From Plantibacter sp. Leaf314 (GTDB lineage Bacteria; Actinomycetota; Actinomycetes; Actinomycetales; Microbacteriaceae): a DNA stretch of 64,000 nucleotides. The stretch lies in NCBI RefSeq assembly GCF_001423185.1, contig NZ_LMOB01000001.1, positions 1,347,889 through 1,411,888 on the forward strand, in the 5' to 3' direction. Under the pieces are notes generated by a model. The model saw only the letters and a list, made by a program, of their open reading frames with translations, did no database searches and was not told the DNA's origin. Below, piece after piece: positions 1 through 64,000 of this stretch. Numbering within the stretch: the first letter of the stretch is position 1; each line of letters opens with the position of its first letter. The translations under genes and the position numbers were made by a program.

Positions 1-15
1 GGGGGTGGTCGACAT
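1..15 (-). CDS. 5' end of a truncated gene, probably the next step of hydroxyproline catabolism
   Basis: Only the first five codons (M-S-T-T-P) lie in the window. On the minus strand the sequence reads GGAGGATCACATG, a strong ribosome binding site at correct spacing, 26 bases after the stop of the hydroxyproline epimerase gene and on the same strand, so it looks like the next cistron of the operon. The pathway encoded upstream ends at 2-oxoglutarate semialdehyde, so the missing enzyme would be 2-oxoglutarate semialdehyde dehydrogenase. That identity is inference from the pathway, not from this sequence. Confidence 0.5.
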
Positions 16-41
16 GTGATCCTCCGGGATCGTGGAGCGGG

Positions 42-1043
42 TCAGAACTGGAAGCCGGTCGGGAACGGATCGGCGGGGTCGAGCAGGTACGAGCCCATGC
101 CCGTGACCCAGGCCCGACCCGAGATGGTGGGGATCACCGCCGGTCGGCCCGCGACCGTCGTCTCGGCGATGAGGCGGCCGGTGAACCGGCTGCCGATGAA
201 GGACTCGTTGACGAAGTCCTGGTGGAGCGGCAACTCGCCGCGAGCCCAGAGTTCGGCCATGCGTGCCGAGGTGCCGGTTCCGCACGGGGAGCGGTCGAAC
301 CACCCGGGGAAGATCGCCATCGCGTGCCGGGACAGCACGGCGTCGGAGCCCGGCGCGATGAACTCGACGTGGTGGCAGTGGTCGAGCCCCTCGATCTCCG
401 GGTGCACTGGCGGTGCCTGCTCGTTGATCGCGGCCATGATCCGCAGGCCGGCGTCGAGGATGTCCTGCTGCCGGTCGCGGTCGAACGGCAGACCGACGGC
501 GTCGAGGTCGACCATGGCGTAGAAGTTGCCCCCGAAGGCGAGGCTGTAGGGCACGGTGCCGAGCCCCGGCACCTCGATGACTGCGTCCAGGCGCTCGACG
601 TAACTCGGCACGTTCTCGAGGGTGACCCGGTCGGCGTGACCGTCGCTCACGTCGACCCGGGCGATCACGAGCCCGGCGGGGGTGTCGAGCCGGATCGTCG
701 TCACCGGCTCGACCACCTCCACCATGCCGGTCTCGACGAGGACCGTGGCGACCCCGATCGTGCCGTGCCCGCACATCGGCAGGCACCCGGACACCTCGAT
801 GTACACGACTCCCCAGTCGCAGTCGGCGCGCGTCGAGGGCTGCAGGATCGCGCCGCTCATCGCCGCATGACCGCGCGGCTCGTTCATGAGGAACAGCCGG
901 AGGTCGTCCAGGTGCTCCATGAAGTGCAGCCGCTTGTCGTTCATCGTCGCGCCGGGGATCACGCCGACCCCGCCGGTGACGACGCGGGTCGGCATGCCCT
1001 CGGTGTGCGAGTCGACCGCGCTGATCATGCGGGAGGACTTCAT
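42..1043 (-). CDS. 4-hydroxyproline 2-epimerase (proline racemase family)
   Basis: A cofactor-independent epimerase that would convert trans-4-hydroxy-L-proline to cis-4-hydroxy-D-proline in the cytoplasm. The 333 residues match the usual family length. Both acid/base cysteines are visible: C91 in MCGHGTIG and C254 in DRSPCGTGTSARMA. Having both argues for a racemase/epimerase and against trans-3-hydroxyproline dehydratase, in which the second cysteine is replaced. It follows a DapA-family gene after 51 bases and the three dehydrogenase genes, which fits hydroxyproline rather than proline as substrate. A proline racemase activity cannot be excluded from the sequence alone. Confidence 0.9.
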   Translation of the reverse strand: MKSSRMISAVDSHTEGMPTRVVTGGVGVIPGATMNDKRLHFMEHLDDLRLFLMNEPRGHAAMSGAILQPSTRADCDWGVVYIEVSGCLPMCGHGTIGVATVLVETGMVEVVEPVTTIRLDTPAGLVIARVDVSDGHADRVTLENVPSYVERLDAVIEVPGLGTVPYSLAFGGNFYAMVDLDAVGLPFDRDRQQDILDAGLRIMAAINEQAPPVHPEIEGLDHCHHVEFIAPGSDAVLSRHAMAIFPGWFDRSPCGTGTSARMAELWARGELPLHQDFVNESFIGSRFTGRLIAETTVAGRPAVIPTISGRAWVTGMGSYLLDPADPFPTGFQF

Positions 1044-1094
1044 CGGGTGCTCCTCGGTGCTCGGGTGTCCAGGTGCTCGGCGTTCGGCGCTCGG

Positions 1095-2009
1095 TTAGCG
1101 GGCGGCGAGGTAGTCGAGCGCGCGGCGCGTCTGCGTCGTCACCTGCTCCGTCTGCAGCGCGCTGAGCGGGCCGCGCGGCGGCCGCGTCGGTCCACCGTAG
1201 CTCTCGCCGGCGATGTCGATCGACAGCTTGATGGCCTGCACGAACTCGGTCTTCGAGTCCCAGCCGAAGACGGGCACCAGCTCCCGGTACAGGGTGCGGG
1301 CCTCGTCCACCCGGCCGGAGGTGACGAGCGTGTACAGCTCGACCGCTTCGCGCGGGAACGCGTTCGGGTAGCCGGCGAACCAGCCGACGGCACCGGCGAC
1401 GAGGGATTCGAAGAGGAGGTCGTCGGCTCCGGCGATGACGTCGAGGTCGGTCTTGTCCTGGATCTCCAGCACCCGACGGATGTCCGCCGAGAACTCCTTC
1501 ACCGCGACGACGTGCTCGAGCTTCGCGAGCTCGACGAGGAGGTCGGGCGTGAGGTCGACCTTGGTGTCGATGGGGTTGTTGTAGGCCATGATCGGCAGGC
1601 CGACCTCGTTCACGCGGCTGTAGTGCTCGATGACCTCGTCGTCGTTGGCCCGGTAGATGGTGGGCGGCAGGAGCAGGACACCGTCGGCGCCGTCCTCCTT
1701 GGCGTACTCGGCCCACTGCTGCGCCTGGTGCCAGCCCACGCCGTGCACGCCGGCGACGACGAGTCCGCGGTCACCGACGGTGTCGACGGCGACCTGGATC
1801 ACCTTGCGACGCTCCGCGTCCGTGAGCGAGGAGTACTCGCCGAGGGAACCGTTCGGGCCGACGCCGCGGCAGCCGTTCTCGATGAGCCAGTTGCAGTGCT
1901 CGGCGAAGCGGTCGTAGTCGACGGCCAGGCCGGCGGGAGCTGACGCGTCCTCCTTGAACGCGAGGGTGGTCGCGACGATGACGCCGCCGAGGTCGAACTG
2001 CTGGGCCAT
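1095..2009 (-). CDS. DapA-family lyase, probable 1-pyrroline-4-hydroxy-2-carboxylate deaminase
   Basis: A class I aldolase-fold protein of 304 residues from the dihydrodipicolinate synthase/N-acetylneuraminate lyase family. The Schiff-base lysine is K171 in VVAVKEF, and the family GxxG(S/T)xGE motif is present as GPNGSLGEYSSL. In hydroxyproline degradation a family member deaminates pyrroline-4-hydroxy-2-carboxylate to 2-oxoglutarate semialdehyde. That role is assigned here because the gene sits between the epimerase and the D-hydroxyproline dehydrogenase genes on one strand. Lysine biosynthesis is unlikely in this context. The start ATG has GAAAGGAACC upstream. Confidence 0.8.
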   Translation of the reverse strand: MAQQFDLGGVIVATTLAFKEDASAPAGLAVDYDRFAEHCNWLIENGCRGVGPNGSLGEYSSLTDAERRKVIQVAVDTVGDRGLVVAGVHGVGWHQAQQWAEYAKEDGADGVLLLPPTIYRANDDEVIEHYSRVNEVGLPIMAYNNPIDTKVDLTPDLLVELAKLEHVVAVKEFSADIRRVLEIQDKTDLDVIAGADDLLFESLVAGAVGWFAGYPNAFPREAVELYTLVTSGRVDEARTLYRELVPVFGWDSKTEFVQAIKLSIDIAGESYGGPTRPPRGPLSALQTEQVTTQTRRALDYLAAR

Positions 2010-2050
2010 GGGTGGTTCCTTTCCGAGGGTGTGACGCGGCGACCGGTCGG

Positions 2051-3556
2051 TCAGCCGAGGGGTTCGGTCGACGGGGTCGACGTCGGTTCATGCGGGGCGG
2101 GTTCCGGCCCGTGCGCGGCGAGTTCGCCGATGCGGATCGGGGAGGCGATGGGCCGGCGGTCGCTCGAGACGCCGTCGATGAGCCCGTCGCCGCCGGACTC
2201 CCGGGCGACGCGGTGCAGCAGCTCCTCGACCGTCCGGCCGCACATCCGGCCCTGGCAGATCCCGAGGCCCGCGCGGGTGCTGAGTTTCAACGAGCGCAGA
2301 CCGGTCGCGCAGGTGGCGGTCGCCGTGCCGCGGAGGGCACCGTGGTCGACCTCCTCGCAGCGGCAGATGGTGGTGTCGTCCTCGAGCCAGTCGCTCCACC
2401 CCTCGCGGATGCCGTGCGCCCGTTCGAGTCGATCGGTGAAGGCCAGGAAGGTGTCGCGACGGCTCACAGCGGAGCGGATGCCGGAGGCTCCCGGCAGACC
2501 GCCGGCGGCCGCGTGTCCCGCGATCGCCCCTTCCGCGAGCGCTGCGTCGACCCCGCCGATGCCGGTGATCTCCCCGGCGGCGAAGACGGTCGGGACACTC
2601 GTCCGCTGCTCGGCGTCGACCTCGACGAACCGGGTCGGGGTGAGCGCGCATCCGGCGGCGATCGCGAGTTCGAGTCGTGGGGTGAAGCCGTGGCTCACGC
2701 AGACGGCGTCGGCCTCCACGGTGCGCTCGGTGCCGGGGATCGGCGACCAGTCGGCGTCGACGGCCGCGATGGTGACCCGTTCGACCCGCTCGGTGCCGTG
2801 CGCGGCGACGACGGCGTGACCGACGCGGTACGGGATCCGGTGCCTGAGGTGGCCACCGACGTAGCCGATGAGCTCGCCGACCTTCCCGGTGACGCCGAGC
2901 AGCTGCCACGGCTTCGGGAGCCAGCCGGCCGCGAGTCCCCCGACGGTCGTGGCCTCGTAGACGCCGAGGACGCGCGATCCGGTCGCGGTGAGCGAGGCGG
3001 CGACCGGCAGGAGGAACGGTCCGGCACCCGCGACGACGACCCGCTGCCCGACGGCCACGCGCTCGCCCTTCGCGAGGGCCTGGGCGGCACCGGCCGAGAA
3101 CACGCCGGGGAGGTCCCATCCCGGGAACGGGAGGGTGCGGTCGTGCGCGCCGGTCGCGAGGACGAGCGCGTCCGGCCGGAGGGTGAGCGGCGTGCGGTCC
3201 GCGCCGTCGGGCGGGCCGACGAGGACGTGGAGGCGCAGCCCGGTCGCCGTGGTGTCGTCGGCGGGGGCGTCGCGGTCGACGTCGATCGCCCACACCTGGG
3301 CCTCGGTCACGACCGTGCAGCCGGCGTCGGCGTCGAGCGCGGCGCGTATGGCGAGGAAGCGCTCGAAGCCGTGGTGCAGGGACGCCTCGGCGGCGGACGG
3401 ACGACTCGCCGGCAGGTGCCGCCAGTACTGACCGCCGAGTTCGTCGGAGGCGTCGAGCAGCGTCACCGACGCGCCGAGCGCCCGGGCGGCGAGGGCGGCC
3501 TGCAGCCCGGCCGGGCCGGCGCCGACCACGACGACGTCGCGCCGACGGGCGCTCAC
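2051..3556 (-). CDS. D-hydroxyproline dehydrogenase, FAD/[2Fe-2S] subunit (HcnB/OoxA-like)
   Basis: A 501-residue flavoprotein with an N-terminal dinucleotide-binding motif VVVVGAGPAGLQ directly after the start, a pyridine nucleotide-disulphide oxidoreductase core, and a C-terminal BFD-like [2Fe-2S] domain with cysteines C398, C400, C434 and C439 (CRC...CQGRMC). This layout is that of the large subunit of HcnABC/opine-oxidase-type amino acid dehydrogenases. The GTG start at 3556 is chosen because it gives a 4-base GTGA overlap with the preceding Fe-S gene and places the GxGxxG motif at residue 9. The open frame extends further upstream but that part only overlaps its neighbour. With the next two genes it should oxidise cis-4-hydroxy-D-proline. 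Confidence 0.85.
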   Translation of the reverse strand: MSARRRDVVVVGAGPAGLQAALAARALGASVTLLDASDELGGQYWRHLPASRPSAAEASLHHGFERFLAIRAALDADAGCTVVTEAQVWAIDVDRDAPADDTTATGLRLHVLVGPPDGADRTPLTLRPDALVLATGAHDRTLPFPGWDLPGVFSAGAAQALAKGERVAVGQRVVVAGAGPFLLPVAASLTATGSRVLGVYEATTVGGLAAGWLPKPWQLLGVTGKVGELIGYVGGHLRHRIPYRVGHAVVAAHGTERVERVTIAAVDADWSPIPGTERTVEADAVCVSHGFTPRLELAIAAGCALTPTRFVEVDAEQRTSVPTVFAAGEITGIGGVDAALAEGAIAGHAAAGGLPGASGIRSAVSRRDTFLAFTDRLERAHGIREGWSDWLEDDTTICRCEEVDHGALRGTATATCATGLRSLKLSTRAGLGICQGRMCGRTVEELLHRVARESGGDGLIDGVSSDRRPIASPIRIGELAAHGPEPAPHEPTSTPSTEPLG

Positions 3557-3915
3557 GATCGACCCTCGAGCGGCTCGGGCTCGGGTGCAGGTTCGGACAC
3601 CGGCCGTGGCAGGGCGTCGTGCTGGGTCTCGATGCGGTCGCCGTCGCTCGCCCGACGCTGGCACGCCCGTACGTCCCGCTGACCGTTCACCGTGACGATG
3701 CAGTCGAAGCACACGCCGATGCCGCAGAAGACGCCACGAGGCTTCCCGGAACCGCTCGTACGACGCCAGGCGAGGACGCCGGAACCGAGCAGGACGCCGG
3801 CGATCGTCTGGCCGCGGAGCCCGTCGACGGGGGTGCCGTCGAGCTCGATGCGCACCGCGTCCTCCGTACCCGGCACGATGCGGTCGCTCGTGGCCGGCAG
3901 TCGTCTCGAGACCAT
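3553..3915 (-). CDS. (2Fe-2S)-binding subunit of D-hydroxyproline dehydrogenase (HcnA/OoxB-like)
   Basis: A 120-residue single-domain ferredoxin-like protein. Four cysteines, C64, C69, C72 and C85, sit in GVFCGIGVCFDCIVTVNG and DVRACQR, the CX4CX2CX12C pattern of small Fe-S subunits of HcnABC-type dehydrogenases. It passes electrons between the FAD subunits. Its ATG shares one base with the upstream stop (TGATG), and its stop overlaps the next GTG start by four bases, so the three subunits are translationally coupled. Confidence 0.85.
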   Translation of the reverse strand: MVSRRLPATSDRIVPGTEDAVRIELDGTPVDGLRGQTIAGVLLGSGVLAWRRTSGSGKPRGVFCGIGVCFDCIVTVNGQRDVRACQRRASDGDRIETQHDALPRPVSEPAPEPEPLEGRS

Positions 3916-5111
3916 CAGGCGACCTCCGCCGCTCGGTCGACGCCGAGGTGGGCGACGAGCCCCTGGCGGTCGAGTTGGAAGGGAGTGTCGTCGAGGGCGG
4001 CGGCTCCGCCGAGCAGCCGCGCGGCGATGAGTTCCGCTGTCGCGAGGGCGAGGCCGATGCCGGCGCCCTCGTGGCCGGTGGCGTGCCAGAGGCCGTCCAC
4101 GCGGTGGTCCGGGCCGATGACCGGGAGGTGGTCGGGCATGTACGGGCGGAACCCGCCGTAGCTGCGCATCACCGAGGCGTCGCGGAGGAACGGGAAGAGG
4201 CGCAACGACTTGCCGGCGACCTCACGGAGCACGTCGACGTCGAGCCGGGCGTCGAAGCCGATCTGCTGGCGGCTCGACCCGATCAGGACGGTCCCTGCGG
4301 CCGTCGACTCGACGACGCTCGAGGTCTGGAGCGACGCGTCGCTCGACTGGGTGGCGCCGAAGTAGTCGCCGTCGTAGACCTTGTGGTGGACGCGGTGCGG
4401 CATACGGGTCGTGACGAGGACCATGCCGCGGCGGGGGCGGACCGGGACGGGTGCACCGAGGACCGCGCCGAGCTCCGCCGACCAGGGGCCGGCACAGACG
4501 AGGACCACGTCGGCCGACACGTCGCCGGCCGAGGTCCGGACGCCCGTGAGCCGACCGGTCGCGCTGCGCAGGCCGCCCGTCACCGTGACCCCGGTCCGGA
4601 CGATCGCGCCCGCCAGCCGCGCCGACGCCAGCAGGGCCTCGGTCGCGATGACCGGCTGGACCTGGGCGTCCTCCGGGTAGTGGACGGCCGCGGTCGACGC
4701 CCGGGTGATCGACGGTTCGGCAGCGAGGAGGTCCGCCTCAGTGAGCGGCCTGGCGTCGACCCCGGCGGTGCGCTGCGCGGCGGCGAAGTCGAGGAGTGGT
4801 TGCGCGCCGGCCTCGGTGGTGGCGACGACGATCCCGCCCTTGCGCTCGAACTCGACGCTCGGGAAGGTCGGTCCCAGTTCGTCCGTGAGCTCGGCGGTGA
4901 CGACGGGCCAGAGTCGCGACGCGTACCGGGCGAGGTCGAGTTCGGGGCCCGGTCCCTTGTCGGAGACGAGGAGGTTCCCCTCGCCGGCACCGCTGGTCCC
5001 ACCCGCCGCGGCCGACCGGTCCAGCACGACCACCTCGGCGCCGCGTCGGGCGAGGATCCGCGCGCAGGCCGCACCGACGATGCCGGCGCCGACGACGACG
5101 ATGCGGGTCAT
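3915..5111 (-). CDS. D-hydroxyproline dehydrogenase catalytic subunit, DAO-type FAD oxidoreductase (HcnC-like)
   Basis: A 398-residue glycine/D-amino-acid-oxidase-family protein. The FAD-binding Rossmann motif VVVGAGIVGAACA starts at residue 5, and the C-terminal DAO signature is GLWHATGHEGAGIGLALATAELIA. The start at 5111 is preferred over an upstream in-frame ATG at 5165 because GAAAGGACC sits just before it and the glycine motif then begins at the N-terminus. It is the first gene of the dehydrogenase/deaminase/epimerase set and lies 37 bases downstream of a palindromic operator. HcnC-like subunits oxidise the amino acid. The D-hydroxyproline specificity is inferred from the neighbouring epimerase and DapA-like lyase. 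Confidence 0.85.
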   Translation of the reverse strand: MTRIVVVGAGIVGAACARILARRGAEVVVLDRSAAAGGTSGAGEGNLLVSDKGPGPELDLARYASRLWPVVTAELTDELGPTFPSVEFERKGGIVVATTEAGAQPLLDFAAAQRTAGVDARPLTEADLLAAEPSITRASTAAVHYPEDAQVQPVIATEALLASARLAGAIVRTGVTVTGGLRSATGRLTGVRTSAGDVSADVVLVCAGPWSAELGAVLGAPVPVRPRRGMVLVTTRMPHRVHHKVYDGDYFGATQSSDASLQTSSVVESTAAGTVLIGSSRQQIGFDARLDVDVLREVAGKSLRLFPFLRDASVMRSYGGFRPYMPDHLPVIGPDHRVDGLWHATGHEGAGIGLALATAELIAARLLGGAAALDDTPFQLDRQGLVAHLGVDRAAEVA

Positions 5112-5148
5112 GGGCGGTCCTTTCGGTCGATACGGGGAAGGCCTGCTC

Positions 5149-5166
5149 AGTAATGTGTCACACATT
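5149..5166. promoter_or_regulatory. Operator of the hydroxyproline dehydrogenase promoter, likely GntR site
   Basis: Contains the perfect 15-base palindrome AATGTGTCACACATT (5152-5166) in the gap between the GntR gene and the dehydrogenase genes. The 13 bases AGTAATGTGTCAC (5149-5161) recur exactly on the minus strand at 16307-16319, in front of the GH127 gene. Position, symmetry and recurrence support an operator. The identity of the binding protein is inferred from adjacency. Confidence 0.65.
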
Positions 5167-5226
5167 CATCGGCTGGGCAAGCGTGCTCTGCGGCGGATCC
5201 GGTCCGGACCACGCGGGGTCGTCGCG

Positions 5227-5916
5227 TTACTCGGCGTCGGACTCCGGCTTGCCGGCCCACCAGCCCGTGGTGTGGCCGATGTGGCGGTGCATGAGGTCGC
5301 GGGCTGCCGCACCGTCGCCGCGTTCGAGGGCGTCGAGGAGCTCGTGGTGTTCGGCCGCCGAGCGGTCGAGCTGCTGGGAGTCGAGCATGGCCGCCAGCCC
5401 CACCAGTCGGGTGCGCCCGCGGAGGTCCTCGACGAGTTCGACCAGCAGCGGGTTGCCGAGCATGGCCGTGAGCGCGAGGTGGAAGGCCTGGTCGGCCTCG
5501 AGGTAGCGGGTCAGGTCGCCGTCGCGTGCACCGGCCACGATGTCGTCGGCCTGACGACGCAGCTCGGGCAGGGACGACGGCTCGAACGTCCCGGCGAGCC
5601 GCTCCATCGCCGGTGGCTCCAGCAGCTGCCGGATCTCGGCGGTGTTGCGGAGGGCCGCCTCGCTGACGACCGTGACCCGGAAGCCCTTGTTCCGCACGGC
5701 CTCGACGAAGTCGCGCTTCTCGAGGTCGAGCATGGCCTCGCGGACGGGCGTCGCCGAGACGTTGAACTGCACCGCGAGGGTCGGCACCGAGAGCATCGTC
5801 CCCGGTGCGAGCTCCCCCGAGATGATCGCCGCCGACACCGCGCGCTCCACCTGTGCTCGCAGGCTCAACCGCTGCTCGGCCGGCCGGATCGCCGTCATGC
5901 TCATCGCGACTCCCAT
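5227..5916 (-). CDS. GntR-family transcriptional regulator (FCD/FadR subfamily)
   Basis: A 229-residue regulator with an N-terminal winged helix (about residues 15-80, with SVPTLAVQFNVSATPVREAM as recognition region) and a C-terminal all-helical FCD domain. The FCD histidines that usually bind a metal and shape the effector pocket appear in DQAFHLAL, AEHHELL and MHRHIGH. It sits between the peptidase genes and the dehydrogenase genes, immediately upstream of a palindromic operator, so it is the obvious local repressor, probably responding to hydroxyproline or a breakdown product. The start is uncertain: ATG 5916 or ATG 5904 (MSMTAIRP), the latter with GGGAG five bases upstream. Confidence 0.9.
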   Translation of the reverse strand: MGVAMSMTAIRPAEQRLSLRAQVERAVSAAIISGELAPGTMLSVPTLAVQFNVSATPVREAMLDLEKRDFVEAVRNKGFRVTVVSEAALRNTAEIRQLLEPPAMERLAGTFEPSSLPELRRQADDIVAGARDGDLTRYLEADQAFHLALTAMLGNPLLVELVEDLRGRTRLVGLAAMLDSQQLDRSAAEHHELLDALERGDGAAARDLMHRHIGHTTGWWAGKPESDAE

Positions 5917-5945
5917 CCTTCGTCTCCCACCGTCGTCGCCTCAGA

Positions 5946-7433
5946 TTAGTGGGCGCGCATCCACGCTTCGATGCCCGACGCGTCGATGGGCAGGGCGTCC
6001 GACAGCACCTCGGCGCCGGTCGCGGTCAGGAGGAGGTCGTCCTCCAGCCGGACCCCGATACCGCGGAGCTCCGGCGGCACCGTCTCGTCGAAGGCGTGGA
6101 AGTACAGGCCCGGTTCGACCGTGAGCACCATGCCCGGAGCCATCGACCCGCCCTGATAGGCCTCGTAGGAGGACATCGCGCAGTCGTGCACGTCGAGCCC
6201 GAGGTGGTGTCCGATGCCGCACACGAGGTACCGGCGATGCTGCTGGCCGGTCGCACTCAGCGCCTCGTCGACGGACACCGGGAGCAGCCCCCAGTCGTGG
6301 AGGCCCTGCGCGATGACCTCCATCGCCGCGTGGTGGAAGTCGGTGAAGTCACGCCCTGGCCGCACCGCCGCCATACCGGCTCGATGGGACGCCTCGACGA
6401 GGTCGTGCACGCTGCGCTGTTCCGGGCTGAACGTCCCGGACACCGGGAAGGTGCGGGTCACGTCGGCCGTGTAGAAGGCCCGCGTCTCCACGCCCATGTC
6501 GAGCAGGATCGCGTCCTCCCCCCGGACGGGTCCGTCGCAGCGCACCCAGTGCAGGGTCGGTGCGTGGGCGCCGCTGCCGACGATGGTGGAGTACCCGGGT
6601 CCGTTCCCGGTCGTCCGGGCGTGCCGGTCGAAGGTGCCCTGCAGCCACCGTTCCCCGCCGCCCGCCACCGCGGTGGGCAGCTCACGGATCACCGCGGAGA
6701 ACCCGCCGACCGTCGCGTCCACGGCCCGGCGCAGCTCGGCGATCTCCCACTCGTCCTTGATCATCCGGAGCTCGGACAGGACGCGACCGAGTTCCGGCGA
6801 GAGGGTCAGCGGAGTGAGCGCCTCGTGCCGCGACGTCAGACTCCCCGCGAGGAGCGGCCGCTCGGCACCGCGGAGGGCGTCCGGGAGGGCCGACAGCAGC
6901 TCGACCCGCAGGTCGAGGACGGCCGACCAGTCGGACGGCCCCGGGGCGGACCCGACCCACAGCTCACCGTGGTTGGCGTCGGCGAAGAAGCCCGTCTCGC
7001 CCGGGTGCGCCGGAGCGGGGATGTAGAGCGTCGCATCGTGCCCGGAACCGCTCGGTCGCAGGACCACGACGGCGTCCTCCGCGGAGCACCCCGTTGCCCA
7101 GAAGAAGTCGCTGTTCGGCCGGAAGTCGTAGTTCGAGTCGTTGGCGCGGACGGGGGCCCTGCCGGACGCGATCACGAGGGTCCGACCGGGGAAGGCGGCG
7201 CTCAACCGCTCCCGATGCGCTGCCGCCGCCGCGGCGATCCCCGGCTCCACCGGGGGCGTGCGGTCGGGCGTGCCCCACCCGGTGCTGAGGAACTCGCGGA
7301 ACGCGGGCACCTCGGTCAGTCGGGGCAGCCGCGGGTCCGGGGTCGCCGGCTTCGGCATCGAGGCGGCCGGCGCCTCAGCGGTCGCCGGGGCGATACCCGC
7401 CACCTGCGCGGTCGTGTCGTCGGGGTCGATCAT
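5946..7433 (-). CDS. M24-family Xaa-Pro aminopeptidase (aminopeptidase P)
   Basis: A cytoplasmic dimetal peptidase of 495 residues that removes the residue preceding proline. The creatinase/APP fold is recognisable: an N-terminal domain (about 70-230), then the pita-bread domain with metal ligands D312 and D324 (LLDMGVETRAFYTADVTRTF), the histidine in GIGHHLGLDVHD, and the glutamates in TVEPGLYF and IGVRLEDD. Its start overlaps the stop of the proline iminopeptidase gene by four bases (ATGA). Pairing with an iminopeptidase, a peptide importer and hydroxyproline catabolic genes argues for a role in digesting imported proline/hydroxyproline-rich peptides. Confidence 0.9.
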   Translation of the reverse strand: MIDPDDTTAQVAGIAPATAEAPAASMPKPATPDPRLPRLTEVPAFREFLSTGWGTPDRTPPVEPGIAAAAAAHRERLSAAFPGRTLVIASGRAPVRANDSNYDFRPNSDFFWATGCSAEDAVVVLRPSGSGHDATLYIPAPAHPGETGFFADANHGELWVGSAPGPSDWSAVLDLRVELLSALPDALRGAERPLLAGSLTSRHEALTPLTLSPELGRVLSELRMIKDEWEIAELRRAVDATVGGFSAVIRELPTAVAGGGERWLQGTFDRHARTTGNGPGYSTIVGSGAHAPTLHWVRCDGPVRGEDAILLDMGVETRAFYTADVTRTFPVSGTFSPEQRSVHDLVEASHRAGMAAVRPGRDFTDFHHAAMEVIAQGLHDWGLLPVSVDEALSATGQQHRRYLVCGIGHHLGLDVHDCAMSSYEAYQGGSMAPGMVLTVEPGLYFHAFDETVPPELRGIGVRLEDDLLLTATGAEVLSDALPIDASGIEAWMRAH

Positions 7434-8743
7434 GCGTGCTCCTCGTCATCGCGACGTCCGCCGCGTTCGTCCACCATCGCGAACAGGCGCCGCACCACGG
7501 CGGCGTCCTGGATCCCGTCGTGCTCGTACTCGTTCGTCACCCAGGCTGTGGCGCCTCCCACGGCGTCGACCGTCTCCAACTGGAGCTGGGCGTCGACGTA
7601 CATGTCGTCGTAGTACACGGCCGCGGCGACGGGCACCGTGCTCGCACGCAGGGTGTCGGGGTCGTACAGCGGATCCCAGTCGGACTTGGTGGCCAGGAGC
7701 TCGACGGCGTCCCGGAACGGCCGGAGCGCACGGATCTCCTCGAACATCCACGGGTAGACCATCTCGCCCGTGAAGCGGAGCGGTCTGGCCGTCTCGGCGA
7801 AGGCGGGGCGGGCATCGCGTTCGACCTGCGCGGCCCATCCGGTGGCACCGAAGCCCGCCGAGCCGTAGATGCTCTCCTGCAGGGCGATGAACAGGGGGTT
7901 GTCGACGTACGAGGTCCTCCCCCACACCTGGGCGAGGAAGGTGTCGCTCAGACGGTCACCGGCGTCGAACGCCTCGTCGAGCAACCAGTGCAGTCGCTCG
8001 TACCCCGGCTTCATGCCGAAGTCGATCCCGAGGTTCTGGAAGCGGCGGACCGTCAGCCGGTCCCCGTCGGGCAGGAGGACCTCCTCCTCGGCGAGTCGGT
8101 CGGCGATCCGGGAGACGGTGTCGACGTCCTGCGGGTAGCGCTCGGCGAACGCCAGGTTCTTCCGCTCCGTGCGCGGGTAGGTGCGTCGATACACCTCGGC
8201 GGCGGAGGGCTGGACGCTCGCGAGACCGCCGGTGACGTAGCAGGCCGCCAAGGCCTCGGGGGCACGGGACAGATAGGTGAGGGTCAGGAATCCGCCGTAG
8301 CTCTGCCCGAGTGTCGACCACCGACGGCCGCCGAAGACGGTGCGACGCAAGTACTCGGCGTCGTCGACGATCGAGTCCGCCCGGAAGCGCTCGAGGTACG
8401 CGGCCTGCTCGGTCGCGTCGCCGATCGCCGCGATGGACCGACCGTCGATCCTGGTGCTCCGGCCGGTACCGCGCTGGTCGAGCAGGAGGACGCGATGGGA
8501 GCGGAGCGCCTCCGCGATCCAGCCGTCGCGCGACACCGGACGCGGGCCCTTGCCGCCTGGACCGCCCTGGAGGAACACCAGGACGGGCAGCTCCTCGCCG
8601 CGCCGGACGGGGTCGACGAGCTCCCGCGCGAACAGCGAGATGGTGCGCCCGTCGTCCGGGTGTCGCCAGTCGAGCGGGACGTCCACGGTGTGGTCGGTGA
8701 CCGCGATCCCCGGAAGCAGGTACGTGGTGGTGCGGTGGGTCAT
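7430..8743 (-). CDS. Alpha/beta hydrolase, proline iminopeptidase-like (S33)
   Basis: A 437-residue alpha/beta-hydrolase. The oxyanion-hole region is [12 protein letters not shown] and the nucleophile elbow is GQSYGG with S148. The HGG/GGPG motif and overall length match the longer prolyl aminopeptidases, which release N-terminal proline and often hydroxyproline from peptides. No signal peptide is seen, so it is cytoplasmic. It overlaps both neighbours by four bases, tying it to the ABC transporter upstream and aminopeptidase P downstream. The substrate is inferred from family and context. Confidence 0.85.
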
Positions 8744-9618
8744 GCGTCGGTCCTTCCGGCGGCGCCTGTGGACGTCCGCTCCTGTTCGAGCATGGTGGCA
8801 CGGGCGGCCTCCCAGCTCGGGTCGATCGTGGGCACGGCGGCGAGCAGGGTCTTCGTGTACTCGTCCTGCGGGTCGTCGAAGATCGCTTCGCGACTCCCCT
8901 GCTCGACCACCCGGCCCCGGTGCATCACGGCGACGTCGTGGGCGATCTGCCGCACCACGGCGAGGTCGTGGGCGATGAAGAGGTAGCTGAGTCCGCGTTC
9001 GGCCTGCAGGTCGCGGAGCAGGTCGATGATGCGCGCCTGCACCGAGACGTCGAGCGCCGAGACCGCCTCGTCGCAGATGACGAGCTTCGGGGAGACGGCG
9101 AGCGCGCGGGCGATCCCGATGCGCTGGGCCTGCCCGCCGGAGAACTGCCGGGGGTAGCGCTGGAGGTGGTCGGGGTTGAGGCCGACCCGGTCGAGGAGGT
9201 CCCGCACGAGGGCGCGTTTGCCCTGCTTCGGGGTGATGCCCTGGTAGTCGAGTGGCGCCGAGACGATCCGTTCGACCGTGTGCCGCGGGTTCAGCGAGGA
9301 GAACGGGTCCTGGAAGACGACCTGCACCTTGGTGCGGAACGCGGCGAGCGCCGGCCCCTTGGCCGTGGTGACGTCCTCACCGTCGAAGGTGATGGTGCCG
9401 GCGGTCGGCTCGATGAGTTTGGCGATCATGCGGGCGGTCGTGGACTTGCCGCTGCCCGATTCGCCGACGATGCCGAGCGTCTCGCCGGAGCGCACCGAGA
9501 ACGCGACGTCGTCCACGGCACGGAACCGGGTCGTCCGTGCGCGGATCGCTCCGTCGCCCTTCGTCGTGAAGTCCTTCGTGAGCCCCTCGGCGCGGAGGAG
9601 CACCCCGGTGTCGTTCAT
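8740..9618 (-). CDS. Peptide ABC transporter ATP-binding protein (DppF/OppF-like)
   Basis: A 292-residue ABC ATPase: Walker [11 protein letters not shown]-loop [11 protein letters not shown], signature [15 protein letters not shown], Walker [14 protein letters not shown], switch histidine in [10 protein letters not shown]. The SSLNPR and C-terminal extension are typical of the oligopeptide/dipeptide subfamily, second ATPase. It energises the importer formed by the four genes upstream. It overlaps the preceding ATPase gene by four bases. Confidence 0.92.
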
Positions 9619-10496
9619 GCTCGTGCCTCTCCGGTGGTGGTGGTCCTCGCGGGCCGTTCGGTGAACGCGTCGTCGATCCGCGGGAGGGCGTCGAGGAGGG
9701 CGCGGGTGTACGGCTCCCTGGGGTGCGAGAAGATCTCCTCCGCACTGCCCGTCTCGACGGGGTCGCCGCCACGCATGACGAGCACGTCGTCGGCGACCTG
9801 GCTGACCACCGCGAGGTCGTGGGTGATGAAGATCATCCCGGCGCCGGTCTCACGTTGCAGCTCCGAGAGCAGCTCGAGGATCTGGGCCTGGACCGTGACG
9901 TCGAGCGCGGTCGTCGGCTCGTCGGCGATGAGGAGGTCGGGTTCCAGACACAGCGCCATCGCGATCATGATGCGTTGCCGCATGCCGCCGGAGAACTGGT
10001 GCGGGTAGTGGTCGACGCGTCTGGCGGCGTCGGCGATGCGCACCCGTTCGAGCGCGTCGATCGTGACGGCTCTGGCGGCCTTCCGCGATCCCCCGCGGTG
10101 CGCGCGGTACGCCTCCTCGATCTGCAGCCCGACCGTGTAGTACGGATTGAGCGAGGAGAGCGGGTCCTGGAAGACCATCGCGATCCGGTCGCCGCGCACG
10201 CGACGCATCTCGCGGTCGCTCCGCCCGACGAGCTCGTGGCCGCTCAGCCGGACGCTGCCGGTCGTCCGGCCACCGCTCGGGAGCAGGCCCATGATGGCGA
10301 GCGACGTCATCGACTTGCCGGAGCCGGACTCGCCCACGATGCCGAGCGTCTGCCCGTGTTGGACGGAGAACGACGCCTTCCGCACCACGTCGACGTCGCC
10401 GGCCGTGGTGGGGAAGGTGACCGTGAGGTCGTCGACCTCGAGGAGCGACGCCCCGGGGACGGGCAGGGAGATGGTCCTGGTGACGGTGGGGCTCAT
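9615..10496 (-). CDS. Peptide ABC transporter ATP-binding protein (DppD/OppD-like)
   Basis: A 293-residue ABC ATPase starting at ATG 10496 ([10 protein letters not shown]), with a 4-base overlap with the permease stop. The frame is open much further upstream but that stretch is antiparallel noise within the permease gene. Walker [19 protein letters not shown], signature [15 protein letters not shown] and Walker [14 protein letters not shown] are all present. It pairs with the DppF-like protein to form the heterodimeric motor of a family-5 peptide importer. Confidence 0.92.
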
Positions 10497-11488
10497 GCGC
10501 TCTTCACTCTCACTCTCGGGTCGAGGACCGTGTACACGACGTCGACCACCACGTTGCCGATGACGACGAAGAACGCCGCCAGCAGGGTGACGCCCATGAT
10601 CACGGGCTGGTCGTTCTTGGCGATCGAGTCGGCGGCCAACTTGCCGACGCCGTTCAGGCCGAAGACCGTCTCCGTGATGAGCGCACCGCCGAGGAGTCCG
10701 GCGAAGTCCATGCCGAACAGGGTGACGACGGGGGTGAGCGCCGGTCGCAGGGCGTGGCGGCGCAGGATGAGCGGCGCTGGCAGGCCCTTCGCGCGGGCGG
10801 TCCGCATGAAGTTCTCGCCGAGCGTGTCGATGACGTTGGCGCGGACGAGCCTCGCGTACATCGACGCGTAGCCCAGGGCGAGCACGATCCACGGCATCAG
10901 GTAGTTCTGGAACCAGCGCACGGGGTCCTCGGCGAACGGGACCGCCTGCGGGAACGGCAGGATCTGCAGTTGCACCACGAGGACGTACTGCAGCAGGAGC
11001 GCGAGGAAGTAGTTCGGCAGGCTGATGCCGGCGAGGGCAACCATCATCGCCCCGCGGTCCCAGCCGGTGCCCTGCTTGACCGCGCTGAGCAGGCCGCCGC
11101 TGACGCCGACGAGCAGCCACAGCACCGCGGCGCCGACGGCGACGGTCACGGTCACGGGGAAGCGTGCGACGATCATGTCCATGACCGACTCGTTGGTCTG
11201 GAAGCTGAAGCCGAGGCACGGTGCCGCGCAGGAGACCGCAGAGGCCCCTTCGCCGTAGCTCCGGCCCATGACGAGCCCGCGGAGGAACTCGAGGTACTGC
11301 TGCCAGAACGGCTGGTCCAGCCCGAGCTGCGCACGGATCTGGTCGATCCGGTCGGGCGTGCAGGTCTTGCCGCAGATCTGCACCGCCGGGTCCGGCGAGA
11401 GCAGGAAGAAGATCATGTAGGTGAAGAGGCTGATGAGGAGGAGGATGCCGATCGCCGAGGCGATGCGACGCAGCAGGTAGAGGGTCAT
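10493..11488 (-). CDS. Peptide ABC transporter permease (DppB/OppB-like)
   Basis: A 331-residue inner-membrane permease. The start ATG at 11488 (MTLYLLRRIASAIGI) gives the characteristic first membrane helix and overlaps the upstream permease stop by four bases. About six hydrophobic segments are visible, with the family EAA loop GLPAPLILRRHALRPALTPV. The large periplasm-facing loop after helix 1 contains two cysteines (ICGKTC) and two more further on (SCAAPC), unusual for the family and possibly disulphide-forming. Confidence 0.9.
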   Translation of the reverse strand: MTLYLLRRIASAIGILLLISLFTYMIFFLLSPDPAVQICGKTCTPDRIDQIRAQLGLDQPFWQQYLEFLRGLVMGRSYGEGASAVSCAAPCLGFSFQTNESVMDMIVARFPVTVTVAVGAAVLWLLVGVSGGLLSAVKQGTGWDRGAMMVALAGISLPNYFLALLLQYVLVVQLQILPFPQAVPFAEDPVRWFQNYLMPWIVLALGYASMYARLVRANVIDTLGENFMRTARAKGLPAPLILRRHALRPALTPVVTLFGMDFAGLLGGALITETVFGLNGVGKLAADSIAKNDQPVIMGVTLLAAFFVVIGNVVVDVVYTVLDPRVRVKSA

Positions 11489-12444
11489 GAGGCGGCGTCT
11501 CCCGAGTCGAGGGCCTTGCGCAGGTGGTCGCCGAGCACGGTGAACGACAGCACGGTGAGGAACAGGAAGGTGCCGGGGATGAGGAAGTACATCGGGTCGA
11601 CCGCGTACCAGCCGACCGCGCTGGCGATCATCTGGCCCCAGCTCGGCGTGGGCGGCGTGACGCCGACGCCGAGGAACGACAGGCCGGCCTCCGTGCCGAT
11701 GAAGCCCGGCACGGCGAGCGTGGCCAGGACGATGATGGTGCCGCGGAGGTTCGGCAGGATCTCGCGGAACACGATGCGGATGCCCCCGGCGCCCGAGGCG
11801 CGCGCCGACTCGACGAACTCGCTCGTCCGCAAGGACATCGCCTGACCGCGCACGACGCGGGCGGTGTACGGCCAACCGAAGATGCTCAGCACCACGACGA
11901 GGAGGACCGGCCGGTTGCCCGCCGGCAGTGCCGACAGGAGCGCGATCATGAAGATGAGCGACGGGAACGCCATGAGGAAGTCCATGACGCGGGAGACGAC
12001 CTGGTCGACCCACCCGCCGTAGAAGCCGGCGAGCATGCCGAGCACGACGCCGAGCACGGTCGTGACGATCGTCGCCGAGACGGCGATCGACAGCGACACC
12101 TGCGCACCGAAGGCGATGCGCGCGAAGATGTCGCGTCCGTTCCCGGGTTCGACCCCGAACCAGTGCTCGCCGGAGATCCCGCCGAGCGCACCGATCGGCA
12201 CGCCGCCGAGGTCGGAGTCCACCGCCGACTTGTCGAAGGTGTACGGACCCCAGCCGCTGATCGCGGTGATCAGCGGGGCGAGGATCGCGAGCAGCACGAC
12301 GAGCACGATGAAGGTGACGCTGAGCAGCACCGGGGGGCTCTTGCGGAGGGTGGCGATCACCCGCCGCGCGGGGGTGGGCGCACCGGCCGGCGCACCCACC
12401 TCCTCGGCGACGGTGGTCAGCTCACTGGGAACGGACGACGACAT
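11485..12444 (-). CDS. Peptide ABC transporter permease (DppC/OppC-like)
   Basis: A 319-residue permease with the N-terminal OppC_N region (RKSPPVLLSVTFIVLVVLLA) and five further hydrophobic segments. The EAA loop is visible around ARASGAGGIRIVFREILPN. It follows the substrate-binding protein gene by 21 bases and overlaps the DppB-like gene by four bases. It forms the channel with the DppB-like subunit. Confidence 0.92.
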   Translation of the reverse strand: MSSSVPSELTTVAEEVGAPAGAPTPARRVIATLRKSPPVLLSVTFIVLVVLLAILAPLITAISGWGPYTFDKSAVDSDLGGVPIGALGGISGEHWFGVEPGNGRDIFARIAFGAQVSLSIAVSATIVTTVLGVVLGMLAGFYGGWVDQVVSRVMDFLMAFPSLIFMIALLSALPAGNRPVLLVVVLSIFGWPYTARVVRGQAMSLRTSEFVESARASGAGGIRIVFREILPNLRGTIIVLATLAVPGFIGTEAGLSFLGVGVTPPTPSWGQMIASAVGWYAVDPMYFLIPGTFLFLTVLSFTVLGDHLRKALDSGDAAS

Positions 12445-12465
12445 CTGCGGCTACCGGCCTTCCGA

Positions 12466-14160
12466 CTACTCGCCGGCCGAGGACAGGCCGACGGACACGT
12501 AGTCGATACCGCCGGAGTAGCCGGCGTGGGAGTACGCACCGGCGACGTTGGCGCCGACGACCATGACGGTCTTCTCGAAGAGCAGCGGCACGGTCGGGAC
12601 GAGCTGCTGGATCTGCTCGTCGAGCGCACCCCACGCGGCGTTCGCCTCATCGGTGTCGGTCATCGCGCGGATCTCGGCGATGCGCTGGTTGACGGCCGGG
12701 TCGTTCAGCTGGGCGATGTTGGAGTTGCCCTTCGGGAAGATCTGCGAACCGTCGAAGAGCGGCGGCAGGAAGGTCGAGCCGGAGGCCCAGTCCGGGCACC
12801 AACCGGTGATGGCGGCGTCGTTCTGCTGCGACGTCGTTCCGATGACCTCGTAGTAGGTCGAGGTGTCGATGAGGTTGAAGTTCACCGTGATGCCCGCCTT
12901 CGCGAGCGCCTGCTGCACCGCCTCGGCCTGCGCCTGCATCTTGGGCTGGCTGCGGATGTCGAGGGTGAAGGAGAAGCCGTCGGGGAGGCCCGCCTCGGCG
13001 AGGAGTTCCTTGGCCTTCTCCGGGTCGCCGGCGTTGTCCTTGCTCGGGTAGAGGTCGAAGTCGGTCTGACCGGCGACGGTCGGCGGCAGCATGGTGGTCG
13101 CGATGTCCGCGAGCTGCGAACCGCCCGAGGCGTCCTTCACCGACTCGCGGTCGATGGCGTAGGCGATGGCCTGGCGGACGAGCGGGTTGTCCATGTTGGG
13201 CTTCGTGGTGTTCAGGCCCATGTACGTGGTGCAGCCCTGGAGGCCGGAGATGGTGCGCGCCTTCAGCGCGGGCGTCTGGATCCGGGAGATGGAGGCCGCC
13301 TGCACGGATCCGGCGATGGCGTTGGCGTCGTCACCCTGGCCGGCGATCATGCGCTCGTCGATGGTCGAGGCGTCGAGGCCGAAGGTGAAGTCGAAGCCGT
13401 CCGGGTAGGCCTTGCGGACGTCGTCCGTCTTCGCGTCCCACTCGTCGTTGCGGACGAGCTTCAGCTGCGAACCGCGCTCGTAGCTCTCGACCTTGTACGG
13501 GCCGGAGGAGATCGGCATCTTGTCGAGGCTCGTCGTCGTCACCCGCTCGGTGTCGGCCGGGAACGGGACGAAGCTGTTCTGTCCGACGACGCTCGCGAAG
13601 TCGGCGAAGGGCTCCTTGAGGCTGAAGACGATGGTCTTGTCGTCCGGCGTCTGGATGGACGGCAGGTCACCGGTGATGTACGGACCCTCGTACGTGTCCG
13701 CGCCGGCGATGGTGAGGCGGGCGTAGGGCGACCCGACGGCGATGGCCGGGTCGAAGGAGCGCTCGACGCCGAACTTGACGTCTGCGCTCGTGATGGGGGT
13801 GCCGTCCTCGAACTTGAGGTCGTCCTTCAGCGTGAAGGTCCACTGGAGGCCGTCGTCGCTCACGGTGCCGAGGTCGGTCGCGAGGTCGGGGACCATCTCG
13901 GTGCCTTTGGCCCCTTCGCCCGTGGACTGCGTCGTCAACGTGCGGTAGATGAGGCGGTAGAAGTTGTTCACGCCACCGTCGAAGCCCTGGACCGGGTCGA
14001 GGTGGGAGAAGTCCGCGTTCAGGAGGACGTCGACGGTGCCTCCCTTGACCGGGGTGCTGGAGGGGCCCTCACCCGCCGAGCCCGAGCCCGCGGAGGTACA
14101 CCCCGCGAGGAGGAGGACGGCCGCCGCCGCGAGGGCGGGGATGGAGAATCGTTGCTTCAT
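12466..14160 (-). CDS. Family-5 ABC substrate-binding lipoprotein
   Basis: A 564-residue SBP_bac_5 protein. The signal peptide ends in the lipobox LLLAGC with C21 as the lipidation site, followed by a Ser/Gly linker, so the protein is anchored outside the membrane. The family core is recognisable in WTFTLKDDLKFEDGTPITSADVKFGVERSF. Family members bind di/oligopeptides, nickel or glycoconjugates. Here the downstream proline peptidases and the upstream GH127 gene suggest hydroxyproline-rich peptides, possibly still arabinosylated. The specificity is inference. Confidence 0.92.
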   Translation of the reverse strand: MKQRFSIPALAAAAVLLLAGCTSAGSGSAGEGPSSTPVKGGTVDVLLNADFSHLDPVQGFDGGVNNFYRLIYRTLTTQSTGEGAKGTEMVPDLATDLGTVSDDGLQWTFTLKDDLKFEDGTPITSADVKFGVERSFDPAIAVGSPYARLTIAGADTYEGPYITGDLPSIQTPDDKTIVFSLKEPFADFASVVGQNSFVPFPADTERVTTTSLDKMPISSGPYKVESYERGSQLKLVRNDEWDAKTDDVRKAYPDGFDFTFGLDASTIDERMIAGQGDDANAIAGSVQAASISRIQTPALKARTISGLQGCTTYMGLNTTKPNMDNPLVRQAIAYAIDRESVKDASGGSQLADIATTMLPPTVAGQTDFDLYPSKDNAGDPEKAKELLAEAGLPDGFSFTLDIRSQPKMQAQAEAVQQALAKAGITVNFNLIDTSTYYEVIGTTSQQNDAAITGWCPDWASGSTFLPPLFDGSQIFPKGNSNIAQLNDPAVNQRIAEIRAMTDTDEANAAWGALDEQIQQLVPTVPLLFEKTVMVVGANVAGAYSHAGYSGGIDYVSVGLSSAGE

Positions 14161-14242
14161 GACGCTCTGCTTTCGTGTGGATCGGGCGGATGCCCGCGGA
14201 TGGAGAGGGTGGAGCGGTGCGAGGGGAACGGGTCGAGGAAGG

Positions 14243-16249
14243 TCAGCGAGTGCGGAACCACACGCGCATGGCGCCGGGTCCGCGGTTGCCCCAGAGGGCG
14301 TAGGGGATGAGGGTCGCGGTGGTCTCGCGCATCGGCTCGGCGGGCGGTGGTGTCGCTCCAGCGGGCGTCGAGCCGCCGCCGGTCAGCGCCGGGTAGAGCA
14401 CGGCCGGTGCCGGGGCGTCCGCCATGGCCGGGAGGAGGAGCGCGACGGCGTCGATGCGCTCGGTCTCGAGGATGCGGCGGTGCTCGACGACGGCGCGATC
14501 GGCGTCCGCCGGTAAGAGGCGGAGCAGGTCGAGGTCGGTCGTGCCGTCCTCCTGCTCGGCGCAGTAGACGACCGGTCCGCGCGCGAACGCCAGTGATCCG
14601 CGGAGGGCGTCGACCGAGGGGTGCGCGCCGTGCGCCCGGACCGGCATCGGGAGGTCGAGTTCGACCCGCTCCCCCGCCGTCCATCGGCGGGTGAGGCGGA
14701 TCCAGCCGTCGACCGGTCGGGCGTCCACGGACTCACCGGCGACACGGACGGTGGCGTCCGTCGCCCAGCCGGGCACCCGCAGGGCGAGCTCGACCTCGGC
14801 GGTGTCGGCGGCGTCGACCGTGACGACGACCGAGCCGTCCCACGGGTACGCGGTGTCGACCGTGCAGCTGAAGCGCTCGGTCTCGATGGTCGCCGCGGTG
14901 TACTGGGCGAGCTCGATCCCCACCGGGGTGACCACGGCGAGGTGGTCCTGGAGCTCGGCGGTCCAGCGCACGATGTTCGGCGGGCAGCACGGGCAGCCGA
15001 ACCAGCTGCGACGGAGCAGTCCGCCGTCGGGCTCCGCCCCGGAACGCTGGAGGTGGTCGGGTCGACGCTGGAGCGGGTTGTCGTAGAAGAAGGCCGTACC
15101 GTCGGCCGAGAGTCCGGCGGCGTAGGCGTTGTAGAGGACGGTCTCGAAGGTGTCGAGCACGGCTGCCGAACCCGTCGCGAGGTACATCCGCCAGGACCAC
15201 TGCATGACCGCGATGGCGGCGCAGGTCTCGCTGTACGAGCGCTCGGAGGGGAGCTCGTACCGGTCGCCGATCGCCTCGTCGGAGTGGCGACTCCCGAGCC
15301 CGCCGGTGAAGTAGAGCTTCGTCTCGACCATGTCGTCCCAGAGACGCTGCAGGGCTGCGAGGAGGCCGTCGTCGCCCTGTTCGAGCGCGACGTCCGCGGC
15401 GCCGGCGGCCAGGTAGGCCATCCGGACGGCGTGGCCGGTCACGGAGTCCAGCTCGCGGAGCGGCGCCGAGTCCTGGAAGTACTCCGCCGGGAAGACCCGG
15501 AGTTCGACGGTGCCGTGGCCGCGACGGTCCACGAAGGCGGACGCCAACTCGAGGTAGGACCGCTCGCCCGTCTCACGGAACAGCTCGACGAGCGCCATCT
15601 CCACCTCGGGGTGCCCGCACACCTGTGGGTCGCCGTCCGGTCCGAACCGTCGGACGGCGAGATCGGCGAACGCCCGCGCGACGTCCAGCAGACGCCCGTC
15701 GCCGAGCCTCCGCTGTGCGGCCACGGCTGCCTGGATGAGGTGGCCGAGGTTGTAGAGCTCGTGCCCCCAGGCCAGGTCCTCCCAGGGCTCCTTGTCGATC
15801 TCGGGCGCCTGGAAGTAGGAGTTCAGGTAGCCGTCCTCTCGTTGGGCGGCCTGGATGACGGCGACGGCCTCCTCGTAGAAGTCGCGGACCGTTCGGGTGA
15901 CCTCGTCATCGCCGTCGTCCTCGGCGAGCAGGTAGGCGAGCCCCTCGAGGGTCTTGAACACGTCGGTGTCGAGGAACGGGTAGCGGCCCCGGAAGGCACC
16001 CGTCGCGTCCTCGGGATCGGCGACCCTGGCGAGGTTGTCGAGGTTGCCGGCGAGTCGGAGCTGCTCGATCGCGTGCGGCGCGGTCGCCCGGCGGTTCCGC
16101 CGCTGCCACGCGCCGAGTTCACCCTCGCCCAACCGGACCCGTCCGGCGGCCACGGGAACACGGTGTCCGGCGACGGGGTGGACGGCACCTGCCTCGCGAT
16201 CCGCGCGCACGGCGGCGCTCGCTGTTCGGGCGTCTTCATCGAAGCTCAT
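14243..16249 (-). CDS. GH127 beta-L-arabinofuranosidase (HypBA1-like)
   Basis: A 668-residue glycoside hydrolase. The GH127 zinc/cysteine site is intact: E341 and C343 in SYSETCAAIAV, and C421-C422 in GCPCCPPNIVRW, matching Glu338, Cys340, Cys417 (nucleophile) and Cys418 of Bifidobacterium longum HypBA1. That enzyme releases L-arabinose from beta-L-arabinofuranosides linked to hydroxyproline in plant extensins. The start at 16249 (MSFDEDARTAS) has GAAAGG upstream; an in-frame ATG at 16315 lies upstream of the putative operators. No signal peptide is present, so it should act in the cytoplasm on imported substrate. It is the first gene of the locus, 82 bases before the substrate-binding protein gene. 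Confidence 0.9.
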   Translation of the reverse strand: MSFDEDARTASAAVRADREAGAVHPVAGHRVPVAAGRVRLGEGELGAWQRRNRRATAPHAIEQLRLAGNLDNLARVADPEDATGAFRGRYPFLDTDVFKTLEGLAYLLAEDDGDDEVTRTVRDFYEEAVAVIQAAQREDGYLNSYFQAPEIDKEPWEDLAWGHELYNLGHLIQAAVAAQRRLGDGRLLDVARAFADLAVRRFGPDGDPQVCGHPEVEMALVELFRETGERSYLELASAFVDRRGHGTVELRVFPAEYFQDSAPLRELDSVTGHAVRMAYLAAGAADVALEQGDDGLLAALQRLWDDMVETKLYFTGGLGSRHSDEAIGDRYELPSERSYSETCAAIAVMQWSWRMYLATGSAAVLDTFETVLYNAYAAGLSADGTAFFYDNPLQRRPDHLQRSGAEPDGGLLRRSWFGCPCCPPNIVRWTAELQDHLAVVTPVGIELAQYTAATIETERFSCTVDTAYPWDGSVVVTVDAADTAEVELALRVPGWATDATVRVAGESVDARPVDGWIRLTRRWTAGERVELDLPMPVRAHGAHPSVDALRGSLAFARGPVVYCAEQEDGTTDLDLLRLLPADADRAVVEHRRILETERIDAVALLLPAMADAPAPAVLYPALTGGGSTPAGATPPPAEPMRETTATLIPYALWGNRGPGAMRVWFRTR

Positions 16250-16265
16250 GGGCGACAGGCCTTTC

Positions 16266-16286
16266 TGTACCGTGTGACACAGTACA
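16266..16286. promoter_or_regulatory. Palindromic operator overlapping the GH127 leader
   Basis: A 21-base imperfect palindrome, TGTAC-N-GTGT-N-ACAC-N-GTACA, with 18 of 21 positions symmetric. It lies 17-37 bases upstream of the GH127 start codon. Its core on the minus strand, TGTGTCACAC, equals the core of the palindrome at 5152-5166. It probably binds the same GntR regulator and would block transcription or early elongation. Confidence 0.6.
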
Positions 16287-16306
16287 CCGATACCGGTTTG
16301 TGGTGG

Positions 16307-16319
16307 GTGACACATTACT
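16307..16319 (-). promoter_or_regulatory. Second TGTGTCAC site upstream of the GH127 gene
   Basis: Reads AGTAATGTGTCAC on the minus strand, identical over 13 bases to 5149-5161. The right half-site is degenerate (CCCACC instead of ACACATT). It lies about 20 bases from the palindrome at 16266-16286, roughly two helical turns, so two regulator dimers could bind side by side. The TAATGT within it could also be part of a -10 element. Confidence 0.55.
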
Positions 16320-16747
16320 CACTCGCTCCGGCGGACTGTCAAGCGCCGACGACCGATCCCAGGAGACGGAAACACCGCCGTAACGCAGGCCACTCAGCGA
16401 GTGCGGAGCCTCATGCGCTAGGGTTGAACCACTTGCGTTCGATCGCACCATCCGGTGCGGGGTTCGCTTGCGTCGTAGAACGCTCCCTCTCTCCCCTACA
16501 TGGCATCCCAGCGGTGCATGCCAGGGTCGATGACACTTCATACGGCGAACGGATGCGCGACCCTGCGCCTTCGCCACCTCCCACCAGCGACGACGCCGAC
16601 GGAAGCACGCCGTATCACCCATGCGAGAACTCGCGTGAGCGATGCAGCCCGTGAGGAATCACGACGGCCGTGCCCGCCACTGCAGCACTTGTGCGCCCGG
16701 CAGCCGTCATCGAAGCTCGTGGCCGTGCCTGAAAGAGACACACACCC
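16320..16747 (+). other. 428-base gene-free region: long leader of the DEAD-box helicase gene
   Basis: No convincing coding sequence. A short in-frame-looking stretch at 16500-16751 has no ribosome binding site and runs into the helicase start. The region separates the divergent GH127 and helicase promoters. A promoter near 16425-16440 (TAGGGTTGAACC) is possible, which would leave a 5' leader of about 300 bases. Long leaders are typical of cold-induced RNA helicase genes and often carry autoregulation. The helicase start itself is preceded by GAAAGAGACACACACCC. Confidence 0.4.
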
Positions 16748-18340
16748 ATGACCGAAGCAGCCCCCATCACCTTCGACGCCCTCGGCGTCCCGGCACCACT
16801 CGTCGCCTCCCTCGCGAAGGACGGCAAGACGAGCGCGTTCCCCATCCAGATCGACACGCTCCCCGACACCCTCGGCGGCCGCGACGTCCTCGGCCGCGGC
16901 AAGACCGGCTCCGGCAAGACCCTCGCGTTCAGCATCCCGATGGTCGCCCGGCTCGGCGGCGCACTCGCCGGCGGCAAGCGCCGCCCGGGTCGCCCGCTCG
17001 GCCTGGTCCTCGCGCCGACGCGTGAGCTCGCCACCCAGATCGCGGCGGTCATGCAGCCGCTCGCCGACGCCTACTCCCTGAAGACCACCACGATCTTCGG
17101 CGGCGTCTCGCAGAAGCGTCAGGAAGAGGCCCTCCGCGCCGGCGTCGACATCGTCATCGCCTGCCCCGGTCGCCTCGAGGACCTCATGAAGCAGGGCTTC
17201 GTGAACCTCGACGCCGTGGAGATCACCGTCCTCGACGAGGCCGACCACATGGCCGACCTCGGCTTCCTGCCGGTCGTCACGCGCATCCTCGACAAGACGC
17301 CTCGCGGCGGACAGCGCCTGCTGTTCTCGGCGACGCTCGACAACGGCGTGGACAAGCTCGTCCGCAAGTTCCTCCAGAACGAGGTGCTCCACTCGGTGGA
17401 CGAGGCGAACTCGCCCGTCGCCGCGATGACGCACCACGTCTTCACGACCCCCTCGGTGGAGTCGAAGAAGGACCTCATCCAGGCCCTCGCCTCCGGCAGC
17501 GGCCGTCGCATCCTCTTCATGCGCACGAAGCACCACGCGAAGAAGCTCGCGAAGCAGCTCACCGACTCCGGCATCCCCGCCGTCGACCTGCACGGCAACC
17601 TCTCGCAGGTGGCTCGCGACCGCAACCTCGCCGCCTTCAGCGCCGGGACCGCCAAGGTCCTCGTCGCCACCGACGTCGCCGCCCGTGGGGTGCACGTCGA
17701 CGACGTCGAGCTCGTCATCCACGTCGACCCGCCGACCGAGCACAAGGCGTACCTGCACCGCTCGGGCCGTACGGCTCGTGCGGGCAGCGCCGGTGACGTC
17801 GTCACCCTCGCGATCCCCGGCCAGATGGACGACCTCAAGAAGCTCCTCCGTAAGGCCGAGATCAACGTCACCCCGCAGGCGGTCACCGCGACCTCGCCGG
17901 CGGTCCTCGAGCTCATCGGCGACGTCGCCGCCTACGTGAAGCCCGCGCCGCGCGCGGCCGTGCAGCCGCAGGGTGGTGGCGGCGGTGGTCGCTCGCAGGG
18001 TGCCAACGCGCAGCGCAAGCGCGCCGCGCGCGACGGCAACGGCCTCGGCAACGGTCACCGCGACCGCGATGGTGCCCGTGCCGGCGCGAGCCGCGACGGC
18101 GTTCCTCGCGAGGGCGGTCAGGGCGGCGGCGGTCGTCGTGGCGGTCGTCCCGCCGGCGGTCAGGGTGGCCAGGGCGGTCAGCGCTCCGGCGCCGGCCGTT
18201 CCGGTGGCGCCCGCGCCGGTGCCGGTGCAGCCACCGGTGGCAGCCGGACCCACTACAGCACCGGCTACGCCGCGAACTCGGGCGCTCCGGCGGAGTCCTC
18301 GCGTCCGCGCACGAACCGCCGCGCGTCCAGCAGCAACTAG
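16748..18340 (+). CDS. DEAD-box ATP-dependent RNA helicase
   Basis: A 530-residue RNA helicase with a complete motif set: Q-motif region FPIQIDTLP, motif I GRGKTGSGKT, Ia PTRELATQ, II VLDEADHMADLG, III FSATL, V ATDVAARGVHVD and VI HRSGRTARAG. The C-terminal third from about residue 400 is a Gly/Arg/Ala-rich low-complexity tail with RGG-like steps, typical of actinobacterial cold-shock helicases acting on structured RNA or ribosome precursors. It is monocistronic, with a long leader before it and a hairpin after it. Confidence 0.95.
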   Translation: MTEAAPITFDALGVPAPLVASLAKDGKTSAFPIQIDTLPDTLGGRDVLGRGKTGSGKTLAFSIPMVARLGGALAGGKRRPGRPLGLVLAPTRELATQIAAVMQPLADAYSLKTTTIFGGVSQKRQEEALRAGVDIVIACPGRLEDLMKQGFVNLDAVEITVLDEADHMADLGFLPVVTRILDKTPRGGQRLLFSATLDNGVDKLVRKFLQNEVLHSVDEANSPVAAMTHHVFTTPSVESKKDLIQALASGSGRRILFMRTKHHAKKLAKQLTDSGIPAVDLHGNLSQVARDRNLAAFSAGTAKVLVATDVAARGVHVDDVELVIHVDPPTEHKAYLHRSGRTARAGSAGDVVTLAIPGQMDDLKKLLRKAEINVTPQAVTATSPAVLELIGDVAAYVKPAPRAAVQPQGGGGGGRSQGANAQRKRAARDGNGLGNGHRDRDGARAGASRDGVPREGGQGGGGRRGGRPAGGQGGQGGQRSGAGRSGGARAGAGAATGGSRTHYSTGYAANSGAPAESSRPRTNRRASSSN

Positions 18341-18357
18341 CACCGACCCGCTCGATC

Positions 18358-18391
18358 GAAGCGCCGTCCCCCTCCGGGTGGGCGGCGCTTC
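18358..18391 (+). terminator. Terminator hairpin after the RNA helicase gene
   Basis: GAAGCGCCG (18358-18366) pairs perfectly with CGGCGCTTC (18383-18391), a 9-base stem with a 16-base loop, starting 18 bases after the stop. There is no U-tract, as usual in high-GC actinobacteria. Confidence 0.65.
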
Positions 18392-18435
18392 GCCGTTCCC
18401 GCGGCCCCGATTTCGTCGGACGGGTGCTGTCGGGA

Positions 18436-18441
18436 TACGGT
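18436..18441 (+). promoter_or_regulatory. -10 element of a leaderless GNAT transcript
   Basis: TACGGT lies exactly six bases before the ATG at 18448 and no Shine-Dalgarno sequence is present, the same layout as several other genes in the window. Confidence 0.5.
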
Positions 18442-18447
18442 TCCACC

Positions 18448-18942
18448 ATGAACGCCACCGCAGTCGTCCGCCCGATCCGAGACGTCGACGCCGAGTCCCT
18501 GGGCCGTGTGCACGCCACGACCTGGCACGAGACCTACGACCACCTGATCAGCTCCGCCACCCTCGCGAACCTCTCTCCTCGCCGTATGGCCGAGCTGTGG
18601 ACCCACTGGGCCGCGCAGGGCCCCGAGTACACGCACTTCGCCGCGCTCGTCGACGGCGAGATCGTCGGCTTCTCGGGCTCCGGCCCCGGCCGCGACGAGG
18701 ACCTGCCGCGCGAGCGTGAGCTGTACTTCATCTACCTGCTGGACGCCTGGCACGGCACGGGCATCGGGCAGCAGCTCTTCGATGCCGCGATCCCCGACGG
18801 CCAGCCCGCCTACCTCTGGGTCGCCGCGGACAACCCGCGCGCGCACCGCTTCTACGAGCGCAACGGGTTCCACGCCGACGGCGCGGCGCGGACCGAGCCG
18901 TTCCTCGGCGAGACCATCGACGAGGTCCGCCTCACCCGCTGA
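18448..18942 (+). CDS. GNAT-family N-acetyltransferase
   Basis: A 164-residue GCN5-related acetyltransferase. It opens with VRPIRDVDAESLGRVHATTW, has the beta-4 strand FAALVDGEIVGFSGSG, the acetyl-CoA loop region LLDAWHGTGIGQQLFDAAI (a shortened Q/RxxGxG/A motif), and ends in the family RFYERNGFHADG segment. The start at 18448 is supported by TACGGT six bases upstream, indicating a leaderless mRNA. The substrate is unknown. The gene is alone between a terminator and a repeat-rich gap. Confidence 0.9.
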   Translation: MNATAVVRPIRDVDAESLGRVHATTWHETYDHLISSATLANLSPRRMAELWTHWAAQGPEYTHFAALVDGEIVGFSGSGPGRDEDLPRERELYFIYLLDAWHGTGIGQQLFDAAIPDGQPAYLWVAADNPRAHRFYERNGFHADGAARTEPFLGETIDEVRLTR

Positions 18943-18954
18943 CCCCGCCCGGTC

Positions 18955-19017
18955 CCTGGCCCCTGAGCCAGCCCCGGTCCCTGAGCCGCTCTCCCGGTCC
19001 CTGAGCCTGTCGAAGGG
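18955..19017. repeat. Dispersed palindromic repeat, three degenerate tandem copies
   Basis: Contains three GGTCCCTG(A/G) units, the last (18996-19017) being the full repeat GGTCCCTGAGCCTGTCGAAG followed by GG. It ends on the base before the stop codon of the NUDIX-like gene, between two convergent genes. The same element recurs at 28668, 29762-29859 and 40899. Confidence 0.75.
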
Positions 19018-19587
19018 TTAGCGCAGGCGGCCGACGGAGGCGAGGGCCGCGCGCAGCAGGGCGCCGCGACCACCCTCCATCTCGGCGGCGATCGCATCGG
19101 AGGACGCCGCCTCGGGCGTCATCCAGGTGAGTTCGAGCGCGTCCTGACGCGGCTCGCACGTCCCCGTCACCGGGACGACGTACGCGAGCGCGACGGCGTG
19201 CTGCCGGTCGTCGGAGTACGGCGAGAGCCCGGGGAGCGGGAAGTACTCGGCCACCTGGAACGGCACGGGCGACGCCGGGAGCAGCGGGAACGCCATCGGA
19301 CCGAGGTCCTTCTCGAGGTGGCGGAAGAGCGCGTCGCGGATGGTCTCGCCGTACATAACACGACCGGAGACGAGCGTCCGCGTCATCTCGCCGAGGGCGG
19401 TCGCCCGCAGCAGCACGCCGACCTCCGTCACGACGCCGAAGCCGTCGACCCGGACGGGTACGGCCTCCACATAGAGCAGCGGGAGGCGGCGTCGGATCTC
19501 CTCGAGTTCGACGTCCGACAGCCAGCCCGGATTGGAATTGCCGGGGAGATCGGGTTCCGGGTTGGGATCTGGGGTGCGAACGCTCAT
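19018..19587 (-). CDS. NUDIX-hydrolase-like DUF4916 protein
   Basis: A 189-residue actinobacterial protein of the NUDIX-like DUF4916 family. It begins, after a Pro-rich segment, with PGWLSDVELEEIRRRLPLLY, followed by a beta-rich core. The canonical Nudix box is poorly conserved: GETIRDALFRHLEKDLG replaces GX5EX7REUXEEXGU, lacking most of the metal-binding glutamates. Hydrolase activity is therefore doubtful. The start ATG at 19587 has GAAGGAGC upstream; the open frame continues further but into unrelated sequence. It is divergent from lhr. Confidence 0.8.
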   Translation of the reverse strand: MSVRTPDPNPEPDLPGNSNPGWLSDVELEEIRRRLPLLYVEAVPVRVDGFGVVTEVGVLLRATALGEMTRTLVSGRVMYGETIRDALFRHLEKDLGPMAFPLLPASPVPFQVAEYFPLPGLSPYSDDRQHAVALAYVVPVTGTCEPRQDALELTWMTPEAASSDAIAAEMEGGRGALLRAALASVGRLR

Positions 19588-19736
19588 AGCTCCTTCATAC
19601 CGCATGGAGCCGAACGGCGATCCAGGCGGGCGGCGGTTCGACACGGCGTCCCCGGTGGACGCCGCGATCATAGGGGCCCCGCCCACCGGACGCGATGCCG
19701 GTCGCGGTGTCGGTGGTGTGCTGGATGATGGAACCC

Positions 19737-22700
19737 ATGATCGAGGTGCTCGAGCGCTTCTCCCCCGCCACGCGCGACTGGTTCGAGGGGGCGTTCGTCG
19801 CGCCCACGCCGGCTCAGGCCGGCGCGTGGGAAGCGATCTCGCGCGGGGCGAACGCGCTCGTCGTCGCACCGACCGGTTCGGGCAAGACCCTGTCGGCCTT
19901 CCTGTGGTCGATCGACCGCCTGCTGTCCGAGGCGATCGCCGAGCACGGGGCGAAGCGGCGGACGGGCGTGCCGCTCAGTGGGCTCGAAGCCGACGAGGCG
20001 GAGGCGGCCGCCGCCCAGCGCGACCGCTCGCGCGGCACCCGCGTGCTTTACATCTCCCCACTGAAGGCGCTCGGGGTCGACGTCGAGCGCAACCTCCGGA
20101 CCCCGCTCGTGGGCATCGCCCAGGCGGCACGACGCCTCGGCACCGAACCGCCGACGATCAGCGTCGGCGTCCGCTCCGGCGACACCCCGTCGGCAGACCG
20201 CCGGGCCATGGCCAAAGAGCCACCCGACATCCTCATCACCACACCCGAGTCGTTGTTCCTCATGCTGACGAGCGCGGCCCGGGAGACCCTGCGCACGGTC
20301 GACACCGTCATCATCGACGAGATCCACGCGGTCGCCTCGACGAAGCGCGGCGCGCACCTCGCGGTCTCGCTGGAGCGGCTCGACGCCATGCTCGACAAGC
20401 CCGTCCAGCGCATCGGGCTCTCGGCCACCGTGCGCCCGGCCGAGGAGGTCGCACGGTTCCTCGGCGGCCGGGCACCCGTGGAGATCGTCTCGCCGCCGGC
20501 GGCGAAGACCTTCGACCTCCGGGTCGTGGTCCCCGTCGACGACATGACCGATCCCGACGCCGGCATGCGGACACCGGGCGAGGCCGACGACGACGGCAGT
20601 GGCGGCGGCTTCACGGGCTACACCCCGAACAGCGACGGCGGTGGCGAGGACCGCGTCGGCAGCATCTGGCCGCACGTCGAGGAGGCCATCGTCGACCGCG
20701 TGCTCGCCCACCGCTCCACGATCGTCTTCGCCAACTCACGACGGCTCGCCGAGCGCCTCACCGCCCGACTCAACGAGATCAACGAGGCCCGGCTCAGCGA
20801 GAGCGCCCTCGTGACGCCGGGCGCCGGGCGCCCACCCGCCCAGCTCATGGCACAGAGCGGACAGACCCGCGGCTCGGCGAGCGTCGCGGCCGCAGCGGCC
20901 CGCCCCACCGCAGAGGAGAGCGACGACGACATCCCGCTGCTCGCCCGAGCCCACCACGGCTCCGTCTCGAAGGAGCAGCGCGCCGGCATCGAGGAGGACC
21001 TCAAGTCAGGTCGGCTGCGCTGCGTCGTCGCGACGTCGAGTCTCGAACTCGGCATCGACATGGGCGAGGTCGACCTCGTCATCCAGGTGGAGTCGCCGCC
21101 GAGCGTCGCCAGCGGCCTGCAGCGCGTCGGACGAGCCGGCCACCAGGTGGGCGAGGTCTCGCGCGGCGTCCTGTTCCCGAAGCACCGGGCCGACCTCATC
21201 AGCACCACGGTCGCGACCGAGCGGATGGAGGCCGGACTCATCGAGGCGATCGAGGTCCCCTCGAACCCGCTCGACATCCTCGCGCAGCAGACGGTCGCCG
21301 CGGTCGCACTCGACGAGCTCGGGGTGGAGGACTGGTTCGAGACCGTCAAGCGCAGCGCGCCGTTCGCCTCCCTGCCCCGTTCGGCCTTCGAGGCGACGCT
21401 CGACCTCCTGGCCGGCCGCTATCCTTCCGACGCCTTCGCCGAGCTGCGCCCGCGGATCGTCTGGGATCGTGACGCCGGGGTCCTGACGGGTCGACCGGGG
21501 GCCCAGCGTCTCGCGGTCACGAGCGGTGGCACCATCCCCGACCGCGGACTCTTCGGCGTGTTCATGGTCGGCGAGTCCGGCGCCGGGGCCCGCGTCGGGG
21601 AACTCGACGAGGAGATGGTCTACGAGTCCCGCGTCGGCGACGTCTTCGCCCTCGGTGCGACGAGCTGGCGCATCCAGGAGATCACCCACGACCGCGTGCT
21701 CGTGACCCCGGCGTTCGGCCAGCCGGGGCGGCTGCCGTTCTGGAAGGGAGACGGTATCGGACGCCCGGCAGAGCTCGGTCGCGCCATCGGCGCCTTCGTC
21801 CGCGAGCTCGACACCACGGGAACCGGGTCGACCCCGCGCCTGGAGGCGGCCGGACTCGACGAACGGGCCATCAGCAACCTCGTCGCCTACGTCCGTGAAC
21901 AACGCGAGGCGACGGGCGTCGTCCCGAACGACACCACGCTCGTCGTCGAGCGCTCGCGAGACGAACTCGGCGACTGGCGGGTCATCCTCCACTCCCCCTA
22001 CGGACTCCGCGTGCACGCACCGTGGGCGCTCGCGGTCGGCGCACGTGTGCAGGAGCGGCTCGGCGTCGACGGCTCCGCGGTGGCGAGCGACGACGGCATC
22101 ATCGTGCGGCTTCCCGACACCGAGAGCGAGCCGCCGGGAGCCGAACTCTTCGTCTTCGAGCCGGAGGAGCTCGACGCCCTCGTGACGCAGGAGGTCGGCG
22201 GGTCCGCCTTGTTCGCCTCCCGGTTCCGCGAGTGCGCCGCGCGTGCCCTCCTGCTTCCGAACTACTCGCCGCAGAAGCGCTCGCCCCTCTGGCAGCAACG
22301 CCAACGGTCGGCCCAACTCCTCGAGGTCGCGAAGCAGTACCCGACGTTCCCGATCATCCTCGAGACGCTGCGCGAGTGCCTGCAGGACGTCTACGACCTC
22401 CCGGCCCTCGACCAGCTCGCGCGCGAGCTGCAGTCACGCGCGATCCGCATCGTCGAGACCACGACCGATCAGCCGTCGCCCTACGCCCGGTCCCTACTCT
22501 TCGGCTACGTCGGCGCGTTCATGTACGAGGGCGACAGCCCGCTCGCCGAGCGGCGAGCTGCGGCACTCGCGGTCGACAGCACCATGCTCGGCGAGTTGCT
22601 CGGTCGGGTGGAGCTCCGCGAACTCCTCGACCCCGGCGTCATCGAGCAGACCGCGCTCGAACTGCAACGTCTCGACCCCGAGCGACGACTCAAGGGGGTT

Positions 22701-24575
22701 GAGGGGGTCGCCGACGCGCTGCGGATGCTCGGTCCGCTCACCGTGGATGAGATCGCCGCCCGCACGACCTTCGACGGGGTCGCCGTGTCCGCCGACGGCG
22801 AGGCGAACCGGGGTGACGACCCGGACGCCTGGGTCCCCGACCCTGAGCGCTCCGCCGCAGCCGTCGCCGAGCTCGAACGCACGAAGCGCGTCATCCGCGT
22901 CCCGATCGCCGGGGAGGAACGCTTCGCCGCCATCGAGGACGCGGGCCGTCTCCGCGACGCCCTCGGGACGCCCCTGCCGATCGGCGTACCGGTGGCGTTC
23001 ACCGAGCCGGTCACGGATCCGCTCGGCGACCTCCTCGCCCGGTACGCCCGCACCCATGGCCCGTTCACGACCGGGCAGGCCGCCAGGCGGTTCGGGCTCG
23101 GCACGGCCGTGGTCCAGCACACCCTCGCGCGCCTCGCCGACGCCGGACGCGTGGTCAAGGGCGAGTTCCTCCCCGCCGGCCGGCAGCAGTCGGGCGACGA
23201 CGCCGACCGCAGCCCGACCGACGCCACCGAGTGGTGCGACGCCGGCGTCCTCCGCAAGCTGCGCATCCGCTCGCTCGCCGCGCTCCGCCACGAGGTCGAG
23301 CCTGTCGAGCAGCAGGCCTTCGCCCGGTTCCTGCCCGTGTGGCAGCACCTCGGCGGCACGCTCCGCGGGGTCGACGGCGTCGCGACGGTCATCGATCAGC
23401 TCGCCGGGGCACCCGTCCCGGCCTCGGCCTGGGAGTCGCTCATCCTGCCCTCGCGGGTCGCCGACTACAGCCCGGCCATGCTCGACGAACTCACCGCGAC
23501 GGGCGAGGTCGTGTGGTCGGGCAGCGGCTCCATCCCCGGCAACGACGGCTGGGTCGCCCTCCACCTCGCGGACACGGCGCCGCTCACGCTGCCGCTGACC
23601 CCCACCCCGCACACGCCGGACGCCCTGCAGACGGAGTTGCTCGCGACGCTGGGCGGTGGCGGCGCGTATTTCTTCCGCCAGCTCGCGGAATCGGTCGGGT
23701 CGACGGACGACAAACTCCTCGTCGACGCCCTCTGGGAGCTCGTGTGGGCAGGGCTGGTGACCAACGACACCTTCTCCCCGCTCCGCACGCTCGTCGGTTC
23801 CGGAGGCGGCACCTCGGCCCATCGGGTACAACGGCAGACCCCGCGCGCGAAGCTGTACCGCGGACGCAACCTGCAGCGCCCCTCGATGTCCACGCGCGCG
23901 AGCCAGACCCTCGGCGGCCGATGGTCGATCCTGCCGCTCGCCGAGCAGGACGCCACCATCCGTGCCGTCGCGACCGGCGAGACCCTGCTGGAGCGCTACG
24001 GCGTCGTCACCCGGGGTTCGGTGGTGGCCGAAGGCGTCGTCGGCGGCTTCGCCCTCGCCTACCGGGTGCTGAAGCAGTTCGAGGAGAACGGCCGCTGCCG
24101 ACGCGGGTACTTCGTGGAGCGACTCGGGGGCGCACAGTTCGCCTCCTCGGGCACGGTCGACCGGCTGCGGAGTTTCATCCGTACCGACGACGACCCACCG
24201 CTCGCCGCCGTGACGCTCGCCGCGACCGACCCTGCGAACCCCTATGGTGCCGCACTCGGTTGGCCCAGCCAGGAGGTCACCGGGGTGAAGCACCGGCCGG
24301 GGCGGAAGGCCGGCGCGCTCATCGTCCTCGTCGACGGTGCGCCCGTCTACTACCTCGAGCGGGGTGGCAAGACCGCACTGGTGTTCACGGAGGACGAGGA
24401 CCAGCTCCGCGCGGGTGCACGGTCCCTCGCCTCGACGGTGACGGCGGGCCGCATCGAGAAGCTCGGGATCGAACAGGTGAACGGCACCTTCGTCCTCGGC
24501 ACCCCGACGGGCCACGCCCTGCGGGAGGCCGGGTTCGTCGAGACACCGCGCGGATTGCGGCTCCGGCGTGGTTGA
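19737..24575 (+). CDS. lhr: Large ATP-dependent helicase Lhr
   Basis: A 1612-residue superfamily 2 DNA helicase of the Lhr type. Helicase motifs occupy the first third: I APTGSGKT, II IIDEIHAV (DEIH), III LSATVRP and VI QRVGRAGHQVG. These are followed by the Lhr-core winged-helix domain and the long C-terminal Lhr-CTD. Mycobacterial Lhr is a 3'-5' helicase active on DNA and RNA:DNA duplexes in repair. The start at 19737 (MIEVLERFSPATRDWF) is the family start; no strong ribosome binding site is visible. It is followed by nei, the same order as in Mycobacterium tuberculosis. Confidence 0.95.
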   Translation: MIEVLERFSPATRDWFEGAFVAPTPAQAGAWEAISRGANALVVAPTGSGKTLSAFLWSIDRLLSEAIAEHGAKRRTGVPLSGLEADEAEAAAAQRDRSRGTRVLYISPLKALGVDVERNLRTPLVGIAQAARRLGTEPPTISVGVRSGDTPSADRRAMAKEPPDILITTPESLFLMLTSAARETLRTVDTVIIDEIHAVASTKRGAHLAVSLERLDAMLDKPVQRIGLSATVRPAEEVARFLGGRAPVEIVSPPAAKTFDLRVVVPVDDMTDPDAGMRTPGEADDDGSGGGFTGYTPNSDGGGEDRVGSIWPHVEEAIVDRVLAHRSTIVFANSRRLAERLTARLNEINEARLSESALVTPGAGRPPAQLMAQSGQTRGSASVAAAAARPTAEESDDDIPLLARAHHGSVSKEQRAGIEEDLKSGRLRCVVATSSLELGIDMGEVDLVIQVESPPSVASGLQRVGRAGHQVGEVSRGVLFPKHRADLISTTVATERMEAGLIEAIEVPSNPLDILAQQTVAAVALDELGVEDWFETVKRSAPFASLPRSAFEATLDLLAGRYPSDAFAELRPRIVWDRDAGVLTGRPGAQRLAVTSGGTIPDRGLFGVFMVGESGAGARVGELDEEMVYESRVGDVFALGATSWRIQEITHDRVLVTPAFGQPGRLPFWKGDGIGRPAELGRAIGAFVRELDTTGTGSTPRLEAAGLDERAISNLVAYVREQREATGVVPNDTTLVVERSRDELGDWRVILHSPYGLRVHAPWALAVGARVQERLGVDGSAVASDDGIIVRLPDTESEPPGAELFVFEPEELDALVTQEVGGSALFASRFRECAARALLLPNYSPQKRSPLWQQRQRSAQLLEVAKQYPTFPIILETLRECLQDVYDLPALDQLARELQSRAIRIVETTTDQPSPYARSLLFGYVGAFMYEGDSPLAERRAAALAVDSTMLGELLGRVELRELLDPGVIEQTALELQRLDPERRLKGVEGVADALRMLGPLTVDEIAARTTFDGVAVSADGEANRGDDPDAWVPDPERSAAAVAELERTKRVIRVPIAGEERFAAIEDAGRLRDALGTPLPIGVPVAFTEPVTDPLGDLLARYARTHGPFTTGQAARRFGLGTAVVQHTLARLADAGRVVKGEFLPAGRQQSGDDADRSPTDATEWCDAGVLRKLRIRSLAALRHEVEPVEQQAFARFLPVWQHLGGTLRGVDGVATVIDQLAGAPVPASAWESLILPSRVADYSPAMLDELTATGEVVWSGSGSIPGNDGWVALHLADTAPLTLPLTPTPHTPDALQTELLATLGGGGAYFFRQLAESVGSTDDKLLVDALWELVWAGLVTNDTFSPLRTLVGSGGGTSAHRVQRQTPRAKLYRGRNLQRPSMSTRASQTLGGRWSILPLAEQDATIRAVATGETLLERYGVVTRGSVVAEGVVGGFALAYRVLKQFEENGRCRRGYFVERLGGAQFASSGTVDRLRSFIRTDDDPPLAAVTLAATDPANPYGAALGWPSQEVTGVKHRPGRKAGALIVLVDGAPVYYLERGGKTALVFTEDEDQLRAGARSLASTVTAGRIEKLGIEQVNGTFVLGTPTGHALREAGFVETPRGLRLRRG

Positions 24576-24655
24576 GCCAAGACGGCTGGGTGGTGCCACG
24601 GGTTGCGCCGGACACCGTGCCGGTGGCACCGTAGCCGGAACGGACGGAGCGGTTC

Positions 24656-25429
24656 ATGCCAGAGGGTGACACGGTCTTCCAGGCCGCGCATCGGTTGCGA
24701 CAGGCGCTGGCCGGCGAGGTCGTCTCCGGCTTCGACCTGCGCGTCCCCGCCTTCGCGACCGTCGACCTCCGCGGCGAGGTCGTCCACGACGTCATCCCGC
24801 GCGGCAAGCACCTCCTGCACCACATCGGCGACCACACCCTCCACACCCACCTGAAGATGGAGGGGCTGTGGCACGTCTACCAGCCGGGTGAGCACTGGCG
24901 GCGACCGGCGTGGAAGGCGCGCGCGATCGTGTCGACCGAGCACTGGGTGACCGTCGGGTTCGAACTCGGCCTCGTCGAGGTCTTCCCGTCACGCGAGGAC
25001 GAGGAGCGGTTCGGCTGGCTGGGCCCCGACCTCCTCGGTCCCGATTGGGAGGAGGCTCGCGCCATCCGGAACCTCGAGGCCGACGGCCGCGAGATTCACG
25101 TCGCGCTCCTCGATCAGCGCAACCTGGCCGGGCTCGGCAACGAGTACGTCAACGAGCTGTGCTTCATCCGCGGGGTGTTGCCCACGAGGCCGAGCGCCGA
25201 GGTCGACCTCCCGGGCGCGGTCCGGCTCGGCTACCGCCTCATCAACGCGAACCGCGACCGCCGCAACCGGGTCACGACGGGCGATACGAGGCCGGGCAGG
25301 AAGACGTGGGTGTACGGACGCGACGGCCAGCGCTGTCTGCGCTGCGGGACCCGGATCCAGCGCGGCAAGCTCGGTGCCGACCCGACCGCGCTCCGCGACA
25401 CCTACTGGTGTCCCCACTGCCAGACCTGA
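24656..25429 (+). CDS. nei: Endonuclease VIII-type DNA glycosylase (Nei/Fpg family)
   Basis: A 257-residue DNA glycosylase/AP lyase that removes oxidised bases. The N-terminus MPEGDTVFQAA has the catalytic proline as residue 2 (after Met removal) and glutamate 3, with PEGD marking the Nei rather than Fpg branch. The conserved lysine lies in IPRGKHLLHH, the helix-two-turn-helix in LLDQRNLAGLGNEYVNELCF, and a C-terminal zinc finger has cysteines in CLRCGTRI and YWCPHCQT. It follows lhr by 80 bases on the same strand, a conserved actinobacterial pair implying joint action in repair. Confidence 0.93.
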   Translation: MPEGDTVFQAAHRLRQALAGEVVSGFDLRVPAFATVDLRGEVVHDVIPRGKHLLHHIGDHTLHTHLKMEGLWHVYQPGEHWRRPAWKARAIVSTEHWVTVGFELGLVEVFPSREDEERFGWLGPDLLGPDWEEARAIRNLEADGREIHVALLDQRNLAGLGNEYVNELCFIRGVLPTRPSAEVDLPGAVRLGYRLINANRDRRNRVTTGDTRPGRKTWVYGRDGQRCLRCGTRIQRGKLGADPTALRDTYWCPHCQT

Positions 25430-25450
25430 CCCGGTCACCCGGTGGCCTGC

Positions 25451-26104
25451 TCAGTCGCCCCGGTGCTTCCGGCCCCCGACCCAGCCGAGCGGGATCGACA
25501 GCAGCAGCAGGAACAGCGCCTGCGTGCCGAGCCCCGGTACCGTCGCGGCGAGGATGAACGCGAGCAGCATGAGCCCGGTCGGCGCCCAGACGAGCGCCCA
25601 GGGGCGGGGCGGCATCGCAGCGGCCTCCTCACTGAGCAGCCCGTCCCGCTGGATCACCAGCTGCTGCAGTCGCACCGCGACCATCGACACGAGCATCGTC
25701 GCGATGTACAGCATGGGGGCGCCGCGGTCGTCCCCCGATGAGTCGAAGAGGAGCACTGTCGGCAGCGGCAGGAAGACGATGCCGGCGAGCCAGACGAAGT
25801 TGAGCGACACGAGCCGCCTTGAGTAGCCGACGGTGCGCTCGAAGATCCGGTGGTGGTCGCGCCAGAAGTTCGCGATGACCACGAAGCTCAGCGCGGCCGC
25901 GGCCAGCCCCGTCCAGTTCTCGGCGAGGAACGCGGCCACGGGGCCGCCTCCGTACTCCTGCGCCAGATCGACGAGCGGGAGGATGATGAGCGTGATGGCG
26001 ATCGCGACGACGGCGTCACTGAAGTTGACGACGCGATCGAGGCCGCGTTCCGTCGTCGGACCGTGGCGACGGTCCCTCGGTGCGCGGTCTCCGTCGTCGG
26101 CCAT
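25451..26104 (-). CDS. TMEM175-family (DUF1211) potassium channel-like membrane protein
   Basis: A 217-residue membrane protein with about six hydrophobic helices. The first carries the family motif RVVNFSDAVVAIAITLIIL (FSD box), which lines the pore in TMEM175 channels. The second helix set begins with ANFWRDHHRIF. Bacterial members conduct potassium without the classical TVGYG filter. It starts two bases after the HAD gene stop, so the two are probably cotranscribed. It converges with nei with only 21 bases between the stops and no clear hairpin. Confidence 0.85.
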   Translation of the reverse strand: MADDGDRAPRDRRHGPTTERGLDRVVNFSDAVVAIAITLIILPLVDLAQEYGGGPVAAFLAENWTGLAAAALSFVVIANFWRDHHRIFERTVGYSRRLVSLNFVWLAGIVFLPLPTVLLFDSSGDDRGAPMLYIATMLVSMVAVRLQQLVIQRDGLLSEEAAAMPPRPWALVWAPTGLMLLAFILAATVPGLGTQALFLLLLSIPLGWVGGRKHRGD

Positions 26105-26106
26105 GG

Positions 26107-27009
26107 TCAGCTCACGTCCGCGTCGTCCGTCGCGGTCCCCTGCACCATCTCGACCCACCGGGCGAGGAAGGCCGCGCCGGCCTCGTCGTGGATGAGCGTC
26201 GGGTGGGTCAGGATCGGGTACGGCTTCTCGGGGACGCCGTCGGCGGGCCGCACATCGACGTGTTCGACCGTGTAGCCGTGCTCGAAGAGCCAGTCGGCCA
26301 TCGCGTAGTCGCTGCGGGAGTCCCCGACCGTCCGCCAGGCGAGCGGGAGCGCGCCGCCGTCGGCCTCGAGGAGCTCGAGCGCGCGCTGAGCCCCGAGGTC
26401 CTTGCCGAGGCGCACCGACTCGATGTCGGTGGAGATGATGGTCGGGTCGATCCGGTACTGGACGAGGCCGGCGTCGTCGGGGTAGCGCCCGGGGGCGTGG
26501 TCGACCCCGAACCCGCGACGGGCGAGCTCGGCCCGGGCGTCGTCGTCGAAGTGCTTCCGCACGACCGCGTAGTCCGCCGCCGGCACCTCCACGTGCTGTT
26601 CGACGGAGACCATCGCGCGCTTCGTGTGGTCGAAGAAGACCGTCTCCGCGTACCGTTCGTCGACGAGGCGCTCGATGGCGGCCCCGTACCCTTCGGGCAT
26701 CGCCACCTCCTCGTCGAGCCGCAGCTCGTCGACGCCTGCCGCGGAGAACCCGAACCAGACGGCGCCCTTCTCGCAGATGCCGTAGAGCCGCACGTCGTCG
26801 TCGAGCCCGGCGGCGAGGAGCGGCGGGACGACGACCGCCCGGAGGAACGCGTCGCTGCGGCCGGTGTTGAAGGCGATCGGGATGCCGGCGTTCGCGAGGG
26901 TCGCGAGGTCCTGAGCGATGCTCGGGAGGTTGATCGTCCGGGTGATGGGACTGGCGATGGGGCCGTCGACGTCGAGGAGGAGACCGAGGATGGGGCGGGG
27001 CGCGTTCAC
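26107..27009 (-). CDS. HAD-superfamily hydrolase
   Basis: A 300-residue phosphatase-type HAD protein. Motif I is LLLDVDGPIASP (DxDG with both aspartates), motif II lies in AFNTGRSD, and motif IV is VGDSRSDYAMADWL. The insertion between motifs suggests a C2-cap enzyme (Cof/sugar-phosphatase-like). The GTG start at 27009 is preferred because TAGGCT, a -10 element, lies seven bases upstream, leaving no room for the longer frame to be transcribed. The substrate is unknown. It lies upstream of the TMEM175-like gene by two bases. Confidence 0.85.
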   Translation of the reverse strand: MNAPRPILGLLLDVDGPIASPITRTINLPSIAQDLATLANAGIPIAFNTGRSDAFLRAVVVPPLLAAGLDDDVRLYGICEKGAVWFGFSAAGVDELRLDEEVAMPEGYGAAIERLVDERYAETVFFDHTKRAMVSVEQHVEVPAADYAVVRKHFDDDARAELARRGFGVDHAPGRYPDDAGLVQYRIDPTIISTDIESVRLGKDLGAQRALELLEADGGALPLAWRTVGDSRSDYAMADWLFEHGYTVEHVDVRPADGVPEKPYPILTHPTLIHDEAGAAFLARWVEMVQGTATDDADVS

Positions 27010-27016
27010 GGGTCTC

Positions 27017-27022
27017 AGCCTA
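27017..27022 (-). promoter_or_regulatory. -10 element (TAGGCT) of the leaderless HAD gene
   Basis: On the minus strand TAGGCT precedes the GTG start by seven bases (GAGACCC). It decides the start at 27009. Confidence 0.5.
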
Positions 27023-27039
27023 ACGAGCACCTGGCGTGA

Positions 27040-27045
27040 GTAGAC
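27040..27045 (+). promoter_or_regulatory. -10 element (TAGACT) of the acyl-CoA ligase gene
   Basis: TAGACT lies 37 bases before the GTG start at 27083, so this transcript has a short leader. The leader holds GAAGGAGATCACTC directly before the GTG, a strong ribosome binding site. Confidence 0.4.
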
Positions 27046-27082
27046 TCACTCCACCATCACCGGTGTTCGAAGGAGATCACTC

Positions 27083-28705
27083 GTGTTCACCAGCCCGCAT
27101 CCCGACGTCGAGATCCCCGATCTGAGCGTCTACGACACCCTGTTCGGCGGCATCGCCTCGAGCGACCTCGATCGCATCGCCCTCCGGGACGGTACGAGCG
27201 GCGCCGAGACGAGTTACCGGCAGCTCATCTCGCAGATCAACGCGCTGGCCGGCGCCCTCGCGGCGGCCGGGATCGGCATCGGGGACGTCGTCGCCCTGCA
27301 CGCCCCGAACGTCCCCGCCTTCGCGACCGTGTTCCACGGGATCCTCCGTGCCGGAGCGACGGCGACGACGGTGAACGGCCTGTACAACGCGGAGGAGATC
27401 GAGGCGCAGCTCCTCGACGCCGGCGCGACGATGGTGTTCACCGTCTCCGCCCTCCTGCCCCAGGCGTGGGCTGCGGCGAGCGCCTGCGACATCCCCTCCG
27501 ACCGCGTCGTCGTCCTCGACGGCGCAGAGGGTCACGCCTCGCTCACCGATCTCCTCGTCCGACGCCTCCCCGCACCGGACGTCTCGTTCGACCCGGCGAC
27601 GCACGTGGCGGTGCTGCCCTACTCGTCCGGCACGACCGGGCGGCCGAAGGGGGTGATGCTGTCGCACCGGAACCTCGTGGCCAACGTGCAGCAGTCGATC
27701 CCGCAGCTGGGCATGCGGCCCGACGACCGGATCCTCGCGGTCCTCCCGTTCTTCCACATCTACGGCATGACGGTGCTGTTGAACCTCGCACTCGCGTGCC
27801 GGGCCTCCCTCGTCACCATGCCGCGGTTCGACCTCGCGGAGTTCCTCCGGATCATCCAGGACTTCCGGTGCAGCTACGTGTTCATCGCGCCGCCGATCGC
27901 GGTCGCGCTCGCGAAGCACCCGCTCGTCGACGAGTTCGACCTGTCGAGCGTCCACACGATCTTCTCCGGTGCCGCGCCGTTGGACGCGACGCTCGGACGG
28001 GCAGTCGAGGAGCGCCTCGACTGCCGGCTGCGGCAGGGGTACGGCATGACCGAGCTCAGCCCGGTGAGTCATGCGATCGCGTTCCAGGCGGAGGGCGCCT
28101 CCCTCGACAGCGTCGGGACGAGCCTGCCGAACATGCGGTGTCGGATCGTCGACCCGGAGACCGGTGTGGAGGTCGAGTACCCCGCAGCCGGTTCGGACGA
28201 GGAGAGCGCACCCGGTGAGCTGCTGTGCGCCGGGCCGAACGTCATGCTCGGGTACCTCGGCAACGAGGAGGCCACACGCGCGACGCTCGAGGACGACGGC
28301 TTCCTCCACACCGGCGACATCGCGACCGTCCGCGGCGACGGCACCGTGCGGATCATCGAGCGGTTGAAGGAGCTCATCAAGTACCACGGCTACCAGGTGG
28401 CGCCGGCGGAGCTCGAGGCGTTGTTGCTCGGCCATCCGGCGATCGCCGACGCCGCCGTCATCGGGGTCTCCGACGAGGACGGCCAGGAGGTGCCGAAGGC
28501 GTTCATCGTCCTCCAGGCGGGGCAGGACGTGACCTCGGAGGCACTCATGGCGTGGGTCGCGGAGCGCGTCGCGCCGCACAAGAAGATCCGCCGGGTCGAG
28601 GTCGTCGAGGTCATCCCGAAGTCCACCTCGGGCAAGATCCTCCGCAAGGACCTGCGGGCGGCGGAGGCCCTTCGACAGGCTCAGGGACCGGTGGCGGCTC
28701 AGTGA
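27083..28705 (+). CDS. AMP-dependent acyl-CoA ligase (4-coumarate-CoA ligase-like)
   Basis: A 540-residue adenylate-forming enzyme. The P-loop-like motif is LPYSSGTTGRPKGVMLSH, the second core motif GYGMTELSPVSH, the hinge region HTGDIATV...IIERLKELIKYHGYQ, and the catalytic lysine is in PKSTSGKILRKDL. These place it in the 4CL/medium-chain acyl-CoA ligase branch. The substrate could be a phenylpropanoid or fatty acid. The GTG start has AAGGAG eight bases upstream. The last ten residues (LRQAQGPVAA) are encoded by a copy of the dispersed intergenic repeat, and its stop overlaps the convergent epimerase gene. Confidence 0.9.
   Translation: MFTSPHPDVEIPDLSVYDTLFGGIASSDLDRIALRDGTSGAETSYRQLISQINALAGALAAAGIGIGDVVALHAPNVPAFATVFHGILRAGATATTVNGLYNAEEIEAQLLDAGATMVFTVSALLPQAWAAASACDIPSDRVVVLDGAEGHASLTDLLVRRLPAPDVSFDPATHVAVLPYSSGTTGRPKGVMLSHRNLVANVQQSIPQLGMRPDDRILAVLPFFHIYGMTVLLNLALACRASLVTMPRFDLAEFLRIIQDFRCSYVFIAPPIAVALAKHPLVDEFDLSSVHTIFSGAAPLDATLGRAVEERLDCRLRQGYGMTELSPVSHAIAFQAEGASLDSVGTSLPNMRCRIVDPETGVEVEYPAAGSDEESAPGELLCAGPNVMLGYLGNEEATRATLEDDGFLHTGDIATVRGDGTVRIIERLKELIKYHGYQVAPAELEALLLGHPAIADAAVIGVSDEDGQEVPKAFIVLQAGQDVTSEALMAWVAERVAPHKKIRRVEVVEVIPKSTSGKILRKDLRAAEALRQAQGPVAAQ
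28668..28689. repeat. Dispersed repeat copy inside the 3' end of the acyl-CoA ligase gene
   Basis: Reads CC-CTTCGACAGGCTCAGGGACC in the inverted sense relative to the copy at 18996-19017. It encodes the C-terminal tail of the ligase, after the conserved SGKILRKDLR motif, so the protein family normally ends just before it. Confidence 0.75.
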
Positions 28706-29688
28706 CCGACGGCGGCGACCATCCGGTCGAAGGCGGCGTCGAGTTCCGGGTCGGCCGGCTGCCACTGCGGGTTCGCGTCGTGGAACGCGACCATCTCGGC
28801 CGCGCCGTCCCAGAACGGGATCGACGGACGGAACTCGGGCACGAGGCTCCGGATCCGGGTGTTGTCGAAGATCATCGGGAACGCCTTGTCGCCGAGGAGC
28901 GTCGGGCCGAGTGCCGGGTGGATCTCGTCGATGAGGTCGGACGGAACGTGCACGATCTGCGCCTCCACCCCGGCCGCGTCGGCGATCCATCGGGTGATGT
29001 CGTTCCAGCTCGGCGCGTGGTCGCCGGTGATGTGGAAGGCCTCACCGAGCACGTCGCGGCGGCCGAGGAGCCCGACGAACCCGACGGCGAAGTCCTCCGT
29101 GTGCGTGATGGTCCAGAGGGTCGTCCCGTCGCCGTGCACGACGACGGGCTTGCCGGCGCGCATGCGGTCGAGGTCCGTGCGGCGGCCCATCGTGGGGATG
29201 AGCGTGCGGTCGTAGGTGTGCGAGGGGCGCACGATCGTGGCCGGGAACCCCTGCCCGCGGTAGGCGTGGACGAGGACGTCCTCGCAGGAGATCTTGTCGC
29301 GCGCGTACTGGGAGAACGGGTTGCGGAGCGGGGTCGACTCGACCACGGGAAGGCGCTGTGGCGGCTTCTGGTACGCCGAGGCGGAGCTGATGAACACGTA
29401 CTGACCGATGCGTCCGGCGAACCGGTCGATGTCGGCCTGCACCTGCTCCGGCGTGAAGGCCGTGAACTGCGCGACGACGTCGAACTCGCGGGCGCCGAGG
29501 ACCTCGGTGACGGCGTCCGTGTCGCGGATGTCCGCTCGGAGGAGTTCGACCTCCTCGGGGAGCGGGCGGACGTGGGACAGACCGCGGTTCAGGACCGTCA
29601 CGTGGTGGCCGAGCGACACGGCTCTGGCGACGGACGCCGAGGAGATGATGCCGCTGCCGCCGATGAACAGGATGCGCTTCGTCGTCAT
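28699..29688 (-). CDS. NAD-dependent epimerase/dehydratase (atypical SDR)
   Basis: A 329-residue extended SDR. The Rossmann motif ILFIGGSGIISSASV has the GxxGxxS form, the catalytic region SSASAYQKPPQ contains the YxxxK-like SAYQK, and NPFSQYARDKISCED holds a second YARDK that fits the catalytic Tyr-Lys pair. It resembles the NAD-dependent epimerase/reductase proteins related to plant mRNA-binding CSP41. The start MTTKRILF at 29688 (or MDAM at 29697) is chosen over the longer frame, whose N-terminus is only translated repeat sequence. The 3' end overlaps the convergent ligase gene by seven bases. Confidence 0.85.
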   Translation of the reverse strand: MTTKRILFIGGSGIISSASVARAVSLGHHVTVLNRGLSHVRPLPEEVELLRADIRDTDAVTEVLGAREFDVVAQFTAFTPEQVQADIDRFAGRIGQYVFISSASAYQKPPQRLPVVESTPLRNPFSQYARDKISCEDVLVHAYRGQGFPATIVRPSHTYDRTLIPTMGRRTDLDRMRAGKPVVVHGDGTTLWTITHTEDFAVGFVGLLGRRDVLGEAFHITGDHAPSWNDITRWIADAAGVEAQIVHVPSDLIDEIHPALGPTLLGDKAFPMIFDNTRIRSLVPEFRPSIPFWDGAAEMVAFHDANPQWQPADPELDAAFDRMVAAVGH

Positions 29689-29761
29689 GGCGTCCATCCT
29701 CGCGCACGAGGGCCGAACTCGCCCAGTCTTGCCACGATCCGATCGTGAGGACCTTCGTGGG

Positions 29762-29859
29762 CACTTCGACAAGCTCAGTGACCGGGCCTGTCCGGTCCCT
29801 GAGCCTGTCGACGGGCGCAGAAGGGTCACCCCTGTCCGGTCCCTGAGCCTGTCGAAGGG
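29762..29859. repeat. Cluster of three dispersed repeat copies in opposite orientations
   Basis: Copies at 29762-29785 (degenerate, inverted), 29792-29815 and 29836-29859 (both CCGGTCCCTGAGCCTGTCGA type). The first two face each other across a 6-base spacer, so they can fold into a long hairpin. The cluster fills most of the 199-base gap between the epimerase gene and a small membrane protein gene. Confidence 0.75.
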
Positions 29860-29887
29860 CGGGGACGGCCTCAGTAAGCGGACAGGG

Positions 29888-30061
29888 TCAGCGCTCGCGC
29901 TTGACGAACGCCATGGCGCCGACGACGAGGGCGAGCAGCACCCCGGAAACCAGTCCCCACACGACCGGAGCCTCAGGTCCGAGGACCAGGAACATCAGCA
30001 GCGCGGCGACCGCGAGGACCCCGGCGACGACGAGCGCCATCGTCCATTCGTTCCGTCGCAT
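29888..30061 (-). CDS. Small two-helix membrane protein
   Basis: A 57-residue protein, MRRNEWTMALVVAGVLAVAA at its start, with two hydrophobic helices (about 8-28 and 33-51) and a positively charged FVKRER end. It is unrecognised. Support for reality comes from TAGGCT placed exactly six bases before the ATG, the same leaderless layout as radA, and from codon use like that of its neighbours. It is probably a small inner-membrane protein of unknown role. Confidence 0.65.
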   Translation of the reverse strand: MRRNEWTMALVVAGVLAVAALLMFLVLGPEAPVVWGLVSGVLLALVVGAMAFVKRER

Positions 30062-30067
30062 CCCACC

Positions 30068-30073
30068 AGCCTA
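30068..30073 (-). promoter_or_regulatory. -10 element (TAGGCT) of the small membrane protein gene
   Basis: TAGGCT on the minus strand, six bases (GGTGGG) before the ATG at 30061. Confidence 0.5.
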
Positions 30074-30243
30074 GGCTCCCGCCGCCACGGTCCGGTGACG
30101 CGGGAACCGTTGAGACGTGTCGGGAACGGCCTTGGCTCAGGGGCGCGGCTCGTCTTGCGCCCTTGTTGTTGTGCGGGGATGGCTTCGCTGCTCGTGTCGC
30201 GCGGCGGGTACCCAATTTCCATGGGATCAGGCAGGCGCATCGA

Positions 30244-30291
30244 TACCCTGGGCGAATGAGGTTGATCCGGCGTGAATGGGGTACAAGGTGA
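30244..30291 (+). promoter_or_regulatory. Leaderless-type promoter and frameshifted start or 11-codon upstream ORF of the AAA ATPase
   Basis: TACCCT (30244-30249) lies six bases before ATG 30256. That frame reads M-R-L-I-R-R-E-W-G-T-R and stops with TGA at 30289-30291, overlapping GTG 30288 of the ATPase frame by four bases. One extra G in the run at 30278-30281 would instead fuse it as MRLIRREWGYKVRLVFG, a natural-looking ATPase N-terminus. It is either a coupled leader peptide or a single-base frameshift. Confidence 0.4.
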
Positions 30292-32087
30292 GACTGGTCT
30301 TCGGGCGCGCTAGTGGGACCATCCGTGAAGCTGTGACGCTGGACGAACTCCCTAGGTTTACGGTGATCTCTGGGCCGAATGGATCCGGCAAGTCGAATCT
30401 GCTCAACGCGATCTTGGACGGGTCCCTCTCGGTGGATGGGCTACCTGTCGTCAACGTCGGGCAGCCGCAGCAAGGCGTTCGAATGTTCCGCCTCGCGGAG
30501 CTTGTTCCCCTTGCCGATGGCGCGCAGTCCCCCGCCGCTTACCGCGAGCGTTACGTGCAAGCGTTCCAGCAGTTCGACAACTACCGGCGGGACATTCGGC
30601 AGTCCTACAGCCGTATTCCTGAATCCGAGTGGGCAGAAACACTCCAACACGCAACCGTTCAGAACCGATGGGTCTCCGAAGCAGCACTTCAGATCCTCCT
30701 CGAGCGCTCGGGCCACTCCATCTTGGAACTGGAGCTCGACGACTTCCGCGAGCATCACCCTCTAATCGATGGCGTTCGCGACCCGTTTGCTATCAGCGCT
30801 ACCGAAATCTTCCTCTCCTACCACGACCGGTACAACCGAAATCGATTCGAGCAGTGGCGCGTTGAGCAAGGCGACCAGGGTCTTTCGCCGCTGACACAGG
30901 ATCAGTTCGTCGCGAACTACGGGCCAGCTCCGTGGGACCTCCTGGACGAGACCCTGGCCTTCATCGGCCTTGGGTACAAGTTCGTGCCTCCTCAGGGGGT
31001 CGAAGATTCTCTGAGCTACGTGGCTCGCCTAGAACATCTCGACACCGGCGATGTTGTGCTAACGGACCAACTCTCAAGTGGCGAGAAGACGCTGCTGACG
31101 GTCGCGCTCACTCTCTTTACCGGCGAGCGTCTCGACCGATCAATCGAGATGCCACAGGTGCTGCTGCTCGACGAAGCGGACGCGAGCCTCCATCCGATGA
31201 TGATCCGAAGCTTACTCACCGTAATAGTGGAACTATTTTGCGATCGATACGGCGTAGACGTGGTTCTCACGACGCACTCGCCGACCACTGTGGCACTCGC
31301 ACCCGAGTCGGCTCTTTTTGTCATGAGGAGGAACGACTCTCCTCGCTTGATCAAAGCGACCCGTGATGAAGCGCTCGCCAGTCTGATCGTCGGCCTACCG
31401 ACTCTCAGCGTCAGTACTGACAATCGCCGACAAGTATTCGTTGAGAGCGAAGACGACGAGAGCTGCTATCAGGCACTTTATGACCTGCTCAGAAAAAAAC
31501 TAGGATCACCGATCTCGCTGCACTTCATCGCGTCCGGGCGCGGTGGTCAAGGCAATTCAGACGCCGTTCTTCGGCTTGTAGCCCAGCTCCGCGCGTCAGG
31601 TAATGACAGGGTGAGCGGGCTTGTGGATCGGGACGTCCGAGGCGGGGCGCCTGAAGGCATTCACTACTGTGAGCGCAGGTACGCGATCGAGAACCTAATT
31701 CTCGACCCACTCGGAGTCGGCTTGCATCTAATGCGTCGCGGGATGCTGAGCGGTGCAGACGTCGGCGATGACTCGCTTCGCCACTTCCAGGTTGGCGGAG
31801 CGAGCGCACAAACAATCGTTGACATAGTGACGCAGCGAGTCCTTGGATCTTCCGGGCCGCGTGAGCCGGTCGACTATGTCGGTGGGTTCAGCTGTCAAGT
31901 TTCGACTGCTTGGCTGAATCGTCAAGGTCATGCTCTCGAAGCCGCGATCGTCGCGGCATTTCCCGGTCTCAACCAAGAAGGGCGTGGTCTGAAGCGTCGA
32001 CTCATCGAATCGGCATACGGAGACGTACCGACGTGCATACCGAGCGACGTCGTCAGCCTCCTTGAGGAGGTCCTTGTTGATGCGTAG
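30276..32087 (+). CDS. AAA ATPase with C-terminal TOPRIM/DUF4435-like domain, candidate defence protein
   Basis: A 603-residue SMC/RecF-type ATPase: Walker A ISGPNGSGKSN (residues 31-41), a long helical insertion, ABC-like signature DQLSSGEKTLL, Walker B VLLLDEADASLHP and switch TTHSP. The C-terminal part has acidic motifs expected of a TOPRIM or DUF4435 domain: VFVESEDDESCYQAL, GLVDRD and RYAIENLILDP. OLD-family nucleases and related ATPases with this layout act in phage defence. Its DNA is visibly less GC-rich than that on either side (for example the A-run at 31493-31499), suggesting recent transfer. It stands alone with gene-poor flanks. The true start is uncertain: ATG 30276, GTG 30288 or a frameshifted start at 30256. 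Confidence 0.75.
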   Translation: MGYKVRLVFGRASGTIREAVTLDELPRFTVISGPNGSGKSNLLNAILDGSLSVDGLPVVNVGQPQQGVRMFRLAELVPLADGAQSPAAYRERYVQAFQQFDNYRRDIRQSYSRIPESEWAETLQHATVQNRWVSEAALQILLERSGHSILELELDDFREHHPLIDGVRDPFAISATEIFLSYHDRYNRNRFEQWRVEQGDQGLSPLTQDQFVANYGPAPWDLLDETLAFIGLGYKFVPPQGVEDSLSYVARLEHLDTGDVVLTDQLSSGEKTLLTVALTLFTGERLDRSIEMPQVLLLDEADASLHPMMIRSLLTVIVELFCDRYGVDVVLTTHSPTTVALAPESALFVMRRNDSPRLIKATRDEALASLIVGLPTLSVSTDNRRQVFVESEDDESCYQALYDLLRKKLGSPISLHFIASGRGGQGNSDAVLRLVAQLRASGNDRVSGLVDRDVRGGAPEGIHYCERRYAIENLILDPLGVGLHLMRRGMLSGADVGDDSLRHFQVGGASAQTIVDIVTQRVLGSSGPREPVDYVGGFSCQVSTAWLNRQGHALEAAIVAAFPGLNQEGRGLKRRLIESAYGDVPTCIPSDVVSLLEEVLVDA

Positions 32088-32380
32088 CCGACTCGGGCTG
32101 ACAGGGCAGCTTGCTGGGTCTGACTTCTAAAGAGCACCAGGTATCGCCGATGAGGTTCAGGCTCTTAGGAGCGCGGTACCTCACCTGCGGGAGGGGGATG
32201 AGAGTTCACACGGAGAGCGAGGTTCTCACCGATATATTCGTCCCACCGTGCGGAGCACGGCTGCGGCATTTCAGACAAGCCAAGGGAAAGTGTCATTGTT
32301 AGCCGTCCGAATCGGGCCCGTCGGCTTGACATCTAGTGTCGTCTCATGGCGTTCCTGAACAGACGGACCGCCGGGACAGC
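32088..32380. other. Gene-poor, lower-GC right flank of the ATPase island
   Basis: No supported gene. A 63-codon frame (32111-32302) lacks a ribosome binding site and family resemblance. A small hairpin, CCGTGC-GGA-GCACGG (32246-32260), could end the ATPase transcript. The composition stays like that of the ATPase gene until about 32340, then becomes chromosomal, which marks the right end of the transferred segment. No direct repeat or tRNA is visible. Confidence 0.4.
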
Positions 32381-33214
32381 TCAGTGGTGGTCGGCGAGCA
32401 TCTCCTCGGTCCGTTCCCAGAGTCGCCGCGCGAGGACGACGTCGGACGCGAGCTTGTTGGCCCGCGCAGGCTTCCGCTTCACGAAGTAGCCGCCCGACGT
32501 CCAGTCGATGCCCGGCTGGCTCTCGGCCAACCAGAAGAGGGTGTCGGCTCCCTCCTCGGGGGTGTTCAGGAGGTGACGGCCGAGCGGCGTCGCGTACAGG
32601 AGTCGCATCGCGCCGTCCGGCGAGCTGGAGAAGTTCGTGGAGATGACGCCCGGGTGGAACGCGGCCGCGGACAGCCCTCGCGGGCCATAGCGGCGGTCGA
32701 GCTCCTTGGTGAAGAGGATCTGCGCGAGCTTCGCGTTGCCGTACGCGCGCGTCGGCGAGTAGGACCGCTCGGCGTCGAGGTCGTCGAGGTCCAGCTTCCC
32801 GAAGAGGCGGTTGGCGACGCTCGAGGTGTTGATGACGGTCGCGTCCGACTCGATGAGGCGGTCGAGCAGCAGGTGGGTCAGGAGGGCCGGAGCCAGGTAG
32901 TTGATCTGGAACGTCTGCTCGTGCCCGTCCGTCGTGACCCGACGGTCGGCACCGAAGATGCCGCCGGCGTTGTTGGCGAGGACGTCGATGCGCGGATAGC
33001 GCTCGAGGAGCTGCTCGGCGAGCAGGCGGACCTGGGCCAGCTCGGCGAAGTCGCAGACGAACGACGCCGCCCCGACCCGTTCGGCGACGGCGCCGGTCTT
33101 CTCCGGCGACCGACCGACCACGACGACGTGCTCGCCCGCCTCGGTCAGGGCCTTCGCTGCTGCAGCACCGATCCCATCGCTCGCCCCGGTGAGGACGATC
33201 ACCCGGTCGCTCAC
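32381..33214 (-). CDS. Short-chain dehydrogenase/reductase
   Basis: A 277-residue classical-type SDR. The cofactor motif VLTGASDGIGAAAA lies at residues 7-20, NNAGG follows, the catalytic serine is in INTSSVANR and the YxxxK pair in AYGNAKLAQILF. It resembles the retinol dehydrogenase/WW-domain oxidoreductase branch. The substrate is unknown. The GTG start overlaps the stop of the small upstream gene by four bases (GTGA), so the two are cotranscribed. Confidence 0.9.
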   Translation of the reverse strand: MSDRVIVLTGASDGIGAAAAKALTEAGEHVVVVGRSPEKTGAVAERVGAASFVCDFAELAQVRLLAEQLLERYPRIDVLANNAGGIFGADRRVTTDGHEQTFQINYLAPALLTHLLLDRLIESDATVINTSSVANRLFGKLDLDDLDAERSYSPTRAYGNAKLAQILFTKELDRRYGPRGLSAAAFHPGVISTNFSSSPDGAMRLLYATPLGRHLLNTPEEGADTLFWLAESQPGIDWTSGGYFVKRKPARANKLASDVVLARRLWERTEEMLADHH

Positions 33215-33570
33215 GCGGAGGACTTCCGGGGCCGAGGCTCGGTCACGGGCGCCGGTCTCGTCGGCATCGCCTCGGGGACCTCACGACCGATGGCCAGGTC
33301 GCCCGTCTTGTTCGCCTCCTGCATCATCGACTCGAGCCAGCTGCGGTTGAGTTCCGGACGCTGCTCCTGGTCGAACTCGAACTGCAGCGAGATCGACGGG
33401 TGCACCCAGATCGTCACGCGTCCACCACCGGTCTCGAGCGAACGGGGCCAGGAGATCGTGAACGACTCGTTGCGACGCAGTTTCATCACGGCGATCGACT
33501 TGACGTGCGCGAGCATCCGGTCGTCGAGTTCGAGCTCCCGCGACGAGCTCCCGTAGATCAGCTTTCCCAA
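33211..33570 (-). CDS. DUF7882-type small protein (Microbacteriaceae)
   Basis: A 119-residue protein beginning (M)GKLIYGSSSRELELDDRMLA, a sequence start widespread in Microbacteriaceae and often mislabelled ATP-dependent DNA ligase. There is no ligase motif; its function is unknown. It continues with MKLRRNESFTISW and a Pro/Arg-rich tail. The TTG start at 33570 is chosen because AGAGGGAGA lies upstream at normal spacing and the conserved family N-terminus begins there. It is coupled to the downstream SDR gene. Confidence 0.75.
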   Translation of the reverse strand: MGKLIYGSSSRELELDDRMLAHVKSIAVMKLRRNESFTISWPRSLETGGGRVTIWVHPSISLQFEFDQEQRPELNRSWLESMMQEANKTGDLAIGREVPEAMPTRPAPVTEPRPRKSSA

Positions 33571-33865
33571 CAGATGTCTCCCTCTGAGCCGGTCATCCGC
33601 GCGCACCCGGATCCGGGCCACACGACGCCCGAGCACGACGGGCGTTGTCCCCATCGTAGGCGAACGGGTGATCGCCGTCGTGCCGGTTGACGGGCTGGCG
33701 TCAGCCCAGTTCAGGGGACCGGGGTGTTGCCCCCCGAGGCCTCGCGAGTACGTCAACTTCCCCGGAAAATCAAGGAATTTCGGTCCTGTTTCGTGGACCT
33801 GGCAAAGCCCTGGGCGTCGGCGTCCACGACCAAACCACGGTTCGCGACGAGCCCGAACGGCGTGC
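33571..33865. promoter_or_regulatory. Divergent promoter region between the DUF7882 and GtrA genes
   Basis: A 295-base gap between head-to-head genes. The A/T-richer part at 33760-33800 (CGGAAAATCAAGGAATTTCG) is the most likely promoter site. A small hairpin GGGCTG-GCGT-CAGCCC lies near 33693-33708. No gene is supported. Confidence 0.4.
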
Positions 33866-34531
33866 ATGACCGTGAAGCCCGAATCTTCCGTCGTGCACCC
33901 GAGCAAGTCGTCCGTCCCCGAACGATCCGTCGCTCCCGGGGCTCGTCCCCGCCGTGCACGCCAGCCGTTGCGTCTGCCCAAGCTCGTCTCCCAGCTGGTC
34001 ACCTTCGGCCTCGTCGGCGGCACCGCGTTCGTCGTGGACGTCGGCGTGTACAACCTGCTCCGGTTCACCGTGCTCGACGACAAGCCGATCGGCGCGAAGG
34101 TGATCTCCGTCGCAGTCGCCACGATCGTCGCGTGGCTCGGCAACCGGGCGTTGACGTTCCGGACCGAGCACCGCCGCGGGGTGTGGAAGGAGGGGGCGTT
34201 GTTCGCCCTCATGAACGTCCTCGGCCTCGGGATCGCCGCGGGATGCCTGTTCGTCTCGCACTACGTCCTCGGCTACACGACCGCCCTCGCCGACAACATC
34301 GCCGGGAACGGTGTCGGGCTCGTCCTCGGGATGGTGTTCCGGTTCCTCGCCTACCGGTACGTCGTCTTCCGGCCCGCCCGGTCGGCGAGCAGCCGCAGGC
34401 ACCACGCTGCAACCCCGACGACGCCCGAGCACCCGACGGCCGCGGCGACACCAGCCCCGGCCGTCCGAGCCACGACCGCTCGCCGATCCGCACCGACCCA
34501 TGCCCTGCCGACCTCTGGAGGCCTGTCCTGA
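33866..34531 (+). CDS. GtrA-family membrane protein
   Basis: A 221-residue protein with four hydrophobic helices in a GtrA domain (about 40-165), including LVTFGLVGGTAFVVDVGVYN and RFLAYRYVVF. The C-terminal 50 residues are a Pro/Ala/Thr-rich tail. GtrA proteins are thought to move polyprenyl-phosphate-linked sugars across the membrane, here probably polyprenyl-phosphate mannose made by the synthase at 40967. The start ATG at 33866 is the first after the promoter region; the family core begins about 45 residues later. Its stop shares a base with the next ATG (TGATG). Confidence 0.85.
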   Translation: MTVKPESSVVHPSKSSVPERSVAPGARPRRARQPLRLPKLVSQLVTFGLVGGTAFVVDVGVYNLLRFTVLDDKPIGAKVISVAVATIVAWLGNRALTFRTEHRRGVWKEGALFALMNVLGLGIAAGCLFVSHYVLGYTTALADNIAGNGVGLVLGMVFRFLAYRYVVFRPARSASSRRHHAATPTTPEHPTAAATPAPAVRATTARRSAPTHALPTSGGLS

Positions 34532-36051
34532 TGGCACCCGTCCTCGCCCCGCTCCTCGGAGCGCTCGCACATGCGTCCGCCCGCCCGTTCACTAGTGCGG
34601 ACGAACCCGCTCCCCTGCTCACCCCGCAGCCCACGGCACCAGCGGAACCGCTGCCGAACCGCGGCACCCTCGTGGACCCGACGGCGGTCGGCGATCCCGG
34701 CTCCTGGAGCGTCGGCGAATGGCTCGGCTATGGCACCCTGCTGCTGTTCGCCGCAGCGCTGACGATCATCGCGGTCACCACGCTCTACTGGATGCTCCAC
34801 GCCTGGCGGTCGACCGGCCACCTCAAGAACACGGGCTTCGCAGCGGTCCCGCTGCCCGCGAAGCACTCGTTCACCCTGCTCGTCCCCGGCCGGCACGAGG
34901 AGGAGGTCATGGGCCAGACGCTCGACCGCCTCGCCGAACAGGACCACCCCGACTTCGAGATCATCGCGATCGTCGGCCATGACGACCCGGGGACCGAGCG
35001 CGTCGTCCGCGAGGCCGCCGCCCGGCACCCCGAGCTCATCAAGGTCGTCGTCGACGACAGCGTGCCGAAGAACAAGCCGAAGGCCCTCAACCGGGCCCTG
35101 CAGATCGCCCGTGGCGACGTCGTGGGCGTGTTCGACGCCGAGGACGAGGTGCATCCCCGCCTGCTCACCCTCGTCGACTCCCGCTTCACCGAAAGCGGCG
35201 CCGACGTCGTGCAGGGCGGCGTGCAGCTCATGAACTTCCAGTCCAGCTGGTGGTCGCTCCGGAACGTGCTCGAGTACTACTTCTGGTTCCGGTCCCGCCT
35301 GCACTTCCACGCGAACTCGCGCTTCATCCCGCTCGGCGGGAACACCGTGTTCGTGAAGAAGACGTGGCTCGACTGGTCGGAGGGGTGGGACGACGGCTGC
35401 CTCGCCGAGGACTGCGAGCTCGGCGTCCGGCTCTCGAGCGCCGGCGCGACGGTCGTCGTCGCCTACAGCCCGGAGGTCGTCACCCGTGAGGAGACCCCCG
35501 GCACCCTGAAGTCCCTGTACAAGCAGCGCACGCGCTGGAACCAGGGCTTCCTGCAGGTGCTGAAGAAAGGCGAGTGGCGGAAACTGCCGACCTTCCGTCA
35601 GCGGATGTTCGCCCGGTACCTGCTGTCGATGCCGTTCCTCCAGGCGGCGACCGGACTCCTCATCCCCGTCTCGGTCCTGCTCGTGCTCTTCGCGAAGGTG
35701 CCCGCCCCGATCGCCCTGCTGACGTTCATCCCGCTCGCGCCGACGATCGTCACCCTCGCGGTGGAGGCCTCGGGGCTCGGCGAGTTCGGTCGCCTCTACG
35801 GCCAGAAGGTCCGCCTCCGCGACTACGCCCGGCTGATCCTCGGCACCTTCCCGTACCAGATCTTCCTCGGCGCAGCAGCCGTCCGCTCCGTCTTCCGCGA
35901 GTGGAAGGGCGACCACTCCTGGGAGAAGACGGAGCACACCGGCGCCCACCGCAGCGACGAGGTCGCCGAGGCGACCGAGGCCGCACCCGTCGCCGTCGAC
36001 CTGCCCGACCGCGCACCCGAGCTCGTCCTCCAGAACGGAGCAACCCGATGA
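34531..36051 (+). CDS. Processive family 2 glycosyltransferase (QxxRW type)
   Basis: A 506-residue membrane glycosyltransferase. An N-terminal helix (about 66-90) is followed by the GT-A domain: LLVPGRHEEEVM, DAEDEVHP (DxD-type), EDCELGVRL, and the QRTRWNQGF motif (QxxRW) that marks polymerising beta-glycan synthases such as cellulose and hyaluronan synthases. Two or three helices follow (about 370-420). A GH8 glucanase four genes downstream recalls bacterial cellulose operons, but no BcsB or PilZ domain is seen. The product is probably a beta-linked polymer of unknown sugar. The start has a 1-base overlap with gtrA. Confidence 0.85.
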   Translation: MAPVLAPLLGALAHASARPFTSADEPAPLLTPQPTAPAEPLPNRGTLVDPTAVGDPGSWSVGEWLGYGTLLLFAAALTIIAVTTLYWMLHAWRSTGHLKNTGFAAVPLPAKHSFTLLVPGRHEEEVMGQTLDRLAEQDHPDFEIIAIVGHDDPGTERVVREAAARHPELIKVVVDDSVPKNKPKALNRALQIARGDVVGVFDAEDEVHPRLLTLVDSRFTESGADVVQGGVQLMNFQSSWWSLRNVLEYYFWFRSRLHFHANSRFIPLGGNTVFVKKTWLDWSEGWDDGCLAEDCELGVRLSSAGATVVVAYSPEVVTREETPGTLKSLYKQRTRWNQGFLQVLKKGEWRKLPTFRQRMFARYLLSMPFLQAATGLLIPVSVLLVLFAKVPAPIALLTFIPLAPTIVTLAVEASGLGEFGRLYGQKVRLRDYARLILGTFPYQIFLGAAAVRSVFREWKGDHSWEKTEHTGAHRSDEVAEATEAAPVAVDLPDRAPELVLQNGATR

Positions 36052-38078
36052 CCGGCATCCTCGAACGACCGGCCGCCCCGGGCCGTCCGCAACTCCACCT
36101 GGAGAGCGACCGCCTCGGCTGGCTCGCCTCCGGGCCACCGACCCAGCGAGGCCCTGGCGTCGTGCGCCGCTGGCTGTCGCGCCACGGCCGTACCCTGGCC
36201 TTCCTCCTGCCCGTGCTCGCCATCGCCGCCGTCGTGCAGGCGATGAACCTGGGTGGATCCCCGCAGCGCATCGACGACGAGGGCACCTACACGGCCCAGG
36301 CGTGGAGCGTGCTGAAGCTCGGTGAGCTCGCGCACTACACCTATTGGTACGACCACCCGCCGCTCGGCTGGCTGCAGATCGCGGCGTACACCGGGCTGAC
36401 CGGCGCCTTCGACCGCTACGACATCGCCGTGATCGCGGCGCGTGAAGCCATGCTGGTCGCGACGCTGATCGCCGTCGTGCTCGTCTGGGTCCTCGCCCGA
36501 CGCCTGCACCTCAGCCGGGCCATGGCCGCCGTCGCCGCGCTGGTGTTCGCGATCTCGCCGCTCGCCGTGCAGTTCCACCGCACCGTCTACCTCGACAACG
36601 TCGCGGTGCCGTGGTTGCTCGGTGCTTTCGTCCTCGCCACCAGCCGCAAGCACCAGCTCGTCGGCTTCGCCGGGTCCGCCGCCGCGTTCGGCATCGCCGT
36701 GCTCAGTAAGGAGACCTTCCTGCTCGCCCTGCCCTTCCTCGCCTGGACCATGTGGCGCGCGGCCCGCAAGGAGACCCGGCGGTACACGCTGCCGGTGGCT
36801 GCGACCATCGTCGTCGTCATCGGTTTCACCTACGTGCTCTTCGCCGCCATCAAGGGCGAACTCTTCCCGGGCCCCGACCGGGTGAGCCTCCTCGGCGGGG
36901 TCTTCTTCCAGCTCGGATCGCGCGTCGCGAGCGGCTCGCTGTTCGACCCCGCGAGCCTGTCGGCCAAGACGCTCAGCATGTGGTGGCAGTTGGACGCGGC
37001 GCTCCTCGTCGCCGGAGCGGTCGCCGCCGTCGCCGGACTGTTCGTCAAACGGCTGCGGGTCATCGCGGCCATGACCGTCTTCCTCGGGCTGTTCATGCTG
37101 CGTCCGGGAGGATACCTGCCCGTGCCGTACGTCATCATGCTGCTGCCGTTCATGACGATCCTCATCATGGGCGTGACCGGGGTGGCCGTCCGTCGACTCC
37201 GTCGGCGCTCCGCGCTCGAGACAGGTGCACCCCGCGGTCGCCGCATCGGTGGACGCGCTGCGGGCGCCGTCTGGATCGCCGCCGTGCTCGCGGCAGCCGT
37301 CGTCGCCGTCCCGAACACCGCGACCCAGCTCCGCGGATTCCTCCTCGCCGACCTCGACAAGCCCGTCCGGCAGGCCCAGCAGTGGGTGCAGACGAACGTG
37401 CCCCAGGAGTCCCGGGTGATCGTCGACGACGCCATGTGGGTCGACCTCGTCGAGAGCGGCTTCGACCGCGACAACGTCATCTGGTACTACAAGATGGACA
37501 CCGACTCCGCCGTACAGGCCAAGTCGCCGAACGGCTGGCGCGACGCCGACTACATCGTCACCACCGACTCGATGCGGACGTTCCCGACGACGTTCCCCGA
37601 GGTGAAGGGTGCGATCGACAACTCCGAACTCGTCGCGACGTTCGGCTCCGGAACGCAGGCCGTCGAAGTCCGTCGCATCGACGCCGACGGGCTCGACGCC
37701 GCAGCGGAGCGGGGTGCCGGACGCACGGCGGCTCGGGCGGCGCTCGGTGCGCAGCTCCTGCAGAACCCGTCGCTCAGCGTCTCGGCGGAGGCCAGGCAGA
37801 CCCTCGGCGACGGTCAGCTCGACTCCCGCGCCCTGCTCGCCCTCGGACAGGTGCTCGCCACCACCCCGGTCCGGCTCGAGAGCACCCCGGTGCTCGACGG
37901 CGAGACCGGAGACGTGCGCCGGACCATGGTGCTCCGCACCGGTGACGAGGCGGGCGACAGCCGCCTGGCCGACTCGATCCGGTCGATCCAGGGCGAGTAC
38001 GCCGCCGACCGGGTCGAGCAGACGGCGGAGGGCGTCCGCGTCACCTACTCCGTCGTCGAACCCGACCTCGTCCGCTGA
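36048..38078 (+). CDS. Polytopic GT-C glycosyltransferase (ArnT/PMT type)
   Basis: A 676-residue protein with about ten or more hydrophobic helices. After helix 1 comes the acidic loop RIDDEGTYTAQAW, the GT-C catalytic/metal site of the PMT/ArnT family (PMT_2), and YDHPPLGWLQIAA is also typical. A soluble C-terminal part of about 250 residues lies outside the membrane. Such enzymes move a sugar from a polyprenyl-phosphate donor to a glycan or protein outside the cell. It overlaps the GT2 gene by four bases (ATGA); the frame is open upstream but the start is MTGILERPAAPG. Confidence 0.85.
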   Translation: MTGILERPAAPGRPQLHLESDRLGWLASGPPTQRGPGVVRRWLSRHGRTLAFLLPVLAIAAVVQAMNLGGSPQRIDDEGTYTAQAWSVLKLGELAHYTYWYDHPPLGWLQIAAYTGLTGAFDRYDIAVIAAREAMLVATLIAVVLVWVLARRLHLSRAMAAVAALVFAISPLAVQFHRTVYLDNVAVPWLLGAFVLATSRKHQLVGFAGSAAAFGIAVLSKETFLLALPFLAWTMWRAARKETRRYTLPVAATIVVVIGFTYVLFAAIKGELFPGPDRVSLLGGVFFQLGSRVASGSLFDPASLSAKTLSMWWQLDAALLVAGAVAAVAGLFVKRLRVIAAMTVFLGLFMLRPGGYLPVPYVIMLLPFMTILIMGVTGVAVRRLRRRSALETGAPRGRRIGGRAAGAVWIAAVLAAAVVAVPNTATQLRGFLLADLDKPVRQAQQWVQTNVPQESRVIVDDAMWVDLVESGFDRDNVIWYYKMDTDSAVQAKSPNGWRDADYIVTTDSMRTFPTTFPEVKGAIDNSELVATFGSGTQAVEVRRIDADGLDAAAERGAGRTAARAALGAQLLQNPSLSVSAEARQTLGDGQLDSRALLALGQVLATTPVRLESTPVLDGETGDVRRTMVLRTGDEAGDSRLADSIRSIQGEYAADRVEQTAEGVRVTYSVVEPDLVR

Positions 38079-38158
38079 CCACCCACCCGAGTTCCGGCTC
38101 CGGCCGGACACCCGAACCGACCGAACCCCAGAACCACCCGAAGAACAGGAGTTCCACC

Positions 38159-39007
38159 ATGCGAACCACCACCACGAGGCGAATCGCCCTCAGCGGCCTC
38201 GCCGCCGTCGCGACGGCAGCACTCATCGGCTTCGGCACCACCGCCGCGAACGCCGCCACGACCGACGCGTCCGGCGGCGGCTGGATCCGCGTCGGCCACC
38301 TCTCCGCCGACACGAAGTCCGTCGACGTGAAGCTCTCGGCCCTCTCCGGCGGTGCGGCCGTCTTCGAACTCGACGACGTCGCCTACGGACAGGTCTCGCC
38401 GTACACCGACCTCGCCGCCGGCACCTACGTGGTGTCGATGGTCCCCGCCGGCTCCCCCGACAGCACGAAGCCGGTCATCAGCACCAACGTGACCATCACG
38501 GCCGGGGAGGCGGCGACCGTCGCCGCCTACGGTCCCAACAAGGACCTGCAGACGAAGGTGTTCGAGGACGACCTCACCGGTCCGACCGAGGGCGCGGCGC
38601 GCATCCGGCTCATCCAGGCGTCGACCGACGTGAAGAGCGTCGACGTCAGCACCTCGACCGGCATGCCCATCGCGAAGGGCGCCACCACTGGAACGGCGAC
38701 CGACTACGCCAGCGTCCCCGCCGGCCCGTGGGACCTCAAGCTGACCGGCGGCAAGCAGGCCGCAGAAGCCTCGGTGAACCTCGCACCCGGCACCGTGAGC
38801 ACGCTCTTCGTGCTCGACAACGCTGCAGGTGGCGTCACCCTGATGCCCGTGCTCGACAGCTCCGCCGCCGGGAACGCGCCCGAAGGGCCGGTCGAGACCG
38901 GTGGCGGCGGGCTCGCGAAGGACTCGTCGGCGCTGCAGAGCGTGTTCGACGACCTCGACGCGAAGCTCGTGCGGCTCGTGCAGGAGATCGGGACGGCGGC
39001 GAGCTGA
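38159..39007 (+). CDS. Secreted DUF4397 protein
   Basis: A 282-residue exported protein. A Sec signal peptide (MRTTTTRRIALSGLAAVATA...ANA, cleavage near residue 31) precedes two DUF4397 repeats, each starting RVGHLSADTKSVDVKLS or RLIQASTDVKSVDVSTS. The domain occurs in surface and biofilm-related proteins but has no known enzymatic role. There is no LPXTG motif or lipobox. It begins 80 bases after the GT-C gene with AACAGGAGTTCCACC before the ATG, and ends two bases before the GH8 gene. Confidence 0.85.
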   Translation: MRTTTTRRIALSGLAAVATAALIGFGTTAANAATTDASGGGWIRVGHLSADTKSVDVKLSALSGGAAVFELDDVAYGQVSPYTDLAAGTYVVSMVPAGSPDSTKPVISTNVTITAGEAATVAAYGPNKDLQTKVFEDDLTGPTEGAARIRLIQASTDVKSVDVSTSTGMPIAKGATTGTATDYASVPAGPWDLKLTGGKQAAEASVNLAPGTVSTLFVLDNAAGGVTLMPVLDSSAAGNAPEGPVETGGGGLAKDSSALQSVFDDLDAKLVRLVQEIGTAAS

Positions 39008-39009
39008 GC

Positions 39010-40185
39010 ATGAGCGCCAAGAAGACGATCGGCATCGCGGTGACGGCGGTCGCCGCGGTCGCCGCCACCGCCGTGATCGCCTCGCTGGCCACCGGCTTCC
39101 CGGCGGACCTCCCAGGGCCACCGGCGGCGTCACCCGGCACCGTCGAGGCCGGCAGCGGTCCGCAGCCGACCGCGACGGACCGCTCCGCCACCCAGGCCGC
39201 GGAGGCGTTCCTCTCGGACTGGGTGGACGACGGCCGGGTCGTGCGCCGCGACCAGGGTGACGACACCGTGAGCGAGGGCCAGGCCTACGGCCTGCTCATC
39301 GCCGCGGGTGTCGGCGACGAGCAGGCGTTCACCGGGATCTGGGACTGGACCGAGGCGAACCTGCAGCGACCGGACGGGCTGCTGGCCTGGCGCTGGAGCG
39401 ACGGCAAGGTCGTCGACGAGGAACCCGCCAGCGACGGTGACCTCGATGCCGCCCGGGCCCTCGTCATCGCCGGGAAGCGCTTCGACGAGCCGCGCTTCAC
39501 CGATGCGGGCGTCAAGCTCGCCGGGGTGATCGCGGACCGCATGACCGTCGAGACCGCCGCGGGTCGCATCCTGCTGCCCGGCACCTGGGCGGCAGCGACC
39601 GAACCCTACGCGTACAACCCGTCGTACGCCTCCCCCGTCGCCTTCTCGGTGTTGGGCGCGGCGACGGGCGATCCCCGTTGGGCCGAGCTGCAGGCCGGTT
39701 CCGCTGCGGTCACGTCCGCCCTGCTCGACGAGAGCCCGCTCCCACCGGACTGGGCGCAGGTGCACGCCGACGGCTCGGTCGACGCGATGCCCGGTGCCGC
39801 CGGGACGGGACAGAGCGTCCGCTACGGCTACGACGCGGCCCGACTCCCGATCCGCTACGCCGAGTCGTGCGTCCCTGCCGATCAGGCGACGGCCGCTCGA
39901 CTCGTCTCGACGCTCGCACGCTCGAAGGAGCTGCGCGCGGAGACCGACCTCGGTGGTTCGCCGCTCACCTCCGACCAGCACCCGCTCGCCCTGGAGGCCA
40001 GAGCCGCCGCGCGCGCCGCGGTGGGCAACCTGCCGGAGGCGGCGGACGACCTGCGAGCGGCCGACGAGCTCGCGCAGGAGGTGCCGAGCTACTTCGGTGC
40101 CGCCTGGGCTGCCCTCGCGCCCATGATGCTCACGACCGACGACCTCGACGGCTGCCCGCCACTCACGAACGGAGCCAGCTCATGA
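39010..40185 (+). CDS. Secreted glycosyl hydrolase family 8 (endo-beta-glucanase-like)
   Basis: A 391-residue protein with an N-terminal membrane anchor or signal (IAVTAVAAVAATAVIASLAT) and a GH8 (alpha/alpha)6 domain. The GH8 signature SEGQAYGLLIA carries the acid E89, and SDGDLDAARALVIA holds aspartates D142 and D144, the expected sugar-positioning site. BcsZ-like GH8 enzymes trim nascent beta-glucan during cellulose export, so with the QxxRW GT2 in the same operon it may process the polymer made there. It lies two bases after the DUF4397 gene and overlaps the sortase-like gene by four bases. Confidence 0.85.
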   Translation: MSAKKTIGIAVTAVAAVAATAVIASLATGFPADLPGPPAASPGTVEAGSGPQPTATDRSATQAAEAFLSDWVDDGRVVRRDQGDDTVSEGQAYGLLIAAGVGDEQAFTGIWDWTEANLQRPDGLLAWRWSDGKVVDEEPASDGDLDAARALVIAGKRFDEPRFTDAGVKLAGVIADRMTVETAAGRILLPGTWAAATEPYAYNPSYASPVAFSVLGAATGDPRWAELQAGSAAVTSALLDESPLPPDWAQVHADGSVDAMPGAAGTGQSVRYGYDAARLPIRYAESCVPADQATAARLVSTLARSKELRAETDLGGSPLTSDQHPLALEARAAARAAVGNLPEAADDLRAADELAQEVPSYFGAAWAALAPMMLTTDDLDGCPPLTNGASS

Positions 40186-40853
40186 CCCGGGCACCACGCG
40201 CGAGGATCAGCGCCCTCGCCGTCGCCGGAGCGCTCGTCACGGCGCTCGCCCTCTCGGCGTGCGGCGCCACGCACTCCGGGCAGACGCCGTCGTCGCCGAA
40301 CGCCGCCGACGGGCCCCTCACCTCCTCGGAGGCGACCGACCGCGGGGCCGCCGGGGCCAAACAGGACCCGGCGACCCAGGCGCCGACCGCCGACGTCAGC
40401 GCCTTGAGCGTCAGCCGCGTGCAGATCCCGTCGATCGGCGTCGACGCGGCGGTCGAACCGCTCGACCGCGATGCGTCCGGTGTGCTCCTGCCACCCGTCG
40501 AGTGGGAGGACGCCGGGTGGTACCGCGCCGGTGTCCTCCCCGGCCAGGTGGGGCCCGCGGTGATCGCCGGGCATCTCGACACGACCCTCCGCGAGGCGGT
40601 CTTCGTCCACCTCAAGCAGCTCGTCGCGGGCGACCAGGTGACGGTGACGATGTCCGACGGCTCGACCGCCACCTACGCCGTCGACCGCGCCATGGACGTC
40701 GAGAAGAAGACCTTCCCGACCGAGGAGGTCTACGGACCGACGCCTGATGCGCAACTCCGGCTCATCACCTGCAACGGACCCTTCGACGACGCGGCGAACA
40801 CCTACGCCAACAACTACGTCGTCTTCGCCTCGCTCGTGGGCAAGACCCCGTAG
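40182..40853 (+). CDS. Class F sortase-like lipoprotein
   Basis: A 223-residue protein with a lipobox-like signal (LVTALALSACGA) and a sortase beta-barrel starting VSRVQIPSIGVDAAVEPL. The histidine is H131 in VIAGHLDT, the cysteine C197 in LRLITCNGPFDD. The catalytic arginine expected C-terminal to the cysteine is absent: no Arg occurs in the last 27 residues. It could use another residue or be a non-canonical transpeptidase. No LPXTG substrate is encoded nearby. The nearest candidate is the LSNTG-ending surface nuclease at 59559, far away. Confidence 0.8.
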   Translation: MTRAPRARISALAVAGALVTALALSACGATHSGQTPSSPNAADGPLTSSEATDRGAAGAKQDPATQAPTADVSALSVSRVQIPSIGVDAAVEPLDRDASGVLLPPVEWEDAGWYRAGVLPGQVGPAVIAGHLDTTLREAVFVHLKQLVAGDQVTVTMSDGSTATYAVDRAMDVEKKTFPTEEVYGPTPDAQLRLITCNGPFDDAANTYANNYVVFASLVGKTP

Positions 40854-40898
40854 GCCCTCACCGGTCCCGATTCCCTCCTCCGGTCCCCGATCCCCTCC

Positions 40899-40922
40899 CC
40901 GGTCCCCGAGCCTGTCGAGGGG
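40899..40922. repeat. Degenerate copy of the dispersed repeat
   Basis: CCGGTCCCCGAGCCTGTCGA plus GGGG, preceded by two shorter CCGGTCCC(C)GAT(T)CC units (40861-40895). It lies in the 113-base gap before the polyprenol-phosphate-mannose synthase gene. Confidence 0.6.
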
Positions 40923-40966
40923 CCGCTCCGCTCCGAACCACTCCAACCGACCCGAAAGGAACCGAC

Positions 40967-41734
40967 GTGAACCGCTCCCTCGTCGTCATCCCCACCTACA
41001 ACGAACTCGACAACCTGCAGCCGATCGTCAACCGGACACTGGCCGTCCCGGGGGTCGACATCCTCGTCGTCGACGACTCGTCGCCGGACGGCACCGGCTT
41101 CCTCGCCGACCAGCTCGCCGCGCAGCACCAGCAGGTGCACGTGTTCCACCGAGCCGTGAAGGACGGGCTGGGTGGCGCGTACCTCGCCGGGTTCGCCTGG
41201 GCGCTCGCCCGCGGGTACGAGGTCATCGTCGAGATGGACGCGGACGGTTCCCATCACCCCGAGGACCTCCCGAGACTCATCGCGCTGCTCGACGAGCACG
41301 ACCTCGCCCTCGGCTCGCGCTGGGTCCCTGGTGGCGTCGTCGAGAACTGGCCCGCCCACCGGCTCGCGCTGAGCCGCGGCGGCAACCTCTACACGCGTCT
41401 GGCCCTCGGCATCGGTGTCGCCGATGCGACGGGCGGGTTCCGCGCGTTCCGGAGCGAGGCGCTGCGGCGCATCGACCTCGCCGACGTGGCGTCCCAGGGC
41501 TACTGCTTCCAGGTCGAACTCCTCTGGCGGGCGTTGCAGCGCGGCCTCCGGGTCGTGGAGACACCCATCGTCTTCACCGAGCGCGTGTCCGGTGAGTCGA
41601 AGATGAGCGGCGGCATCGTGTCGGAGTCGTTGAAGAAGGTCACGATGTGGGGCGTGCGCCGCCGCCTGCAGGAACTCCGCGCGCTGCTGCACGGACACCC
41701 GTTGCCCTCCGTGCGCGTCCTGTCCACCCGCTGA
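40967..41734 (+). CDS. Polyprenol monophosphomannose synthase (DPM1-type GT2)
   Basis: A 255-residue soluble GT-A enzyme that transfers mannose from GDP-mannose to polyprenyl phosphate. Hallmarks are VVIPTYNELDNL, VVDDSSPDGTG, KDGLGGAYLAGF, the DxD motif EMDADGSHHPEDLP and the acceptor region QGYCFQVELLW...FTERVSGESKM. It has no C-terminal membrane domain, as in actinobacterial Ppm1. It supplies the polyprenyl-phosphate sugar used by the GT-C enzyme at 36048, with GtrA as possible flippase. GAAAGGAACCGACGTG precedes the start. Confidence 0.9.
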   Translation: MNRSLVVIPTYNELDNLQPIVNRTLAVPGVDILVVDDSSPDGTGFLADQLAAQHQQVHVFHRAVKDGLGGAYLAGFAWALARGYEVIVEMDADGSHHPEDLPRLIALLDEHDLALGSRWVPGGVVENWPAHRLALSRGGNLYTRLALGIGVADATGGFRAFRSEALRRIDLADVASQGYCFQVELLWRALQRGLRVVETPIVFTERVSGESKMSGGIVSESLKKVTMWGVRRRLQELRALLHGHPLPSVRVLSTR

Positions 41735-41796
41735 GTAGGGCCGGTACCTGCACATGTTCCCAGGTCCACCCGGTTCCCCCGTCGTCGCCTGCGTCG

Positions 41797-41802
41797 TAGC
41801 GT
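41797..41802 (+). promoter_or_regulatory. -10 element (TAGCGT) of a leaderless SDR gene
   Basis: TAGCGT lies six bases (GAGGGC) before ATG 41809. Confidence 0.45.
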
Positions 41803-41808
41803 GAGGGC

Positions 41809-42792
41809 ATGACCACTCCCACGCGCACCCCGCAGCATCCCATCGACTCCGGCTTCGGCCACTCGAGCACCGCGGCGGAGGTGCTCGAGGGCATCGACCT
41901 CTCCGGCAAGCTCGCCATCGTCACCGGCGGCTACTCCGGCATCGGTCGCGAGGCCGTCCGCGCCCTGGTCGACGCCGGTGCCCACGTGATCGTCCCCGCA
42001 CGACGCCCGGACACCGCCCGTGAGGAACTCGCCGGCATCGACGGTGTGGAGGTCGACGAACTCGACCTCGCCGACCTCGCCAGTGTCGAGGCCTTCGCGG
42101 AGCGCTTCCTCGCGAGCGGTCGTGGCATCGACCTGATCATCACCAACGCCGGCGTCATGGCCGCTCCCGAGACGCGCGTCGGCCCCGGCTGGGAACTCCA
42201 GTTCGCGACGAACCACCTCGGCCACTTCGCCCTCGTCAACCGCCTCTGGCCCGCCATCGTGAAGGGCGGCTCCTCGCGGGTCGTCGCGCTGTCCTCGAGT
42301 GGCCACAAGCGCTCGGGCATCCGCTGGGACGACGTCCAGTTCGAGCACGGTTACGACAAGTGGGAGGCGTACGGGCAGGCGAAGACCGCCAACGCGCTCT
42401 TCGCGGTCCAGCTCGACGCGTTCGGCGCCGAGGAGGGCGTCCGCGCGTTCTCGGTCCACCCGGGCGGCATCCTGACGCCGCTGCAGCGTCACCTGCCGCG
42501 CGAGGAGATGATGGCGCTCGGCTGGGTCGACGCCGACGGCAAGCTCCTCGTCTCCGGGTTCAAGTCTCCGGAGCAGGGTGCCGCGACCGAGGTGTGGGCG
42601 GCGACCTCACCGTCTCTCGTCGGCCTCGGCGGCGTGTTCTGCGAGGACTGCGACATCGCCGGCTCGGCCGACGCCGCCGTATCCCCGGCCTCGGGTGTCG
42701 CCGACCACGCGACCGACCCGGAGGAGGCGGCCCGACTCTGGGCGCTCTCGGCCGAGCTCACCGGCGTGGACGCCTTCGCCACCCGCGCCTGA
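41809..42792 (+). CDS. Short-chain dehydrogenase/reductase (retinol dehydrogenase-like)
   Basis: A 327-residue SDR. Cofactor motif AIVTGGYSGIGREAV, NAGVM, serine in VALSSSGHK and the catalytic pair in AYGQAKTANALFAV (YxxxK). The length and HPGGILTPLQRHL segment place it with the retinol dehydrogenase/light-dependent protochlorophyllide reductase-like group. The substrate is unknown. It is transcribed alone from a leaderless promoter and followed by a small acidic protein gene. Confidence 0.9.
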   Translation: MTTPTRTPQHPIDSGFGHSSTAAEVLEGIDLSGKLAIVTGGYSGIGREAVRALVDAGAHVIVPARRPDTAREELAGIDGVEVDELDLADLASVEAFAERFLASGRGIDLIITNAGVMAAPETRVGPGWELQFATNHLGHFALVNRLWPAIVKGGSSRVVALSSSGHKRSGIRWDDVQFEHGYDKWEAYGQAKTANALFAVQLDAFGAEEGVRAFSVHPGGILTPLQRHLPREEMMALGWVDADGKLLVSGFKSPEQGAATEVWAATSPSLVGLGGVFCEDCDIAGSADAAVSPASGVADHATDPEEAARLWALSAELTGVDAFATRA

Positions 42793-42906
42793 GCGGGCGG
42801 CACCACCCCTTGCACCCGTCCGCCCACGGACCTACCGTGAGAGCGGATCAGCGCGACGATGCGCGAGACAGAGTCCGTCCCAGGCGGATCTCGGAAGGAG
42901 CACCCC

Positions 42907-43146
42907 ATGAGTGACCAGAACGCCGACATCAACAACCCGGGTCCGCACGACGAGGCCGTCGACGACGCGGCAGCCGAGCGCGTGGCCTCGACGACGAACC
43001 CCGGCCCGGACGTCCGTGCGGACGACCCCGCGGCGAGCGGCGAGGCCGACATCACGAACCCCGGTTCGGAGACCGAACGCGACGCCGCCGCCGAGCGCGA
43101 GGCGGAGCGTGTGGCGGACGTCACCAACCCCGGCCCGAGTTCCTGA
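42907..43146 (+). CDS. Small acidic NPG-repeat protein, unknown
   Basis: A 79-residue, very acidic, probably disordered protein without hydrophobic segment. It contains four repeats around an NPG core: INNPGPHD, TTNPGPDV, ITNPGSET and VTNPGPSS, spaced about 18-25 residues apart with Asp/Glu/Ala-rich linkers. No family is recognised. GGAAGGAG lies eight bases before the ATG at 42907, so translation looks efficient. A strong hairpin follows. It could be a stress- or desiccation-type hydrophilin; this is speculation. Confidence 0.75.
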   Translation: MSDQNADINNPGPHDEAVDDAAAERVASTTNPGPDVRADDPAASGEADITNPGSETERDAAAEREAERVADVTNPGPSS

Positions 43147-43158
43147 CCGCGACGACCC

Positions 43159-43224
43159 GTTCTCAGGAGTTCGCCGGCGCGTCCATCCGTCTGCCGGGCG
43201 GCGCGCCGGAGGACTCCTGAGAAC
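43159..43224. terminator. Strong bidirectional terminator
   Basis: GTTCTCAGGAGT (43159-43170) pairs perfectly with ACTCCTGAGAAC (43213-43224), and an inner stem CCGGCGCG/CGCGCCGG (43174-43181, 43202-43209) extends it to about 20 base pairs. It lies between convergent genes, 12 bases from each stop. Confidence 0.8.
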
Positions 43225-43236
43225 GGTCGAGCTGCC

Positions 43237-44973
43237 CTAGTGGTCGGCGCGCGGCGGGCGCAGCCGGGTCTCCTCGATGTCGAGCATGGTCTGTGCCTCC
43301 GCGAGGATCCGCGACGGGTACGCCCCGCGCGCCCGGGCGTCGAGCAGCCGCTCGCGTTCGGCCTGCACGACGGCGAGCCGCAACTGCCGGTAGAGCCGGT
43401 GCGGGGTCTCGGCGTGCGTCTCGCTCGGTGAGACCGACTCCCGCGAGCGCTCCCAGGCCGCCTCGGCCCTGAGGAAGGTCGACTGCCGGACCCGTTCGAG
43501 CAGGTCGGGGTCGATCTCCTCCTCGATGCCCACCGCAGACGCCGGATCCTCCAGCACGCTGATGCCCGCGTAGCTGATCTCGTCGAGCAGGGTCGCGAGC
43601 TGTCGGCGATCCTCCGACTCGTCGATCCCCTGCACCCGCAGCAGTCGGATGAGCCAGGGCAGCGTGCCGCCTTGGACGACGAGCGTCACCACGGCGACCG
43701 TGAACGCGATGAGGACGAGCTGCTCGCGGTACGGCGTGTTCTCCGGGAGCGACTGTGCGGCGGCGAGGGTCACCACACCACGCATCCCCGACCAGCTGAG
43801 GATGACCCCACCGCGCCAGTCGATCTGTTCCTGCCGCAGCTGCTCGAGGTCGGCACGCTGCCGCTCGTAGGCCCGCTCGCGGCGACGTCGGCGATGCCAT
43901 CGACGGTTCTGTCTCGGGAACCGCTCCGAGTACCCCATCGACAGCCACCGTTGCAGCGTCTGGCGTTCCGCCCAACGTTCCCGTGCGCGGAGTCCGAGGA
44001 CGAGCGGGCCGACCCAGAGGAACCGCAGCGCGATGAGCGCGGCCGTCGCCACCAGGCCGATCCCGATGGACTCCTCGACCGACAGGATCTCGGCGTCGAC
44101 GGCACCGATGAGCGTGCGGATCTCGAGTCCGATGAGCAGGAAGACCGCGTTCTCCAGGAGGAACTGGATGGTCCGCCAGTTGATGCGGTCGCTGATCCGC
44201 GCCTGCGCCGAGAACGCGGCCGAACTCGCATGCCCGGTGTAGAGGCCGGCGACGACCACCGCGAGCACCCCGGAACCGCCGAGCGCCTCCGTCGGCATGA
44301 ACGCCACGAACGGGACGGCGATCGAGATCGCGGTGTCGAGGACCGAGTCGTTGAGCTTCGACCGCAGCCAGACGGTCGCATACCCCGCGATGAACCCGAC
44401 GATGATCGCGAGCACGACGGCGTAGAGGAAGTCGCCGACGGTCGCCCACGGCGTGAGCAGGCCACCGGCCGCCGCCGCGCTGGCCGAGCGCAACAGCACG
44501 AGCGCGGTCGCGTCGTTCACGAGGCCCTCCCCCTCGAGGACCGTCAGCAGCCGGGGCGGGAGCCCGAGTCGGCGCCCGATGGACGTCGCCGCCACGGCGT
44601 CGGGCGGACTGATGATCGCACCGAGGGCGATGGCGGCAGCGAGGTTGAGGTCGGGCAGCAGGCTGAAGAGCAGGAACCCGGCGCCGAACGCGGTGACGAT
44701 CACGAGGACCACGGACAGGCTCGTGATCGTCGCGAGGTTGCGGCGGAAGTCCATGATCGGCACGCTGATCGCCGCGGCGTAGAGGATCGGCGGGAGGACG
44801 ACATCGAGCACGAGCTCCGGCTCGACCTCGATCTCCGGCACACCGGGGAGGTAGGAGAGGCCGACGCCGACGATCACGAGGATGATGGGCGCCGCGACCC
44901 CGAGCTTGCGGGAGAAGGCCGCGACGGCCACGATCACGGCGATGCCGACGACTGCATACACCCCGAGTTCCAT
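43237..44973 (-). CDS. Na+/H+ antiporter (CPA1 family)
   Basis: A 578-residue membrane protein with about 12 hydrophobic helices in the first 400 residues and a cytoplasmic tail. CPA1 signatures are ISPPDAVAATSIGRRLGLP, VLEGEGLVNDATALVLL (ion-binding Asp in NDATA) and LSWSGMRGVVTLAAA. An Arg-rich insert (about 370-400, RRWHRRRRRERAYERQR) lies between helices 11 and 12. The start at 44973 (MELGVYAVVGIAV) is supported by TAGCCT seven bases upstream. It exchanges Na+ for H+ across the cytoplasmic membrane for pH and salt balance. Confidence 0.92.
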   Translation of the reverse strand: MELGVYAVVGIAVIVAVAAFSRKLGVAAPIILVIVGVGLSYLPGVPEIEVEPELVLDVVLPPILYAAAISVPIMDFRRNLATITSLSVVLVIVTAFGAGFLLFSLLPDLNLAAAIALGAIISPPDAVAATSIGRRLGLPPRLLTVLEGEGLVNDATALVLLRSASAAAAGGLLTPWATVGDFLYAVVLAIIVGFIAGYATVWLRSKLNDSVLDTAISIAVPFVAFMPTEALGGSGVLAVVVAGLYTGHASSAAFSAQARISDRINWRTIQFLLENAVFLLIGLEIRTLIGAVDAEILSVEESIGIGLVATAALIALRFLWVGPLVLGLRARERWAERQTLQRWLSMGYSERFPRQNRRWHRRRRRERAYERQRADLEQLRQEQIDWRGGVILSWSGMRGVVTLAAAQSLPENTPYREQLVLIAFTVAVVTLVVQGGTLPWLIRLLRVQGIDESEDRRQLATLLDEISYAGISVLEDPASAVGIEEEIDPDLLERVRQSTFLRAEAAWERSRESVSPSETHAETPHRLYRQLRLAVVQAERERLLDARARGAYPSRILAEAQTMLDIEETRLRPPRADH

Positions 44974-44980
44974 ACCGGCC

Positions 44981-44986
44981 AGGCTA
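44981..44986 (-). promoter_or_regulatory. -10 element (TAGCCT) of the antiporter gene
   Basis: TAGCCT on the minus strand lies seven bases before the ATG at 44973, with no Shine-Dalgarno sequence between. Confidence 0.45.
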
Positions 44987-45038
44987 TCGCCCGAGGCGCC
45001 CGCGGCACTCCTGGCAGCCGTCGGTCGGCTGCCGGGGA

Positions 45039-48000
45039 TCACTCCAGGAGGCCTCTGATGTCCTCTGCGGTGAGCGCCTGGCTGAACACCGCATCGTCGT
45101 CGAGGACGGCGGCGAACAACTCCGACTTCTTCGCCTGGAGCGCCATGACCTTCTCCTCGATCGTGTCGGCGGCGACCAGCCGGTAGACCATGACGTTCTG
45201 CTGCTGGCCGATACGGTGCGTGCGGTCGATGGCCTGCGCCTCGGCCGCCGGGTTCCACCAGGGGTCGAGGAGGAAGACGTAGTCCGCCTCGGTCAGGTTC
45301 AGACCGAAGCCACCCGCCTTCAGACTGATCAGGAAGACCGGCGCATCCCCCTTACGGAACCGGTCGATGACCTCGCCGCGGCGCCGCGTGGACCCGTCGA
45401 GGTACTCGTAGGCGATGCCCTGCTCCTCGAGCCGACGGGCGGCGTTGCCGAGGAACGACGTGAATTGACTGAAGATGAGCGCGCGGTGCCCCTCGGCGAC
45501 GACGTCGTCGAGCTGCTCGAGGAGGGCGTCGAGCTTGCTCGACGGGATGCCCGCGTGCTCTTCGGCGTCGATGAGGCTCGCATCGAGGCTCAGCATGCGC
45601 AACAGGGTGAGCGACCGGAACACGATGAAGCGGTTGCGGTCGAGGTCGTCGACGAGGCCGAGGAGTTTCTGTCGTTCCCGTTGCAGCACGAGATCGTAGA
45701 GCTTCCGGTGCGCCGGTGCGAGTTCGATGCGGAGCACCTGTTCCTGCTTCGGCGGGAGTTCCGGCGCCACCAGCTCCTTCGTCCGGCGCATGAGCAGCGG
45801 ACGGATGCGTCGTCGGAGCGTCTGGAGACGGCTCGAGTCGAGCCCCTTGCCGATCGGCTTGACGTAGTGCTCCGTGAACCGTGAAGCGGAGGCGAAGAGC
45901 CCCGGCGCGACGATCGACAACAGCGACCACAGCTCCATGAGGGTGTTCTCGATCGGCGTGCCCGTGATGGCGAGCTTGAACGGCGCACGGAGCTCGACCG
46001 CGCAGTCGTGCAGCTTGGCGCGATGGTTCTTGACGAACTGGGCCTCGTCGAGGATGAGCCCCGACCAGTCGCTCGCCTGGTACGCCGAGGCGTCGAGCCG
46101 GAACAGCGCGTAGCTGGTGACCACGACGTCGGCCCCGGCGGCGAGTTCCGCGATGGATGCACTGCCCTTCGCCTGCGTCGCGGTGATGCTGCGGACGACG
46201 AGCCCAGGGACGAATCGGGCGGCTTCGGCGACCCAGTTGGACACGACCGAGGTGGGCGCGACCACGAGGAACGGCGGCGTGGGAGCACCGGTCGTCTCGC
46301 GGGCATGGGCGATGAGGGCGAGGGTCTGCAGCGTCTTGCCGAGGCCCATGTCGTCGGCGAGGATGCCGCCGAGGCCGTGCTCCCAGAGGAACGCGAGCCA
46401 GCGGAACCCGTCGAGTTGGTAGGGGCGGAGCTCCGCCTGCAGCCCGGCCGGCAGCGGGGTGTCCGGAACGGCGTCGATGGCGTTCAGTCCGGCGGCGGCC
46501 TCACGCCAGGAGACGGCCTGCTCGGTCTCGTCGGCGAGGTCCTCGAAGTCCGCCCAGAGGCTCGCCTGGTAGCGGCTGATGCTCGGTTTCGTCTCCCATT
46601 CGGTGAGCGCCGCAGCCTCCGTGAGCAGCTCGCGTAGGCGGTCGAACGCGGGGTGTTCGAGCGAGAGGTAGGTGTGGTCGACCATGAGCAGCTTCGTGCG
46701 GCCCTTCGACAGCGCTTTGAAGAGGGGCTCGAAGGGGATGCTGTAGTCGCCGATGTGGATGACGATCCCGAGGTCGAACCAGTCGCGCTGCTCGGTCTCC
46801 ACGGTGGTGACCGAGATGTGCGGCGTCCCGGTGAGCTCCGTGTACTCGGGCCGTTCACCGATGATCTCGACGAGGACGTCGTCGAGCGACTCGAGTACCG
46901 GGATGGCCCGTTCGGTGACGAGCGCCGCGTCGAACTCCTTCAGCTGCTGCGCTCGGGGCGGCCAGATGCTCGGCGTGATGAGCTCGTCGAGCGCTCCCGC
47001 GGTGATCGCCCGTCGCTCCGGCTCAGCAGCTGCGGCGAGGGCGGCACCGACGCGTTCGAGGATCAGCCGTTCGGCCCGCTCGTCGCGGAGGACGTCCCCG
47101 CCGTTCCCGGAACCGGACGAACCGGAACCGGACGACGCGGAACCGGCGTCGGCGACCGTCGTCGGGAGCGACCGGCCCGCGGCGAGCGCCGTGGACGTCC
47201 CACCGATCGGGATGCGTTGTGCCGGCGCGTACTGCCACGCCCAGGCGAGCCGGAGGGACTGCTTCGGCTCGAAGGAGGCGGTGAGCACGAGCACGGGCGG
47301 CACGATCTCCGGGAGCACGACCGCGCCGTCGGTCGAGCTGAGCGCGATCGTCCGGCGGAGTCGGGGCACGTAGTGCTCCAGGAACTCCGGGACCTCGGCC
47401 GCTGGCACGAGGACGGGCTCCCCCGGGCCGAGCAACCCACGCGCTTCGTCGGACGACGGTTCCGCGAGTGGCGCGAGGACGATCGCCTGCCGCGGCTCCA
47501 GGGCGTAGTGGTACAGGCCGTGGTCGCCGATGGCGCCGCTCGTCGAGGCGTCGACGTCCGTGCCGTCGATCGTCACGACCGGGCGGAGGACGACTCCACC
47601 CTCGGCGTGTGCGGCGTCCAGCCGGATGGCGGCGGTGGCTCCGAGGGCGACCGTGCCCTTGCGTGTGCCGACGAGTTCGATGCCGAGCTGTGCCGCCTCC
47701 TCGAGCAGGTGCCAGAGGACCGGGCTGCCGAAGTCGTCGATGACGAGCCAGTCCGCGTCGCCCGCTCCGGCGAACGCCCCGGCCGGCGGACGGGTGGCGC
47801 GCAGGAGCGCCTGGAACTGGGTGAACCACTGCTGGTGCTCCGGGTCGAGCGCCAGGCGGTGGCCCTGGTGTGTGAACGACGTCCAGGAGATCGTCGACTT
47901 GACGAAGCCGCCCCCGGCCTTGCGGACGACCGGTCGGACGGCGATGCGGCGCGGGTGCCGTGGGTCGGGCGGGCCGTCGGCGGTGCGGGACGTCGGCCCG

Positions 48001-48674
48001 CGCCAGCGTTCGGCCGTGCGCGGGATGCCCTCCCGGACCTCGAACTGCAGGCCCATCGCGGTGGGCGCGACGGCCCGACCGCCGTCGCCCGTAAGGGAGT
48101 CGAGGCGGTTGCGCCAGGTGGGCGGTTCCGGTGGCGTCGGTGGACTCGGCGCCCATCGCGCCGGGCGCTGGCCGGCCGCGGGACGCCATGCCTCGGGCAG
48201 GGCCTCGAGCTCGTCGTCCGCGTACATCGGTCGATGCTCGGCCGGCTCGTCGAGTTCGGGGTCGTTGATCGGCGCGGTCCACCGCCGGTCGGAACGCCAG
48301 GACGCCTCCCGCTCCGCAGGTGGCCGTTGTGGGGCCACCCACCGGTCGGAGCGGCCTTCCGCACGGAGGTGCGCCGCGTTGCTCTGGAGCAGGGTGGCGA
48401 CGATGTGCTTGCAGTCACCGCGCAGGGGGCACGAACAGGCGCTGCCTTCGATGCGCGCGATCCCGCCCGAGTCGTCTCCGAGGTCGACGATGCACGCGTA
48501 GGGGATGTCGGTCGACCCTTCGACGATCCCGTGGACCCGGCGCTTGTCCGCGTTCCAGTCCACCGACGTCACGCGGCCGTCCCTCGCGTATCCGCGCCCG
48601 CGATCGAACGCCACCCGTCCGACGAGTCTGACGAGGTCGGCCACGTCGACGAGTGGTGCGGGATCGGGGGTCAC
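45039..48674 (-). CDS. SWIM zinc-finger SNF2-family helicase
   Basis: A 1211-residue protein. The N-terminus has a SWIM zinc finger, CSCPLRGDCKH (CxC...CxH, near residue 85). A Pro-rich and poorly conserved middle follows, then the SNF2 helicase core in the C-terminal 500 residues: motif I DDMGLGKTLQT, Ia VVAPTSVVSNW, II LILDEAQ, III AITGTPIEN, V LKAGGFGLNLTEADYV and VI DRTHRIGQ. SWIM-SNF2 proteins are probably DNA translocases acting on RNA polymerase or nucleoprotein. The GTG start at 48674 is the first possible; GACCAT lies six bases upstream. It is divergent from the zinc-finger SDR gene. Confidence 0.92.
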   Translation of the reverse strand: MTPDPAPLVDVADLVRLVGRVAFDRGRGYARDGRVTSVDWNADKRRVHGIVEGSTDIPYACIVDLGDDSGGIARIEGSACSCPLRGDCKHIVATLLQSNAAHLRAEGRSDRWVAPQRPPAEREASWRSDRRWTAPINDPELDEPAEHRPMYADDELEALPEAWRPAAGQRPARWAPSPPTPPEPPTWRNRLDSLTGDGGRAVAPTAMGLQFEVREGIPRTAERWRGPTSRTADGPPDPRHPRRIAVRPVVRKAGGGFVKSTISWTSFTHQGHRLALDPEHQQWFTQFQALLRATRPPAGAFAGAGDADWLVIDDFGSPVLWHLLEEAAQLGIELVGTRKGTVALGATAAIRLDAAHAEGGVVLRPVVTIDGTDVDASTSGAIGDHGLYHYALEPRQAIVLAPLAEPSSDEARGLLGPGEPVLVPAAEVPEFLEHYVPRLRRTIALSSTDGAVVLPEIVPPVLVLTASFEPKQSLRLAWAWQYAPAQRIPIGGTSTALAAGRSLPTTVADAGSASSGSGSSGSGNGGDVLRDERAERLILERVGAALAAAAEPERRAITAGALDELITPSIWPPRAQQLKEFDAALVTERAIPVLESLDDVLVEIIGERPEYTELTGTPHISVTTVETEQRDWFDLGIVIHIGDYSIPFEPLFKALSKGRTKLLMVDHTYLSLEHPAFDRLRELLTEAAALTEWETKPSISRYQASLWADFEDLADETEQAVSWREAAAGLNAIDAVPDTPLPAGLQAELRPYQLDGFRWLAFLWEHGLGGILADDMGLGKTLQTLALIAHARETTGAPTPPFLVVAPTSVVSNWVAEAARFVPGLVVRSITATQAKGSASIAELAAGADVVVTSYALFRLDASAYQASDWSGLILDEAQFVKNHRAKLHDCAVELRAPFKLAITGTPIENTLMELWSLLSIVAPGLFASASRFTEHYVKPIGKGLDSSRLQTLRRRIRPLLMRRTKELVAPELPPKQEQVLRIELAPAHRKLYDLVLQRERQKLLGLVDDLDRNRFIVFRSLTLLRMLSLDASLIDAEEHAGIPSSKLDALLEQLDDVVAEGHRALIFSQFTSFLGNAARRLEEQGIAYEYLDGSTRRRGEVIDRFRKGDAPVFLISLKAGGFGLNLTEADYVFLLDPWWNPAAEAQAIDRTHRIGQQQNVMVYRLVAADTIEEKVMALQAKKSELFAAVLDDDAVFSQALTAEDIRGLLE

Positions 48675-48771
48675 CGCCCCATGGTCTCACGCACGCCGGA
48701 CACCGCCCTCCGTCGCCTGGACCTGGTGACGGAGGCACTCGCCCGAGGACCGGTGAGGCGCGCTCGGCTCG

Positions 48772-48777
48772 TAGAAT
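48772..48777 (+). promoter_or_regulatory. -10 element (TAGAAT) of a leaderless gene
   Basis: TAGAAT lies six bases (GAAGCA) before ATG 48784. Confidence 0.55.
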
Positions 48778-48783
48778 GAAGCA

Positions 48784-50277
48784 ATGACCTCCCTCCCCCA
48801 CGACGAGCCGACGAGCCCCACGACCGGCGACGACGCGGGCATCGATCCCACCGATCTCGAGGTCACCCTCCGCGTCCTCCAGCACATGGCGACGATGGAC
48901 GAGGAGCACCCCGACTACCTCCAGGTCCGTCGTGCCACCGCCAAGATGTTCAAGGCCGTCAAGAAGGAACGCCGTCTCGACCGCCGCGCCCGGATCGCGG
49001 ACGCCGACCGCGCGGTGATCGCCGCGACCGCGACCGGCGCGCCAGACCGCATCGACGACGAGACGCGGGGCATCCCGCTCGCGACCACGACCACCGCCCC
49101 GACGGCCGGCGAGCTCCTCGTGCCGCGCAACTGCTACATCTGCAAGCAGCCCTACACGACGGTCGACGCGTTCTACCACCAGCTCTGCCCGCAGTGCGCC
49201 GCCATGAGCCACGCGAAGCGCGACGCCCGCACCGACCTCACCGGGAAGCGCGCGCTCCTCACCGGTGGTCGCGCCAAGATCGGCATGTACATCGCGCTGC
49301 GGCTCCTCCGCGATGGTGCCCACACGACGATCACGACCCGCTTCCCGCGCGACGCCGTCCGCCGCTTCAGCGCCCTCCCCGACAGCGGCGACTGGCTGCA
49401 CCGCCTGCGCGTCGTCGGCATCGACCTCCGCGACCCGGCCCAGGTCATCGCGCTCGCGGACTCCGTCGCCGAGCAGGGGCCACTCGACATCCTCATCAAC
49501 AACGCCGCCCAGACGGTGCGCCGCACGAAGGGCGCCTACCAGCCGCTCGTCGACGCGGAGCTCGCGCCGCTGCCCGACGGCCCGCTGCCCGAGCTCGTCA
49601 CCTTCGGCCACACGAACGACGCGCACCCCTTGTCGCTCGCGGCGTCCGTCTCCGCGCACCCGATCCTCGCTGCCGCCGCGGCGAAGGCGGACGCCCTCAC
49701 CGAGGCCGCCATGACCGCCGGCTCGTCGTCGCTCGAGCGGCTCGCCGCCGGGACCGCGATCGACGCGGGCGGACTCGTGCCCGACGTCGACCACAGCAAC
49801 AGCTGGGTGCAGAACGTCGACCAGGTGGAGCCGATCGAGATGCTCGAGGTCCAGCTCGCGAACGCCACCGCCCCGTTCATCCTCATCAGTCGTCTCCGTG
49901 CCTCGATGGCGGCCTCGGACTTCGACCACACCTACGTGGTGAACGTCTCCGCGATGGAGGGTGTCTTCGGTCGCGGCTACAAAGGCCCAGGCCACCCGCA
50001 CACGAACATGGCGAAGGCGGCGCTCAACATGCTCACCCGCACGAGCGCACGTGAGATGTTCGAGACCGACGGGATCCTCATGACGAGCGTCGACACCGGG
50101 TGGATCACCGACGAGCGACCGCACCCCACCAAGGTCCGGCTGGCCGAGGAGGGCTTCCACGCCCCGCTCGACCTCGTCGACGGCGCGGCCCGCGTCTACG
50201 ACCCGATCGTCCGCGGCGAGGCCGGCGAGCACCTCTTCGGCGTCTTCCTCAAGGACTACCGCCCCAGCTCCTGGTGA
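48784..50277 (+). CDS. SDR-family oxidoreductase with N-terminal zinc finger
   Basis: A 497-residue fusion. About 110 N-terminal residues are helical and charged, followed by a zinc-binding finger, NCYICKQPYTTVDAFYHQLC plus PQC (CxxC...CxxC, near residues 117-140). Then comes a Rossmann domain with LLTGGRAKIGMYIALRLL (GxxxxIG) and NNAAQ. The usual catalytic YxxxK is replaced: the corresponding segment is HPHTNMAKAALNM, keeping only the lysine. Activity may therefore differ from that of normal SDRs. The family also occurs in other actinobacteria and eukaryotes; its role is unknown. Confidence 0.8.
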   Translation: MTSLPHDEPTSPTTGDDAGIDPTDLEVTLRVLQHMATMDEEHPDYLQVRRATAKMFKAVKKERRLDRRARIADADRAVIAATATGAPDRIDDETRGIPLATTTTAPTAGELLVPRNCYICKQPYTTVDAFYHQLCPQCAAMSHAKRDARTDLTGKRALLTGGRAKIGMYIALRLLRDGAHTTITTRFPRDAVRRFSALPDSGDWLHRLRVVGIDLRDPAQVIALADSVAEQGPLDILINNAAQTVRRTKGAYQPLVDAELAPLPDGPLPELVTFGHTNDAHPLSLAASVSAHPILAAAAAKADALTEAAMTAGSSSLERLAAGTAIDAGGLVPDVDHSNSWVQNVDQVEPIEMLEVQLANATAPFILISRLRASMAASDFDHTYVVNVSAMEGVFGRGYKGPGHPHTNMAKAALNMLTRTSAREMFETDGILMTSVDTGWITDERPHPTKVRLAEEGFHAPLDLVDGAARVYDPIVRGEAGEHLFGVFLKDYRPSSW

Positions 50278-50310
50278 GTTCCAGGTGAGCGTCTGGTCGG
50301 AGGCCACGCG

Positions 50311-50562
50311 ATGATCGGTCCGGCCGCCGTCCGGTTCCTCCGCGACGCACCGCTCGGCACCCGCGTCGTCGTCCGCTACCGGCTGCCCGAGGGCTCGGAG
50401 GCGGGGGCGACCGACGCACTCGGTGAACTCGTCGAGCGGACGACCGCCGGCAGCACGATCGAGACCAGACGTGGACCGGTCACCGTCTCGGACGCCGAGG
50501 TCGTCGCGGCGAAGGCCGTCCCTCCGGCACCGGCGCCTCGCGGACGTCGCCGCTCGCCCTAG
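50311..50562 (+). CDS. Small SH3-like protein
   Basis: An 83-residue protein, VGTRVVVRYRLPEGSEA-like at its N-terminal half (GTRVVVRYRLPEG) and ending IETRRGPVTVSDAEVVAAKA. This resembles the N-terminal SH3-like domain of actinobacterial GNAT proteins of the Rv0428c type, here without the acetyltransferase part. It could be a stand-alone partner domain. It starts 33 bases after the zinc-finger SDR gene, with a weak ribosome binding site (GGAGGCCACGCG). Confidence 0.7.
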   Translation: MIGPAAVRFLRDAPLGTRVVVRYRLPEGSEAGATDALGELVERTTAGSTIETRRGPVTVSDAEVVAAKAVPPAPAPRGRRRSP

Positions 50563-50565
50563 GCT
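50560..50565 (+). promoter_or_regulatory. -10 element (TAGGCT) of a leaderless small gene
   Basis: TAGGCT overlaps the stop codon of the SH3-like gene and lies six bases (GAGCGG) before ATG 50572. Confidence 0.5.
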
Positions 50566-50571
50566 GAGCGG

Positions 50572-50877
50572 ATGAGCACCGAGGCTTCCGAGGACAGTGT
50601 GCCGGCGCAGGACCGGATCGAGGTCACGCTCCGTCGCCCCTGGTACGGCGCGCTGCAGCGTCCGACCGTGGTGTTCGACGGCCGCGGGCAACCGGCGCAG
50701 TGGGGCACGGGCAGCTGGCGGATCACCGGTGCCGAGGTGTCGTTCGAGGTCTTCCTCTTCAACCGGCAGTGGCGGTACGGAGCCGCCGGCACCACCCTGA
50801 CCGCGGGGATCGACACCTCGCTCGTCTACCACGCTCCCCTGCTCCCGTTCCTGCCGGGTCGGTTCACAAGGAGCTGA
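50572..50877 (+). CDS. Conserved-looking small protein, unknown
   Basis: A 101-residue protein with no recognised family. Aromatic and beta-rich pattern: VTLRRPWYGALQRPTVVFDG, WGTGSWRITG, VEVFLFNRQW-like strands and a C-terminal LPFLPGRFTRS. There is no signal peptide. The TAGGCT-N6-ATG arrangement supports it as a real, independently transcribed gene. Confidence 0.6.
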   Translation: MSTEASEDSVPAQDRIEVTLRRPWYGALQRPTVVFDGRGQPAQWGTGSWRITGAEVSFEVFLFNRQWRYGAAGTTLTAGIDTSLVYHAPLLPFLPGRFTRS

Positions 50878-50953
50878 GGGATCACCCCGAGGGGCGTCGG
50901 TGGCCGCACCTAGGCTGGTCCGCGACCCTCAGGCATCAGCATCGGAGCACGAC

Positions 50954-51616
50954 ATGGCGAAACGCACCGGAACGACCGCACCACGACTCGATCCGGTCCG
51001 GCTCATCGGGCTGACGGATGGTGAGGAACGCGACCTCGAGGCGCACGACGCCGTCGAGGGGCTGCGATTCGCCGACCTCGACCTGTCGCACCGCGACCTC
51101 TCGGGCATCACGATCTCGGAGTCGTCGCTCTCGGGGATCACCGCCGATCAGACGGACTTCCGTGCGGCGTCGTTCCTCGACACCCGACTCGAGCGCTGGG
51201 ACGCGCCCATCCTGTTGGCTCCGAGGAGTCGGCTGCGCGACGTGGAGCTCGACGGCTCGCGGGTCGGGTCGGCGGACTGCTACGACGCGAACTGGCAGTC
51301 CGTGCGCGTCAGCGGGTGCAAGCTCGGCTTCGTCAACCTGCGCGGCGCGGTGCTGCAGGACGTCCTCTTCGAGGGCTGCACCATCGACGAGCTCGACCTC
51401 GCGGATGCGACGGCCACCCGGGTCCGGTTCGTCGACTGCACGCTGAACAGCCTCGACGTCACCCGGGCCAAGCTCGCCGACGTCGACCTCCGCACCCTCG
51501 AGCTGCGGCGGATCGCCGGGGTCGAGCATCTCCGGGGCGCGACGATGACCCCGTTCCAGGTCGGCGAGCTCGCCGCGATGTTCGCCGAGCAGTTCGGCAT
51601 CCGAGTCGAGGACTGA
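50954..51616 (+). CDS. Pentapeptide-repeat protein
   Basis: A 220-residue protein with pentapeptide repeats (A(D/N)LxX) forming a right-handed beta-helix: LRFADLDLSHRDLSGITISE and repeated segments such as LGFVNLRGAVLQDVLFEGC and LNSLDVTRAKLADVDLR. Such proteins include gyrase-protecting DNA mimics, but this one is short and of unknown role. The start at 50954 has GGAGCACGAC upstream. Confidence 0.88.
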   Translation: MAKRTGTTAPRLDPVRLIGLTDGEERDLEAHDAVEGLRFADLDLSHRDLSGITISESSLSGITADQTDFRAASFLDTRLERWDAPILLAPRSRLRDVELDGSRVGSADCYDANWQSVRVSGCKLGFVNLRGAVLQDVLFEGCTIDELDLADATATRVRFVDCTLNSLDVTRAKLADVDLRTLELRRIAGVEHLRGATMTPFQVGELAAMFAEQFGIRVED

Positions 51617-51816
51617 CCTCCCGGGTTGCGCCAGCGCGGTGCGCTGACGTCACCGCGGGTCTGTCGCGTGAGCGCGGGTCTCCGGAGACCCGCGCTCACG
51701 CGCGTGCCTCGCGCCCGCGCCGGTTCCCCCGCGCTCGCGTCAGCGCATCGCGCTGGCGCCCGATGACCCGCGCTCACGCCGCCGCACCGCGCTGACACCC
51801 GGCCCATCAGCACCGG
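51617..51816. terminator. Palindrome-rich convergent intergenic region
   Basis: Contains a perfect 38-base palindrome (51665-51702) with centre TCCGGA and arms ending CGCGTGAGCGCGGG/CCCGCGCTCACGCG. The half-unit CCCGCGCTCACGC recurs about 80 bases downstream. GCGCTGAC-type units also repeat. It probably terminates both convergent genes. No gene is present. Confidence 0.65.
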
Positions 51817-53100
51817 TTACCGGGGCAGGCGGACCCCGATGCGCTCCAGGTGCGCGTTCGTGAAGGTGCCGGCGGGATCCAACCGCTCGAACAGGTCCCG
51901 GGCGTCGGCGAGCCGCGGCACGACCTCGGCGATGCGCTCGGCGGTCAGGAGGTTGAGCTTGCCCCAATGCGGTCGGGCGCCGAACGGCGCGAGTGCCTCC
52001 TCGATCGCGGGCAGCACAGCCCGCACCTCCTCGGGCAGGTTGCGCCAGGTGAAGTGCACGGCGAGCATCTCGCGATGGTAGGCACCACTCAGCCAGAGCT
52101 TGTCGGGTGCCGCGGTGCGCAGTTCGGTCACGAGGAGCAGCGGGGCGATGCGGTCGCCGATGGCACGCAGCGCCGTGATCGCCGCGGGACCGTCGGCGCG
52201 GTCGATGAAGTACTCGGTCTGGATCTCGTCGCCGTTGCTCGGTGTCGACTCGAGTCGGAAGTGCGGCAGCCGCTCCCACCAGTCGCCGGGCACCCCGCCT
52301 TGCAGCGTGAGGTTGTCGGGGTCCGTCTCGACGAGGTTGCCGGCGGTCAGAGCGTCCCGCTGCACGCCGAGCCATGACTCCGGGACCACGGGCAGCTCGT
52401 CGTCACCGGCGACCAGGCGGGTCTTCCACCAGATCTGCTCGATGGTGTCGCCGAGCCAGTTCGTGAAGATGCTCACGCTGTACGCGCCGCCGGTGACGCC
52501 CTCGAAGTCGGCGAGGACCGCGTCCCACGGCACGTCGCGATAGACGTCCTGGCGCACCCGGTAGGCCGGCTGCACGTCGACGGTGACGCGGACGACGACA
52601 CCGTACGCCCCGAGACCGATGACGAGGCCATCGAAGCCTGGGTCTCCGCGACGGACGTGGACGAGTTCGCCCGTGGCGTCGACGTACTCGAGGCCGCTCA
52701 CGGCTGAGGAGAGGATGCCGTTGTCGTTGCCGGATCCGTGGGTGCCGGTCGCGATCGCGCCGCCGATGGAGATGTGCGGGAGCGACCCCATGTTGTGGAA
52801 GGCGAGGCCGTGTTCGGCGAGCCAGGCGGCGGCGATGCCGTAGCGGGTCCCGGCCCCGATCGTGACGGAACCGGCCGCTTCGTCGAACACCGGGTCGGCG
52901 GGGATGTCGAGCACGGTGATGAGCGTGCCGTCGGAGTCGGCCAGGTCGGTGAAGGAGTGGCGGGTGCCGAGGGCGCGGACGCGCGTGCCGTCTCGGGCCG
53001 CGTCCGCCACCAGGGTGCGGACCTCGTCGATCGACGTGGCGTTCACGATCCGCGGCGCTGCGAAGGTGTGTGTGCCGGCCCAGTTGCGTTCAAGCGTCAT
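51817..53100 (-). CDS. FAD-dependent alditol (xylitol) oxidase-like protein
   Basis: A 427-residue flavoprotein of the VAO family. The N-terminal FAD domain has VRALGTRHSFTDLADS, where the histidine of RHSF is the covalent FAD attachment site in AldO-type oxidases, and GAIATGTHGSG. The C-terminal D-arabinono-1,4-lactone oxidase domain contains PHWGKLN (HWGK). The length matches alditol oxidases (about 420) better than gulonolactone oxidases. It would oxidise the terminal carbon of a polyol to an aldehyde, making H2O2. The start at 53100 (MTLERNWAGTH) is the family start; the frame is open further upstream. Confidence 0.88.
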   Translation of the reverse strand: MTLERNWAGTHTFAAPRIVNATSIDEVRTLVADAARDGTRVRALGTRHSFTDLADSDGTLITVLDIPADPVFDEAAGSVTIGAGTRYGIAAAWLAEHGLAFHNMGSLPHISIGGAIATGTHGSGNDNGILSSAVSGLEYVDATGELVHVRRGDPGFDGLVIGLGAYGVVVRVTVDVQPAYRVRQDVYRDVPWDAVLADFEGVTGGAYSVSIFTNWLGDTIEQIWWKTRLVAGDDELPVVPESWLGVQRDALTAGNLVETDPDNLTLQGGVPGDWWERLPHFRLESTPSNGDEIQTEYFIDRADGPAAITALRAIGDRIAPLLLVTELRTAAPDKLWLSGAYHREMLAVHFTWRNLPEEVRAVLPAIEEALAPFGARPHWGKLNLLTAERIAEVVPRLADARDLFERLDPAGTFTNAHLERIGVRLPR

Positions 53101-53156
53101 GAGCGCAAGCTTGCCAGAGCGAGGACGACCCGCAGCCGTTCCCGAAACATTTCCGC

Positions 53157-53510
53157 TCAGGTGGCGGGTGGGGTGGCGTGCTTGTTCTCGAGGAGAATGC
53201 CGACGGCGACGAGGACGACACCGCCGAGGAACTGGGCGATGACCCAGGGGATGCCGCTGAACGGGAACGGGATGACGGGGTTCCAGACGATCGCCACGAG
53301 CAGCGTCGGGATCATCCAGAGCGGCTGCTTCGCCTGCCAGGCGAACACGGCCATGATGAGCGCGAGGATGCTCACGACGAACCGGACGATCGTGAACGCG
53401 TCGAGTTCGAGCAGCGCGAGTCCGAGCATGAGCGCGACCGCCCCCAGGATGCCCGGGATGAGCGCCGGACGGAGGGCGAAGGGTGCAGGTGCGGGGGTCG
53501 GACTCGGCAT
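53157..53510 (-). CDS. Small integral membrane protein (DUF6804-like)
   Basis: A 117-residue protein with a Pro-rich N-terminus and four hydrophobic helices (LIPGILGAVALMLGLALLEL, FVVSILALIMAVFAW, LWMIPTLLVAIVWNPVIPF, WVIAQFLGGVVLVAVGILL). The pattern resembles small DUF6804-type membrane proteins, a weak assignment. It lies 56 bases upstream of the alditol oxidase gene on the same strand. Confidence 0.65.
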   Translation of the reverse strand: MPSPTPAPAPFALRPALIPGILGAVALMLGLALLELDAFTIVRFVVSILALIMAVFAWQAKQPLWMIPTLLVAIVWNPVIPFPFSGIPWVIAQFLGGVVLVAVGILLENKHATPPAT

Positions 53511-53560
53511 CCCCCGAGTTTACGTGGAGCAGCGGGGTGTCGACCGTCGGTTCGAGCCGC

Positions 53561-54052
53561 TCACGCCTCCTCGACGAGTGCGGCGAGTTGCTCGGTGACG
53601 ATCCCCCACCCGGCATGGAATCCGAGCTCCAGGTGCTGGTCGCGCTGCGCGATGCCGCTGTGGAGCGCGGTCGCCCGGTACCGGGTGCCGTCGGGGTGGT
53701 CCTCCATCTCGATCACGGTCGTGATGAACGGGTCCTCAGCAGGCCGCCATCCGGCGACGAGCGCCGTCGTCCACACGAGGCGCTGCTCGGGGACGACCTC
53801 GAGGACACAGCCGGTGATCTGCGGGACGAACGCCTCCCCGTCCTCGCTGAACTCCGTGCGGAACGACCCGCCGGGCCACAGCTCGAGGTCGAGGACCCGG
53901 CAGACGGACGGCGCGGGCACCCACCAACGGCCGAGCGTCGCCGCGTCGGTCCACGCCGCCCAGACGGCTGACCGTGGCGCACGGATGACCCGCTCCACCA
54001 GGAGGTCTCGAGCGTCGGCGGGTTCGGGTTGCGGATCGGAAGTCTCGTGCAT
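53561..54052 (-). CDS. SRPBCC/AHSA1-family protein
   Basis: A 163-residue START-like domain protein: LLVERVIRAPRSAVWAAWTD, LGRWWVPAP, GGSFRTEFSEDG, HSGIAQRDQHLELGFHAGWG. This is the AHSA1/activator-of-Hsp90-like group, which binds hydrophobic ligands; no substrate can be named. It follows the DUF1653 gene by 17 bases containing GAGGAGGATCACCGC, so the two form an operon. The frame is open upstream but the start is MHETSDPQP. Confidence 0.85.
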   Translation of the reverse strand: MHETSDPQPEPADARDLLVERVIRAPRSAVWAAWTDAATLGRWWVPAPSVCRVLDLELWPGGSFRTEFSEDGEAFVPQITGCVLEVVPEQRLVWTTALVAGWRPAEDPFITTVIEMEDHPDGTRYRATALHSGIAQRDQHLELGFHAGWGIVTEQLAALVEEA

Positions 54053-54069
54053 GCGGTGATCCTCCTCGC

Positions 54070-54324
54070 TCAGTCGCTGACGCGGGCGAAGCGCGGGCCG
54101 TCGTAGCCGTCGCGTGAGACGGGTTCGACGAACATCGCGAGCGGTCGCACCCACGACGTGGGCAGGGTCGTCGTCGTCCGATAGAAGACGTGCGGCTCCT
54201 CCGTCTCGCTGTGACGCCCGACGCCGATCACCTCGTACAGCGCACCCTTGAAGTGCCGGTACATTCCGGGTTCGACGCCGAAGTCCGCGCCGTCGTCGGG
54301 ACTGCTGGTCGTGTCGTCGTTCAT
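54070..54324 (-). CDS. DUF1653 protein
   Basis: An 84-residue protein of the small DUF1653 family: GMYRHFKGALYEVIGVGRHS followed by ETEEPHVFY. The family is widespread and of unknown function, with a beta-barrel-like fold. TAGAAT six bases upstream of the ATG shows a leaderless transcript. It is the first gene of a pair with the SRPBCC protein. Confidence 0.85.
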   Translation of the reverse strand: MNDDTTSSPDDGADFGVEPGMYRHFKGALYEVIGVGRHSETEEPHVFYRTTTTLPTSWVRPLAMFVEPVSRDGYDGPRFARVSD

Positions 54325-54330
54325 GCCGCG

Positions 54331-54336
54331 ATTCTA
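54331..54336 (-). promoter_or_regulatory. -10 element (TAGAAT) of the leaderless DUF1653 operon
   Basis: TAGAAT on the minus strand precedes the ATG at 54324 by six bases (CGCGGC). Confidence 0.55.
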
Positions 54337-54389
54337 GCCAGCGGGCGTCGTGGAGGCCGATCGTCCGTCCATGACGCCCGCGGCCAGAC

Positions 54390-55355
54390 TCAGCCGGCGG
54401 TCGGCACCACGTCCCAGTGCTCGCGGATGAGCTTGTCGTCGACGCGGAAGAGGTCCGCCGCGAGGACTGGGTCGCCCGACTTCGCTCCGACGCTCTGCGA
54501 GAAGGTCCAGACGATGTCGCCGTCGCTGAGCGAGATGACCGACTCCTGCGGCGGGAACGTGGAGGACCCGGAGAAGAACGACTTGAGCGCCGCCGTGCCG
54601 TTCGGGGCGACCGGGTTGTGTTGCAGGTACGCGGGGTCGAACGCCTTGTCGAGGATGGAGACGTCCTGGTCGCGGAAGAGCGTGTTGTACGCGTCCACCG
54701 CGAAGGTCCGGTTCTGCTCCTCCTGCTCCTCGGTCGGCGCGGCCGCGGGCTTCGCCGGTTTGTAGAGGTCGCTGAACATGGTGTTGGTGTTGCCGCTCGC
54801 CGGGGTGCCCGTGGCGATGGGCTGATCGAAGGACCAGCGTTCGACCACGGCGCCGTCGCGCAGACGGAACAGGTCGACCGCTGCTTCACCGGTCCGCTCG
54901 TCGGCCGGATCGGAGGCGACCTGGTAGTGCACGGCGACAAGGTCCCCGTCTGCTGCCGTGTGCTTGACGACCGCCTGTGCCCCGGGGACGCGGCCCCGGT
55001 CGGCGGTGAACTCGCTGAGCAGCCCGCCCGGCCCGGCCTTCTGCCCCGAACCGTGCGCGACGGCGTCGGCGGCGATGAGCTTGTCGGCGGTCGCCTGCGC
55101 CTGCGAGGACGTGGGATCGGGGAACGCGTCCGTGTACAGCTTGAGGACGGCGGCGAGGTTCTTCTGCTCGGTCTTGGAATCCGCGCGGTCGCCCATCGCA
55201 CCGCCGTCGTCGCGGCCGTTCGTTGCCGACGAAGCGGACGACGACGGGTCGGCGGTGGCCGCCGAGGTGGCCTGGCAGCCGGCGAGCATCGAGACGCCGG
55301 CGAGGACGACGGCGGTGCGGACGAGCGGGACGAGGACGGCACGTGATCTGGTCAT
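54390..55355 (-). CDS. Lipoprotein with two SnoaL-like domains
   Basis: A 321-residue exported protein. The signal ends in the lipobox GVSMLAGC, followed by a Ser/Ala/Asp-rich linker. Two NTF2/SnoaL-like domains follow, the first with LAAVLKLYTDAFPDP and DLFRLRDGAVVERWSFDQ, the second with VDAYNTLFRDQDVSILDKAF and DLFRVDDKLIREHWDVV. Such domains serve as cyclases, isomerases or ligand binders; here the function is unknown. The start at 55355 is chosen by the signal peptide. Confidence 0.8.
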   Translation of the reverse strand: MTRSRAVLVPLVRTAVVLAGVSMLAGCQATSAATADPSSSASSATNGRDDGGAMGDRADSKTEQKNLAAVLKLYTDAFPDPTSSQAQATADKLIAADAVAHGSGQKAGPGGLLSEFTADRGRVPGAQAVVKHTAADGDLVAVHYQVASDPADERTGEAAVDLFRLRDGAVVERWSFDQPIATGTPASGNTNTMFSDLYKPAKPAAAPTEEQEEQNRTFAVDAYNTLFRDQDVSILDKAFDPAYLQHNPVAPNGTAALKSFFSGSSTFPPQESVISLSDGDIVWTFSQSVGAKSGDPVLAADLFRVDDKLIREHWDVVPTAG

Positions 55356-55446
55356 GACTTCACTGTGCGACGCGGTGCTGTGCCTCAGATGAGGCGTCCC
55401 TGGGCGTAGCTGAGAATCCATGTCTTTCAGTTCGTTCTCGGTGCGG

Positions 55447-56436
55447 CTACTTGCCGGGGGCCCGGCGCGACCGGTTGAGGACGGAGGCGATTCCCCCGAG
55501 CAGCACCACTCCAAGAGCTCCCACACCGGCGATGACCCAGACGGGCGTGTGCGAGCGTGCCTTCGCCGTCGTGCCCGGTGCGGACTGGTCGGCGGAGACG
55601 AGGTACCGGCTCTGCAGCGCGGCGCGTTCCCGGTCGGTCACGCCGATGGTCTTGGTCAGGTACGCGTCCATGCCCGAGTACTTCGTGGCGATGTCGTGCT
55701 CGAAGGTCCCCTGCAGCAGGTCCGGCGTGGCCCAGGTGACCCCGAGCTGGGTGTTGGACAGCAGATAGTCGTGCAAAATGTCGGACTCGGAGACACCGAG
55801 GACGTGGTCGAGCAGGTCGACCACCGTGCCCGTGCGGTCCATCCCGTGCGAGCAGTGAACCAGGACGGTACCTCCGGTGTGGTCTGCGAGCAGTTGGAGC
55901 ACCTGTCCGTACGCGCTGATCATCTGACCGGGCGACGATGCGGAGTGCCCTTTGTCGACGAGGTCGTGGTACATCGCCGTGTCGTCGCTGTAGTCACCGT
56001 CTGCGCCGAAGAGCGAGACGGCGACGTAGCGGGCACCGGGAACCGGGACGTCGGGCTTCGCTGCGATCTGCGTCGGCGTGCGGAGGTCGATGACGAGGTC
56101 CACGTGGTGCGTGTCGGCGAGCGTCTTCGCCCCGGCTGCGGTGATCGCGTCGAGGGACTCGGAGCGGATGAGTCGGGTCGCGTCGACGGTCTTGCCGTCC
56201 CGACCGCGGACGGCGTTCAGCTCGCGGCCGTTGACGAGTCCTGGCACATCGGTGATCGGATGGTCGTGCGCCGTCAGCGCGGGCTGATCCGGCGACGGGG
56301 GGCTGGTGCTCGACGTCGCACTCATCGCGGAGGCGGCTTGGGCGCCGGTTGCCGTGAGTCCGACGGCGGCAGCGGTGCAGAGGACGACTGCGGCCAGTCG
56401 AAGGGTCTTGCGCGGGTGAGGGGTTGGAGCGGTCAC
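55447..56436 (-). CDS. Secreted, membrane-anchored tyrosine-type protein phosphatase
   Basis: A 329-residue exported phosphatase. A signal peptide (cleavage near ATGAQA, residue 34) is followed by a PTP/DSP domain with the aspartate region LVIDLRTPTQ and the P-loop LVHCSHGMDRTGTV (HCX5R, CSHGMDR). A C-terminal helix (VWVIAGVGALGVVLLGGI) and NRSRRAPGK tail anchor it with the catalytic domain outside. There is no LPXTG motif. It resembles MptpB-type lipid/tyrosine phosphatases. It lies upstream of the SnoaL-like lipoprotein gene on the same strand, 91 bases apart. Confidence 0.88.
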   Translation of the reverse strand: MTAPTPHPRKTLRLAAVVLCTAAAVGLTATGAQAASAMSATSSTSPPSPDQPALTAHDHPITDVPGLVNGRELNAVRGRDGKTVDATRLIRSESLDAITAAGAKTLADTHHVDLVIDLRTPTQIAAKPDVPVPGARYVAVSLFGADGDYSDDTAMYHDLVDKGHSASSPGQMISAYGQVLQLLADHTGGTVLVHCSHGMDRTGTVVDLLDHVLGVSESDILHDYLLSNTQLGVTWATPDLLQGTFEHDIATKYSGMDAYLTKTIGVTDRERAALQSRYLVSADQSAPGTTAKARSHTPVWVIAGVGALGVVLLGGIASVLNRSRRAPGK

Positions 56437-56649
56437 GGTGGTCCTCGTTCGGCTGGGTTCGGTGTCGGCTGCGACTCGGCCGCCGACGGGATGCCCTGAA
56501 CGCTAAGCACGGGAGGTGCCGCGACAACAGACACGAGGTGGCCGTCAGGTGACGTGTGACTGGGAACCTGCCCGTCGGCGATGTGGGGCTCCAGGGTTCT
56601 CTCAGCTCACCCGGACGGCCGGCCAATCGTGCGTCCGGCCGGACACGAA

Positions 56650-56692
56650 GAAGCCCCCTCCGTCCCGGTGTTGCTCGGGTGGAGGGGGCTTC
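56650..56692 (-). terminator. Terminator of the tRNA-Ser gene
   Basis: GAAGCCCCCTCC (56650-56661) pairs perfectly with GGAGGGGGCTTC (56681-56692), a 12-base stem with a 19-base loop, just three bases after the CCA end of the tRNA on the minus strand. Confidence 0.8.
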
Positions 56693-56695
56693 TGC

Positions 56696-56785
56696 TGGCG
56701 GTACCGGTGGGATTTGAACCCACGGTGCTCTTTCAAGCACACAACTTTTCGAGAGTTGCACCTTCGGCCGCTCGGACACGGTACC
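56696..56785 (-). tRNA. tRNA-Ser (anticodon CGA)
   Basis: On the minus strand the acceptor stem GGTACCG pairs with CGGTACC, followed by discriminator G and an encoded CCA. The anticodon arm CAACT-CTCGAAA-AGTTG carries anticodon CGA (reads UCG). A long variable arm (GTGCTTGAAAGAGCAC) marks a class II serine tRNA. The T arm GTGGGTTCAAATCCCAC is canonical. Length is 90 bases with CCA. Confidence 0.95.
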
Positions 56786-56882
56786 GGGGTCGAGTGTAAT
56801 AGAAGACGAGCGCCGACGCGAATTGAGCGATGCCACTCATCCACAGGCGGCGCGGAGGGCCGGTGGTGTCGGTGGCCACGCC

Positions 56883-56888
56883 TAGGCT
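56883..56888 (+). promoter_or_regulatory. -10 element (TAGGCT) of leaderless radA
   Basis: TAGGCT lies six bases (GGCCGC) before ATG 56895. Confidence 0.55.
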
Positions 56889-56894
56889 GGCCGC

Positions 56895-58271
56895 ATGGCC
56901 AAGGCACACTCCCCTGCATTCCGCTGCACCGAATGCGGCTGGACCACCGCCAAGTGGGCCGGCCGGTGCGGCGAATGTCAGCAGTGGGGAACGGTCGTCG
57001 AGGCGACGGCCCCCACCGGTGTCCTCGGCAAGTTGACCCCGATCCGCGCGACCGACGAGCGCGCCGCCCGCCCCATCACCGAGGCCCGCTCCGACGAAGC
57101 ACCCCGGTGGTCGAGCGGCATCGCCGAGTTCGACCGCGTCCTCGGCGGCGGGATCGTGCCTGGCGCAGCCATCCTGCTCTCCGGCGAGCCGGGTGTCGGC
57201 AAGTCGACCCTGCTCCTCGAGGTCGCGTCCCGGGCCGCGAAAACCGGCGCCCGTGTGCTCTACGTGAGCGCCGAGGAGTCGGTCAGCCAGGTCCGCCTCC
57301 GCGCCGAACGCACCGGCGCCCTCCACGACGACCTCTACCTCGCCTCCGAGACCGACCTCGCCACCATCCTCGGCCACATCGACCAGGTCGACCCGAAACT
57401 CCTCATCGTCGACTCCGTGCAGACCGTCTCCTCCTCGCAGTCCGACGGCCTCGCCGGCCAACCCGGTCAGGTTCGCGAGGTCTCCGCCGTCCTCACCCGC
57501 ATCGCCAAGGAGCGCGACCTCCCGATCCTCCTCGTCGGCCACGTCACCAAGGACGGCTCGATCGCAGGGCCCAGGCTCCTCGAACACCTCGTCGACGTCG
57601 TCTGCCAGTTCGAGGGCGACCGCCACACCGCACTCCGCTTCCTCCGCGCACAGAAGAACCGCTTCGGCGCGACCGACGAGGTCGGCTGCTTCGAGATGGC
57701 CGGCGACGGCATCGCCGAGGTCCCCGACCCGAGCGCCCTCTTCCTCAGCCAGAACGAGCCCGTGGCCGGCACCTGCGTCACCATCGTCATGGAAGGCCGC
57801 CGCGCTCTCCCCGTCGAGGTCCAGGCACTCATCAACAAGACGCAGGCACCGAACCCCCGCCGAGTCACCAACGGCGTCGACCCGTCCCGCGTGGCGATGA
57901 TCCTCGCCGTCCTCCACGGGCGCTACTCCTACGACCTCAGCGACCACGACGTCTACATCTCCACGGTCGGCGGCGTGAAGATCACCGAACCGGCGGCCGA
58001 CCTCGCGATCGCCCTCGCCCTCGTCTCCGTCATCCGCGACCTCGCCCTCCCCCGCGACCTCGCCGCCTACGGCGAGATCAGCCTCAGCGGCGAAGTGCGC
58101 CCCGTGAGCGTCGCGAAGCAGCGCGGTGCCGAGGGCAACCGCCTCGGCTACAAACTGCTGCTCAACTCCGACGTCAGCAACGACCTCAAGTCCGTGCTGG
58201 GCATCGCGAAGACCGCAGCTGAGGCAGCCCGGCCCGCCCGACGCGAACGCGAGCTCGACGCGGCCTTCTGA
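56895..58271 (+). CDS. radA: DNA repair protein RadA
   Basis: A 458-residue RecA-related protein for branch migration and recombination repair. N-terminal C4 zinc finger (FRCTECGWTTAKWAGRCGEC), Walker A SGEPGVGKSTLLLE, Walker B LLIVDSVQTV, the RadA-specific KNRFG motif (AQKNRFGATDEVG), and a C-terminal Lon-protease-like domain (SGEVRPVSVAKQRGAEGNRLG). The length is normal. The start is fixed by the zinc finger and the -10 element. Confidence 0.97.
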   Translation: MAKAHSPAFRCTECGWTTAKWAGRCGECQQWGTVVEATAPTGVLGKLTPIRATDERAARPITEARSDEAPRWSSGIAEFDRVLGGGIVPGAAILLSGEPGVGKSTLLLEVASRAAKTGARVLYVSAEESVSQVRLRAERTGALHDDLYLASETDLATILGHIDQVDPKLLIVDSVQTVSSSQSDGLAGQPGQVREVSAVLTRIAKERDLPILLVGHVTKDGSIAGPRLLEHLVDVVCQFEGDRHTALRFLRAQKNRFGATDEVGCFEMAGDGIAEVPDPSALFLSQNEPVAGTCVTIVMEGRRALPVEVQALINKTQAPNPRRVTNGVDPSRVAMILAVLHGRYSYDLSDHDVYISTVGGVKITEPAADLAIALALVSVIRDLALPRDLAAYGEISLSGEVRPVSVAKQRGAEGNRLGYKLLLNSDVSNDLKSVLGIAKTAAEAARPARRERELDAAF

Positions 58272-58274
58272 GCC

Positions 58275-58307
58275 GACCGCCCGCGGTCAGGGCCGAGCTC
58301 TTCGGCC
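58275..58307. terminator. Double hairpin between convergent radA and SseB-like genes
   Basis: Two short stems, GACCGC-CC-GCGGTC (58275-58288) and GGCCGA-GCTCT-TCGGCC (58291-58307), lie directly after the radA stop and before the opposite stop at 58316. They may terminate in both directions. Confidence 0.5.
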
Positions 58308-58315
58308 GCCCACGC

Positions 58316-58720
58316 CTACTCCGTCGGCGCCTCGAGCTCGAGGACGCGGAGCAACTCTTCCGGCGACGCCTGCAGCGAGTGCGGACCGGCGACGTCGAAG
58401 AGCACCGTCTCGATGTCGTCACCGTAGGTGCGGAGGAAACTCGCGAGCCAGACGCCGTCGTGCAGGCCCACGTAGGGCGGCAAGGCGGCCGGCTTGTTCT
58501 TGGCGTCAGAGAAGAGAAGCAGCGCGAGCCTCGCGGTCTCCGGCTGCCGGAACATCCAGACCTCGCCGGTCTCCGTCGGCTTGTCGGGATTGCCCGGCTT
58601 CATGAGCGGGACGACGAACCGCCCGTTCCGCAACGCGAGCGCCACCGCCACCATGTCGCCGGCGGCGAGGGCCGCGGCCAAGGGCTCGGAACGGAACTCG
58701 GGTCGCTTCTGCTTCGCCAT
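58316..58720 (-). CDS. SseB-domain-like protein
   Basis: A 134-residue cytoplasmic protein. It starts with EFRSEPLAAALAAGD and continues with RFVVPLMKPG, WMFRQPETARLALLLFSDAK and GLHDGVWLASFL. The order of segments (protein wants value x, FVVPLM, LLLFSD) resembles the SseB N-terminal domain of Gram-positive proteins of unknown function. GACAAT lies six bases before the ATG (GGAGGC between), possibly leaderless. Confidence 0.7.
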   Translation of the reverse strand: MAKQKRPEFRSEPLAAALAAGDMVAVALALRNGRFVVPLMKPGNPDKPTETGEVWMFRQPETARLALLLFSDAKNKPAALPPYVGLHDGVWLASFLRTYGDDIETVLFDVAGPHSLQASPEELLRVLELEAPTE

Positions 58721-58777
58721 GCCTCCATTGTCGCAGGCCGGTGCCGGGCGACAGGGTGGCCCCGCGAGTCCCTCGGC

Positions 58778-59449
58778 TCAGTTCAGGAGGAACTGCGCGC
58801 TGTCGGCGGAGGCGAACCCGCCGATGGAGGTGTTGAGGTGGTACGACGCACCGGCCGCGGGCACCGGGTCGCGCGGCGTATCGCAAGTGTCGGGGGCGGA
58901 CCGCGTGCGGTCCCAGGTGATCGGCGGGTTCGACGAGACCGTCTTCCCCGGCTCCAGAAGCACCTGCTGGTCGCTCGGCGCCGTCTGGCAGTCGGTGGAG
59001 GTCCAGTACGGTTCCTCGCCACTCGAGACGGTGAACACCTGCTGGCTCGTGCCGGCGTTCATCGTGCACACGGCCGAGCCGGTGTTCGTCACGCTCAGCG
59101 ACAGCTGGGGCAGCTCGCCCGCCGCGAAGCTCGTGCCGTTGACGACCGCCTCGACCCGGATCTGATCCGCGGTGCACGCAGCCGCCGAACCGGGGTCAGT
59201 GGTCGCGGCCTCGTCGATCGGCGCGGTCGTGGACGTCTCGGGCGCAGCGCTCGCGACCGGCGGCGCGGACGCCGACGGGGTCGGTGACGACGACGAGGCA
59301 GCCGGCTCGGCACCGGAACCCGACGCCAGCCGGACGATCAGGACGACGACCAGGATGACGACGGCGAGCAGGGCGCCGAACACGATCAGCCTGCGTCGCC
59401 AGTAGACGGCGGGCCGCTCCGGTCCGCGGGGATTCGTGAGGCTCGACAT
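58778..59449 (-). CDS. Membrane-anchored extracytoplasmic protein, unknown
   Basis: A 223-residue protein with a cytoplasmic N-terminus, one membrane helix (LIVFGALLAVVILVVVLIV), a Ser/Pro/Ala-rich linker and an extracellular beta-sandwich-like domain with four cysteines (ACTADQ, AVCTMN, STDCQT, PDTCDT). The fold pattern recalls DUF4232-type proteins, a weak match. ATG 59449 is preferred over GTG 59455 because TAATCT lies six bases upstream of the ATG. Confidence 0.7.
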   Translation of the reverse strand: MSSLTNPRGPERPAVYWRRRLIVFGALLAVVILVVVLIVRLASGSGAEPAASSSSPTPSASAPPVASAAPETSTTAPIDEAATTDPGSAAACTADQIRVEAVVNGTSFAAGELPQLSLSVTNTGSAVCTMNAGTSQQVFTVSSGEEPYWTSTDCQTAPSDQQVLLEPGKTVSSNPPITWDRTRSAPDTCDTPRDPVPAAGASYHLNTSIGGFASADSAQFLLN

Positions 59450-59455
59450 GCTCAC

Positions 59456-59461
59456 AGATTA
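59456..59461 (-). promoter_or_regulatory. -10 element (TAATCT) of the membrane-anchored protein gene
   Basis: TAATCT on the minus strand lies six bases (GTGAGC) before ATG 59449. It decides between two candidate starts. Confidence 0.5.
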
Positions 59462-59481
59462 AGTGCAGTCGCACGGAAACG

Positions 59482-59536
59482 CCCGATGCCCCGCCGTCGG
59501 TGCGGACCGTGGTCCGACCGATGACGGGGCATCGGG
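59482..59536 (-). terminator. Terminator of the surface nuclease gene
   Basis: CCCGATGCCCCG (59482-59493) pairs perfectly with CGGGGCATCGGG (59525-59536), and an inner CGGACC-GT-GGTCCG stem (59503-59516) stacks in the loop. It lies 22 bases after the stop of the nuclease gene. Confidence 0.75.
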
Positions 59537-59558
59537 ATGGTGCGGGGTGTCGCGAGCG

Positions 59559-62500
59559 CTAGAGCTGCTGCGCCGAGCGACGACGGGCGATCACGAGCGC
59601 GAGACCACCGACGAGGAGCAGTGCGGCGAGCGCCGCGTTCCCCCACGGCTCGGCACCGGTGTTGCTCAGGCTGCCGTCCTGGCTGCCGCCGGCCGTGCCG
59701 GAACCGCTGCCGGTCCCGCCGCCCGCACCGGGCTGGGCGCCCGGGTCGGTGCCGGGGTCGACCGCCGCTGCCTGCACGACGATGTCCTGCCAACCGATGA
59801 CGTTGCCGTCGGCGTCCTGGACGACCAGGCGGTGCGAGCCGACCGGGGCGTCCTCAGGCACGGTGACCTGCACGTTGCCGTCCGCGTCGACCTGCACGAG
59901 GCCGTCGCTGACGAGGATCGGGTCGGAGTGCAGCCAGACGCTCACCCAAGTGCCGGCGTACTCCTTGCCGACGTGGATCGTGGCGAGCTTGCCGATGATG
60001 AAGTCGGTGATCGCCTTGATCAGGTCCTTCAGCGCCTGGATGAGGGCCGAGTCCGGGGCGGGCGTCGGCGGCGTGACCACCGGCGGCGTCGCGACCGTGA
60101 GCGGCACCGTCAGCGTGGTGCCCGACTCGAGTGCCGTGAGGCGGACCGTCGCCGCGCCGTCGGCCGTGCCGGCCGGCAGCGTGAACGACACCGTTGCGGC
60201 ACCGGCAGTGACCGGGACCGTTCCGACGGCTGCACCGTTGACCTCGATGGCGAGCGAGGTGTTCACCGGGCTGCCCGTGGACGTCAGGTCGAGCTTCGCG
60301 ACGTCGAACGTGACCTTCCCGCCGGCGGCGATCGCCGCGGTCGGTACGTTCGTGACCTGCACGCTCTGGCGGGCGAAGTCCGGAGCGACCGGGCTGTTCG
60401 CCGAGAGGTACGAGACCCACGCGTCGCGGTCGACGAGACCCGAGTCGCGCGTGTCGGTGCCGTTCGCGAACTCACGGAAGTTGTCGCCACCCTGCAGCAG
60501 GAAGCTGAAGGAGCCGATCCGGTAGCTCTTCGCGGGGTCGATCGGCGCACCGTTCACCGTGATGCTCGTGATGCGCTCGCCCTGGCCCTTCGTCGGGTCG
60601 AACGTGTACTGCACGTTCGACGACAGCCCGAGCTGCAGGTACGGACGAGACGGCACGTTCCCGGCCGCATCGAGCTGCCACTGCTGCTCGAGCACCGTCT
60701 TGAACTGGGCACCCGTGAGCGAGGTCGTCCACAGGTTGTTCAGGAACGGCAGCACCGCGTTCGCCTCGGCGTACGTGATGTCACCGGCGAGGATCTCCTC
60801 ACGCATGCCACCCGGGTTGACGATGCCGATGTCGGCCCCGCCGCGGTCCGCGCTCGAGAGCGAGGCCCGGAGGGAGTCGGCGACGAGCGCACCGAGCGTG
60901 GACTCCGCACCGCGGTCGTCCTTCACCCCGTTGTTGAACGCGCGGGTGATGTCGGCCTTGGCCTCACCGATCTTCCGGTTGCCGATCTCCGCAGCGACCG
61001 CGAGGGCCTTGTCGGTGATCGTCTTGACCGTGGCGACCGCCGGGTACTGCTTGACGAGGTCGGCTTCGGCCACGGTGGTGCGCGCGACGTTCTTCGCCGT
61101 GTAGGCGGTGACGTCACCGCTCTCGCGGTCCACCGTCAGCGTGATCTGGCCGATGAACTCGCCGTAGCTGCCGGTCTGCAGCACGGGACGGGTCTTGCCG
61201 GTGACACCGGGGATCGGAGCGTCCCACGCGTACTGCTTGTGCGTGTGGCCGGTGAAGATCGCGTCGACCTCGGCACTCGTCGCGGTGACGATGTCGGTGA
61301 AGGCACTCTGCTCGGCGAGCTCCTGCTCGAGGGTCGCGCCGTCCGGCGTGCCGGCTCCAGCACCCTCGTGGTACTCGGCGACGATGACGTCGGCCTCACC
61401 GTTGGACTCGTCGCCGTCGCTGAGCTGGGCGGCGACGCGGTTCACGGCCTCGACCGGGTCCCCGAAGTCGAGGTCGGCGATGCCCGCGGGCGACACGAGC
61501 GTCGGCGTCTCCTCGGTGATGGCGCCGACGACGGCAACCTTCACCCCGTCGATGTCGAGGATCGTGTACTCCTGAAGTGCGGGCTGCTTCGTGCCCTTCT
61601 CGTAGACGTTGGCCCCGAGGTACGGCCAGGCCGCGTTCTTCCCGTCGGCCATGACGCGGTCGACGAGGTCGCCGTAGCCCTGGTCGAACTCGTGGTTGCC
61701 GACCGCGGAGGCCGCCAGACCGAGTGCGTTGAGCACGTCGATCGTCGGCTGGTCCTCCTGCGACGACGAGGCGAAGAGCGAGGCTCCGATGTTGTCGCCG
61801 GCGGAGATGAACGCCGTCTGGTCGGGCGCGAACATCGACTTCAGCTGCTCGATCGTGCCGGCGAACTTCGTCGTGTTGGCGTCGATCCGACCGTGGAAGT
61901 CGTTGATGTTCAACAGGTTGACGGTCGCGGACTCGCTCCCGTCGGCGCTGATGCCGACGATCACGGGGTCGTGGTCACTCGAACGGAACATGTCCGGCAC
62001 GTTGAAGTCGGTCACGTTCGCGTTGTACCGCGAGTACTCGAGGGCGATCGACTCGACCGAGTTGATGTTCCACACGTCGGCGCCGGTGACGCTCTGGTCG
62101 GCCTCCGGCGACGCGAAGATGTGGTCGAGCGAGCCGACCGCACCGTCGTAGGCGTAGGTGTACTCGCCGGTCTTCGCCTCCTGGCTGATGTAGCCGGCGT
62201 CGCGGAGCACGTCCAGCGGGTCCTCGGCGTCGTAGGAGTTGAAGTCACCGACGAGGAAGACCTTCTTCGTGCCGACGTCCTTCGAGACCGTGTCGGCGAA
62301 GGTCACGAGGGCCTTGGCCTGACGCGTGCGGTCGCCGGTGAAGGCGCCCTGACCGGTGTTGGCGTTGTCGCCCGTCGCGGCCTTCGAGGTGCTCTTCGAC
62401 TTGAAGTGGTTCGCGATCACGAGGAACGTCGCCGCGTCGTCCGCACCCTTCGGCTTGAACGCCTGGGCGTCGGGCTCGCGGGCGTTGTCGAAGGCGGGCT

Positions 62501-64000
62501 CGTCGAGGAGGATGCGCGACTCCCCGACCGTCTCGACGGTGGCGGACTTGTAGATGAACGCCGTGCGGATGACGTCCTCGTCCGCGGGAACCTTCGCGGG
62601 CGAGGGGACGAACGTCCAGGTGCCCTCGCCGGCGGCGGCGTTGAGCGCAGCCGTCAGCGTCTTGAGGGCGTCGTCGCGGTCGAGACCGATCGACGCGGAG
62701 TTCTGGATCTCCTCGAGGGAGACGACGTCGGCGTCCAGCGCGTTGATCGCCGAGACGATCTTCGCCTGCTGGCGCGCGAGGCTCTCCGCCGTGGCCGCCC
62801 CGCGCACGCCGCAACCGGCGGCGTCGGAGTCGTCGACGGTCGTCTTGCCGCCCTCACGATCGGTGAAGAAGGTGCAGCCGGTGCGCGAGTCGCCGGTGGT
62901 GGCGAAGTAGTTCAGCACGTTGAAGGTCGCGAGCGAGACGTCGCCGCCGACCCCGCGAGGCGAGGTGGTGCGCGTGTTCTCGAACGTCGCCGGCTGCGCC
63001 TCGGCCGCGTTGGCGCCCGTCAGGTGCTGCGTGGGCTGGAACTTCCAGTTGCTGTTGCGGAAGTCGAAGATGACCGGTGCGGTGAACGCGACGGCTGCAC
63101 CGACACGGACCGGTGCGGTGGTCGAGACGTACGGGAGCGGGATGCCGGTGTTCTCCGCCTTCGAGAAGTCGACGGTGGAGGCGTCGTCGAGGACGACCTT
63201 CTCCGCCGGGACCCGGGCCGCAGCGGCGAGCGCCTCAGCGGACCCGGGCTTGCCGAGCACGGTCGGGGTGACGAACGGGCTGTCCGACGCGGCCAGGCCG
63301 ACCTCGCCGTAGCGGTTTGTGGCGTAGGTGTCGGTGACGGTGTAGTCGCCCGCGGGAGCCACCAGCATGCCTTCGAGACGCTCGCGCTCCTCGTCGGTGG
63401 CCGGGAACGCGACCGTCGCTGCGGTCGGTGCCGTGACCCCGGTGGCGTCGAGCGTGGTGACCGCCGCGGCGTCCGTGACCTTCAGCTGCGTGAGGCCGTA
63501 GTACTCGTCGACCACGCCGGTGACCTGCACGTACTGACCGACCGCGACGGAGCCGACGGTTGCCGGCGAGTAGACGAAGATCCCGTCGGACGCGAGGTGG
63601 GTCGCGGGGTCGATGGCGCCGCCGGTCCCCTCGGTCTGGAGGTAGTAGCCGTTGAAGCCGCCCGTGGGGAAGCTGGCGGTGACGAAGCCCTTCGTGGTCA
63701 CCGTCTGGCCGACCATGGTGCTCGCGGCCGCGGTGCCCTGGATCTCGGCGATCGTCGCCACGCCGGGCTCGACCGGGGTGGTCGGGTCGGTGGGCTCGGG
63801 GCTCGGCTCCGGGTCGGGGGTCGGCTCGGGGTCGACCGGGGTGTCGCCCGCGCTGTTCTGCGGGGTGACGGTGTCGCTGAGTCCGAAGTCCGCGGCGTTG
63901 CTGTCGGTGTCGGCGAAGTCGGTGCGCACGATCGACTGCGGTACGGCGTTGCCCGAGGGCGACGGCGACGCGGCCGTCTCGAAGGTGTTCGAGGTGCCGT
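59559..64000 (-). CDS. Cell-surface nuclease/5'-nucleotidase fusion (ExeM/NucH plus UshA), 5' part missing
   Basis: At least 1480 residues; the frame stays open to the right window edge, so the signal peptide and probable lamin-tail domain lie outside. From the edge inward: a TFETAASPSPS...NAADFGLSDTVTPQNSAG segment typical of the end of a lamin-tail domain; a Pro/Thr/Glu linker; an OB-like domain; an exonuclease/endonuclease/phosphatase domain (SLATFNVLNYF near 62930, VVSLEEIQN, VVGDFNSYD-like FLVGDFNSYD, SSDHDPVIVG); a metallophosphatase/5'-nucleotidase domain (NINDFHGRID near 61910, SAGDNIG, GNHEFDQG, TGHTHKQ); its C-terminal domain; two Ig-like modules. It ends LSNTGAEPWGN, a membrane helix and RRR, an LPXTG-like cell-wall sorting signal. 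It probably scavenges phosphate and nucleosides from extracellular DNA. Confidence 0.9.
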   Translation of the reverse strand, partial: GTSNTFETAASPSPSGNAVPQSIVRTDFADTDSNAADFGLSDTVTPQNSAGDTPVDPEPTPDPEPSPEPTDPTTPVEPGVATIAEIQGTAAASTMVGQTVTTKGFVTASFPTGGFNGYYLQTEGTGGAIDPATHLASDGIFVYSPATVGSVAVGQYVQVTGVVDEYYGLTQLKVTDAAAVTTLDATGVTAPTAATVAFPATDEERERLEGMLVAPAGDYTVTDTYATNRYGEVGLAASDSPFVTPTVLGKPGSAEALAAAARVPAEKVVLDDASTVDFSKAENTGIPLPYVSTTAPVRVGAAVAFTAPVIFDFRNSNWKFQPTQHLTGANAAEAQPATFENTRTTSPRGVGGDVSLATFNVLNYFATTGDSRTGCTFFTDREGGKTTVDDSDAAGCGVRGAATAESLARQQAKIVSAINALDADVVSLEEIQNSASIGLDRDDALKTLTAALNAAAGEGTWTFVPSPAKVPADEDVIRTAFIYKSATVETVGESRILLDEPAFDNAREPDAQAFKPKGADDAATFLVIANHFKSKSTSKAATGDNANTGQGAFTGDRTRQAKALVTFADTVSKDVGTKKVFLVGDFNSYDAEDPLDVLRDAGYISQEAKTGEYTYAYDGAVGSLDHIFASPEADQSVTGADVWNINSVESIALEYSRYNANVTDFNVPDMFRSSDHDPVIVGISADGSESATVNLLNINDFHGRIDANTTKFAGTIEQLKSMFAPDQTAFISAGDNIGASLFASSSQEDQPTIDVLNALGLAASAVGNHEFDQGYGDLVDRVMADGKNAAWPYLGANVYEKGTKQPALQEYTILDIDGVKVAVVGAITEETPTLVSPAGIADLDFGDPVEAVNRVAAQLSDGDESNGEADVIVAEYHEGAGAGTPDGATLEQELAEQSAFTDIVTATSAEVDAIFTGHTHKQYAWDAPIPGVTGKTRPVLQTGSYGEFIGQITLTVDRESGDVTAYTAKNVARTTVAEADLVKQYPAVATVKTITDKALAVAAEIGNRKIGEAKADITRAFNNGVKDDRGAESTLGALVADSLRASLSSADRGGADIGIVNPGGMREEILAGDITYAEANAVLPFLNNLWTTSLTGAQFKTVLEQQWQLDAAGNVPSRPYLQLGLSSNVQYTFDPTKGQGERITSITVNGAPIDPAKSYRIGSFSFLLQGGDNFREFANGTDTRDSGLVDRDAWVSYLSANSPVAPDFARQSVQVTNVPTAAIAAGGKVTFDVAKLDLTSTGSPVNTSLAIEVNGAAVGTVPVTAGAATVSFTLPAGTADGAATVRLTALESGTTLTVPLTVATPPVVTPPTPAPDSALIQALKDLIKAITDFIIGKLATIHVGKEYAGTWVSVWLHSDPILVSDGLVQVDADGNVQVTVPEDAPVGSHRLVVQDADGNVIGWQDIVVQAAAVDPGTDPGAQPGAGGGTGSGSGTAGGSQDGSLSNTGAEPWGNAALAALLLVGGLALVIARRRSAQQL

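Follow-up and report, generated by a model that had tools for sequence, protein, structure and literature searches.

Hydroxyproline-rich glycoproteins (HRGPs) form a large, poorly digestible pool of nitrogen and carbon in plant walls. Whether one bacterial locus could serve to use both the sugar and the amino acid of such material is the question raised by a gene cluster of Plantibacter sp. Leaf314. Positions given below are those of the window, the whole stretch of 64,000 nucleotides that was analysed. Pfam and NCBIfam searches combined with ORF scoring placed 14 minus-strand genes at 42-16249, and all genes that the initial annotation had named were recovered on one strand:

14243..16249, minus strand: GH127 (beta-L-arabinofuranosidase family), 668 aa, first gene of the import block (PF07944/PF20736/PF20737)
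12466..14160, minus strand: family-5 solute-binding lipoprotein (SBP), peptide type (PF00496; lipobox LAGC)
11485..12444, minus strand: ABC permease, OppC type (PF00528, PF12911)
10493..11488, minus strand: ABC permease, OppB type (PF19300, PF00528, scanned inside a longer frame; start by ORF scoring)
9615..10496, minus strand: ABC ATPase 1, oligo_HPY (PF00005, PF08352, scanned inside a longer frame; start by ORF scoring)
8740..9618, minus strand: ABC ATPase 2, oligo_HPY (PF00005, PF08352)
7430..8743, minus strand: proline iminopeptidase-like alpha/beta hydrolase, 437 aa (PF00561)
5946..7433, minus strand: Xaa-Pro aminopeptidase, M24 with AMP_N (PF00557, PF05195)
5227..5916, minus strand: GntR/FCD regulator, candidate HypR-like repressor (PF00392, PF07729)
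3915..5111, minus strand: putative D-Hyp dehydrogenase DAO subunit, HcnC-like (PF01266)
3553..3915, minus strand: putative D-Hyp dehydrogenase small subunit, HcnA-like, with a 2Fe-2S-type cysteine cluster (120-aa frame with CGIGVCFDC)
2051..3556, minus strand: putative D-Hyp dehydrogenase Pyr_redox_2/Fer2_BFD subunit, HcnB-like (PF07992, PF04324)
1095..2009, minus strand: DapA-type deaminase, putative pyrroline-4-hydroxy-2-carboxylate deaminase (PF00701; role by gene order)
42..1043, minus strand: putative 4-hydroxyproline 2-epimerase, Cys/Cys type (PF05544, sole such match in the genome)
1..15, minus strand: first codons of an alpha-ketoglutaric semialdehyde dehydrogenase candidate (PF00171, translation; the rest lies beyond the window)

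Six pairs of neighbouring genes share stop/start overlaps of 4 bases; five of these connect the six genes from the Xaa-Pro aminopeptidase through the OppC-type permease, and the sixth connects the HcnA and HcnB genes. The aldehyde dehydrogenase gene, which comes after the epimerase gene and has its start codon at 13-15, carries the cluster past the edge of the window.

The cluster probably serves, under Hyp control, to break down arabinosylated Hyp peptides or Hyp-arabinosides from plants. The lipoprotein SBP and the Opp-type ABC importer would take up short Hyp peptides still bearing beta-L-arabinofuranose, the arabinose would be stripped by the cytoplasmic GH127, and the Xaa-Pro aminopeptidase together with the iminopeptidase-like enzyme would free Hyp from the peptide. 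The epimerase, the three-subunit D-Hyp dehydrogenase, the DapA-type deaminase and the aldehyde dehydrogenase would then convert Hyp to 2-oxoglutarate, while a HypR-like GntR repressor would occupy both promoters and let go once Hyp products appear.

The GH127 frame opens at 16315, and by our reading the likely start is 16249. Its catalytic, middle and C-terminal domains (PF07944, PF20736 and PF20737) all exceeded the cut-offs, and alignment to 3wkw showed identity with HypBA1 at H142, Y145, H194, H270, R273, E322, E338, C340, C417 and C418. E338, C340, C417 and C418 are assigned to the Zn site and catalytic pair and E322 is the acid/base (PMC10850190). The zinc/cysteine site of HypBA1 noted in the initial annotation is therefore present, but it loses its value as a substrate marker, because other GH127 enzymes have the same residues and two of them, 4qjy and 6ex6, matched with higher scores than HypBA1. 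Proof of substrate by homology was rejected on this ground, the enzymes ranking above HypBA1 having the same catalytic residues, and neither did we accept as proof the sole NCBIfam match, an aceric acid hydrolase model, whose score (348 of 950 bits) lay far under the cut-off. No signal peptide was apparent in the Plantibacter GH127, and a hydrophobic N-terminus was seen in 0 of 41 GH127 sequences; its arabinoside therefore probably enters the cell before cleavage. The predicted substrate is beta-L-Araf-Hyp.

The catabolic genes, in the order dehydrogenase (three genes), DapA and epimerase and accompanied by a GntR gene, have the composition of an operon of the HypR/SCO6289-6293 kind. The epimerase has the Cys/Cys catalytic pair (MCGH and DRSPCGTG in the alignment), which distinguishes epimerases from Cys/Thr dehydratases (PMC4364671). 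In epimerase-type proteins, substrate site 1 holds Ser/Val rather than Phe, site 4 holds His and site 5 holds Cys/Tyr; we read Ser at 1 and His at 4 but Ile at 5, and the protein scored below the NCBIfam equivalog cut-off (NF010578, 336 of 376 bits; proline racemase model, 341 of 556).

The Opp/Dpp importer set is full, consisting of a family-5 SBP, two permeases and two ATPases with oligo_HPY, and its predicted ligand is a peptide, as the best PDB match of the SBP is an oligopeptide-binding protein (2wok, 297 bits). A lipobox was present in 45 of 45 SBPs. The Xaa-Pro aminopeptidase remained under the equivalog cut-off of its best NCBIfam match (NF008131, 216 of 465 bits). For the 7430..8743 product, the three NCBIfam matches were all iminopeptidase models and all far under their cut-offs (NF045948, 40 of 500; TIGR01249, 34 of 260; TIGR01250, 32 of 168 bits); its best PDB match, at 334 bits, was 8jgn, which is an entry for Arabidopsis At3g61540, and named proline iminopeptidases followed at 31 bits. 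We filed it as iminopeptidase-like only, its assignment as a prolyl aminopeptidase being weak; other loci also have the gene together with Hyp genes. No gene at the locus accounts for extracellular cutting of the wall protein.

The synteny check found the neighbourhood kept across actinobacterial genera outside this strain. Of 280 confirmed loci anchored on the iminopeptidase, the best 80 formed the set, which has 14 genus-level labels; since all are close relatives of one protein, the frequencies apply to that set only. Among these 80, GH127 was found in 39 of the 44 loci with an orthologous importer, thus GH127, importer and iminopeptidase constitute a conserved block, while the iminopeptidase lay near Hyp genes without this GH127 in 11 of the 36 loci lacking the orthologous importer. 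Neither epimerase nor dehydrogenase occurred in the fetched stretch of 28 of the 39 GH127 block loci of the same set, yet the genomes of all 28 encode the epimerase. The earlier claim that these functions are united in a single regulated locus applies in full to some genera only; in the GH127-block genomes of Nonomuraea, Kribbella and Streptomyces the Hyp operon falls beyond the stretch that was fetched.

In the family sample, 15 genomes had GH127 at >=58% identity; the iminopeptidase was about 7-8 kb from it in 14 of them and the epimerase <=17 kb from it in 13, and the epimerase was encoded in all 15, versus 30 of the 184 others. When any GH127 match was counted, one lay <=20 kb from an epimerase in 15 of the 28 genomes holding both (0.47 expected), representing 8 of 16 genera; kinship was removed only by counting genera. 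This sample is a better control than the phylum sample, where 21 of 396 genomes had the epimerase, compared with 29 of 29 further block genomes at a different threshold, and where GH127, with 2 of 396 genomes, was too rare to cross-tabulate.

In Streptomyces, two Hyp operons (L119 and L120) have relatives of the GntR regulator at 53-54% beside them. A motif trained on the D-Hyp-dehydrogenase promoters of other genomes found its three best sites of the window at the dehydrogenase promoter and, twice, at the GH127 promoter, the choice of motif not being blind, as the promoter similarity had been seen before training:

5150..5162, plus strand: operator-like site GTAATGTGTCACA, D-Hyp dehydrogenase promoter, best motif site in the window
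16306..16318, minus strand: operator-like site GTAATGTGTCACC, upstream of GH127, second best
16273..16285, minus strand: operator-like site GTACTGTGTCACA, upstream of GH127, third best

The exact pattern GTAMTGTGTCACM, itself drawn from these sites, occurs three times in the 3.96 Mb genome, always at the locus, and allowing one mismatch adds four sites elsewhere. The GH127 promoter carries an operator-like site in most test loci; the motif test failed at 3 of 26 (L027, rank 4; L036, rank 8; L052, none), and L036 nonetheless has an exact HypR site. When HypR sites taken from PMC6608401 were used in a scan, 20 of 41 GH127 upstreams contained the S. coelicolor site with at most one mismatch, versus 3.5% of 540 controls. 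The Plantibacter GH127 promoters lack this site (TGCMATGTCAC), the best match having 3 mismatches; a variant motif trained on other Hyp-operon promoters is present at both window promoters. The patterned site was missing in 6 of 16 Hyp-operon promoters, namely all five of Kribbella (L111-L115) and that of Glaciibacter (L122), the latter having a near variant. The GntR protein is the candidate for binding the operator-like sites.

Other promoter searches were less telling. The best common 14-mer of the GH127 and D-Hyp-dehydrogenase promoters of each genome was the operator in 7 of 21 pairs (Plantibacter, Agromyces, Planctomonas, Okibacterium, Microbacterium, G079 and Streptomyces fulvoviolaceus), with scores from one below to one above the maximum of only 12 shuffles each, and unrelated words came out in the remaining 14 pairs (Nonomuraea, Kribbella, Streptosporangium, Glaciibacter, G003 and Streptomyces V4I2). 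We therefore relied on the trained motif and on genome-wide uniqueness. Statistics for the pattern within the window only were weak (4 matches at <=2 mismatches where 1.73 were expected, a count reached in 8 of 100 shuffles), and a simple promoter scan, which found no sigma-70-like site where 0.6 was expected by chance, is uninformative. By the synteny and operator tests, the grouping of the genes is more than chance, and the joining of deglycosylation, uptake of peptides, proline peptidases and Hyp breakdown proposed in the initial annotation gained support from synteny, epimerase co-occurrence and the common operator-like sequence.

Several other explanations were weighed against this reading. 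In one, which we regard as quite unlikely, the work is split as in Bifidobacterium: free beta-Ara2 would enter through the importer or another transporter and be cleaved by GH127, while sugar-free Hyp peptides are degraded in parallel. Such a division agrees with the intracellular cleavage of already released Ara2 by HypBA1 in its host B. longum (PMC7263609) and with the identical catalytic and sugar-binding residues of the two enzymes. However, the HypAA/HypBA2/HypBA1 system for HRGP arabinosides, as described there, depends on an ABC importer of the sugar type for Ara2 freed by extracellular GH121, whereas the Plantibacter importer is of the peptide type and belongs to the same gene run as two proline peptidases, beside Hyp catabolism. 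It is highly improbable that the locus serves ordinary proline/Hyp peptides, for example from collagen, with GH127 as a passenger acting on another substrate. HypR of S. coelicolor does govern a collagenase gene alongside the Hyp operon (PMC6608401), and the 11 iminopeptidase loci near Hyp genes without this GH127 would fit, but the presence of GH127 in the block, the operator-like site at its promoter in most test loci and the same-superfamily enzymes adjoining Hyp operons (L127, L128 and L123) argue against a passenger. A search for M9 collagenase gave no match in the genome, but the control search matched nothing either.

A variant of the preferred reading, in which the material comes from other arabinosylated Hyp proteins or secreted hormones of the CLE or PSY1 type, also appears unlikely. 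Arabinosylated Hyp is known from plant proteins of other kinds and from peptide hormones, Hyp-Araf3 chains being present on such peptides (PMC8012813), and an Opp-type importer handles short peptides. Hormones are, on the other hand, probably too rare as food, and a GH36 alpha-galactosidase would suit the Ser-alpha-Gal of extensins; in Leucobacter and Pseudoclavibacter this enzyme comes after the Xaa-Pro aminopeptidase, and 13 Nonomuraea loci and one Sphaerisporangium locus have it within the stretch. Extensin is the likely, not the proven, main source.

Bacterial systems found in print use the sugar or the amino acid, while the Plantibacter locus appears to use both. S. coelicolor has the same enzymes in the same order (DAO, small and large subunit, DapA, epimerase), a GntR repressor and a related operator, but the HypR regulon as presented in PMC6608401 has no GH127, peptide importer or iminopeptidase; its members include a collagenase and an ABC protein of the multidrug type. 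XeHypAA/XeHypBA2/XeHypBA1 of Xanthomonas euvesicatoria likewise attack Hyp-linked arabino-oligosaccharides, and a prolyl oligopeptidase pseudogene adjoins their genes (PMC6085000); the glycosidase families differ, however, XeHypBA1 being GH146 (PMC10850190), and the text of PMC6085000 consulted names no Hyp catabolic genes and contains "transporter" 0 times. In the 4HypE genome neighbourhood network (eLife 2014), DAAO, DHDPS and aldehyde dehydrogenase accompany the epimerase, and "glycos" has 0 occurrences in the text consulted (PMC4113996).

If the preferred reading is true, a conserved, Hyp-controlled locus for import before deglycosylation would account for the use of the HRGP pool by actinobacteria of soil and plant surfaces, and would provide metagenome markers for HRGP users and enzymes for Hyp-arabinoside chemistry. 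With it, a clade of GH127 and an Opp importer gain a function that can be tested. More tentatively, at somewhat less than an even chance, this may be a widespread actinobacterial strategy, in which intact O-arabinosylated Hyp peptides from plant walls or plant peptide hormones are imported through a peptide importer and deglycosylated inside under a Hyp-sensing repressor by an interchangeable glycosidase. With GH127, GH146-like, GH35-like and GH36 enzymes exchanging, the last two perhaps for Hyp-galactose and Ser-galactose, respectively, one importer/peptidase core would serve different plant O-glycans. GH146-like enzymes, as in Glycomyces, or GH35-like ones, as in Nonomuraea, stand in for GH127 in a few relatives; among the best 80 of 280 loci, five importer loci are without this GH127, and two of them carry a GH146-like enzyme.

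The genes that the initial annotation had named were all found on the minus strand at 42–16249 of the window (C1:1347889–1411888 of the 3.96-Mb genome) by Pfam and NCBIfam scans, and a codon-usage ORF caller returned the identical set of 14 genes; the HcnA-like small subunit of the D-hydroxyproline (D-Hyp) dehydrogenase was identified via its cysteine cluster. The epimerase, the sole PF05544 match in the genome, is followed by an aldehyde dehydrogenase gene (PF00171) with its start codon at 13–15 and the remainder beyond the window, and, counting this gene, on paper no step towards 2-oxoglutarate is missing. Elsewhere in the genome there are an arabinose isomerase gene and two further GH127-domain genes, one adjoining a LacI regulator and a GH3 enzyme and the other in a sugar-ABC context. 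Among the best 80 of 280 confirmed loci, the closest named relatives, also Plantibacter, carry an iminopeptidase-like gene 97% identical to that of the locus.

Alignment with HypBA1 (3wkw, which we take to be its structure entry) showed that H142, Y145, H194, H270, R273, E322, E338, C340, C417 and C418 are kept in the locus GH127, while entry 7exu has Q at 322. Residues that coordinate Zn, as well as several binding residues, are named in PMC10850190 (in excerpt). The locus protein scored higher with 4qjy (335 bits) and 6ex6 (323 bits) than with HypBA1 (275 bits), thus the conserved residues are not substrate-specific, and the sequence identifies a GH127 protein rather than an enzyme for arabinofuranosyl hydroxyproline (Araf-Hyp). 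A simple hydropathy test detected a hydrophobic N-terminus in none of 41 block GH127 proteins (40 distinct ones, as loci L085 and L123 overlap), and a lipobox was present in all 45 substrate-binding proteins (SBPs); a cytoplasmic arabinosidase needs its substrate to be imported.

The synteny search for GH127 beside Hyp genes proposed by the initial annotation bore out this linkage in a sample of 199 genomes of the family, taken to be Microbacteriaceae: any GH127 lay at most 20 kb from the epimerase in 15 of the 28 genomes having both (0.47 expected), or in 8 of 16 when counted by genus (0.46 expected). A GH127 of at least 58% identity was present in 15/199 genomes (next-best 51%), and in 14 of these the iminopeptidase was located about 7–8 kb from it. 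Of these 15 genomes, 12 have the epimerase in the conserved gene order and one has it in a divergent arrangement (locus L126 of genome G053), and in G079 and G003 it lies at a separate genomic site; it occurred in 15/15 of the GH127 genomes (at an identity of at least 68%) versus 30/184 of the other family genomes. A second GH127 lineage (37–39% identical) adjoins the Hyp operon in two of the 15 genomes that have any GH127 at most 20 kb from the epimerase (G101 and G179); loci with this lineage next to Hyp operons are L127 and L128, from two other genera of the family.

Across named genomes, the best 80 of 280 confirmed loci anchored on the iminopeptidase were compared. The SBP and both permeases were orthologous in 44 of these, 39 of which had the GH127 (13 Nonomuraea, 8 Kribbella, 4 Plantibacter, 3 Streptomyces, 2 Streptosporangium and nine single labels), and the locus-type GH127 without the importer was found in none of the 80. 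Either the epimerase or the D-Hyp dehydrogenase lay in the stretch in 12/44 loci and a DapA-type gene only in ten more; the DapA-type protein of Nonomuraea L046 shares 82% identity with the DapA of the Micromonospora Hyp operon L037. In Specibacter L036 the Hyp genes that accompany the block belong to another lineage (epimerase 69%, HcnC 51%), and among the 36 loci that lack this importer, 11 have the iminopeptidase near Hyp genes. A search of the source genomes of L085 and of the 28 GH127 block loci that have neither epimerase nor HcnC in the stretch found an epimerase in 29/29 (best matches 68–83%); a phylum sample, whose relatedness was not matched to the 29-genome set, had it (E 1e-110 or better) in 21/396. 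In three alphaproteobacterial Celeribacter loci (L083, L090 and L091), genes for an Opp-type importer, an aldehyde dehydrogenase and a proline-racemase-family protein (41%) accompany an iminopeptidase-like gene (59–61%).

HypR of Streptomyces coelicolor binds TGCAATGTCAC-type sites at its own Hyp operon (PMC6608401, in excerpt). Among the loci listed, TGCAATGTCAC was found in GH127 promoters of Kribbella and Specibacter, and TGCAATGCCAC in those of Nonomuraea. Allowing at most one mismatch, TGCMATGTCAC occurred in 20 of the 41 GH127 upstream regions, many of which come from close relatives, versus 3.5% of 540 other-gene upstream regions of the same loci; 13/41, Plantibacter included, had three mismatches, and several Microbacteriaceae sites fit GTAAT(A/G)TGTCAC instead. 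A motif trained on nine D-Hyp-dehydrogenase promoters of other genomes, from stretches without GH127, ranked position 5155 (D-Hyp dehydrogenase promoter) first in the window, followed by 16312 and 16279, both in the GH127 promoter; the motif was not chosen blind, as the likeness had already been noticed before training. In 26 test loci hand-picked to span genera (25 of the 39 GH127 block loci and L126), a scripted rule found a first- or second-ranked site in the GH127 promoter in 18, the top site lay 29–74 bp ahead of the first GH127 residue in the alignment in five more, and the test failed in three (L027, L036 and L052). The entire home genome contains three exact copies of GTAMTGTGTCACM, all at this locus, and four other places with one mismatch. 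In G079, where the GH127 block and the Hyp operon are 1.17 Mb apart, GTAATATGTCAC is common to both. The site as patterned was absent from 6 of 16 Hyp-operon promoters examined, including all five from Kribbella, thus in that genus control by the site seems to be limited to the import block. Upstream of HcnC in Kribbella L111–L115, where the HypR-type site is absent, there is a common different palindrome, CGTTCATTTTAGTGAACG or near.

Import followed by deglycosylation is the most economical reading, for which we infer the substrate assignments and the GntR binding. Arabinosylated Hyp peptides would enter via the peptide importer, their arabinose would be stripped intracellularly by the GH127, and Hyp, freed by the two peptidases, would be converted to 2-oxoglutarate via the Hyp pathway, while the arabinose isomerase encoded elsewhere could process the released sugar. 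The HypR-like GntR protein would repress the GH127 and D-Hyp dehydrogenase promoters until Hyp is present. The catabolic half is supported, for a related operon, by the epimerase deletion in S. coelicolor, which abolished growth on Hyp (PMC6608401, in excerpt). The components are known separately: arabinoside systems have been described in Bifidobacterium (PMC7263609) and Xanthomonas (PMC6085000) and Hyp operons in PMC6608401 and PMC4113996, while HRGP use in Latescibacteria was predicted from GH127 presence (PMC4454575; all in excerpt). Searches of the open-access literature returned no publication uniting GH127 with peptide import, proline peptidases and a Hyp catabolic pathway.

Several loci carry other glycosidases. 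Among the five loci that have the importer but lack this GH127 (L086, L093, L040, L075 and L074), Glycomyces L086 and Pseudoclavibacter L093 encode GH127-domain proteins of 954–976 aa (57% identical to each other) downstream of the Xaa-Pro aminopeptidase, and L093 additionally has a GH127 at 33% identity. The best matches of the Glycomyces protein are 5opj and 8k7x/8k7y, presumably GH146 entries, and we take it as a GH146 enzyme. GH146 enzymes active on Araf-beta-Hyp are known (PMC10850190, in excerpt). In Nonomuraea L040 a GH35-domain protein (Pfam; 2587–4584) immediately before the SBP occupies the GH127 position, as does a similar protein in Nonomuraea L075; transporter-like genes lie upstream of both, and this GH35-type protein is possibly for Hyp-galactosides. 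No replacement glycosidase was found in L074, another importer locus without this GH127, and the Hyp operon of L123 (Intrasporangiaceae) lies between a GH127 and a 953-aa protein with GH127 and LamG domains. A GH36 alpha-galactosidase gene directly follows the Xaa-Pro aminopeptidase in Leucobacter L088, whose stretch ends before the importer, and in Pseudoclavibacter, and GH36 genes also occur inside the stretch of 13 Nonomuraea loci (always on the opposite strand) and of one Sphaerisporangium locus. Since extensin serines carry alpha-galactose (PMC4908140 and PMC8012813, in excerpt), these genes favour extensin as the source. The Plantibacter locus has no GH36, and five PF02065 genes are located elsewhere in its genome.

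The rest of the window includes the following features.

19695–24575, plus strand: Lhr-type helicase
24656–25429, plus strand: Fpg/Nei-type DNA glycosylase, after the Lhr-type helicase
30276–32087, plus strand: ATPase-type protein, 603 aa (PADLOC fused AriAB model, 572 bits)
34531–40185, plus strand: cluster of glycosyltransferase 2, PMT-like membrane protein (under the Pfam cut-off) and GH8 enzyme
45039–48674, minus strand: SNF2 helicase with SWIM zinc finger, 1211 aa (PADLOC DpdE match, 722 bits)
59559–63929, minus strand: 1456-aa protein with exo/endo-phosphatase, metallophosphatase and 5′-nucleotidase C-terminal domains

The gene at 30276–32087, housed in the part of lowest GC content (28–32 kb, 64.9%), is a candidate single-protein PARIS-type phage defence gene, while the DpdE match is perhaps simply a SNF2 helicase relative. 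The cluster at 34531–40185 is perhaps an exopolysaccharide locus. An AT skew of −0.146 was seen at 60–64 kb, the region of the 1456-aa phosphatase-domain gene.
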